Shown: piece after piece, positions 1-64,000 of the stretch | Layout of the letters: each line of letters opens with the position of its first letter | Position numbering within the stretch: position 1 is the stretch's first letter | Source: Flexivirga endophytica | Lineage (GTDB): Bacteria > Actinomycetota > Actinomycetes > Actinomycetales > Dermatophilaceae | Direction of reading: 5' to 3' | Assembly (NCBI RefSeq): GCF_014640635.1 | Contig: NZ_BMHI01000005.1 | Location: forward strand, 496,001-560,000 | Length of the DNA stretch: 64,000 bases | The notes under the pieces: model-generated | What the model was told of the DNA's origin: nothing | Seen by the model: only the letters and a program-made list of their open reading frames with translations | The model's database searches: none | Translations under genes and position numbers: made by a program

Positions 1-368
1 GTGGTTCCCGACCGGGCGAGTTCGATGAGCGAGTAGTCGACGCAGCTGCGCATGCCGGCCGTCGTGAGCCCGGCGTCCTCGGCGGGAAGGATCTCGATCA
101 GGCCGGTCAGCCAGAACTGCCGCGGCCCGTGATCCTCCTGCACCGACTTGTCGATGGGGGAGGAGTGCAGGTGGGAATGGGTGTTGATGAAGCCCGGCGT
201 GATGATCCGGTCCGGCAGGTGCCGCTGGACGTCGATCGGCCCGTCATACGTGGCGCCGACATGGACGACGCGGTCGTCCTCGACGACCAGGCAGCCGTCG
301 CGCAGCAACCGGTGACCGCCGTCCTGATACGCGACGATGTACGGCGCGGTGAACAGGGTCCGGGTCAT
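1..368 (-). CDS. Amidohydrolase family protein, N-terminal part
   Basis: The gene runs off the left edge, so only the first 122 or so residues are visible. It begins at an ATG preceded by a good GAGGAG ribosome site. The protein starts like a cytoplasmic metal-dependent amidohydrolase of the cytosine deaminase/chlorohydrolase superfamily: a short beta-rich N-terminal domain, then GFINTHSHLHSSP at about residues 65-77, where the HxH pair would bind the catalytic metal at the first strand of the barrel. Family members deaminate or dechlorinate heterocyclic compounds, but the substrate cannot be told from this part. It lies 91 bases downstream of gluD on the same strand and might be read through from the glutamate transporter operon, although that may be chance. 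Confidence 0.75.
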   Translation of the reverse strand, partial: MTRTLFTAPYIVAYQDGGHRLLRDGCLVVEDDRVVHVGATYDGPIDVQRHLPDRIITPGFINTHSHLHSSPIDKSVQEDHGPRQFWLTGLIEILPAEDAGLTTAGMRSCVDYSLIELARSGT

Positions 369-459
369 GGTTCTCCTCCTCGATGAGCGACATCACCGAG
401 GATGTCAGGTGCGAACCAGTGCCGGCGCCGGAATCACTGTGACAGCTGCGATCCCGCCG

Positions 460-1383
460 TCAGATCCCGCCGCCGGCCACGACACCCGGCGCGTTGCCGG
501 GCCCCCCAGGATCACCGGCCGCACCTGCCGGTGCGACCTTGCGTCCGCGCGCCTGCAGACGGCGTTCCACCCAGGTGGCGAGCTTGCTGATCGCATAGTT
601 GATCACGATGTAGATGACCGCGAGGACGATCAGCATCGCGAAGATGTTGCCGTTGAGCGAGGTGGCCGGCTTGCTCTTGTAGAGCAGCTCGCCATACAGG
701 ACGTTGTAGCCGAGCGCGGTGTCCTTCAGGACCACGATGACCTGGCTGATCAGCGACGGCAGCATGGCGGTGATCGCCTGCGGGAGCAGGATGATGCGCA
801 CCGTCTGTCCGGCACTGAGTCCGATCGAGCTGCCCGCTTCGCGCTGACCGCTGGGCAGTTGGTCGACACCGGACCGGATGACCTCACAGATCACCGAGGA
901 GTTGTAGAACACCAGGCCGGCGACGGTCGCGATCAGCGGTCCGCTACCGCTGCCCTGGCCGTGGGCACTGAGCCAGCCGAAGATGAAGAGCATCATCAGC
1001 AGCACGGGGAGGGCACGGGTCAACTCCACCCAGGCCGTGACGACCCAGCGGAGCGCACGAACCGCGACCGCGGCTGGGCCTTTGCGCTTCGGCACCTCGA
1101 TCAGCCGCAACATCGCCAACGCGGCGCCGAGGACCAGGCTGATCACGATGGCGAGCACAGCGGCGATCAACGTGCCGCGCAGGCCGGGGAGGATGTAGTT
1201 CTTCCAGGTGCTCCACTCGGCGAACGGTTTCCACTTGGTGCTGGCGAACTGATCCTTGTCGGCCAGCTTCCAGATCACCACGGCCATCACGGCGGCGAAG
1301 ACCAACCCGCCGACTGCACCGAGGATCGCGTAACGCCGCTTGGCCCTGGGGCCCGGCGCGTCGAAAAGGACTGATGCACTCAT
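460..1383 (-). CDS. gluD: Glutamate ABC transporter permease GluD
   Basis: This is a 307-residue polar amino acid ABC permease of the HisM/GluD type. It has a hydrophobic helix near residues 20-40 and a core of membrane segments carrying the EAGSSIGLSAGQTVRIILLP loop, the EAA motif that contacts the ATPase. It is the last gene of gluA-gluB-gluC-gluD, an order identical to the Corynebacterium glutamicum glutamate uptake system. In that system GluC and GluD form the membrane channel, fed by the GluB lipoprotein and driven by GluA. The gap to gluC is 67 bases. The C-terminal tail is Gly/Ala/Pro-rich and probably disordered. Substrate specificity is inferred from the operon; a related amino acid such as glutamine is possible. 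Confidence 0.88.
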   Translation of the reverse strand: MSASVLFDAPGPRAKRRYAILGAVGGLVFAAVMAVVIWKLADKDQFASTKWKPFAEWSTWKNYILPGLRGTLIAAVLAIVISLVLGAALAMLRLIEVPKRKGPAAVAVRALRWVVTAWVELTRALPVLLMMLFIFGWLSAHGQGSGSGPLIATVAGLVFYNSSVICEVIRSGVDQLPSGQREAGSSIGLSAGQTVRIILLPQAITAMLPSLISQVIVVLKDTALGYNVLYGELLYKSKPATSLNGNIFAMLIVLAVIYIVINYAISKLATWVERRLQARGRKVAPAGAAGDPGGPGNAPGVVAGGGI

Positions 1384-1450
1384 CGCGTTGCCCTCCTTCG
1401 TCGGGTCTCGCGATGCGTCTGCGCCCTTGGTTCCTTCGCTGCGCTCACTC

Positions 1451-2131
1451 TCATCGTTTCACCGCCACACGCTTGCCGAGCCAGCCGAGTCCGACGCCCA
1501 TCGGCAACGTCAGGAGGATGAAGAACGCACCCACCACCATGAACGCCAGGTTGAGCAGTCCGGGATCACGCTCGGTGACCGTCTTGAGGACTCCGGACAA
1601 CTCGTAGACGCTGATGGTCACCGCGACCGTGGTGTTCTTGGTCAGTGCGATGAGGGTGTTGCCCAGCGGCACGACCGCGCCGCGGAACGCCTGCGGCAGG
1701 ATGATCTCGCGCATGGTCTGGCTGAACGTCAGGCCGATCGATCTGGCTGCTTCCGCCTGGCCGATCGGGATGGTGTTGAAGCCCGACCGCAGCGCCTCAC
1801 ACACGTAGGTCGCGTGGTAGACCGTCATACCGACCGCAGCAAGCCGAAAACCGTTGACGTCGGCGAACTTCGGGTCCGCCGAGTCGGCCAGCGAGATCCC
1901 GAGCTGGATGTAGAGCACGAAGCTGCACGACAGGATGATCAGGGTCAGCGGGGTGTTGCGGAAGATGTTGACGTATGACGTGCCGACGAAGCGCAGCACG
2001 CCGACCGGCGACAACCGCAACGTCGCAACGATCGTGCCGACGATCAGACTGCCGACCGCACTGATGAGCGTGAGTTTCACGGTCGCCCAGAGCGCGGTCC
2101 AGATCTGATAGTCGGAGAAGAGCGATGACAC
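1451..2131 (-). CDS. gluC: Glutamate ABC transporter permease GluC
   Basis: This 226-residue integral membrane protein belongs to the His/Glu/Gln permease family. It has an N-terminal helix over about residues 12-40 and an EAA-type cytoplasmic loop (EAARSIGLTFSQTMREIILP) near residues 125-145, which docks on the ATPase. Paired with GluD it would form a heterodimeric channel in the cytoplasmic membrane. It sits between gluB (107 bases upstream) and gluD and is read in the same direction. The length is normal for GluC. The N-terminus MSSLFSDYQIWTALWATVKLT fits a periplasm-proximal start followed directly by the first helix, which supports the ATG chosen. Confidence 0.88.
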   Translation of the reverse strand: MSSLFSDYQIWTALWATVKLTLISAVGSLIVGTIVATLRLSPVGVLRFVGTSYVNIFRNTPLTLIILSCSFVLYIQLGISLADSADPKFADVNGFRLAAVGMTVYHATYVCEALRSGFNTIPIGQAEAARSIGLTFSQTMREIILPQAFRGAVVPLGNTLIALTKNTTVAVTISVYELSGVLKTVTERDPGLLNLAFMVVGAFFILLTLPMGVGLGWLGKRVAVKR

Positions 2132-2237
2132 GCGGTGCCCTTCCTATCTCAATCGGATGATGGGTGCCGGACCGGTGGTGGCCACGTGACGGATGGTCAC
2201 CACCGGCCGGCCGAACTTCGTTGTCAGGCCGAAGGAC

Positions 2238-3083
2238 TCAGGCCTTGCAGCTGGGTGACTTCGGCGGGTTGAGGTCCTTGTTGTACTTGTAGTCGGCGCC
2301 GAGGTTGTTCTCCAGCGCCTTCTTCCAATTGCCGTTGTCGAGGGTCTTCTTGATGGCGGCGGCGACCTTGTTGCAGTCGGCCGAGCCCTTCTTGAGGCCG
2401 ATGCCGTAGTTCTCCTCGCTGAAGGTGCCTCCGGCGAGTTTGACCTTGTCCTTGTACTGCGGCTGGTTGGCGTAGCCGGCCAGGATCGCGTCGTCGGTGG
2501 TCATCGCGTCGATGGATCCGGACGCGAGTGCCTCGGCGCACGCGGAGTAGGTGTCGTACTTCTGCGGCACCAGCTTCGGCTGCTCCTTCTTGAGGTTGTC
2601 GACCGAGGTGGATCCGGTGACCGAGCAGACCTTCTTGCCGCTGAGCGCCTTGACGCTGTTGATCTTCGAGTCCTTGCCGACCAGCAGCGACTGTCCTGCG
2701 ACGAAGTAGGGGCCCGCGAAGCCGACCTCCTTCAACCGCTCCGGAGTGATCGAGTAGGTCGCGACGATCATCTTGACGGTGCCGGCAGCCAGCATCTTCT
2801 CGCGCTGCGGCGACGGTGACTCGACGAAGGTGACCTTGCTGTAGCCCATTTCGGCGGCGACACAACGGGCGATGTCGACATCGAAACCGGTGTATTTGTC
2901 GCCGTCCTTCAAGCCGAGGCCGGGCTGGTCGTACTTGATTCCGATCTTCACGGACGGGCCCTTGTCGGGCAGCTTGCAGACGGCATCCTTGGCGCTCGAA
3001 CCGCCGGAGCTGCCACCGCATGCGGTGAGGCCCAGGCCGAGCGCGGCAGCCGCCGTGGCGGCGTAGATCGCGCGGTACTTCAT
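2238..3083 (-). CDS. gluB: Glutamate-binding lipoprotein GluB
   Basis: This is a 281-residue extracytoplasmic solute-binding protein of the amino acid family (SBP_bac_3). A lipoprotein signal peptide ends in the lipobox LTAC, so Cys22 should be acylated and anchor the protein to the outer face of the membrane, followed by a Gly/Ser linker. The two-lobe binding fold shows the familiar DVDIARCVAAEMG and DAMTTDDAILAGY stretches. It captures the amino acid and delivers it to GluC/GluD. The start ATG has an upstream GGAGGAG ribosome site. It is the second gene of gluABCD, 91 bases downstream of gluA. Glutamate as the ligand is inferred from gene order. Confidence 0.88.
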   Translation of the reverse strand: MKYRAIYAATAAAALGLGLTACGGSSGGSSAKDAVCKLPDKGPSVKIGIKYDQPGLGLKDGDKYTGFDVDIARCVAAEMGYSKVTFVESPSPQREKMLAAGTVKMIVATYSITPERLKEVGFAGPYFVAGQSLLVGKDSKINSVKALSGKKVCSVTGSTSVDNLKKEQPKLVPQKYDTYSACAEALASGSIDAMTTDDAILAGYANQPQYKDKVKLAGGTFSEENYGIGLKKGSADCNKVAAAIKKTLDNGNWKKALENNLGADYKYNKDLNPPKSPSCKA

Positions 3084-3174
3084 GAGATTTCTCCTCCGGT
3101 TTGTATGACGAATCGCAAGGGTTGTCGACGCGATCGGGGTGACGGCGGGCGTCTCGGCGTCAGGTCATGGGTTC

Positions 3175-3957
3175 TCAGTGGGTGAGGATCTTGGACAGGA
3201 AGTCCTTGGCGCGGTCGGATCGTGGGTTGGCGAAGAACTCCTCGGGTGCCTGCTGCTCGAGGATCTGGCCGTCGGCCATGAAGACCACCCGGTCGGCGGC
3301 CCGACGGGCGAAGCCCATCTCGTGGGTGACCACGATCATCGTCATACCGTCCTTGGCCAGGCCGGCCATGACGTCGAGAACCTCGTTGATCATCTCGGGG
3401 TCGAGGGCGGAGGTCGGCTCGTCGAAGAGCATGACCTTGGGCCGCATCGCCAGTGAGCGTGCGATGGCGACGCGCTGCTGCTGGCCGCCGGACAACTGGG
3501 CGGGGTACTTCTCCGCCTGCTCCTGCACGCCGACCCGCTTGAGAAGGTCCATCGCCCGTTGCTCGGCCTCGGCCTTGCCGATCTTGCGTGCCTTGATCGG
3601 TCCGAGCGTGACGTTCTGCAGGATCGTCTTGTGCGCGAAGAGGTTGAAGGACTGGAAGACCATGCCGACGTCGGCGCGCAGCTTGGCCAGCTCAGCGCCC
3701 TCCTCGGGCAGCGGCTGACCGTCGATCGTGATGGTGCCGCTCTCGTAGGTCTCGAGCCGATTGATCGTGCGGCAGAGCGTCGACTTGCCCGACCCGGACG
3801 GGCCGAGCACGACGACGACCTCGCCCTTGGCGACCTCGAGGTCGATGTCGCGCAACACGTGGAGATCACCGAAATGCTTGTTGACCCCCGCCATACGTAC
3901 GAGCGCCTCGCCCGACGCGACGTTGGTCTCACCCGCCGGGGGCGCCTGGTCCGTCAT
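3175..3957 (-). CDS. gluA: Glutamate ABC transporter ATPase GluA
   Basis: This is a 260-residue ABC ATPase. It has Walker A GPSGSGKS at residues 52-59, a Q-loop near VFQSFNLF, the signature LSGGQQQR, Walker [14 protein letters not shown] and the switch histidine in VTHEM. These match the polar amino acid ATPase subfamily (GlnQ/GluA), which powers uptake through GluC/GluD. It is the first gene of the operon. No ribosome site precedes the ATG. A possible -10 hexamer TAGGGT (complement of 3966-3971) ends 8 bases before the ATG, so the transcript may be leaderless, as is common in actinobacteria. This promoter reading is weak because no clear -35 is visible. Confidence 0.9.
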
Positions 3958-4108
3958 GAGTAAGAACCCTACAAGCCGCGCTCAGCGAAATTTGATCTTT
4001 TTGGGGTACGGCGCGATTTCGTTGCCAGGCTGTTGCCAATGCGTATGGCGTGAGCGGACCTCACCGCACGGCGCCGCCGATGGTGATGCCAGAATGTGCC
4101 TGCACCAC

Positions 4109-4185
4109 GGGGCGATAGCTCAGCCGGTTAGAGCAGCGGACTCATAATCCGTCGGTCCTGGGTTCAAGCCCCAGTCGCCCCACCA
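4109..4185 (+). tRNA. tRNA with CAU anticodon (Met or lysidine-type Ile)
   Basis: A full cloverleaf folds: acceptor GGGGCGA (4109-4115) pairs with TCGCCCC (4175-4181), the D arm is GCTC...GAGC, the anticodon stem GCGGA/TCCGT holds the loop CTCATAA, and the T arm is CTGGG-TTCAAGC-CCCAG. The discriminator is A4182 and CCA is encoded at 4183-4185. The anticodon is CAU. This could be elongator tRNA-Met or tRNA-Ile2, whose C34 is changed to lysidine by TilS. The acceptor lacks the C1-A72 mismatch of initiator tRNA, so it is not tRNA-fMet. I cannot separate Met from Ile2 without comparing all CAU tRNAs of the genome. Confidence 0.93.
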
Positions 4186-4495
4186 AGGACACGCGCCGTT
4201 TCGCCGTGGCCGGAGCAGTCCGGCGGGCAAATGTGCCTGGTTCGCACGGTCACCCGAAATAATCAGGAACAACCCAGGAATAACCCGGGTCCGTGCGCAT
4301 GCGTCCCACTAGCCTCAGCCGATCGACAACACAGGTTGCCGGTCGAGTTCAGCCACCGATCACGACCCGGTCGGCAACGGCACGGGCCTCTTCACGCGTG
4401 CCGTTCCCCGCTCGCATTGCTTCTCTGCATGTCTCGACGACCGAACTCGTTCATCACACGGGTGTCCCAGGGCACCGATGAGGAAAGGTCTCACC
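4186..4495. other. Intergenic region without a supported gene
   Basis: About 310 bases lie between the CAU tRNA and a secreted-protein gene. Short open frames occur, but none has a ribosome site with recognisable content. The right end carries the ribosome site AGGAAAGG (4481-4488) of the next gene. It is locally less G+C-rich near 4250-4290, which may hold the promoter for that gene. I see no convincing terminator or riboswitch. Confidence 0.5.
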
Positions 4496-4963
4496 ATGCG
4501 TAAATCTGCAATCGCGGTCGCCGTCGCTGCCGTCACGTTCGCCATACCAGTGCCGGCATTCGCGAATGCCGGACAGTCGGATCGCGCACCCGGCACCAGC
4601 GACGTAACGGGAGTGGTCCTCACCGGCTGGGTCGGCTCGACGCAAGGCGGCAAGAACATGGCCACGACGCAGTACGAGGCGAACTACCGCGACCCAGTCA
4701 TGGGCCCGGTCCAGTGCACTGGCGTCCACCAGACCGGCAAGAACGCCCCGGGCCTGGGGACCGACAGTTTCACCTGCGCCAGCACTACAGGGTTCCCGCT
4801 GCGGACCTTCAGTCCCGAACAAGATCTCAGCGGCATCCAATGGAACTCCGACTACTACCCGATCCTGAACAACTCTCTGGCGGTATCGACCAGCGTGAGC
4901 GGTCAGGTCTCGGCCGACGGCATGTCCCTGACAGCTGTCGCAACGTACTTCCCCGTCGGCTGA
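4496..4963 (+). CDS. Small secreted protein of unknown function
   Basis: This 155-residue protein has a clean Sec signal peptide: MRKS, then a hydrophobic Ala/Val-rich core, ending VPAFA before NAGQSD (predicted cleavage about residue 23). I prefer this ATG over the one at 4478, because AGGAAAGG lies seven bases before it and the upstream ATG overlaps that ribosome site. The mature part has two cysteines (QCTG and FTCA, about 20 residues apart) that could form a disulfide, and it is rich in Thr, Ser and Gly. I recognise no family. It stands alone between the tRNA and a pterin dehydratase gene, so the surroundings give no hint of its role. Confidence 0.7.
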   Translation: MRKSAIAVAVAAVTFAIPVPAFANAGQSDRAPGTSDVTGVVLTGWVGSTQGGKNMATTQYEANYRDPVMGPVQCTGVHQTGKNAPGLGTDSFTCASTTGFPLRTFSPEQDLSGIQWNSDYYPILNNSLAVSTSVSGQVSADGMSLTAVATYFPVG

Positions 4964-5000
4964 TCGGCAACGATCGCCGGCCCGGCGTACCGTGATCGCC

Positions 5001-5651
5001 ATGCCTGAGGAAGTCTCGTCCGAAGAATTCCACGCGGCCGACGGCGTCGGCGACTGGCGAATCACCGGGGACGGCGCTCGCGCCAGGTTCCGCACCGGGT
5101 CGTTCGCGACCGGGGTGCAGCTCGTCGCCGAGATCGGCCGGCTCGCCGACGCCGCCGATCACCATCCCGATGTCGACCTTCGCTACGGCCACGTCGGCGT
5201 CCGCACCTGGACCCACGAGTTGCCGGGCATCACCGGGCGCGATGTAGCGCTGGCGCGCGAGATCTCTGCGGCAGCAAGGGAATTGGGTGTCGAAGCAGAT
5301 CCGGGCTCGGTGAGCAGCATGCAACTCACCATCGACGCCGTCTCGCAGCCGGCGGTCAAGCGGTTCTGGCAGGTCGTCCTGGGATACGACGAGTTCGGGG
5401 ACGAGGACCTCATCGACCCGTTCGGCAACGGCCCGTGGGTCCACTTCCAACAGATGGATGAGCCTCGGTCACAACGCAATCGCGTTCACGTCGACCTCTT
5501 TCTGCCCGAGGACGAGGCCGCGGCACGGGTGGCCGCAGCCGTCGAGGCAGGCGGCCGGATCGTGTATGACGCGAAGGCGCCGCTCTTCTGGACGCTTGCC
5601 GACCCGGAGGGCAACGAGGTCGACATCGCGCCCTGGCCCGACGCCCACTGA
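5001..5651 (+). CDS. Pterin-4a-carbinolamine dehydratase fused to a glyoxalase-like domain
   Basis: This 216-residue protein has two domains. Residues about 5-95 match 4a-hydroxytetrahydrobiopterin dehydratase, with the HHPDVDLRYGHVGVRTWTH segment carrying the paired catalytic histidines. Residues about 105-215 form a vicinal-oxygen-chelate (glyoxalase-like) domain ending FWTLADPEGNEVDIAPW. Dehydratases of this kind recycle the carbinolamine made by aromatic amino acid hydroxylases; in bacteria without biopterin the role is uncertain. Similar fusions are common in actinobacteria, but the function of the second domain is not established. An in-frame GTG at 4992 is an alternative start. No clear ribosome site precedes either one. 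Confidence 0.8.
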   Translation: MPEEVSSEEFHAADGVGDWRITGDGARARFRTGSFATGVQLVAEIGRLADAADHHPDVDLRYGHVGVRTWTHELPGITGRDVALAREISAAARELGVEADPGSVSSMQLTIDAVSQPAVKRFWQVVLGYDEFGDEDLIDPFGNGPWVHFQQMDEPRSQRNRVHVDLFLPEDEAAARVAAAVEAGGRIVYDAKAPLFWTLADPEGNEVDIAPWPDAH

Positions 5652-5683
5652 GGCCTGCGCCGACCGCCTCGGATCCGGGACCC

Positions 5684-6433
5684 TCAGATCGGCGCGGTCG
5701 CCGCCGACAGGTGGCCCCACACCCACTGAGCGTCCGGCACCAGCGTGCGATAACGAAGGTGCGCAGCGGTGTGGTAGCTGTACGTGTAGGTCCCGCGCGA
5801 TCCGGTTCGTAGGTTCTTCAACGGTTTCCAGGTCACGCCGTCGGAACTGGCCAGGATGGTCCCGGTGGCGCCGGCATACACCCCGAAGGTGTTCGTCGAG
5901 GTCCACAACCGTGATGCGTGCGCCGTGATCGTGACGACGCCGCCCGACCGACTGGCCGTGGTCGAGGTGCTGGAGGCGACCCGGGCATCTATGGTCTGCG
6001 GTGCCTCGGTGATCGTGTGGTTGTCGCACTGGGAGGTGCCGTGGCCGGTGAACGTCAGTTTGCCGAGCGCCGGAGGCACCCCGAGAAAGACGAAGTTCTC
6101 GGCGAGCAGTGGGCTTCCACAGCGCTCAGTCGCGACCGACACGTTCGCCCTGGTGCCGTCCGGGCCGTCCGCCGCCCAGCTCAGTTGGTTGTAGCGATCC
6201 CACTCGGTGCATTCTGCGGAGTAGCCGACCGCCGCATTGAGATAAGCGGAGATGTCATTCCCGGCGTTTCTGACCACGAGGCGCTCCGGCAGATGGAGGC
6301 TCGCCACGCATCCGTCGTCCACGGTTGCTCCGGTGACCGCTACGGGAGGTGCGGCTGACGAAGTCGTCGCTGTCGACCACACAGCGAGGCTCAACAGTGC
6401 GGTGACGACTGTGGCAACAGCTCTGTTCCTCAT
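5684..6433 (-). CDS. Secreted protein of unknown function
   Basis: This 249-residue protein begins MRNRAVATVVTALLSLAVW with a signal peptide ending near TSSAA before PPVAV. The ATG at 6433 is preceded by GAGGAGGACAACC, a strong ribosome site, which rules out the longer frame opening at 6535. The mature part looks like two beta-rich domains of about 100 residues. The second resembles the immunoglobulin-like stretches often seen in actinobacterial secreted proteins (VTITAHASRLWTSTNTFGVYAG, then SSDGVTWKPLKNLRTGSRGTYTYSY). It has four cysteines in the first half. I recognise no enzyme motif. It ends convergently with the dehydratase fusion, 32 bases away. Confidence 0.7.
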   Translation of the reverse strand: MRNRAVATVVTALLSLAVWSTATTSSAAPPVAVTGATVDDGCVASLHLPERLVVRNAGNDISAYLNAAVGYSAECTEWDRYNQLSWAADGPDGTRANVSVATERCGSPLLAENFVFLGVPPALGKLTFTGHGTSQCDNHTITEAPQTIDARVASSTSTTASRSGGVVTITAHASRLWTSTNTFGVYAGATGTILASSDGVTWKPLKNLRTGSRGTYTYSYHTAAHLRYRTLVPDAQWVWGHLSAATAPI

Positions 6434-6628
6434 GGTTGTCCTCCTCGTGCCGGAGCGCGGCGCTGCGAGACACAGTAGGCCGAGACACGGTTGACCGCCA
6501 TAGTTGATGAGCCGGAAGCTGCTGCAAAAGCTCACGATTCGAGGACATGTTCACTCGCTGGTCACCAGCCGACCACCGAGCAGTCACGCGATGTCGAACG
6601 AAGCTCCTGGCTCAGGCATCCTTGGACG

Positions 6629-7390
6629 ATGCGCTTGGTGCAACGGCTCGGGATGCCCGACGGCTTCGTGTCCGACGCCTCGGATGTCGCCGGTTCGAAG
6701 CTCTGCTGGATAGAGCGACCCGGTGTCAACTACGGGACGGTTCCGTTGCTGCTTGTCCCCGGTCTCGGCATGACCTTCCGCGCCTACTCCTGGCTGGTGC
6801 CGATGTTGTCGCCCGAACGACGAGTGTTGATCGTCGACCCGCCGGGTTGTGGGGACAGTGCTGAGCTCGCGGACTCGATGAGTGCGGACGCGCAAGCGCG
6901 CCATCTGCTCAAGTGGTTGCGCAGCACGGGAATCGAGCGCGCGGACGTTGTCGGCCACTCGATGGGAGCCATGACGGCCGCCCGGTTCGCTGCCGCCGCA
7001 CCGGATGTCGTCGGCAAACTGGTGTTGCTGTCACCGTCGCCGGACGGCCGATGGCCGGAGCTGAAACAGCACATGTGGGCATTGGCCCGCGGGGTGTTCC
7101 GGGAGGCGCCGCGCACGCTCGTGCAGGCGACGCGTGACTACGTGACGGCGGACCCGTCCGTGATGACGGGTTTCAGCGACGAGCTCGGCCGATCCGCGCA
7201 GGCGGTCCTCGCCGGGGTGCAGGCGTCTGTCACGGTCGCGCGCGGGAAGAACGACCGGGTCGTGAGCGAGCAGTGGTGTCGCGCGCTGGCCGACGCTGTG
7301 GGCGCGTCGATGCGGACCGTGCCGCGCGCCGGCCACGGCCTGCCGCAACAGTGTCCGCGGGAGGTCGCAGCACTGATCCGTGACGCCTGA
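6629..7390 (+). CDS. Alpha/beta hydrolase
   Basis: This is an alpha/beta-hydrolase fold protein of about 253 residues. The nucleophile elbow GHSMGAM supplies the catalytic serine, the strand before it reads LLLVPGLGMTFRAYSWLVPML (oxyanion side), and a C-terminal GHGLPQ carries the catalytic histidine. The acid is likely the Asp in ARGKNDRVV. Such enzymes act on esters, lactones or epoxides; the substrate is unknown. The frame is open back to a TTG at 6491, but the ATG at 6629 (MRLVQRLGMPDGF) gives a normal length. The ribosome site is weak, so the start remains uncertain. It ends convergently with panE. Confidence 0.8.
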   Translation: MRLVQRLGMPDGFVSDASDVAGSKLCWIERPGVNYGTVPLLLVPGLGMTFRAYSWLVPMLSPERRVLIVDPPGCGDSAELADSMSADAQARHLLKWLRSTGIERADVVGHSMGAMTAARFAAAAPDVVGKLVLLSPSPDGRWPELKQHMWALARGVFREAPRTLVQATRDYVTADPSVMTGFSDELGRSAQAVLAGVQASVTVARGKNDRVVSEQWCRALADAVGASMRTVPRAGHGLPQQCPREVAALIRDA

Positions 7391-7410
7391 ACTCTGCCGA
7401 TCCCGGCTGA

Positions 7411-8400
7411 TCAGCGCAGGGCGTTGAGCAGCTCGGCACCCGTCCACCGCGGATGTATGGCGCGCTCCGCGTCGTGCACCAGCGCAACCAGGCGGGCATT
7501 CACCGGCGCTTCCAGGTCCACTTCACCGGCGAGGTCGACCACGGCGCCGTTGATCCAGTCGACCTCCGTGGGACGCCCCGCGGCAAGGTCGTCCGCCATG
7601 GACGATCGTGCGGTGGGATCGATGGCCAGCACCTTGCTGCCGAGCCTCTGGAACACCCGGTCCGGCACCCGCAGCGCACGCGCCATCAGCGACGGCGACA
7701 ACGCGGTGAGCCGCGCCGGCGCCGGCCCGGAACGCGCCATCACCCGCAGCGCCTCCTGTTGCGCCAGCGACAGGCAGCGCCGGAAACTACGGTCGCTCAA
7801 CTCGGTCCGCAGCGGCAGACCGGACAGGGCGTTGATCGCGTTGTTGAGGTTGAGCAGCAACTTGGCGCGCAGCACCGCGTCCATGTCCGAGCGCTGCTCC
7901 ACCGGGACGCCGGCGGTCGCGAACGCTGCGCCATACGTCTCCCACACCGGGTCGGTGGCGGCCATGATCTCGCCGGCGGTGGTCTGTTGGAAGCTCGCGC
8001 CGTCGCGCACCACGTTGAAGCCGACCATGCCAGTGACCACCCGATGACCGGGCAGCCGGTCGCGCAACTCCGCGCCGCCATGGATACCGTTCTGCAGGTT
8101 GAGCACCACCGCGCCCGCGGCGAGCAGCGGCCGCAACTGATCGGCCACCTGCTTGTTCGCGCCGGACTTGACCGTCACGACCACCAGATCGGCGTCGCCG
8201 ACGACAGCCGGATCAGTGCCGAAATCCGGTGTCACCTCTAGGGATCCACCGTCTCGGCCCCGCAGGTGTATGCCGCCCGAAACCTGCTCGCGCATGGCCT
8301 CGCGACCCACGAAGGTGACCGGCGTGCCGGTCGCGGCGAGCCGGCCACCTACGTAGCACCCGATGCTGCCGGCCCCGAAGACACAGATCGTCATTGCCAC
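7411..8400 (-). CDS. panE: 2-dehydropantoate 2-reductase family protein
   Basis: This 329-residue ketopantoate reductase-like enzyme belongs to the ApbA/PanE family, which reduces 2-dehydropantoate to pantoate with NADPH in pantothenate and CoA synthesis. The N-terminus TICVFGAGSIGCYVGGRLA is the Rossmann GxGxxG motif; NLQNGIHG and the C-terminal helical domain (AKLLLNLNNAINALSGLP, with the catalytic Lys in AKLL) follow. Several actinobacterial paralogues of this family are not true PanE enzymes, so the specific reaction is less certain than the family. MTICVFG two codons downstream is an equally good start. It is convergent with the hydrolase gene and ends its own transcription unit. Confidence 0.8.
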   Translation of the reverse strand: MAMTICVFGAGSIGCYVGGRLAATGTPVTFVGREAMREQVSGGIHLRGRDGGSLEVTPDFGTDPAVVGDADLVVVTVKSGANKQVADQLRPLLAAGAVVLNLQNGIHGGAELRDRLPGHRVVTGMVGFNVVRDGASFQQTTAGEIMAATDPVWETYGAAFATAGVPVEQRSDMDAVLRAKLLLNLNNAINALSGLPLRTELSDRSFRRCLSLAQQEALRVMARSGPAPARLTALSPSLMARALRVPDRVFQRLGSKVLAIDPTARSSMADDLAAGRPTEVDWINGAVVDLAGEVDLEAPVNARLVALVHDAERAIHPRWTGAELLNALR

Positions 8401-8414
8401 ACCCTAGGGAGTGG

Positions 8415-9599
8415 TCAGGCGGCGGTCGGCGTAGCGCTCGCGGGCTGCTGCGACGGCAGTGCGGTGGGCACGACCGGAGTGCGGCGCTTCTGGCGCTTCA
8501 GGCGTGCCGCCAGGTGGTTGGGCAGCGACAACCGGATGACCTTCATCCACGCCGAACCCACCTGTCGCGGCAGCGATCCCGAGGTGTACTGCAGGCCGTA
8601 GCGCTCGCAGATGTCGCGCACCTTCGGCGCGATCTCGGAGTACCGATTGCTCGGCAGGTCGGGGAAGAGGTGGTGCTCGATCTGGAAGGACAGGTTGCCG
8701 GTCGCGATGTGCATCGCCTTGGAGCCGTGGATGTTGGCCGAGCCGATCATCTGCCGCAGGTACCAGTCGCCGCGGGTCTCGCCCTTGATCGAGGTCTTCG
8801 TGAACGTCTCGACGCCCTCGGGGAAGTGCCCGCACATGATGACCGAGTGGGTCCACAGGTTGCGGCCGAGATTGGCCGTGTAGTTCGCGATCAGGGTACG
8901 GCGAGCTGAGCCGGTGAGCAGCGCGAGTGCCGGGTGCACGACGTAGTCCTTGGTGACCTGCGCGCGGATCTTGTTGACGACCTTCTTCGCGTCGCGCTTG
9001 AAGACCGCCTTGTCCTTGCGCCCGATGAAGTACTTGCCGAGCTCGAGGTCGTATGCCGCGATGCCGTACTCGAAGAAGCAGGCATTGACGAAGTTCCAGA
9101 CCGGCTGGCCGAGGTAGAACGGTGTCCAGGGCTGATCCTCGTCGACGCGCATGATGCCGTAGCCCAGGTCGTTGTCGCGGCCGAGCACATTGGTGTAGGT
9201 GTGGTGCAGCTCGTTGTGGCTGTGCTTCCACAGGTCGGCCGGCGAGGCGTTGTCCCACTCCCAGGTGGTGGAGTGGATCTTCGAGTCACGCATCCAGTCC
9301 CACTGGCCGTGCATGACGTTGTGCCCGATCTCCATGTTCTCCAACACCTTCGAGACCGTCAGGCCGATGGTGCCGATGACGAACGCGGACTTCCAGCGCG
9401 AGCCGAGCAGCAGTGCGCGGGAGCCCATCTCGAGGCCGCGCTGCGTCTTGATGACCTTGCGGATGTATGCCGCGTCGCTGGCGCCTCGAGCCTCGAGGAC
9501 GTCGGCGCGCACGGCGTCGAGCTCCTTGCCGAGTGCCTCGATGTCGTCGCGGGTCAGGTGCGCGACCGGGTTGTGTTCCTTCTTCTGCAGGGCAGTCAT
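8415..9599 (-). CDS. Membrane acyl-CoA/acyl-lipid desaturase
   Basis: This 394-residue membrane fatty acid desaturase has the three histidine boxes that bind the diiron centre: HNVMHGQWDWM, HSHNELHHTY and QIEHHLFP. Hydrophobic segments lie between them (SAFVIGTIGLTVSKVL, LWTHSVIMCGHFP). It would put a double bond into fatty acyl chains at the cytoplasmic membrane using electrons from the ferredoxin reductase encoded just upstream. That pair matches the DesA3/Rv3230c arrangement of Mycobacterium tuberculosis. The start MTALQKKEHNPVAHLT has AAGGAC upstream; the longer open frame reaching 10028 is an artefact that overlaps the reductase gene. The box spacing resembles linoleoyl-CoA-type enzymes, so the position of desaturation is open. 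Confidence 0.88.
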   Translation of the reverse strand: MTALQKKEHNPVAHLTRDDIEALGKELDAVRADVLEARGASDAAYIRKVIKTQRGLEMGSRALLLGSRWKSAFVIGTIGLTVSKVLENMEIGHNVMHGQWDWMRDSKIHSTTWEWDNASPADLWKHSHNELHHTYTNVLGRDNDLGYGIMRVDEDQPWTPFYLGQPVWNFVNACFFEYGIAAYDLELGKYFIGRKDKAVFKRDAKKVVNKIRAQVTKDYVVHPALALLTGSARRTLIANYTANLGRNLWTHSVIMCGHFPEGVETFTKTSIKGETRGDWYLRQMIGSANIHGSKAMHIATGNLSFQIEHHLFPDLPSNRYSEIAPKVRDICERYGLQYTSGSLPRQVGSAWMKVIRLSLPNHLAARLKRQKRRTPVVPTALPSQQPASATPTAA

Positions 9600-9652
9600 G
9601 GTGTGTCCTTCCGGATCGGAATGGTGGTCAGAGGTCGAGTGAAGTGGTCGGG

Positions 9653-10774
9653 TCAGAGATCGATGTCGCAGCGGCCGGCAGCCGCGGAGATGCAGGTCTG
9701 GACGAGGACGCCGTCGCCGGGGGAGGCGGTCGTCGTCTCGCCGGTGCGCAGGTCCCGGACGGAGCCTTCGCGCAGGGGCAGGACGCAGCCGAAGCAGATG
9801 CCCATCCGGCAGCCGGACGGCATGAGCACGCCGGCTTCCTCGCCGGCATCGAGGATCGGTTGCGCGCCGTCGCACTCGACGTCGCGGTCGAGGCCGGTGA
9901 AGTGCACGGTGCCACCGTTGCCGGGCTCGGCGAGGGCGGGCCGGAACCGCTCGGTGTGCAGGAGGTCGGCCAGATCTGCTGTCTCCCAATGGGTTTCGAG
10001 GGCCTCGAGCATGCCGGCCGGCCCGCACGCGAACGTCTCACGCTCACGCCAGTCGGGCACCAGCTCGTCCAGCTCGGCCGTGTCCAGCATGCCGTGGACG
10101 TCGGTGTGCCTCTCCTGCAAGGAGATTCGGCCATTTGCAGCCAGCGTGCGCAGCTCGGCGGCGAAGATGACGTCCTCGGGACGCGGGGCCGAGTGCAGTA
10201 GGACGACGTCGTCCAGGCGGTTGATCGTATGGCGCAGGATGCCCATCACCGGTGTGATGCCGCTACCGCCGGTGAGCAGCAGCATCTTCGACGGCAGGGC
10301 CTCGGGTAGCACGAACTCGCCGTCGGCCTGCTCCAGTTGAACGACCTGTCCGGTGCGCAGCGACTCCACGAGGTGAGTGCTGACCGCGCCGCCGCTGATC
10401 GCCTTGACGGTGATCGCGATGCAACCGTCGGTGTCGTGGCCGGAGGTCGGGCCAGAGGTTATCGAGTAGGCGCGCCACAGGCGCACGCCGTCCACGTCGA
10501 CCCCGATCCGGGTGTACTGGCCGGGGCGGTGACCCCGCCAGCTGCGCCCGGGGCGGATGGTGACCGTCACCGCATCGGCGGTCTCGTGGCTGATGGACAC
10601 GACCCGGCCGCGCAGCTGGGATGTGGTGCGCAGCGGGTCGAAGAGGTCGACGTAGTCCTCCGGCAGCAACGGCGTGGTGGCTGCCTTCACCAGTCGGAAC
10701 GCGTGCGTGCGCCAGGTGCCGCGGCCCGATGGGGCCTCGCGGGACGGCGTACGGGTGTGCGCTGAAGCTGTCAT
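9653..10774 (-). CDS. Ferredoxin reductase with C-terminal 2Fe-2S domain
   Basis: This is a 373-residue electron-transfer flavoprotein. An N-terminal FAD-binding barrel (RPGQYTRIGVDVDGVRLWRAYSI, where RxYS binds FAD) is followed by an NAD(P)H domain (LLLTGGSGITPVMGILR) and a plant-type 2Fe-2S ferredoxin domain with CRMGICFGCVLPL and a distal VQTC cysteine. It lies immediately upstream of the desaturase on the same strand (53-base gap) and resembles Rv3230c, the oxidoreductase partner of DesA3. It therefore most likely passes electrons from NADPH to the desaturase diiron site. It is divergent from the PucR-type regulator gene. Confidence 0.88.
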   Translation of the reverse strand: MTASAHTRTPSREAPSGRGTWRTHAFRLVKAATTPLLPEDYVDLFDPLRTTSQLRGRVVSISHETADAVTVTIRPGRSWRGHRPGQYTRIGVDVDGVRLWRAYSITSGPTSGHDTDGCIAITVKAISGGAVSTHLVESLRTGQVVQLEQADGEFVLPEALPSKMLLLTGGSGITPVMGILRHTINRLDDVVLLHSAPRPEDVIFAAELRTLAANGRISLQERHTDVHGMLDTAELDELVPDWRERETFACGPAGMLEALETHWETADLADLLHTERFRPALAEPGNGGTVHFTGLDRDVECDGAQPILDAGEEAGVLMPSGCRMGICFGCVLPLREGSVRDLRTGETTTASPGDGVLVQTCISAAAGRCDIDL

Positions 10775-10809
10775 GTCTACCAGAGTGCCTGCCCAACAGG
10801 GTCAAATTC

Positions 10810-10837
10810 TTGCCCTCAGCGGGTGAACCGGCATACT
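10810..10837 (+). promoter_or_regulatory. Probable leaderless promoter of the PucR-type regulator gene
   Basis: TTGCCC (10810-10815), a 16-base gap and CATACT (10832-10837) form a plausible sigma-A promoter. The -10 ends six bases before the ATG at 10844. No ribosome site precedes that ATG, which fits a leaderless transcript. The local A+T-rich patch TTAAATT supports melting here. The -10 overlaps one copy of the octamer CGNCATAC that is abundant in the window, so the similarity could partly be chance. Confidence 0.45.
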
Positions 10838-10843
10838 TAAATT

Positions 10844-12037
10844 ATGCGCAGCGAACAATCTCACTCTGCTGATGTCGGCCTCGAGGTACCGGACTCGGTG
10901 ATCAGCACGCTCACCGAGATGCTGCCTGCGGTCAGTGAGCGGGTGGTCGGCGCCGTCGTCGACGGCGTGCCCAGCTATGCGGGCGCGCTCGCCGGTGAGA
11001 TGCGGGAGGCGATCGAGCAGGCGGTGCAGCTGGCGCTGGCGGGGTTCCTGCGCCTGGCCGGTGCCGGACCCGGCGGTGACCCCGGCACCCCGATGCAGGC
11101 GTCGGTGCACGGTGCCTACTCCCTGGGTCGGGGGGAAGCCCGCAGCGGCCGGTCGATGGACGCACTGCTGGCGGCATACCGCGTCGGTGCCCGGGTCGCC
11201 TGGCAGGACATGTCCGCAGCCGCCGTCGACGCGGGTCTGGACGCGTCCACTCTCGCGCGATTCGCCGAGCTCGTCTTCGCCTACATCGACAGCCTCTCCG
11301 CGGCGAGCGTCGCCGGCCACGCCGAGGAGCTGGCCGTCGAGGGACGCGTCCGTGAGCGGCGCCGCGAACGACTCGCGGGAGCCCTGCTCGACGGTCGCGA
11401 CGAGGCCACCGTGCGCAAGCTCGCCGATCGCGCCGACTGGTCACCGCCGGAGACGTTGACCGCGGTGGTGCTGCCGGCTGAGCGGGTCAGTGCGGTCACC
11501 GCCCAGCTCGGCGCGGGCTGCCTGCGCGCCGAGGACGAGTCCGAGCAGGAGCCCGCCGTGGCGGTGCTGCTCGTCCCCGACGCCGACGGCCCGGGCCGGG
11601 TGCACCTGTTGCGGATCCTCGCCGGACGGCCGGCGTATGTCGGCCCGGTGCGACCGTGGCTGGCTGCGGCCACGTCATACAACCGCGCACTGCGGGCGCA
11701 CGAGCTCGGCCTGGCCCGACGCGAGCCGGTCGACACCGAGGAACACCTGGCGGCGCTGGTGGCGTTCGCCGATCCGAGCGCCCATGCCGATCTGCGAGCG
11801 GCCGTCCTCGAGCCACTGGCCGACCTGCCGCCGGCGACGGCGGACCGGCTCGCCGAGACGCTGCGCTCGTGGCTGCTGCAGCAGGGCCGACGCGACGCCG
11901 TCGCCGCGCAGCTACACGTGCACCCGCAGACCGTGCGTTATCGGATGGGCCAGATCCGGGAGTTGTATGGCGAACGGCTCTCCGATCCGGACGTCGTGCG
12001 CGATCTGGTGATCGGGCTCGGCGTCTCGCGACGCTGA
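10844..12037 (+). CDS. PucR/CdaR-type transcriptional regulator
   Basis: This 397-residue regulator has an N-terminal helical sensing region (about 1-170), a middle GGDEF-like domain of the CdaR type, and a C-terminal PucR helix-turn-helix (AAQLHVHPQTVRYRMGQIRELYG, about residues 350-375). It is transcribed divergently from the ferredoxin reductase-desaturase pair, from a 69-base shared region. That placement suggests it controls membrane lipid desaturation; this is inference from position. It differs from the FasR-like PucR protein encoded at 24102-25229. The last 100 bases overlap the convergent lysoplasmalogenase-like gene. Confidence 0.85.
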   Translation: MRSEQSHSADVGLEVPDSVISTLTEMLPAVSERVVGAVVDGVPSYAGALAGEMREAIEQAVQLALAGFLRLAGAGPGGDPGTPMQASVHGAYSLGRGEARSGRSMDALLAAYRVGARVAWQDMSAAAVDAGLDASTLARFAELVFAYIDSLSAASVAGHAEELAVEGRVRERRRERLAGALLDGRDEATVRKLADRADWSPPETLTAVVLPAERVSAVTAQLGAGCLRAEDESEQEPAVAVLLVPDADGPGRVHLLRILAGRPAYVGPVRPWLAAATSYNRALRAHELGLARREPVDTEEHLAALVAFADPSAHADLRAAVLEPLADLPPATADRLAETLRSWLLQQGRRDAVAAQLHVHPQTVRYRMGQIRELYGERLSDPDVVRDLVIGLGVSRR

Positions 12038-12720
12038 GCGATGACCGCGGCGACGATCAGCGCCTGCCCGGCCAGGTAGGTCAGCATCACCCAGAAGTCG
12101 TGGACCGGAAGCGTGACATCGGCGAACGCATGCAGTGCGATCAGGCCGTCGGAAGCCATGAAGACCGCCCCACCGACCCCGGCAGTCGTCGACACGCCCG
12201 GTGCGAGCAGCGCCATCGCGGTGAGGGCAGCGCCATACACGATCACCGGGGGAGCGAGGGCGCCCGCGCCGGGCAGGCACCAGCCGACCAGGCCGACGAA
12301 CGCCGCGAGGTAGGGCCACCGCGCCCGCCACCGCGTCCACGGTGCCGACTGCTCGCGATAGGGGAGGAAGCCGACGATGTAGGCGACCTGTGCGAGCAGG
12401 AAGCTGCCGACCATGGCCAGGAAGCCGGGGTCCGCGGCGAGGAAGCGTGGCACGGAGTCGCCCAGCCAGGACGCACCGAGCGCGACCAGCACCAGTCGCC
12501 TCAGCCGGGAGCGTTCGGAGTCCGCGGCGAGCAGCACGCCGGCCAGCGCCGGCATCAGCAGGATCTGGGACGCCGAGCTGACCAGCTCGTCCTCGTCGAC
12601 GAACTGCCACGCGAGGTGGACCGCTGCCACCACCCCGAATCCGGCGAGTGCGGCCCGACCCCGGGCGCTCCCGGCAACGGACCGGTATGCCGAGTGCAGT
12701 GTCCTGCGCAGCCGATTCAT
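11938..12720 (-). CDS. YhhN-family membrane protein (lysoplasmalogenase-like)
   Basis: This is a 260-residue polytopic membrane protein with about eight hydrophobic segments. The YhhN-type pattern is visible in ASQILLMPALAGVLLA, ALGASWLGDSVPRFL and MVGSFLLAQVAYIVGFLPYR. Characterised family members (TMEM86, Legionella enzymes) hydrolyse the vinyl-ether bond of lysoplasmalogens; the bacterial function is largely inferred. Its final 100 bases run through the 3' end of the PucR-type gene on the opposite strand. That piece encodes a basic tail (RRETPSPITRSRTTSGS) with no membrane character and may be a late extension after loss of an earlier stop. Confidence 0.78.
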   Translation of the reverse strand: MNRLRRTLHSAYRSVAGSARGRAALAGFGVVAAVHLAWQFVDEDELVSSASQILLMPALAGVLLAADSERSRLRRLVLVALGASWLGDSVPRFLAADPGFLAMVGSFLLAQVAYIVGFLPYREQSAPWTRWRARWPYLAAFVGLVGWCLPGAGALAPPVIVYGAALTAMALLAPGVSTTAGVGGAVFMASDGLIALHAFADVTLPVHDFWVMLTYLAGQALIVAAVIAQRRETPSPITRSRTTSGSESRSPYNSRIWPIR

Positions 12721-12800
12721 CCGGCCAACGTACTGGGTGTTCGCCTGTCCCTGGCTCGGGCGTTGAGCCGCTCTGCGCCGCGCGTCGATAGGCTGGATGT

Positions 12801-13325
12801 ATGTCGAGTCCGATGAGCGGCGGCTTCGGCCGCCAAGGTGCCAACCTCCGAGCTGGCCTGACCCTCGAATACCCCATGTCGCTGGGGGTCTTCACCGAGT
12901 ATGCCGACGCTCAGCGTGCCGTCGACTATCTCTCCGACAACGAGTTCCCGGTCGAGAACTGCATGATCGTCGGCACCGAGCTGAAACAGATCGAGCGTGT
13001 CGTGGGCCGACTGACGTGGGGCCGGGTGCTCGCCGGTGGAGCGCTCTCCGGAGCCTGGTTCGGCGCCTTCATCGGGTTGATCCTGTCGATGTTCGAGTCC
13101 GGCGTGAACGTGCTCGGCGTCGTCATCTCGACGGTTATCTTCGGCGCCGTATTCGGCGCTGTATGGGCCGCGATCGGGTACAGCCTCACCGGTGGAAAGC
13201 GTGACTTCCAGTCGGTGACGCAGGTGGTCGCGACGAAGTATGAAGTGCTGGTGGAGCACAAGTTCGCGATGAAGGCGCACGAGCTGCTCGACAACATGCC
13301 CGGTGGCGGGCCGACGCTGACCTGA
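12801..13325 (+). CDS. General stress protein 17M-like membrane protein
   Basis: This 174-residue protein has an N-terminal domain with the pattern GVFTEYADAQRAVDYLSDNEFPVENCMIVG, typical of the 'general stress protein 17M-like' domain. Two hydrophobic, Gly-rich segments follow (VLAGGALSGAWFGAFIGLILSMF and VLGVVISTVIFGAVFGAVWAAIGY) before a short soluble C-terminus. Such proteins are widespread in actinobacteria and their function is unknown; the resemblance to a Bacillus stress protein gives only the name. An alternative start is MSGGFG at 12813. It stands alone between the lysoplasmalogenase-like gene and a convergent membrane protein gene. Confidence 0.8.
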   Translation: MSSPMSGGFGRQGANLRAGLTLEYPMSLGVFTEYADAQRAVDYLSDNEFPVENCMIVGTELKQIERVVGRLTWGRVLAGGALSGAWFGAFIGLILSMFESGVNVLGVVISTVIFGAVFGAVWAAIGYSLTGGKRDFQSVTQVVATKYEVLVEHKFAMKAHELLDNMPGGGPTLT

Positions 13326-13362
13326 CCGGCAAGGACGCCGGGGAAGCCGATTCCTGACCGGG

Positions 13363-14196
13363 TCAGAGCTTCAGCTCGTCGTCGGTCGCGCCGAACTTGT
13401 CCTGCAGGAACCGGTAGCTGGCCAGCAGGCCCTCCGCGCCGTGGGTGCGTGCCTCCGCGGCGATGTCGTCCAGCGCACCGTGCATCAGCGTGATCTGCTC
13501 CTCCAGGAGCATCGCGCCGGTCTTGCCGTCCTGCAGCGGCTGGGTGTTGGCGACCGACGGCGGCAGCGCGAGATAGCCGCGCACGGCCGTCGGTGCGAAG
13601 TCCTCGTGGATCTGCTCGACCTCGAAGATCAGTCGGGCGCTGGCCTGGTGGGAGCGCAGCTCGGCGTAGAGACCGTCGGCACGGCGCAGCAGCCTGTGCA
13701 GGTTGTGCCGGATGGGAACGGGCAGCCGCGGGTCGTTGAACAAGCGGTTCAGCTCGAACCTTGAGTTGTGCATCGAGTGCTCCCGTGCCGCTGCCTGATG
13801 GAATGCGTTGCGTTGCAGCTCGCGAGCCTTACGCCGCCGGTTGCGTTGCGGCCCGCCGGTGAGGTACCAGAGGGCGATCAGGCAACCGAGAGGGAAGACC
13901 ACCCAGGGGAAGTGGCCCGTGACCGCACCCGCGAAGGTCACCGCGGCGAGGCAGCCGAACGCGGTGAGCACCTCGTCACGCACCTTGTGGAAGGGGCGGA
14001 AGAGGAACTCCACGCTGGAGAACATCAGGATCACCATGCCGACATTGACGACCCAACCGGCCGGCGTGAATGCCAGGGCGACCATCGCCGCCGAGCACGC
14101 CATTGTCCGTAGTCGGGCTTCGACCCCGCGCCCGAAGGCGCAGGTCAACAGTGTGATGAAAGCACCTACCGCAAAGAGGTGCAGGATCCACTCCAT
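13363..14196 (-). CDS. Membrane protein of unknown function with long helical tail
   Basis: This 277-residue protein starts with about four or five membrane segments in the first 120 residues (WILHLFAVGAFITLLTCAFG, ACSAAMVALAFTPAGWVVNVGMVILMF, VTFAGAVTGHFPWVVFPLGCLIALWYL). A basic stretch GPQRNRRRKARELQR follows. The rest is soluble and mainly helical, with charged residues, and could be a coiled bundle facing the cytoplasm. The layout recalls XpaC/TelA-linked membrane proteins, but I cannot support a family. It ends convergently with the stress-protein gene, 37 bases apart, and lies upstream of the ROK regulator gene without an obvious link. Confidence 0.65.
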   Translation of the reverse strand: MEWILHLFAVGAFITLLTCAFGRGVEARLRTMACSAAMVALAFTPAGWVVNVGMVILMFSSVEFLFRPFHKVRDEVLTAFGCLAAVTFAGAVTGHFPWVVFPLGCLIALWYLTGGPQRNRRRKARELQRNAFHQAAAREHSMHNSRFELNRLFNDPRLPVPIRHNLHRLLRRADGLYAELRSHQASARLIFEVEQIHEDFAPTAVRGYLALPPSVANTQPLQDGKTGAMLLEEQITLMHGALDDIAAEARTHGAEGLLASYRFLQDKFGATDDELKL

Positions 14197-14229
14197 GGCT
14201 CTCCCCGTCCCGTGAACTGTCCTTCCAGG

Positions 14230-15453
14230 CTAACCGCCCAGCGCCGGATCGGCAGCGTCGTTGTGGACGAACGAGGTCACCAGGTCGGGGGCGGCGAGCA
14301 GTTGCTCATAGGCGAGCTCGGCTGCTCCGACCAGTGGCGCCTCGCGAATCTGCCCTTGTAGCAAGGTGATCGGCGCTCGACCGATCGTGACCATGCCGCG
14401 CTGCAGGCCGATGCGCAACGATGGTTCGGCGAGCCGCAGGACGTCGGCCAGGTGTCCGCCGGCGACGATCGCCGCCGGGTTGAGCACGTGTGAGATGTTG
14501 GACAGTCCGCGACCGAGCCACTGGCCGATGGATGCGACGACCTCGGTCGCGACCTCGTCGCCTGCCTCTGCGCGATCGAAGAGGGTGTCCATCTCGGGGG
14601 ACACGATGCCCGCGGCACCCGCGGCACGCAGGATCGCCGCCTCGCCGACATACTCCTCGAGGCAGCCGCGGTTGCCGCAATGACAGACCGGGCCGTTCGC
14701 CTGTACGGACATGTGGCCGATCTCCCCGGCGTACCCACGGCTGCCGCGCAGCAGCTCACCGCCGATGATGACCCCGCCACCGACACCGACGCGGCCGAGG
14801 ACGTAGACGACGTCGGTGTAACCGACGGCGACTCCGCGCCGGTGTTCGGCCAGCGCAGCGAGGTCGGCGTCGTTGCCGACGACCACGTGGTCGCCGAGAC
14901 GCTCCCGCAGCAGGTCGCCGACCGGCTCGTAGCTCCACTGCAGGTTGGGCGCGTAGACGGCGATGCCGCGGGGGTTGTCGATCATCGCCGGCAGGCTCAC
15001 CCCGATGCCGACCCTGGTCCCGCCGGTTGCGGCGGTGAGGTCCCGGCTGGCCGCGGCGACGCGGTCCGCGACACTCACCGCGGATCGGTCGCGCCCGGAC
15101 GCACGCCATTCGACCCGGCCCAGGACCGCGCCGGACAGACCGACCGCCGCCACCTGGACTCGCGCGACATCGATGTCGACCGCGATCACGTGCACCGCGT
15201 CGGAACAGGGCACCACCAGGTATGGCGGACGCCCTGCCCCGTCGCGGTGACGCTCCGGCGTGCGCTGGGTGACCATGCCGAGGTCGACGAGGTCACCCAC
15301 CAGCGCGCCGATCGTGCTCCGGTTGAGCCCGGTGCTGCGGGCCAGGTCAGGCCGGGACACGGCTCCGTGCAGATGGACGTGGCGCAACACCACCGACAGG
15401 TTGTGCCGGCGGATCTGTTCGGGACGCGAGACAGATGAAGCGCCCGTGGCCAT
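14230..15453 (-). CDS. ROK-family transcriptional repressor of the sugar transporter
   Basis: This 407-residue ROK (XylR/NagC-like) regulator has an N-terminal winged helix (SRPDLARSTGLNRSTIGALVGDLVDLGMV, about residues 33-60). A sugar-kinase-like domain follows, with GVGGGVIIGGELLRGSRGYAGEIGH and the zinc motif CHCGNRGCLEEY. It is encoded directly after the xylF-xylG-xylH transporter genes in the same direction, 45 bases from xylH. It is therefore the likely sugar-responsive repressor of that operon. A perfect inverted repeat upstream of xylF (19055-19077) is a good candidate operator. The natural sugar could be xylose or a related pentose or hexose. Confidence 0.85.
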   Translation of the reverse strand: MATGASSVSRPEQIRRHNLSVVLRHVHLHGAVSRPDLARSTGLNRSTIGALVGDLVDLGMVTQRTPERHRDGAGRPPYLVVPCSDAVHVIAVDIDVARVQVAAVGLSGAVLGRVEWRASGRDRSAVSVADRVAAASRDLTAATGGTRVGIGVSLPAMIDNPRGIAVYAPNLQWSYEPVGDLLRERLGDHVVVGNDADLAALAEHRRGVAVGYTDVVYVLGRVGVGGGVIIGGELLRGSRGYAGEIGHMSVQANGPVCHCGNRGCLEEYVGEAAILRAAGAAGIVSPEMDTLFDRAEAGDEVATEVVASIGQWLGRGLSNISHVLNPAAIVAGGHLADVLRLAEPSLRIGLQRGMVTIGRAPITLLQGQIREAPLVGAAELAYEQLLAAPDLVTSFVHNDAADPALGG

Positions 15454-15498
15454 CAGCAGACCGGCCGAATGGCGGCGTTCAGCAGCAGCATCAGCAGC

Positions 15499-16866
15499 TC
15501 AGCCGAGTCCGGATGCGCCGGCACGACGCCGGGACACGGCGTCCACGGTCGCGGCGAGCAACAGCACCAGGCCGGTGACGATCCATTGCCAGGCCGAGTT
15601 GTTCGCGCCGCGCAGCAGGTCCGCCATACCGTTGATGATCACGGCCACGACCGCGCCACCGACGACGGCGTCGGTGATCTTGCCCTTGCCACCGAAGAGG
15701 CTGGTGCCACCGACCACGGCCGCGCCGACGGCGAGCAGCAACGTGTTGCCGCCGCCCTGCGAGGCGTTCACCGCGGTCTGCGACGCGAGCACGATGCCCG
15801 AGACGCCGGCCAGCACCGAGCAGATGACGAAGACCGAGATGCGGACCGAGTCCACCCGGATGCCGGCGCGGCGAGCGGCCTCGTCGCTGCCGCCGACCGC
15901 GTAGATGTGCCGGCCGTAGCGGGTGCGGCTCAGCACGAACCCGAGGACCACGACGAGCACGAGGATCACGGGAACGACCCACGGCACACCACCGAGGTAG
16001 GCACCGGCGACCTTCTCGGTCACCAGCTGGCCGTTCTTCTCCACGATCTTGGTGCCACCCGCGGCGTTGGGGGAGCGGTTCAGGTTGAGCACGACGGTGA
16101 AGACGACCGCGAGCACCGCGATGGCGCCCACCTTCGCCGCAGTGACCAGGACCGGTTCGGTCGGCAGGTTCCTGCGACGCCGGGCGTTGACCGCCATCAG
16201 CTTCTGCGCGGCGTAGCCGACGATGACCAGGATCGCCATCGCCCAGCCGGCCCAGCGCGGCATGTTGCTGTTCTCCAGCGCGACGAGGGCGTCGCTCTGC
16301 AACGACAGGTTGCCCTGGGTGTTGGCGCTGTTGACGACGATCTGCACGACTCCCTGCAGGCCGAGGAAGAGCGCCAGTGTCGAGACGAACGACGGCACCC
16401 GCAGGAAGGTGCGCATCCAGCCGATCAGCAGACCGATCAGCGCACCGACGAGCAGTGCGACGAGGACGGCGAGCGGCCACGGCCAGTTGTGGATGAGGAG
16501 TACGGCGACCACTGCGCCGCTGACTCCCGAAGTGGTGCCTGCGGACAGGTCGATCTCCGCGAGCAGCAGGACGAATACCAGGCCCATCGCGAGCAGGATG
16601 CCCGGAGCGGCCTGGGTGATCAGGCTGGCGAAGTTGCTCTTGGACAGGAACCCGTCCTCGACGATCGAGAAGACGAGGAACAGCACGACCAGCGCTGCGA
16701 CGGCGGGCAGGGAGCCCATGTCTCCGCCCCGGATGCGCTGCCAGTAGTTGTGCAGGTAGCCACTGAGGCTCTTGCCGGTCGGCACCGTGGTCGCGGCCTC
16801 GGCCGTCTCCTCGACGGCGGCGTCGACCTCGGCTCCCGTCGCCGACTTGGTCAGGTGCGGGGTCAT
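15499..16866 (-). CDS. xylH: Sugar ABC transporter permease (XylH-like)
   Basis: This 455-residue membrane protein belongs to the BPD_transp_2 family of ribose/xylose permeases. It has about ten or more hydrophobic segments and the LAGVSGIVLASQTAVNASQGGGNTLLLAVGAAVVGGTSLFGGKG stretch typical of this family near the C-terminus. The start is set at an ATG that overlaps the xylG stop by four bases (ATGA), so the two are translationally coupled. The longer frame reaching 17169 only shadows xylG. A large hydrophilic loop of about 60 residues (RRRRNLPTEPVLVTAAKVG...VVEKNGQLVTEKVAGAYLGG) is characteristic of XylH-like permeases. It forms the channel for the sugar delivered by XylF. Confidence 0.87.
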   Translation of the reverse strand: MTPHLTKSATGAEVDAAVEETAEAATTVPTGKSLSGYLHNYWQRIRGGDMGSLPAVAALVVLFLVFSIVEDGFLSKSNFASLITQAAPGILLAMGLVFVLLLAEIDLSAGTTSGVSGAVVAVLLIHNWPWPLAVLVALLVGALIGLLIGWMRTFLRVPSFVSTLALFLGLQGVVQIVVNSANTQGNLSLQSDALVALENSNMPRWAGWAMAILVIVGYAAQKLMAVNARRRRNLPTEPVLVTAAKVGAIAVLAVVFTVVLNLNRSPNAAGGTKIVEKNGQLVTEKVAGAYLGGVPWVVPVILVLVVVLGFVLSRTRYGRHIYAVGGSDEAARRAGIRVDSVRISVFVICSVLAGVSGIVLASQTAVNASQGGGNTLLLAVGAAVVGGTSLFGGKGKITDAVVGGAVVAVIINGMADLLRGANNSAWQWIVTGLVLLLAATVDAVSRRRAGASGLG

Positions 16867-17648
16867 GAGGACGCTCCTGTCGTGGCTGCGGCGGGCTGGA
16901 GACCGAGGTCTCCGCTGCGGCCGGTGGTGATGAGTTCGACGACCTGGGTCTGGTTGACGTCGGCGCGGTCGACCGTGGCGGCCAGCTGTCCGAGGTAGAG
17001 CACCGAGATCTTGTCGGCGACCTGGAGCACGTCCAGCATGTTGTGCGAGATGAGGATCACCGCGGTGCCCTGGTCGGCGAGCCGCCGTACGAGATCGAGC
17101 ACCTGGGCGGTCTGGGCGACACCGAGGGCAGCGGTCGGCTCGTCGAGGATGACGACCTTCGACTTCCACAACGCGGCCTTGGCGATCGCGACCGTCTGCC
17201 GCTGGCCACCGGACAGGCTCGACACCCGCTGGCGGACCGACTTCAGGGTGCGCACCGACAACGACTTCAGCGTGTCGGCAGCTGCGATCTCCATCGACTC
17301 CTCGTCGAGCACGATCCCGCGCATGCGTTCACGGCCGAGGAACATGTTCTGGACGACGTCGAGGTTCTCGCAGAGCGCGAGGTCCTGGTAGACGATCTCG
17401 ACGCCAAGGGCGGACGCGTCACGCGGTGCGGACACGTGCTCCGGCTTGCCCAGGAACTCGTAGGTGCCCGAATCGATCGTGTAGGTGCCACCGATGCACT
17501 TGACGAGCGTCGACTTCCCGGCGCCGTTGTCGCCAACGAGGGCGGTCACCTTTCCGGCGTACGCGGCGAAGTCGACGTCATGCAAAACGTGGACTGCGCC
17601 GAAACTCTTGTTGATCCCACGCAGTTGCAGGATCGGCTGGTCTGACAT
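16863..17648 (-). CDS. xylG: Sugar ABC transporter ATPase, single domain (XylG-like)
   Basis: This 261-residue ATPase has Walker A GDNGAGKST (about residues 36-44), the signature LSGGQRQTVAIAKA, Walker B VVILDEPTAALG and switch region ISHNM. Many sugar ATPases of the RbsA/XylG group have two fused ATPase halves of about 500 residues. This one has a single domain, as in the FrcA-type transporters, and would act as a homodimer. I read this as a normal variant rather than a truncation, since the ends are intact and it overlaps xylH by four bases. It energises sugar uptake through XylH. Confidence 0.87.
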   Translation of the reverse strand: MSDQPILQLRGINKSFGAVHVLHDVDFAAYAGKVTALVGDNGAGKSTLVKCIGGTYTIDSGTYEFLGKPEHVSAPRDASALGVEIVYQDLALCENLDVVQNMFLGRERMRGIVLDEESMEIAAADTLKSLSVRTLKSVRQRVSSLSGGQRQTVAIAKAALWKSKVVILDEPTAALGVAQTAQVLDLVRRLADQGTAVILISHNMLDVLQVADKISVLYLGQLAATVDRADVNQTQVVELITTGRSGDLGLQPAAATTGASS

Positions 17649-17724
17649 GAATCTCCTAGCAGTGAATCCAAAAGGAGGCAGGTACGGGTGTGCGCAAAGG
17701 GTGCTGGTCAGGCGCGCAGCGACT

Positions 17725-17777
17725 GTCCGGGCCCCTTGGCCCGCGCCGCACTTGCACAGGCAAGGGGCCGGCCGGAC
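17725..17777 (-). terminator. Hairpin between xylF and xylG (possible attenuator)
   Basis: GCCCCTTG (17731-17738) pairs with CAAGGGGC (17761-17768), and outer GTCCGG pairs with CCGGAC after a three-base bulge. A third copy of the arm (CCCCTTG near 17791) could pair alternatively. There is no U-run, so this is more likely a partial terminator or mRNA-stabilising stem. That would fit higher expression of the binding protein gene xylF than of the downstream xylG-xylH genes, a common arrangement in sugar ABC operons. Confidence 0.4.
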
Positions 17778-17820
17778 GACGGTCCGTCCGACCCCTTGCG
17801 GTTGCGATGGATCGAGAGTG

Positions 17821-18990
17821 TTACTTGACGCCTGCGGCCGTGCACTTGGCCGCGTAGGCGCCCTTGCAGGTCGTCTTCTTCGGCGTGTAGCCGTCGTTGA
17901 TCGGCTCGGCGACGTTCGCCTTGGTGATGGCGATCGGGGTGGCCAGGATCGCCGGGACCATCCGACCCGTCTTGGTGTCCTTGATCTTCTGGGCCGTCTT
18001 CGGCGCCTGACCGTTGGCCAGCTGAGCCGCCGCGTCGATGGCCGGGAACGCTTCCTTCTTGGACGGCTTGTAGATCGTGAAGCACTGCGTGCCGTCCATG
18101 ATCCGCTGCAGGCCCTCGACGGTGGCGTCCTGCCCGGAGACGGCCACCTTGCCGTCCAGACCCTGCTTCTTCAGTGCGGTGACGACCGATCCCGCCATAC
18201 CGTCGTTGGCGACCATGACGGCGTTGAGCTTCGGGCTCTTCTGCAGCATCGAGGTGAAGATGATGCCGGCCTTCTGGTTGTCCCAGTCGGGGACCGACTG
18301 GTCGGACAGCTTCTTCCAGCCCGTCTGCTTCTTCAGCACTGAGTCGTAGCCCTGCTTGAAGAGGGTGGCGTTGTTGTCGGTCTGAGAACCGTTGAGGTCG
18401 ACATACTGCACCGCCGACTTGCCCTTGACCTGCGAGCACTGGGTCAGGGTCTGGCCCTGCAGCTCGCCGACCTTCACGTTGTCGAACGAGACGTAGAGGC
18501 TGGCGGATCCGCCCAGGGTCAGACGGTCGTAGTCGATCGTGTAGATGCCCTTGGACTTGGCAGTCTTCTCGATCTGGGCCGCGGAGGCGGAGTCGAGGTT
18601 GACCAGCGCGAGGACCTTGACGCCGTCGTTCATCATCTTGGTCGCGATGGTCGTCATCTGCTGCGCCGAGTTGTTGGCGTTCTGGATGTCGCACTTGAGA
18701 TTGTCGGCCTCGCAGCGCGCCTTCAGCGCCTCGGGGTCGGAGGAGATCCACCGGTTGGACGACTGACGGTCCGGCAGGATGATGCCGACCTTGGCACCCT
18801 TGCCGTCGATCTTGCCGCCGGATGCCGCGGACGAGCCGCCGCCGCTGCTGGCTGCTGCGGCGGGGGTAGAGGCACCTCCGGCGCCGGCGGAGCTGCCGCC
18901 GCCAGAGCCGCCGCTGCTGCTACTGCCGCAGCCGGCCAGAGCGATGATGCCTGCCGCTGCACACACCGTGCTGAGCGCACCTTTGCGCAT
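17821..18990 (-). CDS. xylF: Xylose-type sugar-binding lipoprotein
   Basis: This 389-residue substrate-binding protein has a lipoprotein signal (MRKGALSTVC..., lipobox LAGC with Cys21), then an unusually long Gly/Ser/Ala-rich linker of about 45 residues. The periplasmic-binding-protein type 1 fold follows. The regions KVGIILPDRQSSNRWISSD, IDYDRLTLGGSASLYVSFDN, DLNGSQTDNNATLFKQGYD and VMVANDGMAGSVVTAL closely follow the XylF pattern. The start has AAAGGTGG upstream; the longer frame to 19104 lacks a signal peptide start. It is the first gene of xylF-xylG-xylH-ROK. Xylose is the best guess for the ligand, but other sugars are bound by close relatives. Confidence 0.85.
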   Translation of the reverse strand: MRKGALSTVCAAAGIIALAGCGSSSSGGSGGGSSAGAGGASTPAAAASSGGGSSAASGGKIDGKGAKVGIILPDRQSSNRWISSDPEALKARCEADNLKCDIQNANNSAQQMTTIATKMMNDGVKVLALVNLDSASAAQIEKTAKSKGIYTIDYDRLTLGGSASLYVSFDNVKVGELQGQTLTQCSQVKGKSAVQYVDLNGSQTDNNATLFKQGYDSVLKKQTGWKKLSDQSVPDWDNQKAGIIFTSMLQKSPKLNAVMVANDGMAGSVVTALKKQGLDGKVAVSGQDATVEGLQRIMDGTQCFTIYKPSKKEAFPAIDAAAQLANGQAPKTAQKIKDTKTGRMVPAILATPIAITKANVAEPINDGYTPKKTTCKGAYAAKCTAAGVK

Positions 18991-19314
18991 GGTTCCACCT
19001 TTCGGCCAACGGGCAGAGTCGGTTTCGTCCGAGCTCGAACCGCTGGAGGTCTGAATATGTTGTGCCCGGCAACATATCCGATCGGCGGGTGATGCGGGAC
19101 ACATTTTGCGGATTCAACCGGGTGCTTCTCGGATCGTGACTCAGCCGTTACATCGCGCTGCCGGAACCCGACGCGCGGGTGAGTGGTGCTCTTGAGGCAG
19201 ATGAGGCAGAATGACGCTCACAACCACACATGGCACATCCACGGCACCTGTGCCGGACCGCTGCGCGCGAGGTCGTTGGGGAAGACGTCCCTCGCAAATT
19301 GTCAGGAGGCCCGG
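18991..19314. other. Divergent regulatory region between xylF and the DUF3145 gene
   Basis: These 324 bases separate the two divergent genes. The left part holds the inverted-repeat operator at 19055-19077 and the xylF ribosome site AAAGGTGG. The right part holds the ribosome site CAGGAGG (19303-19309) of the DUF3145 gene. Between them I find no coding region with a convincing start, although open frames exist on both strands. Confidence 0.6.
19055..19077. promoter_or_regulatory. Inverted-repeat operator, probable ROK repressor site
   Basis: ATATGTTG (19055-19062) and CAACATAT (19070-19077) are perfect inverted arms separated by seven bases. They lie in an A+T-rich patch about 65 bases before the xylF start codon. 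ROK repressors of the XylR/NagC group bind palindromes of this size, and a ROK gene ends the same operon, so this is its most likely target. The assignment is inferred from position. Confidence 0.6.
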
Positions 19315-19830
19315 ATGTCTGCCGCTAACGCGCGTGCCGTGACCCGTGGGGTGGTGTTCGTTCACTCCACCCCTGCTGCGCTCTGCCCGCACATCGGCTG
19401 GGCGCTGGAAAGTGTGCTCGGCGCAGCCGCCCCCATCGAATGGATCAAACAGCCCGTCGCTTCGGGGACGGTGCGCACCGAGCTGTCCTGGATGGGTGAG
19501 CCGGGCACCGGCGCCAAACTGGCGAGCGCGCTACGCGGCTGGATCGACGTGCGCTACGAAGTCACCGAAGAGCCCAGTCCTGGGTGCGACGGCTCGCGCT
19601 GGTCGCACACGCCGACGCTCGGCATACATCACACCTGGACCGCTGCGTCGGGGGACGCGGTCGTCGCCGAGGACCGGCTGCGCGCCGCGCTCGCTGCCAG
19701 CAAGGGTGACCCGGAGCTGTTCCGGGAGGAGATGGCCGAGTTGCTTGGCACTGCCTGGGACCAGGAGCTTGAGCCGTTCCGCTACGCCGGAGAGGGTGCG
19801 CCGGTGCGCTGGTTGCACCGGGTCTCCTGA
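19315..19830 (+). CDS. DUF3145 protein
   Basis: This 171-residue protein matches the actinobacterial DUF3145 family: RGVVFVHSTPAALCPHIGWALESVLG at the start, LRGWIDVRYEVTEEPSPGCDGSRWSHTPTLGIHH in the middle and a C-terminal PVRWLHRVS. The function is unknown. Members are usually encoded beside fabF, as here (convergent, with a shared hairpin between), which hints at a role tied to fatty acid synthesis. The start ATG has AGGAGG upstream; the frame opening at 19183 precedes that ribosome site and is not used. No signal peptide or membrane segment is visible, so it should be cytoplasmic. Confidence 0.88.
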   Translation: MSAANARAVTRGVVFVHSTPAALCPHIGWALESVLGAAAPIEWIKQPVASGTVRTELSWMGEPGTGAKLASALRGWIDVRYEVTEEPSPGCDGSRWSHTPTLGIHHTWTAASGDAVVAEDRLRAALAASKGDPELFREEMAELLGTAWDQELEPFRYAGEGAPVRWLHRVS

Positions 19831-19873
19831 CCTGACATTCCCGGAACCCCTGATCGAACGACAGGGGAACTGG

Positions 19874-19916
19874 TTGAGCGGCGTACCCGACCAGCCCGGT
19901 CGCGTACGCCGCTCAA
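19874..19916. terminator. Bidirectional terminator-like hairpin between DUF3145 gene and fabF
   Basis: TTGAGCGGCGTAC (19874-19886) and GTACGCCGCTCAA (19904-19916) are perfect 13-base inverted arms with a 17-base loop, which itself contains the short repeat CCCGACC/CCCGGTC. It sits between two convergent genes. There is no U-run on either side, which is usual for high-G+C actinobacteria. Confidence 0.65.
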
Positions 19917-19936
19917 TGCGTTGGTATGTCGCTCGA

Positions 19937-21181
19937 TCAGACCGACTTGAGCACGATCGCGATGTTGTGACCGCCGAAACCGAAGGCGTTGCTCATCGCC
20001 GCGACATCGCCCTCGGGGAGCGCGCGGTTGTCGTCGATGACCAGGTCGAGGTCGATCTCCGGGTCGACCTGCTGCACGTTGATGGTGCGCGGGATCATCC
20101 GCTGGTGCACCGTCTGCGCCAGGATGACGGCCTCGATCGCGCCGGCAGCGCCGAGCAGGTGGCCCGTCATCGACTTGGTGCCGGTGAGCGCGACGTTCTC
20201 GACGTGGTCGCCGAAAGCGCGCTTGAGAGACACGATCTCGGCTGCGTCCCCGATCGGCGTCGAGGTCGCGTGGGCGTTGACGTGCGAGATGTCGGACGGC
20301 TGGAGTCCGGCCTCCGCGATCGCTTCGTTCATCGCCCGGGCCTGGCTCGCGCCCTCCGGGTCACCGGCAGTGATGTGGTAGGCGTCGGCCGACATACCGA
20401 GGCCCGCGAACTCGGCGTAGATCTTCGCGCCGCGTGCCGTCGCGTGCTCGTAGGACTCCAGGATCACGACCCCGGCGCCCTCGCCCAGCAGGAAGCCGTC
20501 GCGGTCGACGGCCCACGGTCGCGAGGCGCCCGTCGGGTCGTCGTTGCGTCGGGACAGGGCGTGTGCGGCCGCGAAACCGGCGATCGGCAGCGGGTGGATG
20601 GCTGCCTCGGTGCCGCCTGCGATCGCCACGTCGGCGCGGCCCTCGCGGATCATGTTGGCGGCCATCCCCATCGACTCCGCACCCGAGGCGCATGCCGAGA
20701 CGGCGGTGTGCGCACCGGCGCGGGCCTTGAACTCCAGGGAGACGTTGCCGGACGCCGCGTTGGGCATCAGCATCGGCACCGTCAGCGGGTAGACGCGGCG
20801 GGGGCCCTTCTCCTTCAGGACGTCGTACTGGGCCAGCAACGTGTGCACGCCGCCGATCCCGGTGCCGATCGCGGCGAGGAGGCGCTCGGGCTCGACGTCC
20901 GGCTCGCCGGCGTCCTTCCATGCCTCGCGCGAGGCGATCATGGCGTACTGGGCGAACGGGTCGGCCCGGCGGATCTCGACCTTCGGGAGCACCTCGCTCG
21001 GGTCCTGCTTCAGGCTCGCGGCGAAGGTGACGGGCAATTCGTAACGTTCCAGCCACTCCGGCGGGAGGGGTCGGGCGCCGGACTCGCCGGCCAGCAGGGC
21101 GTCCCAGGTCTCCGGGGCCGTGCCGCCGACCGGCGTGGTGGCGCCGAGGCCGGTGATGACGACGCGCTTGTGTGCGCTCAT
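19937..21181 (-). CDS. fabF: 3-oxoacyl-ACP synthase II
   Basis: This 414-residue condensing enzyme belongs to the type II fatty acid synthase. The catalytic Cys is in TAVSACASGAESMG, the two catalytic His are in NAHATSTPIGD and TGHLLGAAGAIEA, and the C-terminus NAFGFGGHNIAIVLKSV is typical of FabF. It elongates acyl-ACP with malonyl-ACP in the cytoplasm. It is the last gene of the fasR-fabD-fabH-acpP-fabF series, the standard actinobacterial order. It is separated from acpP by 385 bases that hold a 66-bp tandem repeat and a hairpin, an unusually large gap for this operon. Confidence 0.93.
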   Translation of the reverse strand: MSAHKRVVITGLGATTPVGGTAPETWDALLAGESGARPLPPEWLERYELPVTFAASLKQDPSEVLPKVEIRRADPFAQYAMIASREAWKDAGEPDVEPERLLAAIGTGIGGVHTLLAQYDVLKEKGPRRVYPLTVPMLMPNAASGNVSLEFKARAGAHTAVSACASGAESMGMAANMIREGRADVAIAGGTEAAIHPLPIAGFAAAHALSRRNDDPTGASRPWAVDRDGFLLGEGAGVVILESYEHATARGAKIYAEFAGLGMSADAYHITAGDPEGASQARAMNEAIAEAGLQPSDISHVNAHATSTPIGDAAEIVSLKRAFGDHVENVALTGTKSMTGHLLGAAGAIEAVILAQTVHQRMIPRTINVQQVDPEIDLDLVIDDNRALPEGDVAAMSNAFGFGGHNIAIVLKSV

Positions 21182-21234
21182 GTACTTCAGGCTCCTTGAC
21201 GAGGTGGAGAAGGTATGGCGGGTTCCGGGTGCCG

Positions 21235-21268
21235 CGGTGACCCGATGAGATCAGTCATCGGGTCACCG
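21235..21268 (-). terminator. Strong hairpin upstream of fabF
   Basis: CGGTGACCCGATGA (21235-21248) and TCATCGGGTCACCG (21255-21268) are perfect 14-base arms with a six-base loop; one more G-C pair extends them. It lies about 54 bases before the fabF start in the acpP-to-fabF direction. It could be an attenuator, an RNA processing or stability stem, or a terminator separating fabF from the upstream operon. No U-run follows. Confidence 0.6.
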
Positions 21269-21299
21269 CTGGACCGAGGAACGACGCCTGGCTCTCGAA

Positions 21300-21563
21300 G
21301 GTTCAGGACACGGCCGAAGGCCCAAGGACACAGTCAGGGCTGAACTCGGCCGAGGAACAAGTCCAGGTTCAGGACACGGCCGAAGGCCCAAGGACACAGT
21401 CAGGGCTGAGCTCGGCCGAGGAACAAGTCCAGGTTCAGGACACGGCCGAAGGCCCAGGGACACAGTCAGGGCTGAACTCGGCCGAGGAACAAGTCCAGGT
21501 TCAGGACACGGCCGAAGGCCCAGGGACACAGTCAGGGCTGAACTCGGCCGAGGAACGAGGCCA
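21300..21563. repeat. Four tandem copies of a 66-bp repeat between acpP and fabF
   Basis: Each copy starts with GGTTCAGGACACGGCCGAAG; starts are at 21300, 21366, 21432 and 21498, and a fifth start at 21564 runs into the acpP stop codon. Copies differ at only a few bases (CCCAAGG versus CCCAGGG; GCTGAAC versus GCTGAGC). A worn partial copy, CCGAGGAACGACGCCTGG, lies just before the array. Each unit contains TCGGCCGA and GGCC-TTC-GGCC, which can form small hairpins. As 66 is divisible by three, the minus strand stays open through the array with a 22-residue repeat, but no ribosome site supports translation. Confidence 0.95.
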
Positions 21564-21566
21564 GGT

Positions 21567-21815
21567 TCAGGCCTGCGCCTTCTGGATGTAGTTGACGGCG
21601 TCGCCGACGGTCGAGAGGTTCTTGACGTCGTCGTCGGGGATGCGGACGCCGAACTTCTCCTCGGCGTTGACGACGATCGTCATCATGGACAGCGAGTCGA
21701 TGTCGAGGTCCTCGGTGAACGACTTGTCCAGCTGCACCTCGGATGCCTCGACGCCGGTCTCCTCGTTGACGATGTCGGCAAGACCCTGCAGGATCTCCTG
21801 CTCGCTCTGCGCCAT
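21567..21815 (-). CDS. acpP: Acyl carrier protein
   Basis: This 82-residue acidic carrier protein belongs to the fatty acid synthase. The phosphopantetheine attachment serine is Ser41 in DLDIDSLSMM, and the helix pattern EILQGLADIVNEETG...IPDDDVKNLSTVGDAVNYI is standard. It carries growing acyl chains between FabD, FabH and FabF. The ATG at 21815 has AAGGAG upstream and gives a normal length; the ORF can be extended to 21887 but that adds non-family residues. It lies between fabH (113 bases upstream) and the tandem repeat array, which begins at its own stop codon. Confidence 0.95.
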   Translation of the reverse strand: MAQSEQEILQGLADIVNEETGVEASEVQLDKSFTEDLDIDSLSMMTIVVNAEEKFGVRIPDDDVKNLSTVGDAVNYIQKAQA

Positions 21816-21928
21816 GTTTTTGCTCCTTATTACGTTGCTGATGGTGGTTTTCACCTTCGGGCTGACCTGGATTACCCGCCGGGCCACGGGAAGTGTTCGA
21901 TCGACTCTAGTGCGTGCTGGGGTTACCG

Positions 21929-23008
21929 CTAGGGCAGTTCGACGACCTGCGCGGCATACACCAGGCCGGCCCCGAAACCGATCTCGAGCGCCAGGCCACC
22001 GTGCGGCACCTCGCCCTCACGCAGCATGCGCTCGGTGGCCAGCGGGATCGAGGCCGCGGAGGTGTTGCCGGTTTCGGCGATGTCGCGGGCGACCGGGATG
22101 TCCGCGGGCAGTTTCAGCTGCTTGATCATTGCGTCGATGATCCGCATGTTGGCCTGATGCGGGATGAACGCGTCGAGGTCGGCCGCGGTGATGCCGGCCT
22201 TGTCGAGGGCCTCTTGCGCGATCGGCGCCATACCCCAGACGGCCCAGCGGAAGACAGACTGGCCCGCCATCTGCATGGTCGATGCCTCGGCGATGTTGGC
22301 GACCTCGAACGTGCTGTAGTCGGGCTCCTCGCCGGTGGCTTCGACGTGTTCCCAGATGCGGCGGATGTCGTCCCAGCCGACGCGCTGCTGGATGGTCGAC
22401 CACTTGTCGCCCTCCGAGCCCCAGACGGTCGGGCCGATGCGCGGGACGTCCGAGGGACCGACCACTGCGGCTCCGGCGCCGTCGGCCAGGATGAACGACG
22501 TGCCGCGGTCGTGGCGATAGGTCCACTGCGACAGCTTCTCGACACCGATGACCAGGACGTTGTCGGCGCTGCCGGCGCGCACCATGTCGCTCGCGACCGA
22601 GATCGCGTAGCAATAGCCCGCGCAGGCCGCCGAGATGTCGAACGCCGGCACGTTGCCGGTGCCGAGGCGCGTCGCGAGCAACGGTGCGGCGGCAGGTGTC
22701 TGGAACGGGTGGCTGATCGTCGCCATCACGATGGCGTCGACCTGCCCGGCGGTGATGCCGGCCATCTCGAGGGCGGGCAGCGCCGCCTGCTCGGCCATGT
22801 CGACCACGGACTCGTCCTCGCGGGCGAAGCGCCGCGTCTTGATGCCGGAGCGCTCCTGGATCCATTGGTCCGAGGAGTCGATCCAGGTGCACACCTCTTC
22901 ATTGGTGACCACGCGCTCGGGACGGTAGCCGCCGACGCCGAGGATGCGCGAGTGGCGATTGCCGGGCGTCGTGGTGATGGTGCCGGTGTGCTTCGGCTGG
23001 ACGGTCAT
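21929..23008 (-). CDS. fabH: 3-oxoacyl-ACP synthase III
   Basis: This 359-residue ketoacyl synthase III starts fatty acid synthesis by condensing acyl-CoA with malonyl-ACP. The catalytic Cys is in DISAACAGYCYAIS, His in FIPHQANMRIIDAM and Asn in AETGNTSAASIPLA, all in the expected order. The first 20 or so residues (MTVQPKHTGTITTTPGNRHSRILGVGGYRPERVV) extend beyond the usual start, so translation could begin slightly later, but the ATG used is the best available. In actinobacteria this enzyme often prefers branched primers; specificity cannot be read here. It lies between fabD and acpP, 54 bases downstream of fabD. Confidence 0.93.
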   Translation of the reverse strand: MTVQPKHTGTITTTPGNRHSRILGVGGYRPERVVTNEEVCTWIDSSDQWIQERSGIKTRRFAREDESVVDMAEQAALPALEMAGITAGQVDAIVMATISHPFQTPAAAPLLATRLGTGNVPAFDISAACAGYCYAISVASDMVRAGSADNVLVIGVEKLSQWTYRHDRGTSFILADGAGAAVVGPSDVPRIGPTVWGSEGDKWSTIQQRVGWDDIRRIWEHVEATGEEPDYSTFEVANIAEASTMQMAGQSVFRWAVWGMAPIAQEALDKAGITAADLDAFIPHQANMRIIDAMIKQLKLPADIPVARDIAETGNTSAASIPLATERMLREGEVPHGGLALEIGFGAGLVYAAQVVELP

Positions 23009-23062
23009 GGATCAGCTCCCTTGGGACGTGCCGGGTGATGTCAGTGGTGGCGTGCTCGTGGA

Positions 23063-23989
23063 TCAGCCGGCGTGCTCCCCGATCAGTTCACGTGCCTTGT
23101 CGAGGTCGTCGGGGGTCTTCAGCGCCACGGTCGCCACTCCGCGCATACCGCGTTTGGCCAGACCGACCAGGGTGCCCGCGGGGCACACCTCGATCAGGCC
23201 GGTGACGCCGAGGTCGAGCATGGTCTGCATCGTCGTGTCCCAACGGACCGGACCGGCGACCTGGCTCACCAGCCGGTCGAGGAAGTCCTTGCCATCGGTG
23301 ACGGCTGCGCCGTCCCGGTTGGACAGCAGCCGCACCGTCGGGTCCTGGGTGGTCAGCTGGCCCGCCTCGGCGCGCAGTGCCTCGACCGCCGGCGCCATGT
23401 GCTCGGTGTGGAACGCCCCCGCCACCTGCAGCGGTATGACGCGAGCCTTCGCCGGCGGTGTCTCCTGCAGCGCGGCCAGTTGTTCCAGGGTCCCGGCCGC
23501 GACGATCTGGCCGGCGCCGTTGCGGTTGGCCGGGGTCAAGCCGTGCGTCTCCAGCGCGGCCACCACGTCCTCCTCGGCACCACCGAGCACTGCGGCCATG
23601 CCGGTCGGGGTTGCTGCGGCGGCGCGCGCCATACCGAGCCCGCGTTCGCGGACGAAGCGCATCGCGTCGGCCTCGCTGAGGACTCCGGCTGCAGCGGCGG
23701 CGGTGATCTCACCGACCGAGTGGCCGGCGAGCACGCCGGCCCGGTCCGCCACGGGCGCCCCGTCCAGCAGCACGCGCAGGGTGGCGAGTCCGGCGGCCAC
23801 GATGAGCGGCTGGGCGACTGCGGTGTCCTTGATGGTCTCCGCGTCGGACGTGGTGCCGTGGGCGACCAGGTCCGTGTCGGCGACCTGCGAGAGGGTCCGC
23901 AGGTGGTCGGTGAACCCGGGGACCTCCGTCCAGGGCTCCAGGAAGCCGGGGGTCTGCGAGCCCTGTCCAGGGCAGACGATCGCTAGCAC
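23063..23989 (-). CDS. fabD: Malonyl-CoA:ACP transacylase
   Basis: This 308-residue enzyme transfers malonyl groups from CoA to ACP. The N-terminal IVCPGQGSQTPGFL is the conserved start of FabD, the nucleophile serine is in AGHSVGEITAAA, and the catalytic His is in AGAFHTEHMAPA. I chose the GTG at 23989 because homologues begin right at this strand; the ATG at 24028 would add 13 basic residues and cannot be excluded. It is the first enzyme gene of the fatty acid synthase operon, 112 bases downstream of fasR. That gap contains a possible operator. Confidence 0.92.
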   Translation of the reverse strand: MLAIVCPGQGSQTPGFLEPWTEVPGFTDHLRTLSQVADTDLVAHGTTSDAETIKDTAVAQPLIVAAGLATLRVLLDGAPVADRAGVLAGHSVGEITAAAAAGVLSEADAMRFVRERGLGMARAAAATPTGMAAVLGGAEEDVVAALETHGLTPANRNGAGQIVAAGTLEQLAALQETPPAKARVIPLQVAGAFHTEHMAPAVEALRAEAGQLTTQDPTVRLLSNRDGAAVTDGKDFLDRLVSQVAGPVRWDTTMQTMLDLGVTGLIEVCPAGTLVGLAKRGMRGVATVALKTPDDLDKARELIGEHAG

Positions 23990-24051
23990 AGGTCCACTCT
24001 GGCGGATCCGGCGACGGAATGTCGTCACCGATTCCGACGAAGCTGTTACCC

Positions 24052-24069
24052 AGGTTTTGGAGAGAACCT
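24052..24069 (-). promoter_or_regulatory. Inverted repeat upstream of fabD, possible FasR site
   Basis: AGGTT (24052-24056) and AACCT (24065-24069) are inverted arms around an eight-base spacer, about 63 bases upstream of the fabD start, in an A+T-rich patch of the fasR-fabD gap. In streptomycetes, FasR activates the fatty acid synthase operon from the fabD promoter, so this is a candidate target. The repeat is short and may be chance. Confidence 0.35.
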
Positions 24070-24101
24070 ACAAATAGTGGTGTCTGGCTCTGACAGCTGG
24101 T

Positions 24102-25229
24102 TCAGATCCGGGACAGCGCGAGGGCGAGCCGCACGGTGAAGGCGTCCCGCTGATCGGTCAGGTCGAAGCCGGTCAGTTCGGCGATCCGCCCCAGGCGGTA
24201 GCGCACCGTGTTGGGGTGCACGAACAGCACCCGCGCGGTCGACTCCAGGCTGCCCTCGTCGAGGTAGGCGGCCACCGTGTCGCGCAGCGCGGACCGCTCC
24301 CGCAGGGGGCGGGTCACCTTGTCCACCAAGGCACGCCGGGCGCGCGTGTCACCGGTCAGCGCTCGTTCCGGGAGCAGCTCGCTGGCCGGGCACGGACGGG
24401 GCGCCTGCGGCCACGCCGGCGCGGAGGCGACGCCCGACATTGCTGCGCGGGCGCTGCGGCCTGCGGCATACAGATGGGGGACCTGGGGGCCGACGACGAC
24501 GGCGCCCTCGCCCCACAGGTGTTGGAAGCGGGCAGCGACCGCGAGCCCGTCGTCGACGCCGCCGAGGATGGCGATCAGCAGGTTGCGCTGGACCGACCCG
24601 AGCGCGACCAGGCCCTCGTGGATCGCGTTGCGGCGCAACGTGTCCAGCGTGCCGGTGCCCGGCCCGGGCGGTGCGGCGCCGGCGATCACGATGACCCCGC
24701 GGACCTCGTCCCAGCCGAGCGCGGCCACCCGTGAACGAAGCGCTTCGTCGGCCTCGGCCCGCATCACGGCGTCGACCACCAGCGCCTCGAGGCGGGCGTC
24801 CCAGGCACCGCGTGACTCGGCGGCCTGCGCATAGACATGCGCTGCGGCGAACGCGATCTCGCGCGAGTAGGTCAGCACTGCCTCGCGCAGCTGGTGCTCG
24901 TCGCCGGCCGCCGCGAGTTGCGGCACACGCTCCTCGACGACGTCGATCGCGGTGCGGACCATCTGCAGCGTCTGCTGGAGCGCGATCGAGCGGGTCAGCT
25001 CACGCGGAGCGGTCGCGAAGACATCGATCGGCATCGGGGGACTGGCCTGCGGATCGCGGTACCAGGTGATGAAGGCGTTGATGCCGGCCTGGGCGACCAG
25101 CCCGACCCATGAGCGTTCGTCGGCGGGCAGCCGGCGGTACCACTCGTAGCTGCTCTCCAACCGGGCGATCGCCGCGGTGGACAACTGGTCCGCGCTGCGC
25201 TCGAGCCGGCGGGCGGTCGTGGTCGCCAT
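24102..25229 (-). CDS. fasR: PucR-type fatty acid synthesis regulator FasR
   Basis: This 375-residue regulator has a C-terminal PucR helix-turn-helix (STARVLFVHPNTVRYRLGRIAELTGF). Its long helical N-terminal half starts ERSADQLSTAAIARLESSYEWYRRLPADERSWVGLVAQAGI, a pattern typical of FasR-like proteins encoded next to fabD. In Streptomyces coelicolor this protein is needed for normal transcription of fabD-fabH-acpP-fabF, and the gene order here is the same. The ATG at 25229 matches the family start; the frame extends further up, but without family sequence. Two 15-base direct repeats 17-63 bases before this start may be operator half-sites for autoregulation. Confidence 0.88.
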   Translation of the reverse strand: MATTTARRLERSADQLSTAAIARLESSYEWYRRLPADERSWVGLVAQAGINAFITWYRDPQASPPMPIDVFATAPRELTRSIALQQTLQMVRTAIDVVEERVPQLAAAGDEHQLREAVLTYSREIAFAAAHVYAQAAESRGAWDARLEALVVDAVMRAEADEALRSRVAALGWDEVRGVIVIAGAAPPGPGTGTLDTLRRNAIHEGLVALGSVQRNLLIAILGGVDDGLAVAARFQHLWGEGAVVVGPQVPHLYAAGRSARAAMSGVASAPAWPQAPRPCPASELLPERALTGDTRARRALVDKVTRPLRERSALRDTVAAYLDEGSLESTARVLFVHPNTVRYRLGRIAELTGFDLTDQRDAFTVRLALALSRI

Positions 25230-25245
25230 ACCCACAGCGTATTTG

Positions 25246-25292
25246 TATGACGTCACAGTGCGTCTCACCGCCGTCGCTATGACGCCACAGTG
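25246..25292 (-). repeat. Pair of 15-bp direct repeats in the fasR promoter
   Basis: TATGACGTCACAGTG (25246-25260) and TATGACGCCACAGTG (25278-25292) match at 14 of 15 positions and are 32 bases apart, close to three helical turns. The first contains the palindrome TGACGTCA. They lie immediately upstream of fasR and downstream of manB. Same-face spacing near a start is typical of operator pairs bound by a dimeric regulator, here perhaps FasR itself or another lipid regulator. Confidence 0.55.
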
Positions 25293-25336
25293 TGCTCCGC
25301 TGCCGGATGCTACTGGCCCGTACAGCGGGAGACGGC

Positions 25337-26776
25337 TCATCCGCAGCGGACGGGCGCGGCTTCCCGGATGAGCGCGAGGACGGCGTCCCGCACGCGGAAC
25401 ATCGTGCGTTGATCAGCGGCTTCGACATTGAGCCGCAGCAACGGTTCGGTGTTGCTGGAGCGGACGTTCAGCCACCACATCGACGCGCCGTCGTGGCACA
25501 CGGTCAGCCCGTCGAGGCTGTCCTGGCTGACATGGGGGATGCGGCTCGCCCAGGACCGGATGCGCTGCGTGACTTCGTCGGCGTCGCTCACCCGCGAGTT
25601 GATCTCACCGGACGCGGCGTACGGCGAGTACTGCTCCACCAGACGCGACAGCGGATCGGGTTGGCCGCCGAGAGCGGCGATCACATGCAGCGCCGCGAGC
25701 ATCCCGGTGTCGGCGAACCAGAAGTCGCGGAAGTAGTAGTGCCCGGAGTGCTCCCCGCCGAAGACCGCGTTATTCCGAGCCATCTCCGCCTTGATGAACG
25801 AATGGCCGACCCGAGTGCGGATCGGGTGGGCGCCGAGGTGGTCGATCAGGTCGGGTACAGCGCGCGAACAGATCAGGTTGTGCACCACATGCACCTCGTC
25901 GGCAGGGGTTCCGGACCCGGTCTCCTGGGCGATCTGCCGGGCGGCGATCAGCGCGGTGATCGCCGAGGGGGACACCGGAACGCCTCGCTCGTCGATGACG
26001 AAACACCGGTCCGCGTCGCCGTCGAACGCCAACCCGAGGTCGGCGTGTTCGTGTACCACTGCGGCCTGCAGGTCGAGCAGATTGGCCGGGTCCAACGGGT
26101 TCGCCGGGTGGTTGGGGAAGGTCCCGTCGAGTTCGAAGTACAGCGGAACGATCCGCAGCCGCGGGGCGGGCAGACCGGCGATGTCGCCGAACACGGCCGG
26201 GGCGGTCAGGCCGCTCATCCCGTTCCCGGCATCGACCACGACGGTCAGCGGTCGGATCCGGGTGAGTTCGACGAGGCGACGCAGGAAGGCCGCGTACTCG
26301 CAGAGCAGGTCGACGAGCTCGATGGGGGCGGTGGGCGTGCGCTGCGTGGGCTCGTGGTCCAGTTCGGCCTCGGCGAGTACGCGGATCTGGTCGAGGCCGG
26401 TGTCGATGCTGACGGGACGGGCGCCTGCTCGGCATACCTTGATGCCGTTGTAATCGGCGGGGTTGTGGCTGGCGGTGAACATCGCCCCGGGAGCGTTCAG
26501 GGCCCCGCTGGCGTAGTAGAGCTCGTCGGTCGAGCACAGCCCGATCAGGTCGACGACGACTCCGTGCGCCGTGACGCCGGTCGCGAAACCGTCCGCGAGG
26601 GCCGGCGAACTCGGGCGCATGTCGTGGCCGACGACGACCCGGTGCGCGCGTTCTGGCACCGCGACCACCTGCGCGAAGGCCGAGCCCAGCGCATACGTGG
26701 TGTCGGCGTTCAGTTGCTCTCCAACGATGCCTCGCACGTCGTACGCCTTGACAAGGTCGGCCAGCTGCCCGCTCAT
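25337..26776 (-). CDS. manB: Phosphomannomutase/phosphoglucomutase
   Basis: This 479-residue alpha-D-phosphohexomutase interconverts mannose-6-phosphate and mannose-1-phosphate (and possibly the glucose forms). The active serine lies in MFTASHNPADYNGIK, the Mg2+ loop is AFDGDADRCFVID, the sugar-binding loop GGEHSGHYYF, and the phosphate-binding loop RSSNTEPLLRLN near the C-terminus. The start ATG overlaps the manA stop by four bases, so manA-manB is one coupled operon. It supplies mannose-1-phosphate for GDP-mannose. It diverges, through manA, from the mannosyltransferase operon at 28382-38625, which would use that GDP-mannose. Confidence 0.9.
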   Translation of the reverse strand: MSGQLADLVKAYDVRGIVGEQLNADTTYALGSAFAQVVAVPERAHRVVVGHDMRPSSPALADGFATGVTAHGVVVDLIGLCSTDELYYASGALNAPGAMFTASHNPADYNGIKVCRAGARPVSIDTGLDQIRVLAEAELDHEPTQRTPTAPIELVDLLCEYAAFLRRLVELTRIRPLTVVVDAGNGMSGLTAPAVFGDIAGLPAPRLRIVPLYFELDGTFPNHPANPLDPANLLDLQAAVVHEHADLGLAFDGDADRCFVIDERGVPVSPSAITALIAARQIAQETGSGTPADEVHVVHNLICSRAVPDLIDHLGAHPIRTRVGHSFIKAEMARNNAVFGGEHSGHYYFRDFWFADTGMLAALHVIAALGGQPDPLSRLVEQYSPYAASGEINSRVSDADEVTQRIRSWASRIPHVSQDSLDGLTVCHDGASMWWLNVRSSNTEPLLRLNVEAADQRTMFRVRDAVLALIREAAPVRCG

Positions 26777-27987
26777 GACCGCGCCCCGGTCGCGCTCAGT
26801 CGTGCACCCACCACGGTGTTCGGTCGAGCCGCGGCCCGACCCTTGATGACGCCGGGCCGGGCGAGGTAGACCTCGCCCGGACCGACGACGGTGACCGGAG
26901 ATTCGGTAGCCGGCAGGAAGCAGCATTGGCCCGGAGCAAGTTGCAGCTTCTGGTCGCTACCGGACAACCGGACGGGTGCCCCGAGAGCGAGTGCGATCCG
27001 TGGGGTTCCTTGCCCGGGGAGCATCACACCGGTGGCGCCGCCGCCGACGTGATGCAGCGCGAAATGCGTCTGCCACCGGACCGGCCAGGTCCGGGTGCGC
27101 CCGCTGCAGATCGGGGCCGGTGCCGTCGGTTGCCGTGCGGTGTCCACGATGCGCAGCAGCTCGGCGACATTCGTCGGCTTGCCGGTCAGTCCGGCACGGA
27201 CCACGTTGTCGCTGTTGGCCTGTATCTCGACGGCGGTCCCGGACAGGTAAGCGTGCAGGACACCTGGCGAGAGATACATCAACGTCCCAGGAGTGAGCAC
27301 CCGGTAGCGCATCATCAGCAGGACGACCAGACCGATGTCGTCCGGGTGCTGCCGTGCCGCCCGCTGCACGGCAAGCACTGCCGGGTCGTTGCCTTCGTGG
27401 CGCAAGGAGGTCACGGTGTCGGCACTCAGCTGCCGGCCCACCGCGTCCGGTAGCCGCAACAGCCGACCCAGCAGTGCCCGCATCGGATCCGGGTCGGTGG
27501 CCGATTGCCGGGTCAGGCTCGTCAGCAAGGGGATCCGGAGCGAGGTCAGCCGCTCCTGTAATTGCGGGAAGGGGCGCAGCCCCGCACACACCTCGAAGCG
27601 GGTCAACGCGAGCACGGCCTCCGGTTTGCCCCACAGATCCGGGTAGGTCGTTGAAGGCGCGCTCTGGACCTGTGTGGTGCTCGGGTGGCATTGGATCGAC
27701 AAGGGGGCCTCGACGGCCAGGACCTTCAGGAGGAACGGCAAACGCGGCCCGAACCGGGATGCGCATGCCGGACCCATCGCCGCGACGGGATCGGACCGGA
27801 TCACACCGTCCAACGTCCGGGTGGCCGAGACGCCCGGAAGCAGCAGCGTCGCCGACGCGATCGGGTGCGCCCCGATCCACAGCTCGGCTTCCGGCTGCTG
27901 AGTGGGATGGGGGCGGCCGGTCAGGCGTGCGAGCACGGTGTGCGACCCCCAGGGATAGTTGCGGACCTGCGGTGCCAGCCGATACAT
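26773..27987 (-). CDS. manA: Mannose-6-phosphate isomerase
   Basis: This 404-residue type I phosphomannose isomerase interconverts fructose-6-phosphate and mannose-6-phosphate. Signs are the N-terminal NYPWGSHTVLA, the metal-binding LSIQCHPST, KPEAVLALTRFEVCAGLRP, and YLSPGVLHAYLSGTAVEIQANSDNVVRAGLTGK, where further metal ligands sit. The usual motif is QVHP; the change to QCHP keeps the Gln and His ligands. GGAAGGAG precedes the ATG. It is the first gene of manA-manB and is divergent from the large glycosyltransferase gene across 394 bases, which suggests shared control of mannose supply and use. Confidence 0.9.
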   Translation of the reverse strand: MYRLAPQVRNYPWGSHTVLARLTGRPHPTQQPEAELWIGAHPIASATLLLPGVSATRTLDGVIRSDPVAAMGPACASRFGPRLPFLLKVLAVEAPLSIQCHPSTTQVQSAPSTTYPDLWGKPEAVLALTRFEVCAGLRPFPQLQERLTSLRIPLLTSLTRQSATDPDPMRALLGRLLRLPDAVGRQLSADTVTSLRHEGNDPAVLAVQRAARQHPDDIGLVVLLMMRYRVLTPGTLMYLSPGVLHAYLSGTAVEIQANSDNVVRAGLTGKPTNVAELLRIVDTARQPTAPAPICSGRTRTWPVRWQTHFALHHVGGGATGVMLPGQGTPRIALALGAPVRLSGSDQKLQLAPGQCCFLPATESPVTVVGPGEVYLARPGVIKGRAAARPNTVVGARLSATGARS

Positions 27988-28381
27988 GGCGCGGTCTCCT
28001 TCCCGGCGGCTTCGAGCACGCCCGAGCGTCTGGTCTCGTGCGGCGACAGCTTGCCCGCGTCCTCACGCTGTTCCCATGGCCGGCGCCCGACGTTTCCGTG
28101 TACGCGGCGTGACTCGCCGGTGACAGTTGCGTGAAGACGTCGGAAAGCATCCCGAGACGACGAATACGCGCCGTTCCGCGGTGACTCGACCGCATCACTC
28201 GTCAGGCCGCAGCGGGGCAGGCCACTCCGCGGCCCGGATCCGGTGACGAACGACGAAGTAACGAAACGGCATCGGCACCGAGCGGTCACGGCTGCGCCCA
28301 TGCCGTGGCCACGCGTCGATCAGGTGCCTGGTGGCTCACTTGTGCGACATCGGCGTCAAGTTGCACCTGGAGGAGGGGGAC
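27988..28381. other. Divergent promoter region between manA and the mannosyltransferase operon
   Basis: These 394 bases hold the manA ribosome site on the left and a very strong ribosome site, GGAGGAGGGGGA (28369-28380), on the right. The middle (about 28080-28270) is mixed in composition and must contain promoters for both directions, but I cannot pick clear hexamers. Open frames here lack ribosome sites. I see no hairpin or riboswitch. Confidence 0.5.
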
Positions 28382-30889
28382 ATGAACTATCGGTCCGAAG
28401 ACGGTCGTGAGGCCTGGCCCTACCTGGCCGCTACGACGGTCAATGAGCGGCCGGCGAGTGGCGGCCCCGGGGACGTCGCTTCGGTCAGCTCCATCGGCCG
28501 CTCGGAAATCCCACCGCATCAACTCCATGTGCCAACGGTGCCGGACGTGTGCGTGATAGTTCCGACCCGCAACGAGAGCGCCAACGTCGCACCGCTGGTC
28601 GATCGATTGAGCAGCGGACTGGCCCATCTGACCGCGCAGGTCGTCTTCGTCGACGACAGCGCGGACGACACTCCCGAGCAGATCCGTCAGATCGTCGCCA
28701 CCGCAACGATGCCGGTTCGTCTGATCCGTCGCGGTCCCGGCGAGCGCGCCGGAGGACTCGGCTCGGCGGTGGCCGCAGGGCTGGCCGCGGCGGTCGAAGC
28801 GGGCGCCACCTGGGCGGTGGTCATGGACGGCGACCTGCAACATCCACCGGAGGTCGTAGCGGATCTGGTCCGTGCCGGCGTCGCCGCGGATGCCGAACTG
28901 GTGGTCGCCAGCCGGTACCTCGACGGCGGCAGCACCGTCGGATTGGCCGACGCGGCCCGGGTCGCGGTGTCGGCGGGCGCGACCCGACTCACCAGGCTCG
29001 CCTTCCCACGGCGGATGTCCGCGTGCACCGACCCGATGAGCGGGTTCTTCGCGGTGCGCCTGGCGTCGCTTGACCTGGACCGGCTGCAGCCGCGCGGCTT
29101 CAAGGTCCTGCTGGAGATCATCGCCCGATCTCCCCGGATGCGGATCGCCGAAGTGCCCTTCACCTTCGGGTCACGAACCAGCGGGCAGTCGAAGGCAACG
29201 TGGCGCGAGGGCGTGCTGTTCGCGCGTCGTCTCATGAGTCTGCGTGTTGCCGGCTGTCTGGGTCGGTATGGCGGGAAGGTTGCCGCGTTGAGCGGCTTCG
29301 CCGCGGTCGGCGCCACCGGGATCGCGGTCAACACCATCGCGTTGTGGGCCGTGGTCACCATCGTCGGAGCACCACTGTTGCTCGCGGCGGTGACGGCCAC
29401 GCAGCTTTCGACCGCGTGGAACTTCGTCCTGACCGACACCCTCGTCTTCCGCGGTCCCAAGTCCCGACCGTTCTGGCTACGTCTGGGCGGTTTCGCGCTG
29501 ATCAACAATGCCGTCCTGCTGTTGCGCCTGCCACTGCTGTCGTGGCTCTCCTTCCATGCGGGCCTCCACTACCTGACCGCGAACGCAGTGACCCTGCTGG
29601 CCGCGTTCGCCGTCCGGTACCTCATCTCCGATCTGTTCCTATTTGCTACTGGGAGAACGATGTCCACCATCAACCGCACCCATGAGAGCCCGATCTCCAC
29701 CTCACCTCAGCGACCTGGCGTCGACCGGGTCGCGGACGCCGACCCGATGCCATCGGCCGCGGTGCGCAACGGCCCGACCGATCTGGTCGTGGACCTGCGG
29801 CCCGCCGGTCCGCCGCCGGTGCGCGTCACCCAGGGGAGGCTGCGGTGGCGTTACGACATACACGGTCTGGTCACGGTCGGCTCGGTCAGCCGGCTGTCCG
29901 AGCTGGACTGCTTCGCCACTCCGGACGCCACCGGCCCGTTCGACATAGAAATCAGGGGTGGGTTCCTGAAGCGTCCACACGTGCGGTCCCGGGCGAGAGT
30001 CACGCAATACGCGGCTCCGGCGGTCTCCTACGAGGAGCACACGGCACGCCTCGGCACGGACTTCATGATCGAGATGTCGCCACGCATCAACGTCACCGTC
30101 GGACCGATGCTGGTCGCGTCGCCCCACGTGTTGTACACCAACGTGGTCGAAGCGTTGCTGCGGTTCGTGCTGGTGGCGCGGGGCCGGGTCCTGTTGCACT
30201 CGGCCTGCCTGGACCTGGACGGGCAGGGCGTGATGCTGTCGGCGCGCACCGACACCGGCAAGACCGGCACCGTGCTGCGGTTGCTGCGCGAGAGGGGCGG
30301 TGGCTTCCTGTCCGACGACATGACCATCCTCAGCGCCGACGGGACCGCCTGGAGCTTTCCAAAGCCGATGACGATCAGCCAGCACACGCTGCGAGCCGTC
30401 GAGGCAGGCGACCTGACCCGTGCCGAGTGGCGACGCCTGCGGCTGCAGAGCCGGTTGCACTCCAAGCAGGGACGAGGCATCGGCTGCCGGATGGGCGAAT
30501 GGAACGTCCCGATCATGTGCCTGAACGCGCTGACCCAATTGGTTGTGCCACCACCGAAATACGGCGTGGAGCGGCTGGTGCCGTGCCGGCAGCAGGCGGC
30601 CGTCACGGTCGCTGAACTGTTCATCATCGAGCGCGGCCGGGCCGGTCTCGAATCGATCGGTGCCGAGGCCCTCATCGACGAGTTGATCGACAACACCGAC
30701 GACGCCTATCAGTTCCCGCCGTTCCGGTACTTCGCACCGGCACTGGTCATCGACGGCGCCGACTACGAGCAATTGCGCGCCACGGAGCGCCGCATCCTCA
30801 CGCAGGCGATGCGACGGGTGCGGGCTCGACGGCTGGTCAGCTCGGACTTCGACTGGGCCGACCGGATACCGGCCCTGACGGACTGCTGA
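28382..30889 (+). CDS. Polyprenol-phosphate mannosyltransferase-GtrA fused to an HPr-kinase-like domain
   Basis: This 835-residue protein has three parts. Residues about 54-280 are a GT2 glycosyltransferase of the Dpm1 type (VCVIVPTRNESANV, DGDLQHPPE, SKATWREGV), which moves mannose from GDP-mannose to polyprenol phosphate. Residues about 300-425 are a GtrA membrane domain of four helices, thought to flip the lipid-linked sugar. Residues about 450-835 hold an HPr-kinase/PEP-carboxykinase-like domain with LLHSACLDLDGQGVML, the P-loop SARTDTGKTGT (Lys627) and FLSDDMTIL. The first two domains are a known pairing; I know of no described link to the third. The start is set by GGAGGAGGGGGA just before the ATG. 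MSTINRT at residue 427 could be a secondary internal start. Confidence 0.85.
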   Translation: MNYRSEDGREAWPYLAATTVNERPASGGPGDVASVSSIGRSEIPPHQLHVPTVPDVCVIVPTRNESANVAPLVDRLSSGLAHLTAQVVFVDDSADDTPEQIRQIVATATMPVRLIRRGPGERAGGLGSAVAAGLAAAVEAGATWAVVMDGDLQHPPEVVADLVRAGVAADAELVVASRYLDGGSTVGLADAARVAVSAGATRLTRLAFPRRMSACTDPMSGFFAVRLASLDLDRLQPRGFKVLLEIIARSPRMRIAEVPFTFGSRTSGQSKATWREGVLFARRLMSLRVAGCLGRYGGKVAALSGFAAVGATGIAVNTIALWAVVTIVGAPLLLAAVTATQLSTAWNFVLTDTLVFRGPKSRPFWLRLGGFALINNAVLLLRLPLLSWLSFHAGLHYLTANAVTLLAAFAVRYLISDLFLFATGRTMSTINRTHESPISTSPQRPGVDRVADADPMPSAAVRNGPTDLVVDLRPAGPPPVRVTQGRLRWRYDIHGLVTVGSVSRLSELDCFATPDATGPFDIEIRGGFLKRPHVRSRARVTQYAAPAVSYEEHTARLGTDFMIEMSPRINVTVGPMLVASPHVLYTNVVEALLRFVLVARGRVLLHSACLDLDGQGVMLSARTDTGKTGTVLRLLRERGGGFLSDDMTILSADGTAWSFPKPMTISQHTLRAVEAGDLTRAEWRRLRLQSRLHSKQGRGIGCRMGEWNVPIMCLNALTQLVVPPPKYGVERLVPCRQQAAVTVAELFIIERGRAGLESIGAEALIDELIDNTDDAYQFPPFRYFAPALVIDGADYEQLRATERRILTQAMRRVRARRLVSSDFDWADRIPALTDC

Positions 30890-30907
30890 GAGCAGGAGGC
30901 GGAGGAG

Positions 30908-33019
30908 ATGATGGGCACCGGCCGACGGCGCGCTCTGCGCGCTGCGACGACCGTGATTGTCGCTGCGGTCCTGGCGCTCGTCGGGGCGGGCGCGGTCGGA
31001 GCCAGCCCGGCCGCTTCGCCGCTGAACGCCCACCTGTCGCGGGCGCCGTACCTGACCGACCTCGTCGGACTGGGTGTGGCCGTGAACTTCGCTACCGACC
31101 GATCCGCGACCAACGCGACGGTGACCTACGGCCCGGTCACGACCGCCGGCTGCACCCTCGCGACAACACTGGTGCCCAGCCGCAAGTCGGTCACGGTCGG
31201 GACCGTCAGCGAGTATCAGTGGACCGCCCACCTCAGCCTGCCGACGACCGGAACCTATTGCTACCGCGTCTTTCTCGACGGTACGGACCTCATGGCGGGT
31301 AACCCGTCACCGACCTTCGTCACCCAGCAGCAGCCGGGGGACACCTCACCATTCACCTTCGACGTGATGGGCGACTGGGGCATGGTCAATGCGGACGGAA
31401 CCAACCCCGACGCGGCGAACGTGATGAGTCAGGTCGCGGCCAGCGGAGCACGCTTCATGGTCACTGTCGGTGACAACGGGTACCCGAGCGGCAACCAGGT
31501 CAACTACGGCGACCTGCAGCAGACGGGGGCCAGCACCAGTGCGATCTTCGGTCCCCGCTTCTGGACGGTCCCGAGCCCGAACACCCCGATCTTCACCGCT
31601 GCTGGGAACCACGGTCTGTCGGGCACCTCGCACACGGACCTGACCACGTGGACCCAGGACTCCGCCGTCGCCGGGTCGAACGGTCGCTACCAGGACGACG
31701 TCTACTGCTGTGTCAACGGCACGTTCTCGTCCCATTACGCCAGTGAGTGGTACGCCTTCACCGCGGGCGGCGCTCGCTTCTACGTGCTGGATGCCGCCTG
31801 GGGCGACACCAACAAGGGCACCGCCACGCCATACGCGAACGACGCAGCGGCCCACTGGGCACCCGGTGCTCCCGAGTATCAGTGGCTGCTGGCGGACCTC
31901 GCGTCACACCCCACCCAGCTCAAGTTCGCGTTCTTCCACTACCCCTTGTATGCCGACAACCTCACCCAGTCCTCGGACACTTACCTCAGCGGTCCGAACA
32001 ATCTCGAGGGCGTGCTGGGCGCGCACGGCGTCCAGATGGTCTTCAACGGGCACGCGCACCTCTACCAGCGCAACCTGCCCAGCGCGCCGGGGATGCCGGT
32101 CAGCTACGTCACCGGCGGAGGTGGAGGCACTCTGGAGCCCGTCGGCCCGTGCAGTCCTGTCGACGCCTACGGCCGCGGTTGGTCGCCGACCAAATCGAGT
32201 GGGACCGCCTGCGGGGCCGCGACCCGCCCGGCATCGGGGACGCAGGTCTATCACTTCCTGAAGGTGACCGTCTCGGGGACGCAGGTCACGGTCGCGCCGA
32301 CCGACTCGCTGGGGCGCACCTTCGACGTGCAGACCTATCAGTTCCCGCTCTCCGCCGGGCAACCGCCGGCCGGACCGGTGTTCGCCGACGATTTCGAGGC
32401 CGGGAACATGGGTGCCTGGAGCAGCTCCGCCGGGCTGATCGTCGAGAGTGACCTGGTCCACGCCGGTTCCCTTGCCGCGCGCGGCAACACCACGAACGGC
32501 GCCACCTACGCCAAGAAGTCCCTCCCGGGTCGGTACGCGGACGGTTACGGCCAGGTGTGGTTCGCGATCGTGTCCCAGCAGGCACAGGTCAACCTGCTGC
32601 GCCTGCGGGACGCGTCCGGGGCATCGCTCGCGTACGCGTACGTCACCGCGGGCGGGCACCTCGGCATACACAACGACAGCACCGGATCGTCGGTGACCAG
32701 CACCGTGACGGTCACACCCGGTTGGCACGCGCTCGAGGTCCGTCGCGCAGTCGACACGACGGCGGGCACAGCGACTGGACGGCTGGAGGTATGGCTGGAC
32801 GGCGCGCCGGTCGCGTCGCTGTCCTCGGCAGCCGCGGACGTCGGCACGGCCCCGAACGCCGCGTTGCAGATCGGGGACACCCAGACGGGCCGCACGTATG
32901 ACGTGGCGTTCGACGACGCGTCGTTCGCGCCGACGTGGATGGCGCCGAACGCGGTCGCAGCCTCGAATGCGCTGTCGTCGGATCTGCGCGCTGTCGCCCT
33001 GCGCCCGGGCGTCCGGTGA
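30908..33019 (+). CDS. Secreted purple-acid-type metallophosphoesterase
   Basis: This 703-residue exported enzyme has a signal peptide (ALRAATTVIVAAVLALVGAGAVGA) and a fibronectin-like purple acid phosphatase N-domain (about 40-140). The calcineurin-like metal centre follows: DVMGDWG, TVGDNGY, AAGNHG, FFHYPLY and NGHAHLYQR, all the expected ligands. Residues about 500-690 form a beta-sandwich resembling LamG/polysaccharide-binding domains (DDFEAGNMGAWSS... GWHALEVRRAVD). It should remove phosphate from an extracellular compound, perhaps a phosphorylated glycan. A ribosome site GAGGCGGAGG precedes it, and its stop overlaps the GTG start of the next gene. Confidence 0.85.
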   Translation: MMGTGRRRALRAATTVIVAAVLALVGAGAVGASPAASPLNAHLSRAPYLTDLVGLGVAVNFATDRSATNATVTYGPVTTAGCTLATTLVPSRKSVTVGTVSEYQWTAHLSLPTTGTYCYRVFLDGTDLMAGNPSPTFVTQQQPGDTSPFTFDVMGDWGMVNADGTNPDAANVMSQVAASGARFMVTVGDNGYPSGNQVNYGDLQQTGASTSAIFGPRFWTVPSPNTPIFTAAGNHGLSGTSHTDLTTWTQDSAVAGSNGRYQDDVYCCVNGTFSSHYASEWYAFTAGGARFYVLDAAWGDTNKGTATPYANDAAAHWAPGAPEYQWLLADLASHPTQLKFAFFHYPLYADNLTQSSDTYLSGPNNLEGVLGAHGVQMVFNGHAHLYQRNLPSAPGMPVSYVTGGGGGTLEPVGPCSPVDAYGRGWSPTKSSGTACGAATRPASGTQVYHFLKVTVSGTQVTVAPTDSLGRTFDVQTYQFPLSAGQPPAGPVFADDFEAGNMGAWSSSAGLIVESDLVHAGSLAARGNTTNGATYAKKSLPGRYADGYGQVWFAIVSQQAQVNLLRLRDASGASLAYAYVTAGGHLGIHNDSTGSSVTSTVTVTPGWHALEVRRAVDTTAGTATGRLEVWLDGAPVASLSSAAADVGTAPNAALQIGDTQTGRTYDVAFDDASFAPTWMAPNAVAASNALSSDLRAVALRPGVR

Positions 33020-34596
33020 CCGACCAGGCGGCGCGGGCCGCGCAGCTTCGGGCACGCGTTCCCCGTCCGCCGGCCCCGGTCCTCGCGGAGCAGTTGCGCC
33101 GAGGGTTGGCACCGGTCACCCGCCGGTGGCAGGAACTGCACCGACGGCCGCGGGCGAGCACCGTCGTCCTCGTCGTCGCCCTCGTCAGTGGTGCAGCGTT
33201 GCGCCTGGTCGGGCTCGGATCGGTCGGGCTCAACAGCGACGAGGCGGTGTATGCAGGACAGGGCGCCTCGTTGGCGGGGAACCCGCACTTCACACCTCTG
33301 TTCCCCATCGTCCGGGCGCATCCCCTGCTGGTGCAGATCCTCGTTTCGCCGCTGTACCGAAGCGGTGTACCGGACCAACCCGGTCGCTACGTGGCGGCCG
33401 CGTTCGGCGTGGGCACCATCGCACTGGTCCACGTCCTGGGCAGGACGCTCTACGACGCCCGGGTCGGCGCACTCGCCGCGTTGTTCCTGGCGGTGATGCC
33501 GTATCACGTGGTGATCAGTCGCCAGCTCATGCTCGACGGGCCGATGACGTTCTTCGCCACGGCATCCCTGACCACGTTCGCCGCCGCGGCTCGCCGCGGC
33601 GACGGGCGGCTGCTGCCCGCGGCCGGGATGCTGCTCGGCCTGGCGGCCCTGTGCAAGGAGCCCGCGGTCATCCTGCTCGGCGCCGGGTTCGCCTTCATCG
33701 CACTGGCCACGAGGCTGTGGCACCCCGTGCGCTACCCGATCGCCGCTGGCGCACTCACGATGACCCTCACCCTGACCTACCCGGTGCTGACGAGCCTGTC
33801 GGGCGGCGCTCGCGGCGGCCAGTCCTACCTGGTGTGGCAACTGTCCCGGCCTCCGAACCACTCACTGGGCTTTTACCCGGTGGTCGTCGGTGGCTCGATC
33901 GGATTGGTGCTCATCGCGGTGGCCGGTGCCGGACTGGTCCTGTTCCGCCGCAGGTTGAGCTGGCGCGAGACGCTCCTGCTGTGCTGGGTCGGGGTGCCGC
34001 TGCTCTACTTCGAGATCTGGCCGACGAAGGGTTTCGCCTACCTCGCGCCCCTGGCGCCGCCGGTCGCGGTGCTCGCCGCGGTCGCGCTGGCCCGGGTCGG
34101 TCGGGCAGGGCGTGTTCGCGCGGTCGGCGGCCGACTGCTGGCGATCGGGTGTGTCGCGACGCTGCTCGTGCCATCGATCGCGGGGATCGTGTCGCCGACG
34201 GCATCAGGGCTGGCCGGTGCCGGTGGACTTCCCGGCGGCCGGGAAGCGGGTCGCTGGATCGCCGGTCACACCGCACCCGGAACCCAGCTGATCACCATCG
34301 GGCCCTCGATGGCGAACGTCCTGCAGTTCTACGGTGGGCGGCGCGCCGACGGCCTGTCGGTCAGCCCCAACCCGTTGCACCGCAACCCGTCATACATCCC
34401 GATCCGTAACGCGGACCACGCGCTGCGCAGCGGGCAGTACCAGTACATCGTCTGGGACGGGTTCTCGGCTCGCAGATCCGCCCACTTCGCAGAGCGCGCA
34501 ATGCAATTGGTGCGCCGCTTCCACGGCATACCGGTGTTGACCGAACGGTCTGCGGACGGACGACGGCTCGTCACGATCTACCGGGTGACGCCATGA
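33016..34596 (+). CDS. GT39-like membrane glycosyltransferase
   Basis: This 526-residue polytopic membrane protein belongs to the ArnT/PMT (GT-C) superfamily. The first extracellular loop contains LNSDEAVYAGQGASLAGNPHF, with the acidic residues expected to be catalytic, followed by LVQILVSPLY and about ten further hydrophobic segments. GT-C enzymes use polyprenol-phosphate sugars, so this could use the lipid-linked mannose made by the protein encoded at 28382. The GTG start overlaps the previous stop (GTGA), giving tight coupling; a longer frame from 32935 is not needed. The acceptor (protein or glycan) is unknown. A C-terminal soluble part (about 430-526) faces outside. Confidence 0.85.
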   Translation: MTDQAARAAQLRARVPRPPAPVLAEQLRRGLAPVTRRWQELHRRPRASTVVLVVALVSGAALRLVGLGSVGLNSDEAVYAGQGASLAGNPHFTPLFPIVRAHPLLVQILVSPLYRSGVPDQPGRYVAAAFGVGTIALVHVLGRTLYDARVGALAALFLAVMPYHVVISRQLMLDGPMTFFATASLTTFAAAARRGDGRLLPAAGMLLGLAALCKEPAVILLGAGFAFIALATRLWHPVRYPIAAGALTMTLTLTYPVLTSLSGGARGGQSYLVWQLSRPPNHSLGFYPVVVGGSIGLVLIAVAGAGLVLFRRRLSWRETLLLCWVGVPLLYFEIWPTKGFAYLAPLAPPVAVLAAVALARVGRAGRVRAVGGRLLAIGCVATLLVPSIAGIVSPTASGLAGAGGLPGGREAGRWIAGHTAPGTQLITIGPSMANVLQFYGGRRADGLSVSPNPLHRNPSYIPIRNADHALRSGQYQYIVWDGFSARRSAHFAERAMQLVRRFHGIPVLTERSADGRRLVTIYRVTP

Positions 34597-35951
34597 CCGG
34601 CGATGGCCGTACCCGCACGGTTGCGCGATCCGCGGCGGCGACGCTGATCTCGCTCGCCGCTGTCGTCATCCTTCCGGTGGCGCCGGGTAACGCGGTGGCA
34701 GCCGCCCGAAGCCGCACGCCGTTGCAGCACGTGGTCGTCATGACGCAGCAGGGGCACACGTTCGACAACTACCTGGGTACCCGTCCGGGCGCTGACGGTC
34801 TGCCCGCGGTGTGCCTGCCCGGCGCGACCCCGTCGTCCCCGTGCGTGGCGCCGTACCCGGTCGGCGGATCCCCGCACGCCGCGCTGCCAGCCACCGCATC
34901 CGGTCAACGCACGTCCGTGGCCGGGGGCCGGATGGATGGTTTCGTGCGAGCACAGGCACTGCACGGTTCGAGCGGGCGCGCCGCGATGGGGTACTACCCA
35001 CCTGACCGGATGCCGATCCTGAACGGGCTCGCGGATCGTGGCGTCGTCTTCGACCGCTGGTTCGCCGCGGTGCCCGGTGGCAGCGTCGCCAACGACCTGT
35101 TCGCGGTGGCTGCAACCACGCCGGGTGCCGTCTCCACGGTTCCGGCACATGGATGGGGCGAGACACCGTTGATCTTCGACCGGCTGCGAGCGGCCAGCGT
35201 CACCTGGAAGGTGTATGTCGAGAACTACCAGGCAAATTCGACGATTCGAACAGTTGGCCCGGCAAATGAACGCGTGCAGGGGCAGGTCGCCCGGGTCCCG
35301 CTGCTGGCGGAGCAGCGATGGCTGGGGGAGCCGCTGCGTGGACACGTGGAGTCGCTGAGTCGCTACTACCGGGACCTGGCCGACGACGCGCTGCCGCAGG
35401 TCGCGTTCGTCGTCACGACCCAGCACACGGAGCGGCCACCGCAGAATCCCATCACCGGACAGGCAGTGGTGCGGGACGTCGCCAATGGCCTGCTGGGCAG
35501 CTCTGCGGCGCGTGACTCGGTGCTGTTCCTGACGTATGCCGACCCCGGCGGGTGGTACGACCACGTCGCACCGGTCGCTGCACGGGCCGGCGCCGACCGC
35601 GGACTTCGGGTGCCGACCGTGGCGATCAGCCCCTACCTGCGAGCCGGAACACTCGACCACACCACGCTGGACAGCGCTGCCGTCCTGAAGCTGATCGAGC
35701 AGAACTGGGGGCTGCCGCCGCTGACCGGCCGCGACCGCAACGCACCGAACCTGTTGAGCCGATTCACTTTCCGCGCTGCACCGGCCAGAACCGCGTTGGT
35801 GGGGGTCACCCCCACGAGTCCGGCTCCGCACATACCGGACCGGGCCGTGTTGTACGTCGGCTATCTGGCAGTGCTGCTCCTCGGAGCTGCGGGCGTCTCG
35901 GCCACCCTCTGGTACACCCGACGCGTTCCACGGGTCGAGGACAGCTCATGA
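34593..35951 (+). CDS. Secreted membrane-anchored phosphoesterase
   Basis: This 452-residue protein has an N-terminal signal or anchor (SAAATLISLAAVVILPVAPGNAVA) and a phosphoesterase domain of the phospholipase C/acid phosphatase (AcpA) superfamily: HVVVMTQQGHTFDNYLG near residue 46, then LTYADPGGWYDHVAP with metal ligands and VPTVAISPYLR. The usual catalytic nucleophile region is QxHSFDxxxG; here the residue is Thr in GHTFDNY, as in many family members. A C-terminal helix (VLYVGYLAVLLLGAAGVSATLWY) followed by RRVPR should anchor it outside the membrane. It is coupled to its neighbours by ATGA overlaps on both sides. The substrate could be a phospholipid or a glycan phosphate. Confidence 0.82.
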   Translation: MTGDGRTRTVARSAAATLISLAAVVILPVAPGNAVAAARSRTPLQHVVVMTQQGHTFDNYLGTRPGADGLPAVCLPGATPSSPCVAPYPVGGSPHAALPATASGQRTSVAGGRMDGFVRAQALHGSSGRAAMGYYPPDRMPILNGLADRGVVFDRWFAAVPGGSVANDLFAVAATTPGAVSTVPAHGWGETPLIFDRLRAASVTWKVYVENYQANSTIRTVGPANERVQGQVARVPLLAEQRWLGEPLRGHVESLSRYYRDLADDALPQVAFVVTTQHTERPPQNPITGQAVVRDVANGLLGSSAARDSVLFLTYADPGGWYDHVAPVAARAGADRGLRVPTVAISPYLRAGTLDHTTLDSAAVLKLIEQNWGLPPLTGRDRNAPNLLSRFTFRAAPARTALVGVTPTSPAPHIPDRAVLYVGYLAVLLLGAAGVSATLWYTRRVPRVEDSS

Positions 35952-37513
35952 TCATCCGCGCCCGGCGGGCCTGGTCGCGCGCACACCGTGCCGTCGTCGT
36001 CTCCGTGGTCTCGATGCTGCTCGTGCCGACACTGGCGATGCCGATGTCGTCCGCCGCCGCGCCCGGCAGGTCGGGCACCGTCCAGCTGCAGACGGTTCCC
36101 GCAACACCGGGGGTGCGGCTGGACGTCGCGGGGACCATCGTGACCACCGGCGCTGCGGGCACCGCGAACGTCGCAGTGTCCGATCTGAACGGCGTCGCCC
36201 GCCGCGTCACCCTGGCCGGCTCCCGACTGAATGCCGACACCACCGTCCGTATGACGCACGTCCACCCTGCCCCGCACCTGACCTCACACGTCAGCCGGCT
36301 CTCCATCGGGCTGGCGCTGACCTCGACTCTGTCACTGCGGGTCGCCTCAGGTACATCCGGTGTGTCGCCCGGCCAGGTGCGCGCCATACGCCTGCACGCA
36401 GTCACCGGGACGGTGCACACCGCCGAGCCCGGGCAGACCGTCTCGCTCCTCGCCCGCCGAGCTGTGCTGCGGCACGGCTCGCTGGTGACCCAACGGGTGA
36501 CCTGGGCCGCTGACCGGGTCATCACAACGAACCCGGTGACGGTCACCACCACCGGCCCGCGATTCGACCCTCTCGATCACCCGGTGTGGATCGTGTCGCT
36601 GGCACCGGTGGCCGGCACGGTCACCATTCGAACGGTGCCGAAGCTGGCCGGGGTGACGCTCGGGCTGGGATCGGTGACCGTCACCACCAGCCGAGCCGGC
36701 ACCGTGACCGTCCCGGTGTCGGACCTCAACGTGACGCGCGCGCCACCGAAACTCCTTGACTCCGACACCACAGACCCGGCGCGGCGAGTCGTCCGGGTGA
36801 TGGGCGCCACCACCACCGGGCCGCGGGTACCGAGACAACGGCACCTGCTGGTGGCGCTCGCCGTCTCCCGACCGGTCACGTTCCGGTTCGTCGACCCGCA
36901 CGGAAAGACCATCCCCGCGGCACGGGTCCAACGGATGCAATTGAGCCAGAGCGGGCGGACGATCACCATCCGCCGGCCGCAGCTGGGCGAACCGGTCCTC
37001 CTGCCCTCCGTCGAGCCGCAGAAAGTACACGATCAGTGGCTGGCGAGGCGACTGCGCTACAGCGTGACCGGGGTCTGGATCGGCGGTGGGAACACGGTCT
37101 TCGCGGGGCGGCAGCGGGTCGATCCGGCGTACGCGCACTCGGGACGGGTCACGCTGTCGGTCTACGCGCTGACCGTCACGGTGCACGACGCACTGCTGGG
37201 TCGTCCGATCACCTCCCGCACCGTGCTCACGTACCCGTCCGGAAGACGCGACAGCGTCCGCGCCACGGCGCCCGCGCGGATCGAGGGGCTTCCTCGGGGG
37301 CTCTACCAGGTACATGTCGTCCAAGCCGCGTTCGGTGGCCGGTACCCGGTGCTCGTCTCCCGCAACACCGATGCCGACCTACGAGTGATCACCCGCGCGG
37401 ACCTGGCGGTGCTGGGCACCTCGCTGCTGGTCGTCGCGGCAGCGATGGTGCTCATCGGCAAACACCTGAACAGACGCCGTCAGCGTCGAGCGCCCATGGA
37501 GGACCGGACATGA
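35948..37513 (+). CDS. Surface protein with internal duplication, unknown family
   Basis: This 521-residue protein has a signal peptide (VVVSVVSMLLVPTLAMPMSSAAA), a long Thr/Val/Arg-rich beta-type ectodomain and a C-terminal membrane helix (LAVLGTSLLVVAAAMVLIGK) with a basic tail. Two stretches of about 45 residues repeat: GTVQLQTVPATPGVRLDVAG...VAVSDLNG and GTVTIRTVPKLAGVTLGLGS...VPVSDLNV. I recognise no enzyme motif, and each repeat resembles a PEGA- or carboxypeptidase-regulatory-like beta unit. Start and stop both overlap neighbouring genes by four bases, so it is certainly part of the mannosyl operon. It may be an acceptor or scaffold for the glycan. Confidence 0.75.
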   Translation: MIIRARRAWSRAHRAVVVSVVSMLLVPTLAMPMSSAAAPGRSGTVQLQTVPATPGVRLDVAGTIVTTGAAGTANVAVSDLNGVARRVTLAGSRLNADTTVRMTHVHPAPHLTSHVSRLSIGLALTSTLSLRVASGTSGVSPGQVRAIRLHAVTGTVHTAEPGQTVSLLARRAVLRHGSLVTQRVTWAADRVITTNPVTVTTTGPRFDPLDHPVWIVSLAPVAGTVTIRTVPKLAGVTLGLGSVTVTTSRAGTVTVPVSDLNVTRAPPKLLDSDTTDPARRVVRVMGATTTGPRVPRQRHLLVALAVSRPVTFRFVDPHGKTIPAARVQRMQLSQSGRTITIRRPQLGEPVLLPSVEPQKVHDQWLARRLRYSVTGVWIGGGNTVFAGRQRVDPAYAHSGRVTLSVYALTVTVHDALLGRPITSRTVLTYPSGRRDSVRATAPARIEGLPRGLYQVHVVQAAFGGRYPVLVSRNTDADLRVITRADLAVLGTSLLVVAAAMVLIGKHLNRRRQRRAPMEDRT

Positions 37514-38625
37514 CATTTCTCCGCACCGTGCGCGCGACGGCACCGACCCGGGCACGTGGCATCTTGGTCGTGCTGGCCGCGGCCGTGTTCCTGACGTTCC
37601 CACCAGCAACAGCCGCCGCGAGCATCCCGGCCGGGCGCGAGACCGTTCCCGTCTACGCGTACTTCTACCAATGGTTCAACCGCACGTCCTGGAACCGCGC
37701 GAAGGTCGACCACCCGATTGCCGGCGACTACTCCAGCGACGACCGCGCGGTGCTGCAGCGGCAGATCGCCCAGGCGCAGTCCGCAGGCCTGTCCGGATTC
37801 CTGACCTCCTGGAAGAGCACCCCGGTGCTCAACCGGCGTCTGCAGATGTTGTTGGACGAGGCCGGTCCGCGGCACTTCGACATCGGGGTGGTATACGAAG
37901 CGCTGGACTTCCAGGGACGTCCGCTACCGGTCGCCACCGTTCGCCACGACATGGTCGAGCTGGTGGACCGGTGGGGTCCGCAGCTGGACTCCCGGCGCTT
38001 CGGGCGGCCGGTCATCATCTGGACCGGGACACAGCACTACTCCGTCGCCGATGTCCGTGGGGTGCGCACCGCGCTCGGCGGACGGGCCGACCTCCTGGCG
38101 TCGGCCAAGAGCGCGGCCGAGTACCAGCGTCTCGCTCCGTATGTCGATGGCGACGCCTACTACTGGTCCTCGGCCAACCCGGGCACGACGTACACCCGAG
38201 GACGATTGGACGCCCTGGCCGCCGTGGTGCATGAGCACCACGGGATCTGGCTGGCACCGGCGCTCGCCGGTTTCGACGGGCGGACCCTCGGTCACACCCG
38301 CACGGTCCCTCGAGACCAGGGGCAGACGCTGATCCGGAGCCTGCAGGACTCCTTCGCCAGCCGGCCCGACGCGGTCGGTCTGATCAGCTGGAACGAGTGG
38401 TCGGAGAACACCTACATCGAGCCCGGACACCGATACGGGCGACAGGAACTCGACGCCCTGGCCGGCTATCTGCCGCACCGGCACGACGCGTCACCGGCGA
38501 CCTCGACCGAGCGGCTGCGAAGTCCGCCCTGGACCGGGATGCAGGCGGCAGGCACGCTGACTGCCGCGACCCTCGTCCTCGGCGGACTCGTCATACACCG
38601 CTCGCGCGTCCGACGGCGGCAGTGA
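37510..38625 (+). CDS. Secreted GH99/WbsX-like protein
   Basis: This 371-residue protein has a signal peptide (GILVVLAAAVFLTFPPATAAA), a catalytic-type barrel and a C-terminal membrane helix (AAGTLTAATLVLGGLVIHRS). Key stretches are YAYFYQWFNRTSWNRAKVD at the start and LISWNEWSENTYIEPGHRYG near the end, which resemble WbsX/GH99-like proteins; GH99 contains endo-alpha-mannosidases and mannanases. A mannan-acting role fits the operon, but the exact activity is not proved. The ATG overlaps the previous stop by four bases. It is the last gene of the coupled six-gene series starting at 28382. Confidence 0.75.
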   Translation: MTFLRTVRATAPTRARGILVVLAAAVFLTFPPATAAASIPAGRETVPVYAYFYQWFNRTSWNRAKVDHPIAGDYSSDDRAVLQRQIAQAQSAGLSGFLTSWKSTPVLNRRLQMLLDEAGPRHFDIGVVYEALDFQGRPLPVATVRHDMVELVDRWGPQLDSRRFGRPVIIWTGTQHYSVADVRGVRTALGGRADLLASAKSAAEYQRLAPYVDGDAYYWSSANPGTTYTRGRLDALAAVVHEHHGIWLAPALAGFDGRTLGHTRTVPRDQGQTLIRSLQDSFASRPDAVGLISWNEWSENTYIEPGHRYGRQELDALAGYLPHRHDASPATSTERLRSPPWTGMQAAGTLTAATLVLGGLVIHRSRVRRRQ

Positions 38626-38688
38626 CCACTGCGGCGGTGTATCGATAGGCCGACTCCCGTTTCACAGGCAGTTGCGCGACGATGAGGT

Positions 38689-38934
38689 ATGGCGAAGATC
38701 ATCACCACCAGTTGCGAGTGGTGCGGTGACATCGAGTTGGCCGCCGGGACGGCACAGCTCGACATCCCGGTACGCGCCAGAAACGACCCCACGATGCGAT
38801 TCACCTGCCCGCGCTGCAACCGCACCGGTAGCCAGCGAGTACCCGAGCGGGTGGTGATGCTGTTGCTGCGTGCCGGCGTGCAGGTGGCCGTCGGGCCGGA
38901 GCAGGGGTCCGACAGCTTGCACCGACACGGCTGA
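38689..38934 (+). CDS. Small zinc-ribbon-like protein
   Basis: This 81-residue protein has two cysteine pairs, TSCEWCGD near the start and TCPRCNRTG about 30 residues later, the arrangement of a zinc ribbon. It has no membrane segment. It could bind zinc and a nucleic acid or protein, but I know no named family. The ATG has GATGAGG immediately before it, slightly too close for an ideal ribosome site. It lies just downstream of the mannosyl operon and upstream of another small gene on the same strand. Confidence 0.6.
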   Translation: MAKIITTSCEWCGDIELAAGTAQLDIPVRARNDPTMRFTCPRCNRTGSQRVPERVVMLLLRAGVQVAVGPEQGSDSLHRHG

Positions 38935-39129
38935 GATCGATCGGGTCCACCACGAGAGACGGCCCGCAGCGGGTGTCACGGAACGGTTGTAAAACCGTCA
39001 CCCACCAGCGGCGCCCGCTGTGTCCTACTGGATCTTGCGAGTCCGGTGGCCACCGGATGCGGTGCCATCGCATTCGATGTCGCGAGGCTCGTCGGTGCTG
39101 AAGTATGAGCTACGAGGTGAGGGCACGGC

Positions 39130-39402
39130 ATGGCTGGATCGGCGAACGAGGACCGGGCCTTGGTGCTGCGAGTGTGGCACGGACCGACGTTTCGAGCCCG
39201 GGTGACCACGACCGACCCATCGGGTGTGGGGCAATCCGTGGTGCTCGCCAGCCCGGACGTGGTGATGACGTACGTGGGGGAGTGGCTAGCGCGCACCCAG
39301 CGGCCCGAACAACCGCCCGGCTCCAACGACGACACGCGTCCCATGCTGCCGCCGAGTGCCGGAAGACAGCGGCGGGTATGGCGAACGCCGCGGACATCAT
39401 GA
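39130..39402 (+). CDS. Small protein of unknown function
   Basis: This 90-residue protein begins MAGSANEDRALVLRVWHGPTFRARVTTTDPSG, followed by VVMTYVGEWLART and a basic, probably disordered tail. The first 60 residues look like a small beta-rich fold with one helix. The ribosome site GAGGTGAGGG precedes the ATG at a good distance, which is why I accept it as a gene. Its last six bases overlap the end of the convergent SARP-type regulator gene. I recognise no family. Confidence 0.55.
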   Translation: MAGSANEDRALVLRVWHGPTFRARVTTTDPSGVGQSVVLASPDVVMTYVGEWLARTQRPEQPPGSNDDTRPMLPPSAGRQRRVWRTPRTS

Positions 39403-40044
39403 TCTGCGGCGACGTTGGCGCTCGCGGGCGAGTTCGGCGACCAGCGCCTGGAAGCTGCTGTCCGGGGCCAGTCCGACCTCGGCGATGCTGCGCCTGCGGA
39501 ACCGTTCATAGGCGTGCCACGCCTCGACCCGGTTGCCGGCGGCCAGATGGATCCGCACCAGCAAGCGGTGTGCGCTCTCCCGCAACGGTTCTCGGTGAAT
39601 CGATGCGTTGGCCGCTGCCAGGGCTGCAGCGACGTCGCCGGCGGACAGCAGCCGCTCGGCGAGGGTCTCCGAAGCACTGATCAACTGCTGCTGCAGTTGT
39701 TCGCGCTCGAACAGCACCCAGTCGTCGTACCAACCCGGGAGCAGTTCTCCGACGCGACCCAGCCTCCGGGCCAGCGCCGCCGGATCCTCCGCCTCGTACG
39801 CGGTCTCAGCCGCTGCGAGCACGTCCACGAGGTCCACGCGCACGGTGGTGGCCAACCGCAACGCTTGGGACATCGGCGTGAGCAGCCCGGGGGCGGTCTT
39901 GCGCAGCCGGCTCGTCGTGGTGCGGAGGTTCGAGAGCGCGTGCTCGTCTGACGACTCGGGCCACAATCCGGCCGCCACGACCAGACGGGGCGAGTCCTCG
40001 TGCAGTGCGAGATAGGCGACCAGCCGTTGGGCAGCGCCGGACAC
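39397..40044 (-). CDS. SARP-type (BTAD) transcriptional regulator, start unclear
   Basis: The visible 215 residues contain most of an OmpR-like DNA-binding domain (AYLALHEDSPRLVVAAGLWPESSDEHALSNLRTTTSRLRK) followed by a bacterial transcriptional activator domain (DLVDVLAAAETAYEAED..., REPLRESAHRLLVRIHLAAGN, AWHAYERFRRRSIAEVGLAPD). SARP proteins often activate pathway or stress genes. The GTG at 40044 is the first ordinary start, yet family-like sequence (WHVQLIGGYRLSRCNQTVSVS) continues upstream in frame to a stop at 40188 without ATG, GTG or TTG. It may start at a rare codon, or a frameshift may separate it from the overlapping frame with GVKRTTHRIRLG. It could be a decaying gene. Confidence 0.7.
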   Translation of the reverse strand: MSGAAQRLVAYLALHEDSPRLVVAAGLWPESSDEHALSNLRTTTSRLRKTAPGLLTPMSQALRLATTVRVDLVDVLAAAETAYEAEDPAALARRLGRVGELLPGWYDDWVLFEREQLQQQLISASETLAERLLSAGDVAAALAAANASIHREPLRESAHRLLVRIHLAAGNRVEAWHAYERFRRRSIAEVGLAPDSSFQALVAELARERQRRRRS

Positions 40045-40419
40045 GCTGACCGTCTGGTTGCACCGGCTCAGCCGGTAGCCGCCGATCAGTTGGACGTGCC
40101 ACTCGTTCGGGTTTCCGGGAGGAGAAGTCCTAACCGGATTCTGTGCGTTGTTCGTTTCACACCTCCCCGGATGTAATCGTCCAGTTTAACGAGAGGCGCT
40201 GGGCGGGCTCGATATTTCGCACTGGTGGGTGTGATCCGCACAATTGTGCGCTGCTGACGAATGGCCCGCACAGGCACCGTCAATGACGGTGCACCCCCGC
40301 CTGCGACAGGCGTTCACCCGGTGGTCAGGTGCTGTGTGCCTGCCGGGCGTTTCGGGGTCGCTCCGCTGCGCTGGGGTGGACCTCGGCATCGTGCGTCGGA
40401 GCGATCTCGAGGACACCAG
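40045..40419. other. Region upstream of the SARP-type and glycerophosphodiesterase genes
   Basis: These 375 bases contain, on the minus strand, the apparent N-terminal coding extension of the SARP-type gene (up to about 40185) and an A+T-rich patch near 40170-40250 with a GGGGAGG ribosome-site-like sequence. On the plus strand the last bases hold the ribosome site GAGG (40409-40412) of the phosphodiesterase gene. No other gene is supported. Confidence 0.5.
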
Positions 40420-41475
40420 ATGACGATCACCCACCTGCTGGATCGGACGGAGCGGGCGCGATCGGGCGCCGGTCCGATGGTCGTCGGACACCGCGGAGCG
40501 TGCGGCTACCGACCGGAGCACACCCTGGCGTCATATGAGCTGGCGGCGCGGATGGGTGCCGATTCGCTCGAGCCGGATCTGGTGGCGTCCCGTGACCACG
40601 TGCTGATCTGCCGACACGATCTGGAATTGTCCCGGACGACCGACGTGGCGGACCGGCCGGAGTTCGCCGATCGCCGGGCCACACGGGCGGTCGACGGCAA
40701 CACCGAGACCGGTTGGTTCGTCAGTGATTTCACCGTCGCGGAGTTGAAGACCCTGTGGGCGAGGGAGCGTTTCGCGAGCCTGCGGCAGCCGAACACGATC
40801 TACGAGGGCCGGCTGCGCATCGCGACGTTCGATGAGTTGCTGGCGCTGCGCGCGCGGCTGTCCGCAGAACTCGGCAGGTCCGTCGGTCTCAGCCCGGAGC
40901 TGAAGAGCCCCGAGCTACATCGCAGCCTCGGCCTGGACCTCGAGGCACCTCTCGTGCGGGCATTGCGCGAGGCGGATCTCGACCGCCCGGACGCGCCTGT
41001 CTTCGTGCAGACCTTCGAGCCGCGCAGCCTGCTGCGACTGCGCAAGGAGCACGGGCTGAGCGCGCCGACCATCATGCTCACGGAGGCCAGCGGTGGTCCC
41101 GCAGACCTCACGGGAGTGGGCAGCGGCACCACGTATGCCGACCTGACGACACCGGCCATGCTCGACAAGCTGGCACCCTGGCTCACCGGGATCGGCCCGG
41201 CCAAGGACCAGGTGATCCCGCGCCGCGCCGACGGGTCGCTGGGCGGTCCCTCCCGGCTGGTCCGCGATGCGCATGCTCTCGGCCTCCGGGTGCACGTGTG
41301 GACCTTCCGCGCCGAGAACGCCTTCCTGCCGACCGGACACCGGTCGAGTGGCGGCGACGCCGACTTCGGCCACGTCCTGGACGAGATGCGGATCTTCCTG
41401 CAGGCCGGGGTCGACGCGTTGATCACCGACCACGTCGACCTGGCCGCTCTCGCACGGTCCGAGATCTTCCAATGA
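40420..41475 (+). CDS. Glycerophosphodiester phosphodiesterase
   Basis: This 351-residue GDPD-family enzyme hydrolyses glycerophosphodiesters to glycerol-3-phosphate and an alcohol. The motif MVVGHRGACGYRPEHTLASYELAARMGADSLEPDLVASRDHVLICRHD contains the catalytic His pair and the metal-binding Glu/Asp. Further signs are VGLSPELKSPELH and a C-terminal LRVHVWTFRAENAF, ending DALITDHVD. I see no signal peptide, so it appears cytoplasmic unless the longer open frame to 40261 is used; the ATG at 40420 with GAGG upstream is preferred. It is followed by a perfect bidirectional hairpin shared with aceE. Confidence 0.88.
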   Translation: MTITHLLDRTERARSGAGPMVVGHRGACGYRPEHTLASYELAARMGADSLEPDLVASRDHVLICRHDLELSRTTDVADRPEFADRRATRAVDGNTETGWFVSDFTVAELKTLWARERFASLRQPNTIYEGRLRIATFDELLALRARLSAELGRSVGLSPELKSPELHRSLGLDLEAPLVRALREADLDRPDAPVFVQTFEPRSLLRLRKEHGLSAPTIMLTEASGGPADLTGVGSGTTYADLTTPAMLDKLAPWLTGIGPAKDQVIPRRADGSLGGPSRLVRDAHALGLRVHVWTFRAENAFLPTGHRSSGGDADFGHVLDEMRIFLQAGVDALITDHVDLAALARSEIFQ

Positions 41476-41482
41476 ACACCGG

Positions 41483-41528
41483 CGCAGTTCGGCCCCTCGG
41501 TGACACGTCACCGAGGGGCCGAACTGCG
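41483..41528. terminator. Perfect 22-bp bidirectional terminator hairpin
   Basis: CGCAGTTCGGCCCCTCGG with TGAC (41483-41504) and its exact complement (41507-41528) form a 22-base perfect stem with a two-base loop. It lies between the convergent phosphodiesterase (ends 41475) and aceE (ends 41546) genes. There is no U-run on either side. Its length and perfection make it the strongest terminator-like stem in the window. Confidence 0.8.
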
Positions 41529-41545
41529 TCAGGTGGGTCGTCCGG

Positions 41546-44305
41546 TCAGGACTCTCCGCCGGCGTTGCCGCTGCTGCCGGCCTGCGGGTTGAGCAGGTCG
41601 TACTTCTTGGCGGCATCGAGGGCGGCCTGCGGGTCGATCTCGCCGCGGGAAGCCAGCTCCTGCAGTGTGCGCACCACGAGTGACGGGCCGTCGATGTGGA
41701 AGACCCGTCGGGCCGCTGCGCGCGTGTCGCTGAAGCCGAACCCGTCGGCGCCGAGCGCGACGTAGTCGCCGGGGACCCAGGGGCGGATCTGCTCCTGCAC
41801 CGACCGCATCCAGTCGGACACGGCCAGCACCGGGCCGGGACGTCCCTGCAGCTGCTGCGTCACGAACGGCACCTGCTGCTCCGCCTCGGGGTGCAGGAAC
41901 CGCAGCCGGTCAGACTCCTCGCCGTCGCGGCGCATTTCGTTCCAGGAGGTCACCGACCACACATCGGCCAGCACGCCCCAGTCGTCGTTGAGCAGCTGCT
42001 GTGCCTCCAGCGCCCACGGCACACCCACACCGGACGCGAGCAGCTGCGCACGGGGAGCGTTCCCCGCGTCGTCAGCCGCCGCCTCGGCGATCAGGTGCAT
42101 GCCGCGCAGGATGCCGTCGACGTCGACATTGTCCGGCTCGACGGGCTGCTGCATCGGCTCGTTGTAGACGGTCATGTAGTAGAAGACGTCCTCCGGCTTG
42201 TCACCGAACATCCGCCGCAGACCGTCCTGCATGATGTGCGCGATCTCGTAGCCGTAGGCCGGATCGTAAGCAACCACGGCCGGGTTCGTCGCCGCGAGCA
42301 TGTGCGAGTGACCGTCGGCGTGCTGTAGGCCCTCGCCGGTCAGCGTGGTGCGGCCCGCGGTGGCGCCGATCAGGAACCCGCGCGTCATCTGGTCGGCGGC
42401 CGCCCAGATGAAGTCGCCGGTCCGCTGGAAGCCGAACATCGAGTAGAAGATGTAGATCGGCACCATCGGCACACCGTGCGTCGCGTATGACGTGCCGGCC
42501 GCTGTGAAGGCCGCGACCGAGCCGCTCTCGTTGATGCCGAGGTGCAGGATCTGCCCGTTCGTGGCTTCCTTGTAGGCGAGCATCAGCTCGGCGTCGACCG
42601 AGGTGTAGTGCTGGCCGTGCGGGTTGTAGATCTTGGACGTCGGGAAGAACGAGTCCATGCCGAAGGTGCGCGCCTCGTCCGGAATGATCGGCACGACGTG
42701 CTTGCCGAACTCCTTGTCGCGCATCACATCCTTGAGGATGCGCACGAACGCCATCGTCGTCGCGACCTCTTGTTTGCCGGAGCCCTTCTTGCCGGCTGAA
42801 TACGCCTTGTCATCAGGGAGTTTCAGCGCACTGGAGGTGCGTCGTCGGTCCGGCACGGCGCCCCCGAGTTTGGTGCGGCGCTCGCGGAGGTACTGGATCG
42901 ACGGGTCGTCCTCGCCCGGGTGGTAGTAGGGCGGCAGGTAGGGGTTGTCCTCCAGCACCGCGTCGCTGATCGGGATCCGCAGCGAGTCGCGGAAGTCCTT
43001 CAGGTCCTGCAAGGTCAGCTTCTTCATCTGGTGCGTGGCGTTGCGCCCGGCGAAGTGCGTGCCCAGGCTGTAGCCCTTGATGGTCTTGGCCAGGATCACC
43101 GTCGGCTGGCCGTTGTGCTGGACCGCGGCGCGGTAGGCGGCATACACCTTGCGGTAGTCGTGCCCGCCGCGCTTGAGCTTCCACCAGACGTCCTCGTCGG
43201 ACCAGTCCTTGACGAGGGCACGGGTGCGCGGGTCGCGACCGAAGAAGTGCTCGCGGACGTAGGCGCCGTCGTTGGCACGGAAGGTCTGGTAGTCGCCGTC
43301 GGGTGTGTTGTTCATCAGGTTGACGAGCGCGCCGTCGCGGTCGGCTGCCAGCAGTGGGTCCCAGCCACGTCCCCAGATGCACTTGATGACGTTCCAGCCG
43401 GCACCCCGGAAGAAGCTCTCGAGCTCCTGGATGATCTTGCCGTTGCCGCGCACCGGGCCGTCGAGCCGCTGCAGGTTGCAGTTGATGACGAACGTCAGGT
43501 TGTCGAGCTCTTCGTTGGCCGCCAGTTGCAGCAGGCCGCGCGACTCCGGCTCGTCCATCTCACCGTCGCCGAGGAACGCCCAGACGTGCTGCTGACTGGT
43601 GTCCTTGAGGCCGCGTCCCTGGAGGTACTTGTTGAACTGCGCCTGGTAGATCGCGTTCATCGGGCCGATGCCCATGGAGACCGTCGGGAACTCCCAGAAG
43701 CCGGGCATGTTGCGCGGGTGGGGGTATGACGGCAGCCCCATCCGCTGACCCTGCACGACGTGCGAGTGCTCCTGGCGGAAGCCGTCGAGCTGGTCCTCGG
43801 ACAACCGGCCCTCGAGGAACGCGCGGGCGTAGATGCCGGGGGAGGCGTGACCCTGGATGAAGACCTGGTCGCCACCACCGGGGTGGTCCTTGCCGCGGAA
43901 GAAGTGGTTGAAGCCGACCTCGTAGAGGGTGGCGGCCGACGCATAGGTGGAGATGTGGCCACCCACTCCGACACCCGGACGCTGTGCGCGATGGACCATC
44001 ATCGCGGCGTTCCAGCGCATCCAGGCGCGGTAGCGACGCTCGACCTCTTCGTCACCCGGGAACCAGGGCTCGGCCTCCGGGCTGATCGTGTTGATGTAGT
44101 CGGTCGCCGTCAGCGACGGCACACCGATCTGCTGCTCACGGGATCGCTCCAGCAGCTTGAGCATGATGTAGCGAGCGCGGGTCTGGCCGCCCTCGGCGAT
44201 CATCCCGTCCAGGGAGTCCAACCACTCCTGGGTCTCCTCGGGGTCGATGTCGGGCAGTTGGCTGGGTATGCCATTGAGGATCGGTCCTGCGTCCTCGCGC
44301 GCCAT
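41546..44305 (-). CDS. aceE: Pyruvate dehydrogenase E1 component (homodimeric)
   Basis: This 919-residue homodimeric E1 uses thiamine diphosphate to decarboxylate pyruvate and acetylate the E2 lipoyl domain. The ThDP/Mg2+ motif is [15 protein letters not shown] ... [16 protein letters not shown]. Early residues [20 protein letters not shown] and [28 protein letters not shown] are typical. The length matches actinobacterial AceE. The ribosome site GAGAGGAG precedes the ATG, and a hairpin repeat lies 28-70 bases upstream in the leader. In many actinobacteria aceE lies beside the DUF3052-ahpE pair; here a purine degradation cluster lies between them. It ends at the shared terminator. Confidence 0.95.
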
Positions 44306-44332
44306 GAGTGGCTCCTCTCATGCGGCTCGGTC

Positions 44333-44375
44333 TGTGTCCCTGTTGCGGTCGCGAGCTCCCTGCAACGGCGACACA
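44333..44375. repeat. Hairpin repeat in the aceE leader
   Basis: The arms TGTGTCCCTGTTGC (44333-44346) and GCAACGGCGACACA (44362-44375) pair with two mismatches around a 15-base loop. The 20 bases at 44348-44367 (GTCGCGAGCTCCCTGCAACG) are identical to 45551-45570 inside a neighbouring gene, where they also sit at the loop and inner stem of a longer hairpin. This suggests a dispersed REP- or MITE-like element. Here it would lie in the aceE 5' leader and might affect expression. Confidence 0.7.
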
Positions 44376-44542
44376 TCCCGAGCTTGTGCTTGTCTTGAAC
44401 AACTTCCGTGCACGTGCCGCATGGTGCGCGACCGCGATGGTTGTTCTCGGGGTTTCCGGTTGATTCCATCTTCTACCCGGCCGGGCGGGCTGCTGATGGC
44501 GGTCTCGGCTACTGGTCAGTAGCGAGGAGTCGGGTCAAAGAC

Positions 44543-45361
44543 TCAGAGACCCAACGGCGCGTGCCGGTGCATGTCCTTGTAGAGCAGGTAGCGGAACCGG
44601 CCCGGGCCGCCGGCGTAGCAGGCCTGCGGGCAGAACGCGCGCAACCACATGAAGTCGCCCTCCTGCACCTCGACCCAGTCCTTGTTGAGCAGGTAGACCG
44701 CCTTGCCCTCCAGGACGTAGAGACCGTGCTCCATCACGTGGGTCTCGGGGAACGGGATCGCACCGCCGGGCTCGAACGTGACGATGTTGACGTGCATGTC
44801 GTGCCGGACGTCGTCGGGGTCGGTGAAGCGCTGGGTGCACCAGCGGCCGTCGGTGTCCGGCATGGCGCCGAACTCGACGTCGGACTCGTGTGTGACGAAC
44901 GACTCCGGGGCATCGATGCCGTCGACGGGCGTGTAGCGCTTGCGGATCCAGTGGAAGGTCGCCGTCGCGGCGGACTCGTTGTGCAGCGTCCACTGCGCGC
45001 CGGGAGTGAGGAAGACGTAGCTGCCGGCGCGCAACGCGTGCTCGGCGCCGGCCAGCTCCAGCCGAAGGTCGCCGTCGACCACGAAGAGGACCGCCTCGGC
45101 CTCCGCGTTGTTCTCCGGTCGGTCGGAGCCGCCGCCCGGGCCGACCTCGACGATGTACTGCGAGAACGTCTCGGCGAAGCCGGTCAGCGGACGTGCGATC
45201 GTCCACACCCGCGTCTCGTCCCAGAAGGGGAGCCGGTTGGTGGTGATGTCGCGCATGGTGCCGCGGGGGAGCACGGCATACGCGTCGGTGAAGACCGCGC
45301 GATCCGTGGTCAGCTCGGTCTGCGCGGGCAACCCGCCGCGCGGGGTGTAGTACTCGGTCAT
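44543..45361 (-). CDS. allE: (S)-ureidoglycine aminohydrolase
   Basis: This 272-residue bicupin hydrolyses (S)-ureidoglycine to (S)-ureidoglycolate and ammonia in allantoin degradation. The two cupin halves are visible: SQYIVEVGPGGGSDRPENNAEAEAVLFVVDGDLRLELAG and VTFEPGGAIPFPETHVMEHGLYVLEGKAVYLLNKDWVEVQEGDFMWLRAFCPQACYAGG, with metal-binding Glu/His residues in the second. The length is standard for AllE/YlbA. It is the second gene after the DUF6986-type gene (27-base gap) on the same strand, divergent from the IclR regulator. Allantoinase and allantoate amidohydrolase genes are not in the window. Confidence 0.9.
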   Translation of the reverse strand: MTEYYTPRGGLPAQTELTTDRAVFTDAYAVLPRGTMRDITTNRLPFWDETRVWTIARPLTGFAETFSQYIVEVGPGGGSDRPENNAEAEAVLFVVDGDLRLELAGAEHALRAGSYVFLTPGAQWTLHNESAATATFHWIRKRYTPVDGIDAPESFVTHESDVEFGAMPDTDGRWCTQRFTDPDDVRHDMHVNIVTFEPGGAIPFPETHVMEHGLYVLEGKAVYLLNKDWVEVQEGDFMWLRAFCPQACYAGGPGRFRYLLYKDMHRHAPLGL

Positions 45362-45388
45362 CGGTGGGCTCCTCGTCCTGGGGCTGTG

Positions 45389-46726
45389 CTATCGGGTTAG
45401 AGCGGTCAGCTCGGAAACCGTGAGACCGCAGTTGGATTCGACTTCATCAGCGCCGACGGCGCCGCAGTGCACACCGCGAAGCAGGGCGTCGGCGAGCATC
45501 TTGGCGGTGGCCGGCTCGTCCATGATGCTCACGCTGCGTTGGCGTTGCGAGTCGCGAGCTCCCTGCAACGCCAACGCATCGTGAGCATCATGCGCCTGTC
45601 CCGGATCAAAATCGACGACATCCCCGCCGGACGTCTGCTGCACGTATGCCGCCAGCCGCGCTGCGGCAGTGGGCAGCGCCCGCCGGAAGAAGAGGTAGTT
45701 GGCCAGGTAGCGGGAGACCAGGTGTCCGGGGTGCATGTCCCAGCCCTGGTAGATGCCGCGGATCAACGAACGGGTCACGAGGCCGCTGTGCAGCTGCCAC
45801 GTCGCGTGCGCCGATGCGCGGTCGCCGAAGGCCACGACATTGGTCGAGCCGTCGCAGATCCGCGTGCCGGTCTGCGCAGCGGCGACCTGCATCACGGCCT
45901 TCGCGTGATCGGCGGCCGGGTGGTCCAGTGCCTGGTATGCCGCAGCGATCCCGACACCGGCGCTGTAGTCGAACGTGCCGTAGACCAACGCGCTCACCCG
46001 GCCGGGGGCCGCGTGCACCATCCGCGCCGCGGCGGCGGTGCCGTCGGCGGCCAGGATCGCCTGCGGGGTCTCGACCTGAATCTCGAAAGTCACACTGCCG
46101 GAGGGCAATTGGAGCTCCTGCTCCAGGGCGCCGCACGCAGTGTGCATCGCTGCGACCTGGTCGACGCTCGTCACCTTGGGCAACGTCAGGACATTGCCCT
46201 CGAGGAGGCCGGCCTGCGCCATACCGCTGAGATGGTCGACGAGCGTCCGCACGCCGCGAGCACGGGTCGGTGCCTCGAAAGACTTGAATCGCACACCGTG
46301 CCAGGTGGGCAACTCGTCGCTCGCCGCGAGCTCGCGGAAGGCCGACAGCACTCCGGCGAGGTGCTTGTCCTCGGTCTCGTCGGGGCGGACGCCGTAGCCG
46401 TCCTCGAAGTCGGCGCGCAGATCCTCGATCGGGTCCTGCTCGAGCTTGGCGACCAACCGGTCGTAGACGGCAGCGACGTCATCGACGGATTCGCCTGTGG
46501 CACGGGCGAGTTCGTCGGCATCCGGGGCGTAGGTCGCGAGCAGGTCACGGGCCGTGGCGGCGAACTGGCGGACATCACCAGCGGTGCAGCGATCGGCGGG
46601 CAGGTAGACGGTGTGGACCGGGAAACGTCCGGTCGGAGATCCTGGGTAACGCCTGCTGAGGTCGGCATCGGCGTCGGCCAGGGCGTCGTCGAGGCGATTG
46701 GTGAGTACGGTGCGGAAGTCGGGCAC
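45389..46726 (-). CDS. DUF6986-type aldolase-like protein of the purine cluster
   Basis: This 445-residue protein resembles the HpcH/HpaI/citrate-lyase-like TIM barrels: LTLPKVTSVDQVAAMH, VTFEIQVETPQAIL and SALVYGTFDYSAG match the barrel strands carrying the metal-binding Glu/Asp. Such genes often occur in actinobacterial allantoin/urate clusters; the reaction is not established. The GTG start has GAGAGGAG upstream. Near the C-terminus a 72-base inverted-repeat element (45521-45592) adds about 24 residues in frame (AHDAHDALALQGARDSQRQR...) before the conserved-looking MDEPATAKMLADALLRG. If this is an insertion, the protein has tolerated it. Confidence 0.75.
   Translation of the reverse strand: MPDFRTVLTNRLDDALADADADLSRRYPGSPTGRFPVHTVYLPADRCTAGDVRQFAATARDLLATYAPDADELARATGESVDDVAAVYDRLVAKLEQDPIEDLRADFEDGYGVRPDETEDKHLAGVLSAFRELAASDELPTWHGVRFKSFEAPTRARGVRTLVDHLSGMAQAGLLEGNVLTLPKVTSVDQVAAMHTACGALEQELQLPSGSVTFEIQVETPQAILAADGTAAAARMVHAAPGRVSALVYGTFDYSAGVGIAAAYQALDHPAADHAKAVMQVAAAQTGTRICDGSTNVVAFGDRASAHATWQLHSGLVTRSLIRGIYQGWDMHPGHLVSRYLANYLFFRRALPTAAARLAAYVQQTSGGDVVDFDPGQAHDAHDALALQGARDSQRQRSVSIMDEPATAKMLADALLRGVHCGAVGADEVESNCGLTVSELTALTR
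45521..45592. repeat. Inverted-repeat element inserted inside a coding sequence
   Basis: The 28-base arms (45521-45548 and 45565-45592) are complementary with a single mismatch around a 16-base loop. The right inner arm and loop contain GTCGCGAGCTCCCTGCAACG, identical to the hairpin in the aceE leader. It lies inside the DUF6986-type gene, reads in frame and encodes a stretch unlike the rest of the protein. This looks like a miniature mobile element or REP-type sequence rather than ancestral coding sequence. Confidence 0.8.
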
Positions 46727-46765
46727 GGTGGCTCCTCTCGGTCCCAGTTCCATTATTCCGTATTA

Positions 46766-46781
46766 TGGAGTGTAAATTCCA
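46766..46781. promoter_or_regulatory. Candidate IclR operator, site 1
   Basis: TGGAGTGTAAATTCCA has outer arms TGGA/TCCA and follows the scheme GGA(A/G)T-N4-ATTCC. It is in the A+T-rich gap between the divergent DUF6986-type and IclR genes. The same scheme recurs at 47633-47646 over the uraD promoter. Both sites beside an IclR gene suggest autoregulation and joint control of the two operons. The inner mismatch makes this copy weaker. Confidence 0.55.
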
Positions 46782-46815
46782 TGTTGGCGAATGACAGGAC
46801 TGTAGAGGAGTCGTC

Positions 46816-47571
46816 ATGACACAGCAGACCCGCCCCGGTGGCGTGCAGTCCGTCGGGCGTGCGCTCGACATACTCGAGCTGATCGACCAGAGCGGCGGTG
46901 AGATGGCCCTGGTCGAGATGAGCGCGGCCTCGGGACTGCCGATGCCGACCATCCACCGACTGGTGCGCACGCTGGTGGACCGCAACTACCTTCGGCAGCT
47001 GCCCGACCGTCGCTACGCGCTGGGGTCTCGACTGATCCCACTGGGCAATGCGGCGCTGGACGCGTTCGGCTCGCGCAGCAGCTCGAAGCTGGCCGACGTG
47101 GTGCGCCGGTTGGGGGAGAGCGCCAATCTGGCGGCCCTCGACGGCGACATGCTCGTGTATGTCGGACAGGCGCCGTCCCCGCGCGCGATGCGGATGTTCA
47201 CCCAGCTTGGCCAGCACGTCCACCCGCACTGCCGGGCGGCCGGCAAGGCGCTGCTGGCACAGCTCGACGACGACGCGGTCCGCGGCATCCTCGACCGGGT
47301 CGGCATGCCGAAGGTGACCGAAGCGACGATCACCGACCCCGACGAGTTCATCGAGCACCTGGCCCGCGTGCGCGAAGAGGGCGTGGCTCACGAATACGGC
47401 GAGATGGAGGACGGCGTCATCTGCCTGGCGCTGCCTGTCGTCGGTGGGGTGTCCCGGCTGGCGTTGTCCATCTCCGGGCCGGCGGCGCGGATGACCGACG
47501 CTCTGCAGGAGCGCGCCATACCCGTGATGCGGGAGGTCGCCGGCGAACTCGCGGTCCAGCTGGCCGGATGA
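46816..47571 (+). CDS. IclR-family regulator of urate/allantoin genes
   Basis: This 251-residue IclR regulator has a winged helix (MALVEMSAASGLPMPTIHRLVRTLVDRNYL, about residues 28-60). The ligand-binding GAF-like domain follows (SANLAALDGDMLVYVGQAPSPRAMRMFTQLGQHVHPHCRAAGKALLAQ, and VAHEYGEMEDGVICLALPVVGG). It resembles AllR-type purine catabolism repressors, whose effector is allantoin or glyoxylate. The ribosome site GAGGAG precedes the ATG. It lies between the divergent allE operon and the uraD-uraH-uricase operon, with matching operator-like repeats on both sides. I infer that it controls both. Confidence 0.87.
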   Translation: MTQQTRPGGVQSVGRALDILELIDQSGGEMALVEMSAASGLPMPTIHRLVRTLVDRNYLRQLPDRRYALGSRLIPLGNAALDAFGSRSSSKLADVVRRLGESANLAALDGDMLVYVGQAPSPRAMRMFTQLGQHVHPHCRAAGKALLAQLDDDAVRGILDRVGMPKVTEATITDPDEFIEHLARVREEGVAHEYGEMEDGVICLALPVVGGVSRLALSISGPAARMTDALQERAIPVMREVAGELAVQLAG

Positions 47572-47593
47572 GCGACGCGTCCGCCGGGAACTC

Positions 47594-47623
47594 TTGACAG
47601 CGCATCGACCCTGTCGCAGTATT
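47594..47623 (+). promoter_or_regulatory. uraD promoter
   Basis: TTGACA (47594-47599) is a consensus -35. After 18 bases, CAGTAT (47618-47623) is a fair -10. The predicted start, near 47629-47631, coincides with the ATG of uraD at 47629. No ribosome site precedes that ATG, so a leaderless transcript is likely. The candidate IclR operator at 47633-47646 covers about +4 to +17, a good position for repression. Confidence 0.65.
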
Positions 47624-47628
47624 TCTGT

Positions 47629-48153
47629 ATGCGGAATCAAAATTCCACGCTACGAAATGCGTTGGAGGTGTTCGACACGGCGCCGGTCGAGGATGCGGTG
47701 CGCACGCTGCTGCCGTTGTGCGGCAGCCAGGAGTGGGCACGGACGCTGGCCGATCGTCGCCCGTATGGCGCCCTCGCCGCGCTGCTCGCCGCATCGGACG
47801 CGGTCTTTCCCGCGCTGCCCGAGTCCGAGGTCGCCGCAGCCCTGTCCGGCCATCCACGGATCGGCGAGCGGATGCGCGGTGAGGACACGGCAGCGCAGCT
47901 GTCGCGCTCCGAGCAGTCCGCGATGCAGTCGGCCGACGAGCAGGTCACCGCGCAGATCGTGCAGGGCAACCAGGACTACGAAGCACGCTTCGACCGCGTT
48001 TTCCTGATCCGGGCCGCCGGCCGGGCCCCCGCCGAGATCCTCGCCGAGTTGCGCCGCCGCCTCGACAACGACGATGCCGCGGAGGAGCGTGAAGTTCGCG
48101 AGCAATTGCGGCAGATCACCCGGCTCCGCCTGGAAGGAGCCTTCAGTTCATGA
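47629..48153 (+). CDS. uraD: OHCU decarboxylase
   Basis: This 174-residue enzyme decarboxylates 2-oxo-4-hydroxy-4-carboxy-5-ureidoimidazoline to (S)-allantoin, the third step after uricase. The conserved motifs are LLPLCGSQEWARTLADRRPYG and the catalytic SGHPRIGERMRG; ANE-type residues near QSADEQVTAQIVQGNQDYEARFDRVFLIRAAGR follow. The ATG at 47629 sits at the predicted transcription start, so it is probably read leaderless; family sequence begins by residue 12 (LEVFDTAPVEDA). It overlaps uraH by four bases (ATGA). Confidence 0.9.
   Translation: MRNQNSTLRNALEVFDTAPVEDAVRTLLPLCGSQEWARTLADRRPYGALAALLAASDAVFPALPESEVAAALSGHPRIGERMRGEDTAAQLSRSEQSAMQSADEQVTAQIVQGNQDYEARFDRVFLIRAAGRAPAEILAELRRRLDNDDAAEEREVREQLRQITRLRLEGAFSS
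47633..47646. promoter_or_regulatory. Candidate IclR operator, site 2
   Basis: GGAATCAAAATTCC has perfect arms GGAAT/ATTCC with a four-base centre, immediately downstream of the predicted uraD transcription start and within its first codons. It matches the weaker site at 46766-46781 in spacing and arms. Binding here would block elongation or open-complex formation. The protein that binds is inferred to be the adjacent IclR regulator. Confidence 0.6.
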
Positions 48154-48488
48154 GCAGTCTCTCCACCCATGTTCTGGACGCCGTCAACGGACAGCCGGCC
48201 GCCGGCGTCCGGGTCACGGTGTTCTCCCAAGCCGGTGCCGGAAGCGATGGCGCGTCCATCGGATCCGGCACCACGGACGATGACGGCCGGGTGGCCGGAC
48301 TGGTGCCCGACGGGCTCCAGCACGGCACCTACCGCATCGTCTTCGCCACCGGCAGCTTCTTCGAGCGTGCCGGGGTCCGGGCCTTCTATCCCGAGGTGGC
48401 GATCACCTTCGTCATAGACGAAGACCGGCACTATCACGTGCCGTTGCTACTGAGTCCGTTCGCGTTCTCCACCTATAGAGGGAGCTGA
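48150..48488 (+). CDS. uraH: 5-hydroxyisourate hydrolase
   Basis: This 112-residue transthyretin-like enzyme hydrolyses 5-hydroxyisourate, the product of uricase. The N-terminal LSTHVLDAVNGQPAAGVRVTV with its active-site His, the middle YRIVFATGSFFERAG and the C-terminal signature YHVPLLLSPFAFSTYRGS are diagnostic. It overlaps uraD by ATGA and precedes uricase by six bases, so the three urate-to-allantoin enzymes are made together. The length is standard. Confidence 0.95.
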   Translation: MSSLSTHVLDAVNGQPAAGVRVTVFSQAGAGSDGASIGSGTTDDDGRVAGLVPDGLQHGTYRIVFATGSFFERAGVRAFYPEVAITFVIDEDRHYHVPLLLSPFAFSTYRGS

Positions 48489-48494
48489 TTTCTC

Positions 48495-49394
48495 ATGTCC
48501 TATGTCCTCGGACACAACCAGTACGGCAAGGCGGAAGTGCACGTCGTGCGCGTCTTCCGGGACGACCCGGATGCCCCGCACGAGCTGGTCGACTACAACG
48601 TCTCTGTGTCGCTGACCGGCGATTTCGACGACGCGCACACCTCCGGCGACCAGGCCAAAGTGCTCACCACCGACGCGTGCAAGAACACCGTCAACGCCTT
48701 CGCCAAGGAAGCCGGCGACGCGGTCCGCGAGCCGGAGTCCTTCGCCGTCGCGCTCGCGGACCACTTCATCGAGGTGCCGCAGGTCAGCGCCGCCCGCATC
48801 ACGGTGGATGCGGTCCCGTGGGTCCGCTCGCACGGCCATGCGCACGCCTTCGTCAAGAACGGTGACTACGTCCGCACCGCCACTGTCACCCGCACCGCTG
48901 ACGACACCAGCGTCGTCAGCGGGCTGAAGGAGCTCACGGTCCTGAAGACCACGGACTCGGAGTTCCACGGCTTCTACCAGGACAAATACACCACCCTGCA
49001 GCCGACGAACGACCGGATCATGGCGACCGCCGTCACGGCGCAGTGGGCGCACGACGGCGCGGATATCGGCACAGGCATCGACTGGGGCAAGGCATTCGAC
49101 GAGGTGCTCGACGCGATCACCGGAAGCTTCGCGGCGGCTTACAGCTATGCGCTCCAGCACACGCTCTGGGAGATGGGCACCGCAGTGCTCGACGCGGTCC
49201 CGAGCATCGCCGAGGTCCGCTTCAGCTGTCCGAACAAGCACCACTTCGTGGTCGACCTGAGCCCGTTCGGCGTCGAGAACAACTGTGAGGTGCATCACGC
49301 CGCCGACCGGCCCTACGGGCTCATCGAGGCCACGATCAAGCGGTCGGAGGATGTCGACATGTCCTCGGCATACGACCCCGGCCAGGCCTGGTAG
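48495..49394 (+). CDS. pucL: Urate oxidase (uricase)
   Basis: This 299-residue cofactor-free uricase oxidises urate to 5-hydroxyisourate. The N-terminal LGHNQYGKAEVHVVRV, the catalytic Lys/Thr region DQAKVLTTDACKNTVNAFAKEAG, the HGHAHAFVKNG segment, FHGFYQDKYTTLQPTNDRIMATAV and the late SCPNKHHFVVDLSPFG all match the uricase family. GGGAG precedes the ATG. It ends the uraD-uraH-uricase operon at a strong hairpin. The missing allantoin steps must be encoded elsewhere, apart from allE nearby. Confidence 0.95.
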   Translation: MSYVLGHNQYGKAEVHVVRVFRDDPDAPHELVDYNVSVSLTGDFDDAHTSGDQAKVLTTDACKNTVNAFAKEAGDAVREPESFAVALADHFIEVPQVSAARITVDAVPWVRSHGHAHAFVKNGDYVRTATVTRTADDTSVVSGLKELTVLKTTDSEFHGFYQDKYTTLQPTNDRIMATAVTAQWAHDGADIGTGIDWGKAFDEVLDAITGSFAAAYSYALQHTLWEMGTAVLDAVPSIAEVRFSCPNKHHFVVDLSPFGVENNCEVHHAADRPYGLIEATIKRSEDVDMSSAYDPGQAW

Positions 49395-49402
49395 CAGGTT
49401 CC

Positions 49403-49452
49403 GCGCCGGTGCAACCGGGCGGCGATCACGTCGCCCGGTTGCAAACCGGCGC
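49403..49452 (+). terminator. Terminator of the urate operon
   Basis: The outer arms GCGCCGGT/ACCGGCGC and inner arms GCAACCGGGCG/CGCCCGGTTGC form a long, nearly perfect stem with a loop of about nine bases, starting nine bases after the uricase stop. It has no U-run. Its position just before the DUF3052 gene separates the purine operon from the following pair. Confidence 0.75.
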
Positions 49453-49473
49453 AGTTCCTAGTGAACTACGCCC

Positions 49474-49896
49474 ATGGCAATTGGGGCCCAGAAATCCGCA
49501 CTGGCCGAGAAACTCGGCTTCGAAAAAGACCAGGTGGTACAAGAACTCGGTTGGGACGACGACGTCGATGACGCCGTTCGTGAGCAGATCGAGGAGCTCA
49601 CCGGATCCGGTTTGGAGGACGAGGACTACGACGGAGTGGTCGACGCCGTCCTCCTGTGGTGGAGGGACGGCGACGGCGACCTGATCGACGATTGCGTCGA
49701 TGCGCTGACCAACCTCGCCGACAAGGGCTTCGTCGTCCTGCTGGTGCCCGGCGCCGGTCACCCGGACCACGTGGACGCCAGCGACATCGCCGAGGCCGCG
49801 CAGACGGCCGGTCTCAACGCCGGCACGTCCACACGCGCCGGTGACGAGTGGATCGCGACGAAGCTCGTCCAGGGCGGCGTGGCCAAGCAGCGATGA
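49474..49896 (+). CDS. DUF3052 protein
   Basis: This 140-residue acidic protein matches the actinobacterial DUF3052 family: KLGFEKDQVVQELGWDDDVDDAVREQIEELTG, DEDYDGVVDAVLLWWRDGDGDLIDDCVDAL and a C-terminal HVDASDIAEAAQTAGLNAGTSTRAGDEW. The function is unknown. Members are usually encoded with a peroxiredoxin of the AhpE type and close to aceE (as with Rv2239c in M. tuberculosis). The stop overlaps the ahpE start by four bases. No signal peptide or membrane segment is visible. Confidence 0.9.
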   Translation: MAIGAQKSALAEKLGFEKDQVVQELGWDDDVDDAVREQIEELTGSGLEDEDYDGVVDAVLLWWRDGDGDLIDDCVDALTNLADKGFVVLLVPGAGHPDHVDASDIAEAAQTAGLNAGTSTRAGDEWIATKLVQGGVAKQR

Positions 49897-50363
49897 CGGA
49901 CACGCGTGCTGCGGTCGGTGACATGGCACCCGACTTCACGTTGCAGAACCAGCACGGCGAGTCGGTGTCCCTGCGTGAGCGGGTCGCCGACAAGCCGGTG
50001 CTGCTGGTCTTCTACCCGTTCGCGTGGTCGGGCATCTGCACCGGCGAGCTGTGCGGCATACGTGACGACATCGCCGGCTTCACCGGTGATGGCCGGGCCG
50101 AGGTCCTGGCGATCTCGTGCGACCCGATGTTCACGCTGCGCGCCTGGTCGGAGGCCGAGCACTACGACTTCGACCTGCTGTCCGACTTCTGGCCGCACGG
50201 CGAGGTCGCCTCGGCATACGGCGTCTTCAACGGCGAAGCCGGTATGGCGATCCGCGGGACCTTCCTCGTCGACGGCGAGGGCACGATCCGCTGGTCGCAG
50301 GTCAACGGACCAGGCGAGGCACGTGACTTCGAGGGCTACCGGGACGCGCTCGCCGCGCTGTGA
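49893..50363 (+). CDS. ahpE: Peroxiredoxin AhpE
   Basis: This 156-residue thioredoxin-fold peroxidase of the AhpE subgroup reduces peroxides. The peroxidatic Cys is in YPFAWSGICTGELCGIRDD; the second Cys, four residues on, is common in this subgroup. The later RGTFLVDGEGTIRWSQ is the usual strand. The start MTDTRAAVGDMAPDFTLQNQHGESV overlaps the DUF3052 stop (ATGA). The partner reductant (mycothiol/mycoredoxin in relatives) is inferred from the family. Confidence 0.92.
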   Translation: MTDTRAAVGDMAPDFTLQNQHGESVSLRERVADKPVLLVFYPFAWSGICTGELCGIRDDIAGFTGDGRAEVLAISCDPMFTLRAWSEAEHYDFDLLSDFWPHGEVASAYGVFNGEAGMAIRGTFLVDGEGTIRWSQVNGPGEARDFEGYRDALAAL

Positions 50364-50481
50364 GGTTTCCTGCGCCGGAGCGTGTCCGCACGTGGAGTTT
50401 GTCCGGCCGACCCCTGCTGGCACAATGACGGGGCACCGCGGCCTGTCGCGGTATCGCTCGTGCATCCGCAACAACGCACGG

Positions 50482-50554
50482 GGGCCTGTAGCTCAGTTGG
50501 TAGAGCACCGCGTTTACACCGCGGTTGTCGTCGGTTCGAGCCCGGCCGGGCCCA
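50482..50554 (+). tRNA. tRNA-Val (UAC)
   Basis: The acceptor GGGCCTG pairs with CGGGCCC (one G-U), the D arm is GCTC-AGTTGGTA-GAGC, the anticodon stem CCGCG/CGCGG holds TTTACAC (anticodon UAC), and the T arm is GTCGG-TTCGAGC-CCGGC. The discriminator is A50554. CCA is not encoded and would be added. A long hairpin begins at its last bases. Confidence 0.95.
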
Positions 50555-50614
50555 CTTTGGTTTTTGGCGTGGTCTCGCTCGTTCCTCGCGAGTACCACGC
50601 CAAAAGCCAAAGTG
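50553..50614. repeat. Long imperfect hairpin directly after tRNA-Val
   Basis: CACTTTGG, then TTTTGGCGTGG and TCGC on the left pair with GCGA, CCACGCCAAAA and CCAAAGTG on the right, with small mismatches and the loop TCGTTCCTC. The left arm begins in the last bases of the tRNA. It could serve as a terminator or as a 3' processing signal. A second, shorter stem (GCGGCC-TTC-GGCCGC, 50628-50642) follows. Confidence 0.6.
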
Positions 50615-50913
50615 AGCTGTGTTTTTGGCGGCCTTCGGCCGCGATCATGACCTCACGTAGAGTTTGTCGTCGACGCTCGTACCTCGCGTCCGACGCCGAA
50701 GCCTTCGAGTGACTGTGCCTTTGGCGGTCTTCGGCCCGACGTCTTGACGCACCCCGAGGAATTTCACGGCCGGCGGCCGCGTGTGGGTACACAGGTCAAA
50801 GACACCGGCAGTCGGCGCCGGCGGGCTCGACGACGGTTAACGAGCGACACCGGTCGGCGAATAGCCTGGCAGCACGATGAACTGAACATCCGCATCGAAC
50901 AGAGAGGCACGAC
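50555..50913. other. Region between tRNA-Val and the Nif3-like gene
   Basis: These 359 bases hold the hairpin at 50553-50614, the small stem at 50628-50642 and a similar TTTGGCGGTCTTCGGCC near 50719-50735. Open frames on both strands read into the tRNA and give well-known false proteins. The right end contains the ribosome site AGAGAGG (50898-50904) for the next gene. I see no gene here. Confidence 0.55.
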
Positions 50914-51768
50914 GTGACCAGTCCCACCCTCGCGGATGCCGTCCGGGTGCTCGACGGGTTCTACCCGCCACAGACCGCCGCGGGTTGGGACAGCGTCGGT
51001 CTGGTCACCGGTGACGCAGCGCAGGAGATCGACCACATCCACTTCGCGGTCGATCCGACGCTCGCCGTGATCGAGGACGCGCGCGACGCCGGCGCCGACC
51101 TGCTGGTCACCCACCATCCGCTACTGCTGCGGGGTGTGCACTCCGTCGCGACCACCACCGCGAAGGGCGCCGCGGTCACCACTCTCGTGGTCGCCGACAT
51201 CGCGCTCTACTGCGCGCACACCAACGCCGACGTCGCGAGCCCCGGAGTCAACGACGCCCTCGCCGCAGCCTGCGGACTGCCCACCGACGCGCAGCCGTTG
51301 GACGAGGAGGGCGGCCAGCCGATCGGCCGGATCGGTGACCTGGCCGAGCCGACCACCCTGGGCGAGTTCTCGGGGGCACTGGCCGATAAGCTGCCGGCCG
51401 CCCCCGTCGGACTGCGGGTGAGCGGTGACCCCGCGGCCGTCATCCGCCGTGTCGCGGTCCAGGGTGGTGCCGGGGACGACCGTTTTGACGCCGTTCGCGC
51501 AGGTGGGGCCGACGTCTACGTCACCGCCGACCTGCGCCACCACCCGGCGCTGGAGGCCCGCGAGGAGGCGCGTGGGGGAGCGCCATACCTGATCGATGCC
51601 GGGCACTGGGCGACCGAGTCGCTGTGGCTGGCCGACAGCGCCGACCGATTGCGCGAAGCCCTTGCTGCGCAGGGGTATGACGTACAGACCTCCGTGTCGC
51701 AGTTGCGCACCGACCCGTGGGACTTCCTCGTCCCGACCGAACCCAGAAGGAGCAGTGACGCCCTGTGA
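50914..51768 (+). CDS. Nif3-like dinuclear metal centre protein
   Basis: This 284-residue protein belongs to the Nif3/YbgI (DUF34) family. Its conserved parts are AAGWDSVGLVTGD, VDPTLAVIEDARDAGADLLVTHHPLLLRGVHSV with the HH metal ligands, YCAHTNADVASPGVNDALA, and the C-terminal ADVYVTADLRHHPAL and LIDAGHWATESLW. Members bind two metals; suggested roles include a GTP cyclohydrolase-like activity, but the cellular function is unsettled. It is the first of three linked genes, overlapping the next by four bases. Confidence 0.9.
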   Translation: MTSPTLADAVRVLDGFYPPQTAAGWDSVGLVTGDAAQEIDHIHFAVDPTLAVIEDARDAGADLLVTHHPLLLRGVHSVATTTAKGAAVTTLVVADIALYCAHTNADVASPGVNDALAAACGLPTDAQPLDEEGGQPIGRIGDLAEPTTLGEFSGALADKLPAAPVGLRVSGDPAAVIRRVAVQGGAGDDRFDAVRAGGADVYVTADLRHHPALEAREEARGGAPYLIDAGHWATESLWLADSADRLREALAAQGYDVQTSVSQLRTDPWDFLVPTEPRRSSDAL

Positions 51769-52505
51769 AGGCTGATCTCACCCGGCAGTGGCGACTGCTG
51801 GACCTGCAGAAGCTCGACACCCGCCTGGACCAGCTGAAGCATCGGGAGCGCACGTTGCCGGTGCAGGCGCAGCTGGCGGAAGCGACGGCGCAAGCCAGCA
51901 CCCTCTCCGAGGACGTGGTGATCGCCCGCACCGCGCTGCAGGACAACGAACGTGCCGTCAGCAAAGCCGACGCCGATGTGCAGCTGGTCCGCGACCGCGC
52001 CGATCGTGACCGCAAGCGGCTGGAGAGCGGCAGCGGCACGTCGAAGGAGCTGCAGAACCTGCAGCACGAGCTGGAGACGCTCGGCCGTCGCCAGACCGAG
52101 CTGGAGGAGGTCGAGCTCGAGGTGATGGAGCGCGCCGAGAGCCTGCAGTCCGACCTGACCGCCAAGGAGTCGGCCCAGCAGGAGGCGCAACAGCGCGTCG
52201 AGCAGCTGCGGACCGAGCAGGAGCGCGCGCTCGCGGAGATCGTGTCCGAGCGCGAGAGCATCGAGCGGGACCGGTCCAATGTCGCGCCGGGCGTCGGCGC
52301 CGAGTTGCTGGCGCTCTACGAGAAGCTGCGCGACCAGATGGGCGGCGTCGCGGCGGCAGCACTGCAGCAGAAGCGTTGCAGCGGTTGCGGTTTGGAGCTC
52401 GGTCAGGCCGACCTGGGCCGCATCCGCGCTGCGGCCGAGGACGAGGTGGTGCGCTGCGAGGAGTGCCGCCGGATCCTGGTCCGCACCGCCGAGTCCGGCC
52501 TGTAG
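51765..52505 (+). CDS. Coiled-coil zinc-ribbon protein
   Basis: This 246-residue protein has a long coiled coil over about residues 15-180 (KLDTRLDQLKHRERTL..., LQNLQHELETLGRRQTELEEVELEVMERAE). A C-terminal zinc ribbon with CSGCGLELG and CEECRRIL follows. It is the C4-type zinc-ribbon family (DUF164/CdsZ-like), conserved next to the Nif3-like gene in actinobacteria. The function is not established; a role in RNA or protein binding is suggested by the fold. The GTG start overlaps the previous stop (GTGA). Confidence 0.88.
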   Translation: MKADLTRQWRLLDLQKLDTRLDQLKHRERTLPVQAQLAEATAQASTLSEDVVIARTALQDNERAVSKADADVQLVRDRADRDRKRLESGSGTSKELQNLQHELETLGRRQTELEEVELEVMERAESLQSDLTAKESAQQEAQQRVEQLRTEQERALAEIVSERESIERDRSNVAPGVGAELLALYEKLRDQMGGVAAAALQQKRCSGCGLELGQADLGRIRAAAEDEVVRCEECRRILVRTAESGL

Positions 52506-52509
52506 AGCC

Positions 52510-53646
52510 GTGGGTCGTTCTCTCATCGTCGAGGCCGACGGCGGTTCTCGTGGCAACCCCGGCGTCGCCGGGTATGGCGCCCTCGTGCGCGACGCGCACG
52601 ACCGCTCCCTGCTGGCCGAACGCGCCGCGCCGCTGGGGAAGGCGAGCAACAACGTCGCCGAATACCAGGGCCTGATCGCGGGCCTGCTGGCCGCCGAGGC
52701 GATCGATGCCGGAGCGGACATCGTCGTGCGGATGGACTCGCGGCTGGTCGTCGAGCAGATGGCCGGTCGCTGGAAGATCAAGCACGAGGACATGCGCCGA
52801 CTGGCCGGTGAGGCCCAGGAGGTGCTGCGCCGGATCCGCGCGGCCGGTGGCTCGGTCGAGTGGACCTGGATCCCGCGGGCCCAGAACAAGGCCGCCGACA
52901 AGCTGTCCAACGACGGCATGGACGGCAAGGACGTCGAGCGCGACCTGTGGCGTGACGAGGCGGCCGGCGCGGACTCGGGGCAGACCGAGCCGACGACCCA
53001 GGAGTCGCGACCGTCGTTGCCGAAGCGCACCGTCCAGACCCGGCTGATCCTGTTGCGGCACGGCGTCACGGATTTCACCGTCGGTGGCCGGCTGGACGGC
53101 CGTGGCGGTGCCGACCCGCAGCTGAATGCCGAGGGGCTGGACCAGGCGGAGAAGGCGGGTGCGGCCCTCGCCGAACTCGTCACCGGGCCGGTGTCCGTCG
53201 TGACGTCCTCGCTGGCTCGAGCCCGCCAGACCGGCGCCGCGGCGGCCCGCGTATTGGGCGTGCAGCCGGAGATCGACGCAGACTGGGACGAGCAGTGTTT
53301 CGGTGTCTGGGACGGCCTGAGCTTCGTCGAGATCGGCGAGCGTTATCCGGGTGACCCGGCCAGAATGCGGGTCGAGGACGATTTCCGGGTCGAAGGCGGC
53401 GAGACCCACGCGGAGCTCGTCGAGCGGGTGGATGCCGCACGGGAGCGCGCGATCGCGCGGGGCGGCACCGTCGTCATCGCCACCCACCGGATGCCGATCC
53501 TGGTCGTGTTGCGGTCGTTGCTCGGGTTGAGCTTCGGGCACGCGTGGCTGCTGGCCGCGGATCCTGCATCGCTCACCGAGATCGATGTCTATGCCGATGG
53601 CAGCGCCAGTGTCGCCTACACCAACGACACCCACCACCTGCGGTGA
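52510..53646 (+). CDS. RNase H/histidine phosphatase fusion protein
   Basis: This 378-residue bifunctional protein matches Rv2228c of M. tuberculosis. Residues 1-140 are a type I RNase H (VEADGGSRGNPGVAGYG, NNVAEYQGLI, VRMDSRLVVEQ, with the catalytic Asp/Glu residues) that cuts RNA in RNA-DNA hybrids. Residues about 170-378 are a histidine phosphatase (LILLRHGVTDFTVGGRLDGRGG with the catalytic His, and VIATHRMPI) resembling the CobC-type phosphatase. The GTG start is four bases after the previous stop, with no clear ribosome site but tight spacing. It ends the Nif3-zinc ribbon-RNase H series. Confidence 0.9.
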   Translation: MGRSLIVEADGGSRGNPGVAGYGALVRDAHDRSLLAERAAPLGKASNNVAEYQGLIAGLLAAEAIDAGADIVVRMDSRLVVEQMAGRWKIKHEDMRRLAGEAQEVLRRIRAAGGSVEWTWIPRAQNKAADKLSNDGMDGKDVERDLWRDEAAGADSGQTEPTTQESRPSLPKRTVQTRLILLRHGVTDFTVGGRLDGRGGADPQLNAEGLDQAEKAGAALAELVTGPVSVVTSSLARARQTGAAAARVLGVQPEIDADWDEQCFGVWDGLSFVEIGERYPGDPARMRVEDDFRVEGGETHAELVERVDAARERAIARGGTVVIATHRMPILVVLRSLLGLSFGHAWLLAADPASLTEIDVYADGSASVAYTNDTHHLR

Positions 53647-53776
53647 GCCGTTTGTCTTGGTCGTCGTCTCCACTGGCCGTTTCGCGCGACTCCTCCCAAG
53701 ACCAGCGTCGTCACGCGGCGTCGGACTGCTGGACGGGGCGGCAGCAGGCTCGGTCGGCTGTGGGAAGCTACCGGGC

Positions 53777-54967
53777 GTGAGTGGTGCTGCGCGTGATGAC
53801 GACAACTGGTCACCCGACACCGTCGCGGTGCGGGGCGGCCTGCAGCGCAGCGGCTTCGAGGAGACGTCCGAGGCGCTCTTCCTGACCTCCGGTTTCGTCT
53901 ATCAGACGGCGGAGGACGCCGAGGCGGCGTTCACCGGCGACGTCGACCGATTCGTCTACAGCCGCTACGGGAACCCGACCGTTGCGATGTTCGAGGAGCG
54001 GCTGCGCCAACTGGAAGGCGCCGAGGCCTGCTACGCCACCGGGTCCGGCATGGGTGCCGTGTTCACGGCACTGGCCGCACTCCTCGGGTCAGGGGATCGG
54101 GTCGTCGCCGCGCGCGGGCTGTTCGGCTCGTGTTTCGTGATCCTCGACGAGATCCTGCCGCGCTGGGGCGTGGAGACGGTCTTCGTCGACGGGCCCGACA
54201 ACGAGCAGTGGAAGGCCGCGCTGGCGGAGCCGACCACCGCGGTCTTCTTCGAGACGCCGAGCAACCCGATGCAGGAACTCGTCGACATCGACTTCGTCAC
54301 CGAGCACGCGCACGCCGCCGGGGCGAAGGTCGTGGTCGACAACGTCTTCGGGACCCCGATCTTCTCCCAGCCCCTCGAGCACGGCGCGGACATCGTGGTC
54401 TACTCGGCGACCAAGCACATCGACGGCCAGGGCAGGGTGCTCGGCGGCGCGATCCTCGGGCCGGACGACTACATCCACGGCCCGGTCGAGAACCTCCTGC
54501 GGCACACCGGTCCTTCGATGTCGGCGTTCAACGCCTGGGTGTTGCTGAAGGGACTGGAGACCATGCGCCTGCGGGTCGAGGCCCAGGCCCGGTCCGCGCT
54601 GCAGGTCGCGCGCACCCTGCAGGACCACCCGGCGATCCGCCGCGTCTGGTATCCGTTCCTGGAGTCACACGAGCAGTTCGACCTGGCGCAGCGTCAGATG
54701 AGCGGCGGTGGCACGGTCGTGACGTTCGAGCTGGACGGCGGCAAGCAGGACGCCTTCACGTTCATGAACGCCCTTGAGATCGTTGACATCTCGAACAACC
54801 TCGGTGATTCCAAGTCCCTGATCACTCACCCCGCGACGACGACGCACCGGCGGATGGGCGCCGAGGCACGTGCGGCTGTCGGCATCACCGACGGTGTGCT
54901 GCGGGTCTCCGTCGGGCTCGAGGACGCCGATGACCTGGTGCGAGACATCACGCAGGCGCTGAGCTGA
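53777..54967 (+). CDS. metZ: O-succinylhomoserine sulfhydrylase
   Basis: This 396-residue PLP enzyme belongs to the Cys/Met metabolism family and makes homocysteine from O-succinylhomoserine (or O-acetylhomoserine) and sulfide. The PLP lysine is in YSATKHIDGQGRVLGG; FVYSRYGNPTVAMFEERL, TGSGMGAVFTAL and SLITHPATTTH are typical of MetZ. The GTG start is chosen because family sequence begins there; the longer frame runs into the previous gene. A hairpin starts at the stop codon. No SAM or other riboswitch is visible in the 130 bases upstream. Confidence 0.88.
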   Translation: MSGAARDDDNWSPDTVAVRGGLQRSGFEETSEALFLTSGFVYQTAEDAEAAFTGDVDRFVYSRYGNPTVAMFEERLRQLEGAEACYATGSGMGAVFTALAALLGSGDRVVAARGLFGSCFVILDEILPRWGVETVFVDGPDNEQWKAALAEPTTAVFFETPSNPMQELVDIDFVTEHAHAAGAKVVVDNVFGTPIFSQPLEHGADIVVYSATKHIDGQGRVLGGAILGPDDYIHGPVENLLRHTGPSMSAFNAWVLLKGLETMRLRVEAQARSALQVARTLQDHPAIRRVWYPFLESHEQFDLAQRQMSGGGTVVTFELDGGKQDAFTFMNALEIVDISNNLGDSKSLITHPATTTHRRMGAEARAAVGITDGVLRVSVGLEDADDLVRDITQALS

Positions 54968-54989
54968 CCTCACCCCTTCGTGGTGAGGT
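54967..54989 (+). terminator. Hairpin after metZ
   Basis: ACCTCACC (54967-54974) and GGTGAGGT (54982-54989) form an eight-base stem with loop CCTTCGT, starting at the last base of the metZ stop codon. It separates metZ from the thiamine riboswitch that begins about 30 bases further on. There is no U-run. Confidence 0.5.
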
Positions 54990-55019
54990 GGCTCACGAAG
55001 CGTTACGGTTGGTCTCGAC

Positions 55020-55112
55020 AACCCGCGGGAGCTCGGAAGGACCGGGCTGAGAGGGCGACCGAACCGTCGCCGACCGCCACAACCTGAGCCGGACAATGCC
55101 GGCGGAGGAAGG
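55020..55112 (+). promoter_or_regulatory. TPP riboswitch (THI element)
   Basis: The conserved aptamer parts occur in order: GGGAGCTCGG, CCGGGCTGAGAGGG (thi-box start), GACCGCC, ACCTGA and CCGGACAATGCCGGCGGAGGAAGG. These form the P1-P5 helices that bind thiamine pyrophosphate. The ribosome site AGGAAGGGG of tenA lies at the 3' edge, so ligand binding probably hides it and blocks translation, the usual mode in actinobacteria. Confidence 0.95.
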
Positions 55113-55122
55113 GGCATCTTCG

Positions 55123-55797
55123 ATGTCGACGACGTCATACACCTGGTGGCCCGTGCTCGGAGCACCGATGGAGGAAGGTCTCAAGCGCGTCCTGGCGCAC
55201 GACTTCCTGCGGGGCCTTTCAGCCGGCAGCTTGCGGCGGGAGGCGTTCGGCTACTTCGTCATACAGGACACGCTCTACCTGGGTGAATATGCGCGAGCGC
55301 TGGCACTGCTCGCGGCCAAGGCTCCGTCCGGTGCGGCGGGCACGCTGGCCGCGCATGCCGGATCCGCGATCGCGACCGAGCTCGGTCTGCACCCGGCCCT
55401 CCTGGAGCAGGCCGGACTCGACCCGCAGTTGCTGCACAGCACTCCGAAATCACCTGCCACCACTGCCTATACGAGCTACCTGCTGTCGGTGTGCGCCCAG
55501 CGACCGTTCCACGAGGGTCTGGCCGCGGTGCTCCCGTGTTACTGGATCTATCAGCAGGTCGGTGTCGCGCTTGCGGAGTCCGGCTCGAGCGATCCGGTCT
55601 ATGCGCGCTGGATCGAGTCGTATGCCGCTCCCGATTTCGCGCGGAGCGTCGCCGAGATGCTGCAGGTCGTCGACGAAACCGTCGGTGGACTGTCCGAGCG
55701 ACAGGTGGCGGACATGGTCGAGCACCTCGAGATCGCGACCCGTTATGAGTGGATGTTCTGGGACGCCGCGGTGCGCGGAGAGAGGTGGCCGTGGTGA
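55123..55797 (+). CDS. tenA: TenA-family thiaminase II-like protein
   Basis: This 224-residue TenA/THI-4 protein salvages thiamine breakdown products by hydrolysing aminopyrimidines (HMP release). The family sequence FGYFVIQDTLYLGEYARALALLAAK, the catalytic Cys region YLLSVCAQRPFHEGLAAVLPCYWIYQQVG and late YEWMFWDAA are clear. The ATG follows the TPP riboswitch ribosome site AGGAAGGGG at a good distance. It is the first gene of tenA-thiM-thiE-thiD, overlapping thiM by four bases. Confidence 0.92.
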   Translation: MSTTSYTWWPVLGAPMEEGLKRVLAHDFLRGLSAGSLRREAFGYFVIQDTLYLGEYARALALLAAKAPSGAAGTLAAHAGSAIATELGLHPALLEQAGLDPQLLHSTPKSPATTAYTSYLLSVCAQRPFHEGLAAVLPCYWIYQQVGVALAESGSSDPVYARWIESYAAPDFARSVAEMLQVVDETVGGLSERQVADMVEHLEIATRYEWMFWDAAVRGERWPW

Positions 55798-56600
55798 GCG
55801 ACACCGTGACGGACGTGCTGGACGGCAGCGATGTCAGCGAGCTGCTCGCGGAGCTGCGCCGGCGCGGGCCGCTGGTCCAGTGCATCACCAACTCGGTGGT
55901 GACCGGGTTCACCGCGAACGCCCTGCTTGCCCTGGGCGCGGCCCCGGCGATGGTCGACAACCTCGAGGAGGCAACGGTTTTCGCGGGCATCGCGGACGCC
56001 GTGCTCATCAACGTCGGCACCATCAACCCGGCGGTGGGGGAGACCATGGTGGCCACTGCCCAGGCGGCCGGCGCTGCCGGAACCCCGTGGGTGCTCGACC
56101 CGGTCGCGGTTGGCGGGCTGCCGCTGCGTGACCGTGTCGCCACCGAACTGGTCCCGCTGCGTCCGACCGTCATACGCGGCAATGCGTCCGAGGTGATCAG
56201 CCTGGCCGGACTCGACGGAGGCGGACGCGGCGTGGACAGCACGGCAGGTGTGGAGGCGGCCCTGGAGCCGGCGCGCTCCCTGTGCGCGCGCACCGGTGGC
56301 GCGGTCGCCGTCAGTGGACCGGTCGATCACATCATCACTGCCGACGACGTTCGCACCGTCTCCAACGGCACACCGATGATGACCAAGGTGACCGGGGTGG
56401 GTTGCGCACTGGGCGCCATCACTGCCGCGTTCACCGCCTGCGCGTCTCCCGCGGATGCCGCGTTCGCCGCTACTGCTGTGTGGACGATCGCGGCCGAGGT
56501 CGCGATCGAGCGCGCGTCCGGCCCGGGGACGTTCGCCGTCGAGATCCTGGATGCGCTCCATGCACTCGGCTCCGAGCAGTTGGCGCGGCTGACCCGATGA
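55794..56600 (+). CDS. thiM: Hydroxyethylthiazole kinase
   Basis: This 268-residue kinase phosphorylates 4-methyl-5-(2-hydroxyethyl)thiazole for thiamine salvage. Signs are VQCITNSVVTGFTANALLALGAAPAMVDNLEEA, VLDPVAVGGLPLRDRV and the catalytic TKVTGVGCALGAITAAF. The GTG at 55794 overlaps the tenA stop; a second GTG three bases earlier is equally possible. It overlaps thiE by ATGA. Control is by the upstream TPP riboswitch. Confidence 0.93.
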   Translation: MSDTVTDVLDGSDVSELLAELRRRGPLVQCITNSVVTGFTANALLALGAAPAMVDNLEEATVFAGIADAVLINVGTINPAVGETMVATAQAAGAAGTPWVLDPVAVGGLPLRDRVATELVPLRPTVIRGNASEVISLAGLDGGGRGVDSTAGVEAALEPARSLCARTGGAVAVSGPVDHIITADDVRTVSNGTPMMTKVTGVGCALGAITAAFTACASPADAAFAATAVWTIAAEVAIERASGPGTFAVEILDALHALGSEQLARLTR

Positions 56601-57241
56601 TCCGGCTGGACGCGGAATCGCTGCGGCTCTATCTGGTCACCGACCGCGCGCTGTGCGGTGAGCGCGGTGTCGCGGAGACGGTCCGTCCGGCACTGGCAGG
56701 CGGTGTGACGATCGTGCAGCTGCGGGACCACGAGGCGACGACTCGTGAACTACTCGACATCGCAAGGGAACTCAGGGACATCACGACGGCTGCAGGCGTG
56801 CCGTTCGTCGTGGACGACCGGCTCGACGTCGCACTCGCGGTCGGTGCCGACGGGGTGCATCTCGGGCAGTCCGATCTGCACCCGGTCGATGCCCGCCGGG
56901 TCGCCGGGACGCAACTGATCATCGGCCACTCGGTCTCCTGCATCGACGAGATCGAGGCCGTGGCGGAGTGGCCGGACGGCACCGTGGACTACCTCGGGAT
57001 CGGGCCGGTGTTCGCGACCCCCACGAAGCCGAAGGCCGCCGCACCGCTCGGCATCGACGGTGTTCGCGAGGTGCTGGACGGTTGTGAGCTGCCCGCGGTC
57101 GCCATCGGCGGGATCAAGGACATCCACGTCGCACCGCTGCGCGCCGCGGGAGCTGCCGGTGTCGCCGTGGTGTCGGCCGTGTGTGCCGCCCCGGATCCGG
57201 CGGCCGCGGCACGAGCCCTACTGGCAGCGGAGGAGTTGTGA
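56597..57241 (+). CDS. thiE: Thiamine-phosphate synthase
   Basis: This 214-residue TIM-barrel enzyme joins HMP-pyrophosphate and thiazole phosphate to make thiamine phosphate. LYLVTDR, GVTIVQLRDHEATTRELLDIARELR, FVVDDRLDVALAVGADGVHLGQSDL, DYLGIGPVFATPTKP and AIGGI are all present. The start overlaps thiM (ATGA), and the stop overlaps the thiD start by one base. Confidence 0.95.
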   Translation: MIRLDAESLRLYLVTDRALCGERGVAETVRPALAGGVTIVQLRDHEATTRELLDIARELRDITTAAGVPFVVDDRLDVALAVGADGVHLGQSDLHPVDARRVAGTQLIIGHSVSCIDEIEAVAEWPDGTVDYLGIGPVFATPTKPKAAAPLGIDGVREVLDGCELPAVAIGGIKDIHVAPLRAAGAAGVAVVSAVCAAPDPAAAARALLAAEEL

Positions 57242-58086
57242 TGGCGCCGTACGTCCCGACCGTGCTGACCATCGCAGGCACGGACCCCAGCGGGGGAGCC
57301 GGCATCAGCGCGGACCTGAAGACGTTCTCCGCCCTCGGTGCGTTCGGCACGGTGGTGGTGACCGCGGTCGTCACCCAGAACACCCGGGGTGTCGCCGCGA
57401 TCCACCAACTGGACGGTGCGACCGTCGCGGGGCAACTCCGCAACCTGTTGGACGACGTGCACGTCGATGCCGTCAAGATCGGCATGCTCGGCACCGCCGA
57501 GGTCACGCGGGCCGTGGCCGAGGTGCTGCGCGAGCGGCAGCTGGGTCCGGTCGTTCTCGACCCGGTCATGGTCGCCACCAGCGGACACCGGCTGCTGCCC
57601 GCAGAGGCCGTCGCCGCCCTGCGCGACGAACTGGTCCCGCTGGCCGACCTCATCACTCCGAACATGCCCGAAGCGGCCGACCTGCTGGGAGTGCCGGAGG
57701 CGACAAGTGTCTGCGACATGGACCGACAAGTCCGAGCGCTCGCCGAGCTGACGCACGGGGTGCTGCTCAAGGGTGGGCACCTCGACGGGCCGGACAGCAC
57801 TGACCTGTTGCTCGTCGACGGGCGGATCACCGAGCTGGACGCGCCGCGGGTGGCCACCCGGAACACCCACGGGACCGGCTGCACCCTGTCCTCGGCGATC
57901 GCTGCGTTGCGCCCACAGCGCGACTCGTGGGTCGACGCGGTCCGCGAGGCCAAGACCTACCTGACCGGTGCACTGCGAGCGGCCGACGACCTGTCGATCG
58001 GACACGGCAACGGCCCCGTCCACCACTTCTGGAACGCCTGGGGGAAACTCCACGAAGTTTCTCCGCCGCTGCGCTCCCACGAATAA
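57241..58086 (+). CDS. thiD: HMP/HMP-phosphate kinase
   Basis: This 281-residue bifunctional kinase phosphorylates hydroxymethylpyrimidine and its phosphate. TIAGTDPSGGAGISADLKTFSALGAFG at the N-terminus, DPVMVATSGHRLLP, and the catalytic NTHGTGCTLSSAIAAL are diagnostic. It completes the tenA-thiM-thiE-thiD salvage unit. There is no ThiC or ThiG here, so only salvage and joining are encoded. It ends convergently with the permease gene. Confidence 0.95.
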   Translation: MAPYVPTVLTIAGTDPSGGAGISADLKTFSALGAFGTVVVTAVVTQNTRGVAAIHQLDGATVAGQLRNLLDDVHVDAVKIGMLGTAEVTRAVAEVLRERQLGPVVLDPVMVATSGHRLLPAEAVAALRDELVPLADLITPNMPEAADLLGVPEATSVCDMDRQVRALAELTHGVLLKGGHLDGPDSTDLLLVDGRITELDAPRVATRNTHGTGCTLSSAIAALRPQRDSWVDAVREAKTYLTGALRAADDLSIGHGNGPVHHFWNAWGKLHEVSPPLRSHE

Positions 58087-58109
58087 TTCACGGGGACCCC
58101 GAAGAATCG

Positions 58110-59186
58110 TCACACCTGACCGAGGACGAGGGTCGCGGCCACCACGGTCACGACCGCGACCGCGAAGCTTTCGATCGTGAAGCGCCGCAGCGGGATCCGC
58201 AGCCCTGCGCGTCGGCACCGAGCCATCCACAGCAACGTTGCGAGTGAGCCCCACACCGTGACGATCGGTCCGGCGTTGACCCCGATCAGCAACGCCATCA
58301 GCCGATGTGCGGAGCCGTCCGCGGCGGACTCGGCCGCGAGGTAGGCGGGCAGGTTGTTGATCAGGTTGCCGCCGACGCAGCCGAGTCCGGACACCCGCAG
58401 CAGGGCGAAGGTCGACTCGCCGGAACCCATCACCCGGGCGATCCACTCCTCCAGGCCGTGCGCCCGCAGGAAGCCCACGACGGCGAAGAGCGCTGCGACA
58501 CCGAGGACCATCTGCCACGGAACGGCGATCTTGCGCAGGGCGTCCCGCTCGCGAACAGCCAACGTCAGCAACAGGATGAGCGCACCACCGGCAGCAGGTA
58601 TGGCGGGAGTGACACCGGTGACGAAGAGCGGCCCGAGTAGCAGGCAGACCGCGGCTGCAACACGCAGCAGCACCCCGTCGTGCGGCCGCGGCATCGGCGG
58701 CACCCGGTAGTGCCCGCCGAGCTGGCGATGGTGCAGGACCGCGATGACGACGACGGTGGCGGCCATGGCGACGAGCGCGGGCGCCCAGGCCACTCGCAGG
58801 TATGCCGAGAGGCCGCCCCACTGCTCGAACTGGTGCAACGCCAGCAGATTGCTCAGGTTGGAGACCGGCAGCAGCAGCGACGCCGTGTTGGCCAGCCAGA
58901 CCGTGGTGAACGCGAAGGGCAGTGGTGGCAGCTGCGCCTGTCGGGCCGTCGTGATGACGACGGGCGTGAGCAGAACCGCAGTGGTGTCGAGGCTGAGGAC
59001 GGTCGTCGCGGCACATGAAAGGACCACGACGACGAGCCACAGGACGACGGTGCGGCCTCTCGCCATACGCGCGGCCCAGTGGCCGGCGACGTCGAAAACG
59101 CCTGCGTGATCTGCGATTTCGGCGACCACGGTGATGCAGACAAGGAACGCCAGGACCGGCCCGACGCGATCGACCAACTCGGTCAC
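58110..59186 (-). CDS. ArsB/SLC13-like membrane transporter
   Basis: This 358-residue transporter has about ten hydrophobic segments and belongs to the ion transporter superfamily containing ArsB. LVVVVLSCAATTVLSLDTTAVLLTPVVITT, ANTASLLLPVSNLSNLLAL and GNLINNLPAYLAAESAA are characteristic of ArsB/CitMHS-like permeases. The ion is unknown; arsenite, other anions or dicarboxylates are possible. No arsenic genes lie nearby. The GTG start overlaps the yaaA stop (GTGA), and the extended frame upstream merely shadows yaaA. Confidence 0.8.
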   Translation of the reverse strand: MTELVDRVGPVLAFLVCITVVAEIADHAGVFDVAGHWAARMARGRTVVLWLVVVVLSCAATTVLSLDTTAVLLTPVVITTARQAQLPPLPFAFTTVWLANTASLLLPVSNLSNLLALHQFEQWGGLSAYLRVAWAPALVAMAATVVVIAVLHHRQLGGHYRVPPMPRPHDGVLLRVAAAVCLLLGPLFVTGVTPAIPAAGGALILLLTLAVRERDALRKIAVPWQMVLGVAALFAVVGFLRAHGLEEWIARVMGSGESTFALLRVSGLGCVGGNLINNLPAYLAAESAADGSAHRLMALLIGVNAGPIVTVWGSLATLLWMARCRRAGLRIPLRRFTIESFAVAVVTVVAATLVLGQV

Positions 59187-59929
59187 GCGGTGCTCACGGA
59201 CAGCTCCCAGGGTGTGCCGGGCCGGCGCGGCTCGTGCAACTCGGCCGTGAACGCGCCCGCGACGACATCGCGCAGCGCGGCCGGAGTGCGGGGTGAGACA
59301 CCGGCCTCGGCCAGGTGCCGGGTCACCAGTCCGCGGGTGTGCTTGGCGTTGTGTGTGGCGCCCGGCACGTGGATGCGCACCCAGCGCTTCGCCGTCGCGC
59401 CGGTCGGAGTCCATGCCGCGGCGTAGGTGCTCGAGCGACAGTCGACCACGACACCGTTGCCCGCGAGTTCCGTCATCGGCGCGGTCAGCTCGCCCCGCCA
59501 GTAGGCCGCGAGCGGTCCGACACCGGGCAGGTTGGTGCCCATCGAAAGCCGGTATGCCGGGACCTTGTCGGCCAGCCGCAGCGCGCCGAAGAGCGCCGAC
59601 TGCACCACGATCCAGCGGCGCGCGCGACGCAGCGCGGCAGACTCCAGGCTGGGCAGGTCGAGCGCGTCATACAGGACACCGGTGTAGAGGGCGGAGACCT
59701 GCTGCGCGGGCGCGGTCCGCAGGGTCAGGTTGCGGGCCACGTCGGCGGCGAGACTCTGGCCGACGCCGAGGACGTCCAGTGCATCCGGGCGAGCGCTCAC
59801 GTCGGCGAGGACATCCAGCAACTTGTCGCGGGCAGCGGTCAGCTCGGGTAGGTCCACGCGGCTGAGATCGAGCGCCTTCCCGCGCTTTCGCGGGGTCTTG
59901 GTCTCGGACGGCGGCAGCAGGATCAGCAC
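59183..59929 (-). CDS. yaaA: YaaA-family peroxide stress protein
   Basis: This 248-residue YaaA/DUF328 protein starts MLILLPPSETKTPRKRGKALDL, then ALYTGVLYDALDLPSL, VVQSALFGALRLADKVPAYRLSMGTNLPGVGPLAAYW and a C-terminal AKHTRGLVTRHLAE. In E. coli YaaA lowers free iron during peroxide stress and binds DNA; the molecular action is not fully known. It is the first gene of a two-gene unit with the permease. Confidence 0.92.
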   Translation of the reverse strand: MLILLPPSETKTPRKRGKALDLSRVDLPELTAARDKLLDVLADVSARPDALDVLGVGQSLAADVARNLTLRTAPAQQVSALYTGVLYDALDLPSLESAALRRARRWIVVQSALFGALRLADKVPAYRLSMGTNLPGVGPLAAYWRGELTAPMTELAGNGVVVDCRSSTYAAAWTPTGATAKRWVRIHVPGATHNAKHTRGLVTRHLAEAGVSPRTPAALRDVVAGAFTAELHEPRRPGTPWELSVSTA

Positions 59930-60007
59930 GCGAAAAGGCTACGGCCTGCCGGAAGCGGCGCGTCGATCGGACCGTATCCGTGGTCGGCGTTCCCTATGGT
60001 GGGCGGC

Positions 60008-61447
60008 ATGAACCTACCGCACCTGATCGCCCCGAAGGCCGACCCGAAGGCAGGAGCAGACGCCGGTCCGCTGGAGCGGGCGTTCGCCGCCCTGCGCGAA
60101 CAACTGGACCTGACGCTGGACTATCCGCAGGAGGCGAAGGCCGAAGCGGAGCAGGCGGCCACATCGGTGGCGTTGCCCGATCGGGACGAGACCGCGGTGC
60201 CGTACTTCACCATCGACCCGCCCGGCTCGATGGACCTGGACCAGGCGATGTGCCTGGAGCGGGACGGCGACGGTTACCGCGTGCGCTACGCCATCGCGGA
60301 CGTTCCGGCATACGTGCGGCCCGGCGGCGCACTCGACGACGAGACACGGCAACGCGGGCAGACGATCTACCTGCCCGACGCGCGCGTGCCGCTGCACCCG
60401 AAGGTGCTCAGCGAGGACGCGGTCAGCCTGCTCGCGGACGAGGTGCGCTCGGCGTTCGTCTGGGACATCAAGCTCTCGTCGCTGGCGGAGGCGACGTCGA
60501 GTGAGGTCTACCGGGCGAAGGTCAGGAGCACGGCCCGGCTGGACTACGAGCACGTGCAACAGCAGATCGACGGCGGCTCCGCGCCCGAGGGGCTTGCGCT
60601 GCTCAAGGAGATCGGCGAGCTGCGGATCGCGTTGGAGGCCAAGCGCGGTGGGGCCAACCTGCCGATGCCCGAGCAGGAGGTCAGCAAGGGCGACGACGGC
60701 ACCTACCAGCTCACGTTCCGGCCGCAGCTGCCGTCGGAGGAGTGGAACGCGCAGATCTCCCTGCTCACCGGTATGGCTGCCGCCGACCTGATGCTGCAGG
60801 CGAAGGTCGGGATCCTGCGCACCATGCCGGCGCCCGAGCAGAAGGCGATCGACCGGTTCCGGCGGCAGGCCACCGCGCTGGGTGTGGAGTGGCCGGCCGA
60901 CCAGCAGTACGGCGACTTCATCCGCGGGCTCGACCGGTCGAACCCCAAACACCTCGCGCTGATCCACGACGCCACCAGCCTCTTCCGCGGCGCCGGCTAC
61001 ACGCCGTTCGACGGTCAGGAGCCGGAGGACAGGATCCAGGCGGCGGTCGCGGCGCCATACGCACATGTGACGGCGCCGCTGCGACGGCTGGTCGACCGCT
61101 TCGGCCTCGTGGTCTGTGAGGCCGTCAGCCAGGGCGGGCAGGTGCCCGACTGGGTGCGCGAGGCACTGCCCACATTGCCGGACATCATGAGCCGTACCGA
61201 TCAGAAGGCCAGTCAGGCCGAGCACGGCTGCACCGACGCGGTCGAGGCGGCTGTCCTGGCGCCCCGGGTGGGCGAGACGTTCGCGGCATACGTCGTGGAC
61301 ACCGACGAGAAGGGCATCACCGTGCAGCTCGTGGACCTCGCTGTCACGGCGAAGGCCGAGGGCAGTGCGGAGCCGGGCGCCGAGGTGCGGGTCAAGCTCA
61401 GTGAGGCCAACATCGAGGAGCACCGGGTGCGGTTCGAGTTGGTTTAG
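60008..61447 (+). CDS. RNB-domain ribonuclease
   Basis: This 479-residue exoribonuclease has an RNB (RNase II/R) catalytic domain: PYFTIDPPGSMDLDQAMCLERDGDGYRVRYAIADVPAYVRPGGALDDETRQRGQTIYLPD carries the metal-binding Asp cluster. The later AAPYAHVTAPLRRLVDRFG is the conserved RNB end. It lacks the full cold-shock and S1 domains of E. coli RNase R, as is usual in this actinobacterial subgroup. ATG at 59996 (MVGGMNL) is an alternative start. Confidence 0.9.
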   Translation: MNLPHLIAPKADPKAGADAGPLERAFAALREQLDLTLDYPQEAKAEAEQAATSVALPDRDETAVPYFTIDPPGSMDLDQAMCLERDGDGYRVRYAIADVPAYVRPGGALDDETRQRGQTIYLPDARVPLHPKVLSEDAVSLLADEVRSAFVWDIKLSSLAEATSSEVYRAKVRSTARLDYEHVQQQIDGGSAPEGLALLKEIGELRIALEAKRGGANLPMPEQEVSKGDDGTYQLTFRPQLPSEEWNAQISLLTGMAAADLMLQAKVGILRTMPAPEQKAIDRFRRQATALGVEWPADQQYGDFIRGLDRSNPKHLALIHDATSLFRGAGYTPFDGQEPEDRIQAAVAAPYAHVTAPLRRLVDRFGLVVCEAVSQGGQVPDWVREALPTLPDIMSRTDQKASQAEHGCTDAVEAAVLAPRVGETFAAYVVDTDEKGITVQLVDLAVTAKAEGSAEPGAEVRVKLSEANIEEHRVRFELV

Positions 61448-61455
61448 GCACTCGT

Positions 61456-61899
61456 ATGCCGAGGAGGGTGGTCCTGGTCCGGCACGCAGCTCCGCAGGTG
61501 GATCCGACTCGTGCGCCTGCAGATTGGGGTTTGACCAACGACGGTGTCGTGGCTGCGGCGCAGTTGCGAAAGCAGTTGCCCCGCCAGGCGACGTTCGCTG
61601 CGAGCGACGAACGCAAGGCGATCTCGACGTTGCGCGCGGCGACCGACGTGGAGTTCATCGTGGATGCGCGGTTCGGAGAAGTTCGTCGATCCGTCGAACC
61701 GATCTCGGATGACTTTCGGGTGGTGCGACGGGCGTGGGTCAGGGGTGCACTCGACGCTAGTCACAAAGATTGGGAGACTCCGCCGGAAGCGGCTGCCCGC
61801 TTCGCCGCCGGCCTCGATTCGCTGGCCGGCGACGTCCTGGTGGTGGCGACGCACGGCATGGTGCTGACGGCGTGGCTGGTGCAGGTCGACCTGCGGTGA
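61456..61899 (+). CDS. SixA-like histidine phosphatase
   Basis: This 147-residue protein has the histidine phosphatase motif VVLVRHAAPQVD at the start and the second catalytic His in VATHGMVLTAW near the end. The small size matches SixA-type phosphohistidine phosphatases, which may act on phosphoproteins or small phosphates. It follows the RNB gene by eight bases. It ends just before the first palindromic element. Confidence 0.83.
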   Translation: MPRRVVLVRHAAPQVDPTRAPADWGLTNDGVVAAAQLRKQLPRQATFAASDERKAISTLRAATDVEFIVDARFGEVRRSVEPISDDFRVVRRAWVRGALDASHKDWETPPEAAARFAAGLDSLAGDVLVVATHGMVLTAWLVQVDLR

Positions 61900-61919
61900 G
61901 CAGTGGTTGAGCGCGCCGC

Positions 61920-61958
61920 CCATGCCAGAGGGGAGCTATAGCTCCCACTTGGCATTGG
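61920..61958. repeat. Nested palindromic element, copy 1
   Basis: The core GGGAGCTATAGCTCCC (61931-61946) is a perfect palindrome. It is enclosed by outer arms CCATGCCA (61920-61927) and TGGCATTGG (61950-61958), giving a cruciform-like double stem. A near-identical element lies at 63002-63043, on the other side of the DUF559 gene. It resembles REP-type sequences and could also act as a terminator. Confidence 0.85.
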
Positions 61959-62028
61959 CGAACGGCTCGGCATTCGGTTGTCCACAGGCGCCCAGCGACG
62001 CAAGCGCGGAATCGGCCAAGATCCGGTG

Positions 62029-62976
62029 ATGGCAGGCAAGGACGCAGCACGCGCGGTCACCCCGTCGTGCCCGGTCGGTGCCGGCCGGCGGGCACTCGCG
62101 ACACGATTGGCTGCTGACCACGGTGGGGTCGTGCACCGTCGGGAGCTGGCTCGGTATGGCGTCGGGCGGAACGCCATACGAGACGAGATCGCCGCCGGCA
62201 GGTGGATTCGGGCCGGGCGACATACCGTCGCGATCGACGCAGTCCTGAGCCGGGAGGCGTGGCACTGGTGGGCCGTCTGGGAGAGTGGCGCCGGTGCCCG
62301 CCTCGACGGTGCGAGTGCGCTGGAGTCGGCCGGCATGACCGGGTTCACTGCTCGGACGATCGAGGTCACGTTGCCGGCACGCAACAGGCATCATCCGCTT
62401 GAAGGAGTGCGTCAGCATCGGGTGGACGAGCCGCCACCGATATGGGGTGCCGGCATTCCACGGATCGCCCTGGAACCAGCGACGATTCGCGCCGCACAGT
62501 GGGCAGTGAGCGACCGCCAGGCGGCTCTGCTCGTCTGCTTGCCGGTCCAGCAACGGCTGATCCTTCCGGCGCGGTTGCAGCTCACCTGGCGCGGCATACG
62601 ACGCTCACCACGGAGACGGTTCCTGAACGATGTGATCGCCGATGTCACCGATGGAGCGCACTCACTCGGAGAGTTGGACTTCACACGGGGAACACGGCGT
62701 TACGGGCTTCCGAGGCCGACCCACCAGGCGGTGCGATCGGGGCCTGGTGGGCGCGTCTACCTCGACATTTCGTGGGATGAGGTCGGCCTCGTGGTCGAGA
62801 TCGACGGCGGGCAGCACGCGCTGGCACTCAACCCGGTCGAGGACGCGCTACGTCAGAACGAGCGAGTAGCGGAGGGGGAGCGAGTGCTGCGGATACCCGT
62901 CATCGGCTTTCGCATCGCGCAGGAGCGATTCATGCAGCAGGTTCGCCGGACGTATGACGCCGTGGCCCGGCCGTGA
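62029..62976 (+). CDS. AbiEi-like/DUF559 endonuclease-fold protein
   Basis: This 315-residue protein has an N-terminal winged-helix of the AbiEi antitoxin type (GGVVHRRELARYGVGRNAIRDEIAAGRWIRAGRHTVAI). A C-terminal DUF559/Vsr-like nuclease fold follows (VYLDISWDEVGLVVEIDGGQHAL, then QNERVAEGERVLRIPVIGF), with the D...E-DG-QH active-site pattern. Proteins of this kind are common in Micrococcales and their function is unknown. No AbiEii-type toxin gene accompanies it. The gene is bracketed by two copies of a palindromic element. The ATG at 62029 is preferred; a TTG at 61978 is also open. Confidence 0.75.
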   Translation: MAGKDAARAVTPSCPVGAGRRALATRLAADHGGVVHRRELARYGVGRNAIRDEIAAGRWIRAGRHTVAIDAVLSREAWHWWAVWESGAGARLDGASALESAGMTGFTARTIEVTLPARNRHHPLEGVRQHRVDEPPPIWGAGIPRIALEPATIRAAQWAVSDRQAALLVCLPVQQRLILPARLQLTWRGIRRSPRRRFLNDVIADVTDGAHSLGELDFTRGTRRYGLPRPTHQAVRSGPGGRVYLDISWDEVGLVVEIDGGQHALALNPVEDALRQNERVAEGERVLRIPVIGFRIAQERFMQQVRRTYDAVARP

Positions 62977-63001
62977 TCCATTTCGGCCCTGATCTATTTC
63001 G

Positions 63002-63043
63002 GCCGATGCCGAACGGGAGCTATAGCTCCCACCTGGCATCGGC
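63002..63043. repeat. Nested palindromic element, copy 2
   Basis: The core GGGAGCTATAGCTCCC (63015-63030) is identical to copy 1, with outer arms GCCGATGCC (63002-63010) and GGCATCGGC (63035-63043). It lies between the DUF559 gene and rnpB. The outer arms differ from copy 1 mainly by compensating changes that keep the pairing. Confidence 0.88.
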
Positions 63044-63070
63044 GGCAGCGTGGCACGGATAGGATGTGCG

Positions 63071-63450
63071 GCGGATGAGTCGGCCGGGCGGTCGCGGCCC
63101 GAGCGATCGGGGCGAGGAAAGTCCGGACTCCGAAGGGCAAGGTGGTGGCCAACAGCCACCCGGGGTGACCCGCGGGACAGTGCCACAGAAAGCAGACCGC
63201 CGCCGGTTCGCCGGCGGTAAGGGTGAAACGGTGGTGTAAGAGACCACCAGCACGCCAGGTGACTGGCGTGGCTCGGTAAACCCCACCTGGAGCAAGATCA
63301 GACAGCGTGTGTCCGAGGGCGGCCCGCCCGAGCACGCGGGTAGATCGCTGGAGGCCACCGGCAACGGTGGTCCTAGATGGATGATCGCCACGTGTCCGCC
63401 GCTTGCGGCGGGCGCCATACAAAATCCGGCTTACAGGCCGGCTCATCCGC
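63071..63450 (+). ncRNA. rnpB: RNase P RNA (class A)
   Basis: The conserved parts appear in order: GCGGATGAGTCGGC at the 5' end, GAGGAAAGTCCGGACTCC, GGGACAGTGCCACAGAAA, GGTAAGGGTGAAACGGTGG, GTAAGAGACCACCAGC, GGTAAACCCCACC, and TAGATGGATGATCGCC, with the 3' end GCCGGCTCATCCGC pairing back to the 5' end. It is the catalytic RNA that matures tRNA 5' ends. The ends are set by the terminal helix and may be off by a few bases. Confidence 0.95.
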
Positions 63451-63484
63451 TGCACACTTCGTGCGACCGTGCGAAAGGATCCGC

Positions 63485-64000
63485 ATGTCCTCCCAAGGTC
63501 TTCCCGCAGCGCCCGCTGATCCCGTCGTGCTCGACGGTGGCCTGTCGACCGCGCTGGAGTTGCGCGGCGCCGACCTGACCGGCGGGCTGTGGACGGCGCG
63601 ACTGCTCGCCGAGCAGCCGGAGCTCATCCGGCAGGCGCACCGCGACTACTTCCGGGCCGGAGCCCAGGTGGCGACCGCCGCGACCTACCAGGCGAGCGTC
63701 GCCGGGTTCGTCGCGGCAGGCATCGAACGCGAGCGGGCGGAGCGGCTGATCGCGCAAGGCGTCCGGCTGGCCGCCGAAGTGCGCGACGAATTCGCCGACA
63801 GCCGGCCCGGATTGCTGGTGGCCGCGTCCATCGGGCCGTATGGCGCGGTGCTGGCGGACGGTTCGGAGTACCGCGGCCGCTACGGCGTGTCGGCCGCCGA
63901 GCTGCGCGACTTCCACGGTCCACGACTGGAGCTGCTGGCCGCGGCGGGACCCGATCTGTTCGCGGTCGAGACCATCCCGGACGTGGACGAGGCTGTCGTG
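63485..64000 (+). CDS. mmuM: Homocysteine S-methyltransferase, N-terminal part
   Basis: The gene runs off the right edge; 172 residues are visible. PVVLDGGLSTALELRGADLTGGLWTARLLAEQPELIRQAHRDYFRAGAQVATAATYQASVAGF is typical of MmuM-type homocysteine methyltransferases, which transfer a methyl group from S-methylmethionine. VAASIGPYGAVLADGSEYRG and DLFAVETIPDVDEA follow. The zinc-binding cysteines lie beyond the window. AAAGGA precedes the ATG. Confidence 0.88.
   Translation, partial: MSSQGLPAAPADPVVLDGGLSTALELRGADLTGGLWTARLLAEQPELIRQAHRDYFRAGAQVATAATYQASVAGFVAAGIERERAERLIAQGVRLAAEVRDEFADSRPGLLVAASIGPYGAVLADGSEYRGRYGVSAAELRDFHGPRLELLAAAGPDLFAVETIPDVDEAVV

Follow-up and report, generated by a model that had tools for sequence, protein, structure and literature searches.

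The octamer GTATGNCG is present in large excess throughout the genome under study and is kept in a dialect-dependent manner among related genera, and from sequence comparison it is probably the word by which a natural transformation system recognises its own DNA, in the manner of a DNA uptake sequence (DUS). In the window, i.e. the whole stretch of 64,000 nucleotides that was analysed, 98 exact sites were counted on both strands (46 forward and 52 reverse), as against the 49 and 52 given by the first-pass annotation, whose five example sites were all found. The sites are listed below by coordinates, strand and form of the word, all of them being exact matches, together with the gene used as a yardstick.

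242..249, reverse, GTATGACG
690..697, reverse, GTATGGCG
1823..1830, reverse, GTATGACG
1973..1980, forward, GTATGACG
3103..3110, forward, GTATGACG
3340..3347, reverse, GTATGACG
3889..3896, reverse, GTATGGCG
4043..4050, forward, GTATGGCG
4540..4547, reverse, GTATGGCG
5564..5571, forward, GTATGACG
5872..5879, reverse, GTATGCCG
7455..7462, forward, GTATGGCG
7929..7936, reverse, GTATGGCG
8268..8275, forward, GTATGCCG
9051..9058, forward, GTATGCCG
9465..9472, forward, GTATGCCG
10227..10234, forward, GTATGGCG
10829..10836, reverse, GTATGCCG
11172..11179, reverse, GTATGCCG
11635..11642, forward, GTATGTCG
11673..11680, reverse, GTATGACG
11965..11972, forward, GTATGGCG
12231..12238, reverse, GTATGGCG
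12685..12692, forward, GTATGCCG
12799..12806, forward, GTATGTCG
12899..12906, forward, GTATGCCG
14646..14653, reverse, GTATGTCG
15220..15227, forward, GTATGGCG
15622..15629, reverse, GTATGGCG
18193..18200, reverse, GTATGGCG
18399..18406, reverse, GTATGTCG
19620..19627, reverse, GTATGCCG
19924..19931, forward, GTATGTCG
20390..20397, reverse, GTATGTCG
21213..21220, forward, GTATGGCG
21952..21959, reverse, GTATGCCG
22226..22233, reverse, GTATGGCG
23434..23441, forward, GTATGACG
23627..23634, reverse, GTATGGCG
24464..24471, reverse, GTATGCCG
25224..25231, reverse, GTATGGCG, divergent pair with 25245..25252
25245..25252, forward, GTATGACG, divergent pair with 25224..25231
26430..26437, reverse, GTATGCCG
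29266..29273, forward, GTATGGCG
29854..29861, reverse, GTATGTCG
31827..31834, reverse, GTATGGCG
31948..31955, forward, GTATGCCG
32662..32669, reverse, GTATGCCG
32896..32903, forward, GTATGACG
34388..34395, reverse, GTATGACG
34524..34531, reverse, GTATGCCG
35213..35220, forward, GTATGTCG
35534..35541, forward, GTATGCCG
36249..36256, forward, GTATGACG
36382..36389, reverse, GTATGGCG
38139..38146, forward, GTATGTCG
38589..38596, reverse, GTATGACG
38687..38694, forward, GTATGGCG
39376..39383, forward, GTATGGCG
41133..41140, forward, GTATGCCG
42485..42492, forward, GTATGACG, within the AceE-like gene
43138..43145, reverse, GTATGCCG, within the AceE-like gene
43724..43731, forward, GTATGACG, within the AceE-like gene
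45274..45281, reverse, GTATGCCG
45644..45651, forward, GTATGCCG
45935..45942, forward, GTATGCCG
46217..46224, reverse, GTATGGCG
46866..46873, reverse, GTATGTCG
47157..47164, forward, GTATGTCG
47514..47521, reverse, GTATGGCG
47763..47770, forward, GTATGGCG
49366..49373, reverse, GTATGCCG
50054..50061, reverse, GTATGCCG
50212..50219, reverse, GTATGCCG
50242..50249, forward, GTATGGCG
51581..51588, reverse, GTATGGCG
51675..51682, forward, GTATGACG
52572..52579, forward, GTATGGCG
55133..55140, reverse, GTATGACG
55257..55264, reverse, GTATGACG
55620..55627, forward, GTATGCCG
56168..56175, reverse, GTATGACG
58598..58605, forward, GTATGGCG
58800..58807, forward, GTATGCCG
59061..59068, reverse, GTATGGCG
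59552..59559, forward, GTATGCCG
59665..59672, reverse, GTATGACG
60306..60313, reverse, GTATGCCG
61053..61060, reverse, GTATGGCG
61284..61291, reverse, GTATGCCG
61454..61461, forward, GTATGCCG
62154..62161, forward, GTATGGCG, convergent pair with 62172..62179
62172..62179, reverse, GTATGGCG, convergent pair with 62154..62161
62218..62225, reverse, GTATGTCG
62592..62599, reverse, GTATGCCG
62952..62959, forward, GTATGACG
63413..63420, reverse, GTATGGCG
63838..63845, forward, GTATGGCG
41546..44305, reverse, gene which we take to be AceE-like, used as the yardstick for placing the family and finding homologous regions and standing outside the signal

The over-representation claimed earlier was confirmed by 100 dinucleotide shuffles of the window, in which a mean of 5.0 and a maximum of 9 sites were obtained. 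Markov models of orders 1, 2, 3 and 4, trained on the window itself with its GTATGNCG sites included, predicted 5.0, 6.0, 13.6 and 22.1 sites, respectively, and 4.9 sites were expected by an order-3 model trained on stretches of the word-poor relatives G183 and G023. GTATG was continued as NCG in 98 of 109 cases on both strands, in agreement with what had been noticed by eye, and single flanking positions carried at most 0.12 bit each, the signal stopping at eight bases. No clustering of sites was seen in the window, the spacing being 656 bases on average with a coefficient of variation of 0.93. Neither a genome-wide count near the Markov expectation nor an excess limited to the window, which the first-pass annotation had set against its own proposal, was found: the genome of 4.72 Mb holds 8,019 copies (4,048 and 3,971 by strand, one per 589 bases), far above expectation. 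The reversed control word was counted 1,249 times, a number itself inflated because GTATG is common to the control and GTATGNCG.

The word was divided 518/521 between the strands over 33 stretches from the own genus, G167, G093 and G102, with a summed strand heterogeneity of 18.9 on 33, and the reported lack of strand preference therefore held. Identity with Chi or KOPS was rejected on the same count, since the replichore polarity required for them is absent, and a chromosome-domain signal, raised earlier as an alternative, does not fit in a polar form. Density was 1.65 per kb outside genes and 1.49 per kb inside. Codon placement was determined with a simple in-house gene caller in a pool of 19 sources (the window, four other stretches of the own genome, the congeners, G167 and G093), in which all six reading frames were occupied, four of them mostly, and the 510 genic sites forced TAT at 176, NCA at 119 and ATA at 110, so that the rare codons remarked on before were indeed forced. 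Mobile insert segments of six genomes (86.9 kb) contained 13 sites as against 56.4 predicted by host density, a sum from which two short one-sided segments were omitted (G120, 0 against 2.1 expected; G122, 2 against 2.2).

All five genomes of the genus, the own included, contain 5,019-8,019 copies each. The excess is restricted to one family, Dermatophilaceae/Intrasporangiaceae, in which GTATGNCG is the word of many genera, and the sample of the order outside it comprised 362 genomes of 19 further families, in all 362 of which a comparable excess was absent. Other genera of the family are poor in GTATGNCG; in them GTACGNCG or GGATGCCG, each differing from it by one base, runs to thousands of copies, rarely both together, and these altered versions lay beyond what could be seen in the window. 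The GTACGNCG dialect reaches 3,371-8,819 copies (G006, G007, G016-G019, G083 and G087-G089) and the GGATGCCG dialect 2,099-4,480 (G021, G022, G033-G036 and G178), with 68-556 copies of GTATGNCG per genome in these, except for 1,270 in G035 and 1,251 in G036. The preferred outer bases vary between genera in a graded way, and GTATGCCGCG, GGTATGCCGNG and CGTATGCCGNC are among the extended dialects. CGAAGGGRG-type words are common to Janibacter and one other genus, and a switch to such unrelated words may have taken place in some of the genera that lack the core word. None of the protein columns follows the dialects cleanly.

Retention at homologous sites depended on the dialect: of 190 comparisons with relatives of the same word, 92 showed GTATGNCG unchanged, whereas six GTACGNCG genomes gave 1 retained site in 112 comparisons, matched 8-mers being kept there at 18-26%. 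The conservation for which a check had been proposed was above control in the four congeners (71 of 123 comparisons, 32-35% for matched 8-mers) and in the distant same-word G093 (11 of 21, control 21%), but not in the same-word genomes G167 (8 of 28, control 26%) and G086 (2 of 18, control 22%). At 22 of the 112 window sites compared, the relatives of the GTACGNCG dialect carried GTACGNCG itself; in-place switching is thereby suggested rather than proven, because TATG outside the motif had likewise turned into TACG in 14 of 43 cases. Changes at homologous places affected every position of the word and included several base changes.

The own genome encodes ComEA, ComEC and two tad clusters with TadA-type ATPases, as obtained by domain search (T2SSF and TadE domains were tested on the congener G004). 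The com/tad genes, a link to which had been proposed as a check, are present, but the machinery alone does not predict the word, because many genomes, e.g. G051, G055 and G183, lack all three words although ComEC and the prfB-linked tad cluster are encoded there as well. The tadA gene of one cluster has been hit repeatedly by elements with serine or tyrosine recombinases, which integrate into it and split it. In other bacteria, too, mobile elements are known to disrupt transformation genes, as with comK and comM. A further case is comEC in Piscirickettsia salmonis (excerpts of PMC12955456). Among word-rich genomes, tadA was broken in G073, G079, G099, G120, G123, G138 and G146, was present as a short piece only in G072, and was not found in G117 (100% complete) or in G100, G121 and G181 (68-75% complete), for which recent loss has to be assumed if the word serves uptake. 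At the tad locus of G083, among the highest in GTACGNCG (8,164), no Flp, TadE or TadG match was obtained.

According to the proposed mechanism, fragments carrying the word would be favoured by a putative surface DNA receptor, probably a Tad/Flp minor pilin or its partner, the bound DNA would be imported by ComEA and ComEC, and word-bearing fragments would be written back into the genome by homologous recombination. Over generations the word would accumulate wherever codons tolerate it, and a change of receptor specificity in a lineage would change the word of the genome and so give rise to dialects. Since membership is decided by preferential binding and uptake of word-carrying DNA, the word is classed as working like a DUS rather than as a proven DUS, preferential uptake being putative. 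The analogy with DNA uptake drawn in the first-pass annotation is nevertheless the best supported of the readings offered, by the dialects, the strand neutrality, the dialect-tied retention and the scarcity in mobile DNA.

Close inverted pairs are typical of the Neisseria and Haemophilus words, common though not strictly defining. Here such pairs (<30 bases) were not enriched, with 9 and 8 inverted as against 11.5 expected per class, and direct pairs within the same distance numbered 3 and 0 against the same expectation. In the Neisseriaceae DUS dialects, too, a short word recurs thousands of times in each genome, with variants of one word distributed by lineage across related genera (excerpts of PMC3630211), whereas the present hosts are soil actinobacteria, high-GC and Gram-positive, with Tad/Flp instead of a type IVa pilus and with a putative uptake preference. 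A Neisseriaceae-type DUS with ComP was rejected for lack of the type IVa pilus, the search for which covered PilM rather than ComP and gave PilM above the cut-off in 2 of 76 genomes, the own genome not among them. The Pasteurellaceae uptake signal is also an abundant genomic word, longer and with AT-rich flanks, whose receptor was long unknown. Compared with that signal, GTATGNCG is shorter, and phylum and machinery differ. Pasteurellaceae uptake signals are treated in PMC7811141 and PMC12616744. Closer in machinery is Micrococcus luteus, which has ComEA, ComEC and two tad clusters as the own genome does, and in which transformation depends on Flp pili and requires both clusters (excerpts of PMC4322843); the phrase "uptake sequence" is absent from the main text of that paper. 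The own clusters would match tad-1/tad-2 of Micrococcus luteus, judging from pilin N-termini in excerpts of PMC6370729.

The main rival is a methylation-linked word like cyanobacterial HIP1, in which a solitary methyltransferase would mark the word, mark-dependent repair or conversion would make and keep its copies, and variants would follow changes of the enzyme. Abundance, occurrence on both strands and turnover would thus be accounted for, HIP1 and the alternate HIPs being likewise abundant octamers with lineage-specific replacements that go with methyltransferases (excerpts of PMC4390886), and the excess of the palindrome GACGCGTC in the word-poor family genome G098 is in its favour. However, HIP words and their alternates are palindromic, whereas GTATGNCG is asymmetric with variants one base apart and graded flanks, and we consider this explanation unlikely. 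Still less probable is a binding site of a nucleoid or chromosome-organising protein maintained genome-wide by selection: the unclustered spacing and the retention above matched 8-mers in congeners agree with it, but it is difficult to see how selection could act on about 8,000 sites with the strength needed to impose rare codons, the word was switched several times within one family, and the strand polarity expected of KOPS or Chi is absent; the scarcity in inserts is not decisive here, because recent arrival alone could account for it. A functionless word amassed by mutation or repair bias, or by codon or codon-pair usage, is very improbable and in its simple form, as suggested earlier, does not fit, for although background GTACGNCG is codon-driven in dialect-free genomes (16 of 32 G005 sites in the TAC-GNC frame) and dialect genomes too prefer one frame, word-rich genomes have sites on both senses and outside genes, with six frames in the GTATGNCG pool, no single type of change makes the word, given the changes at homologous places, and the signal is confined to eight bases in the window.

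Returning to uptake, the wider proposal that the Dermatophilaceae possess a Gram-positive DNA-uptake code, with several word switches in one family, a Tad/Flp minor pilin (not a type IVa pilin) as reader, a transformation barrier between genera and mobile elements countering it by integration into the pilus ATPase gene, is more tentative and stops short of being probable. Firm knowledge of uptake words comes from two Gram-negative families, so that their origin and change have been argued from few cases. This family has many genera, several dialects, close relatives differing in dialect and others without a detected word, and would allow direct tests of how uptake specificity arises, switches and is lost. 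If the proposal is true, the Tad/Flp transformation pilus gains a sequence-specific receptor to look for, and, if confirmed by experiment, a self-recognition code would exist in a Gram-positive group.

The octamer GTATGNCG was described in the first-pass annotation as over-represented in both orientations, with GTATG nearly always continued as NCG, and both statements were borne out by exact counting: the window has 98 sites, of which 46 are forward and 52 reverse, where shuffled sequences averaged 5.0, and 98 of the 109 GTATG pentamers on both strands run on as NCG. The third-order Markov expectation for the window was 13.6 (trained on the window) or 4.9 (trained on two word-poor relatives). 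The excess over a third-order expectation, which that annotation had left to a genome-wide count, is not restricted to the window, as 8,019 sites were counted in the genome of Flexivirga endophytica (4.72 Mb in 13 contigs), with 4,048 and 3,971 on the two strands, respectively. A longer conserved element or an insertion sequence around the sites was ruled out by the window flanks, which are nearly free of information (at most 0.12 bit at each position).

For the placement of the sites, 19 sources (the window, other stretches of the same genome, congeners and the family genomes G167 and G093) were pooled, and genes were called with a simple caller. Called genes contained 510 of the 633 pooled sites (1.49 per kb), and the other 123 lay outside genes or in unclear parts (1.65 per kb). 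All six reading frames were seen among the genic sites, and four of them, which force TAT, NCA or ATA codons, or ATG, accounted for 484 of the 510. Over 33 stretches, the strands were balanced overall (518/521), with differences between stretches within chance, and no enrichment of close inverted site pairs was found.

The family was placed with a window protein that we take to be AceE-like, whose kin lie in Dermatophilaceae/Intrasporangiaceae (named matches including Segeticoccus, Pedococcus, Phycicoccus, Janibacter and Ornithinimicrobium); its matches in Segeticoccus rhizosphaerae and Phycicoccus elongatus are at positions no more than 3 bases from those in the family members G168 and G164. 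Across 186 family genomes of 53 genera, the counts of GTATGNCG ranged from 34 to 8,019, with 5,019-8,019 sites in each of the five genomes of the genus of the window. The order-level sample contained 396 genomes (34 in the family and 362 from 19 other families), and no comparable excess was found in these 362, where the counts were near those of the reversed control (the word read reversed). The largest count outside the family was 508 (control 513), and a few low-count genomes there reached two to four times the control (e.g. 29 vs 8 and 68 vs 28).

A scan for other words in the word-poor genera turned up one-base relatives of GTATGNCG in several of them, and whole-genome counts confirmed these. 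GTACGNCG was counted 6,125 times in G006, 6,705 in G007, 4,637 in G016, 7,097 in G017, 3,371 in G018, 6,107 in G019, 8,164 in G083, 6,062 in G087, 8,819 in G088 and 8,704 in G089, with an intermediate count of 2,411 in G008; GGATGCCG was counted 3,816 times in G021, 3,838 in G022, 4,480 in G033, 3,619 in G034, 2,195 in G035, 2,099 in G036 and 3,949 in G178. GTATGNCG numbered 68-556 in these genomes, except G035 (1,270) and G036 (1,251), and some of the low counts (e.g. G006, G007, G033 and G034) nevertheless exceeded the control 3- to 4.5-fold. Sites of GTACGNCG and GGATGCCG in the genomes of their own dialect occupied several frames, with one preferred, and also lay outside genes. By thresholds on forward counts, picked after the data had been seen and applied to tables read by eye (GTATGNCG at least 350 and 2x control, GTACGNCG at least 1,500 and 3x, GGATGCCG at least 900 and 5x), 108, 10 and 7 genomes were over threshold, respectively, two being common to the first and third sets; any of the three words was over threshold in 123 of the 186 genomes and 37 of the 53 genera. 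Five word classes (mixed and none included, the latter possibly holding words outside those tested) required at least 17 changes on a 47-genome tree of ComEC (shuffled mean 22.0), and the GTACGNCG class required 5, at least 4 of them forced by well-supported branches, the tree being a rough guide because it is built on a single gene.

Genera of the GTATG class also differed in finer preferences. The base at N was A, C, G and T at 55, 93, 68 and 33 sites of the own genus, respectively, and in small samples it was C at 12/12 sites of G079, 41/44 of G141 and 15/15 of Phycicoccus elongatus. Outer bases were likewise favoured in small samples: G102 prefers CG 3' of the word, and G175 has C at -1 and at +2 (8/9 sites each).

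Retention at homologous places was compared with that of matched 8-mers, the comparisons not being independent because identical window sites were set against several genomes. Four congeners kept 71 of 123 sites (controls 32-35%), and the distant genome G093, which has the same word, kept 11 of 21 (control 21%); G167 kept 8/28 (0.29 vs 0.26) and G086 2/18 (0.11 vs 0.22). Pooled over seven same-word relatives, 92 of 190 sites were kept, vs 1 of 112 in six GTACGNCG relatives (the weak G008 among them), where the controls gave 18-26%. The most frequent change at window sites was T4 to C, which coincides with the ordinary TAT-to-TAC exchange. The six GTACGNCG relatives had GTACGNCG at 22 of the 112 window sites, and TATG outside the motif had become TACG at 14 of 43; at 30 aligned GTACGNCG places of G006, the window had GTATGNCG at 10, GTACGNCG at 2 and other sequence at 18. 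These alignments suggest that the word may be switched in place between dialects.

Another word, CGAAGGGGG, which may possibly be an unrelated uptake word, occurred 29 times forward and 35 times reverse in nine stretches (176 kb), namely L170, L171 and L232 (named Janibacter), L016, L058, L134 and L163 (G055), and L059 and L142 (G051); the genus of the last two genomes, g26, is probably Janibacter. In each of ten other members of the family, 38-147 kb of sequence contained 0-2 copies. CGAAGGGAG likewise stands out, and the word was also seen outside g26, in G090 (L249, genus g35). Candidate own words of further genomes were as follows.

CGTAGACC: G012 (L006, L057, L133, L144), its GTAGANC core strand-biased, 57 to 31
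GGTAGCGGC: G113 (L009, L054, L146, L262)
GTATGCGC: G029 (L245)
GAATGCCG: G046 (L162, L048), alongside GTATGNCG
GACGCGTC, a palindrome: G098 (L251, L024)

ComEA (SLBB and helix-hairpin-helix) and ComEC are encoded in the genome of the window, together with two tad clusters, each with a T2SSE-domain ATPase, one near a gene which we take to be endonuclease III-like and the other upstream of what is presumably prfB. Two further T2SSE-bearing loci of this genome (L127 and L128) contain Tad-type ATPases and small pilin-like genes. A type IVa pilus was ruled out as the uptake machine, PilM being rare (above cut-off in 2 of 76 genomes). Both tad clusters are required for transformation of Micrococcus luteus (PMC4322843).

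ComEC was matched in 75 of 76 chosen genomes (G168, the sole negative, is yet word-rich) and prfB-linked TadA in 168 of 186 family genomes (tables read by eye); therefore neither explains the occurrence of the word, and ComEC or the prfB-linked cluster as a sufficient switch between word-rich and word-poor genera was ruled out. Genomes without prfB-linked TadA did, however, tend to lack the words: one of the three was present in 4 of 18 of them vs 119 of 168 with it (Fisher p 8e-5, by a test that ignores kinship, with classes assigned by eye and broken tadA copies scored as present). Nine of the 18 absences (G005, G026, G037, G067, G069, G094, G100, G181 and G117) were rechecked, as were G092 and G121. 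The 14 word-poor cases lacking TadA belong to 7 genera, and only four of them are on the ComEC tree, at about two places. Two genomes without prfB-linked TadA are below the thresholds for all three words: G094 (L055) has ComEC matches in two frames, and G067 (L056) has a shortened ComEC match and undetectable ComEA.

Columns of ComEA, Flp, TadE1, TadE2 and TadG were tested against dialect. The best one was a TadE1 residue near the C-terminus, being R/K/S/T/D with GTATGNCG (19 rows) and V/Q/E/C with GTACGNCG (9 rows), with kinship not controlled and R, S, T and V found in word-poor genomes too; as a putative determinant of dialect it is a lead only. An example of the protein is as follows.

L124, 14232-14648: TadE-like minor pilin of the prfB-linked cluster

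The prfB-linked tadA was split in G008, G079, G099, G138 and G146, the two halves being separated by 11 to 79 kb of the same contig, and one-sided breaks or frame changes were seen in further genomes. Three genomes (G099, G138 and G146) have large serine recombinases at their tadA junctions, and G122 has a tyrosine integrase next to the break. The inserts of five genomes occupy more than one insertion place, and tadA beside prfB looks like an integration hotspot (L276, L277, L278, L279/L280, L281/L282 and L287). A short tadA piece is repeated in G146, as if from stacked insertions. Insert segments of six genomes (G073 with one tadA side found only, G138 and G146 sampled at the ends) contained 13 word sites vs 56.4 predicted from host density, and two shorter segments outside this sum contained 2 vs 4.3 expected. 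In G008 (L278), a 16-kb insert interrupts tadA, and GTACGNCG is less frequent than in its congeners G006 and G007, possibly by decay after loss. The transformation genes comK and comM are likewise broken by elements in other bacteria. Interruption of transformation genes in this way is a known theme (PMC12955456), and the breakage of tadA fits a transformation role of the prfB-linked pilus but does not prove it.

No earlier description of a word of this kind from actinobacteria was found in the literature searched, absence being unproven with preprints and most subscription papers outside its scope; among the matches listed for papers bearing one of the strings, none was relevant by title and none contained gtatgncg. 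Judged from sequence, GTATGNCG and its one-base relatives are probably best read as a DNA-uptake-sequence-like system with dialects, in which a short genomic word would mark own DNA for natural transformation.
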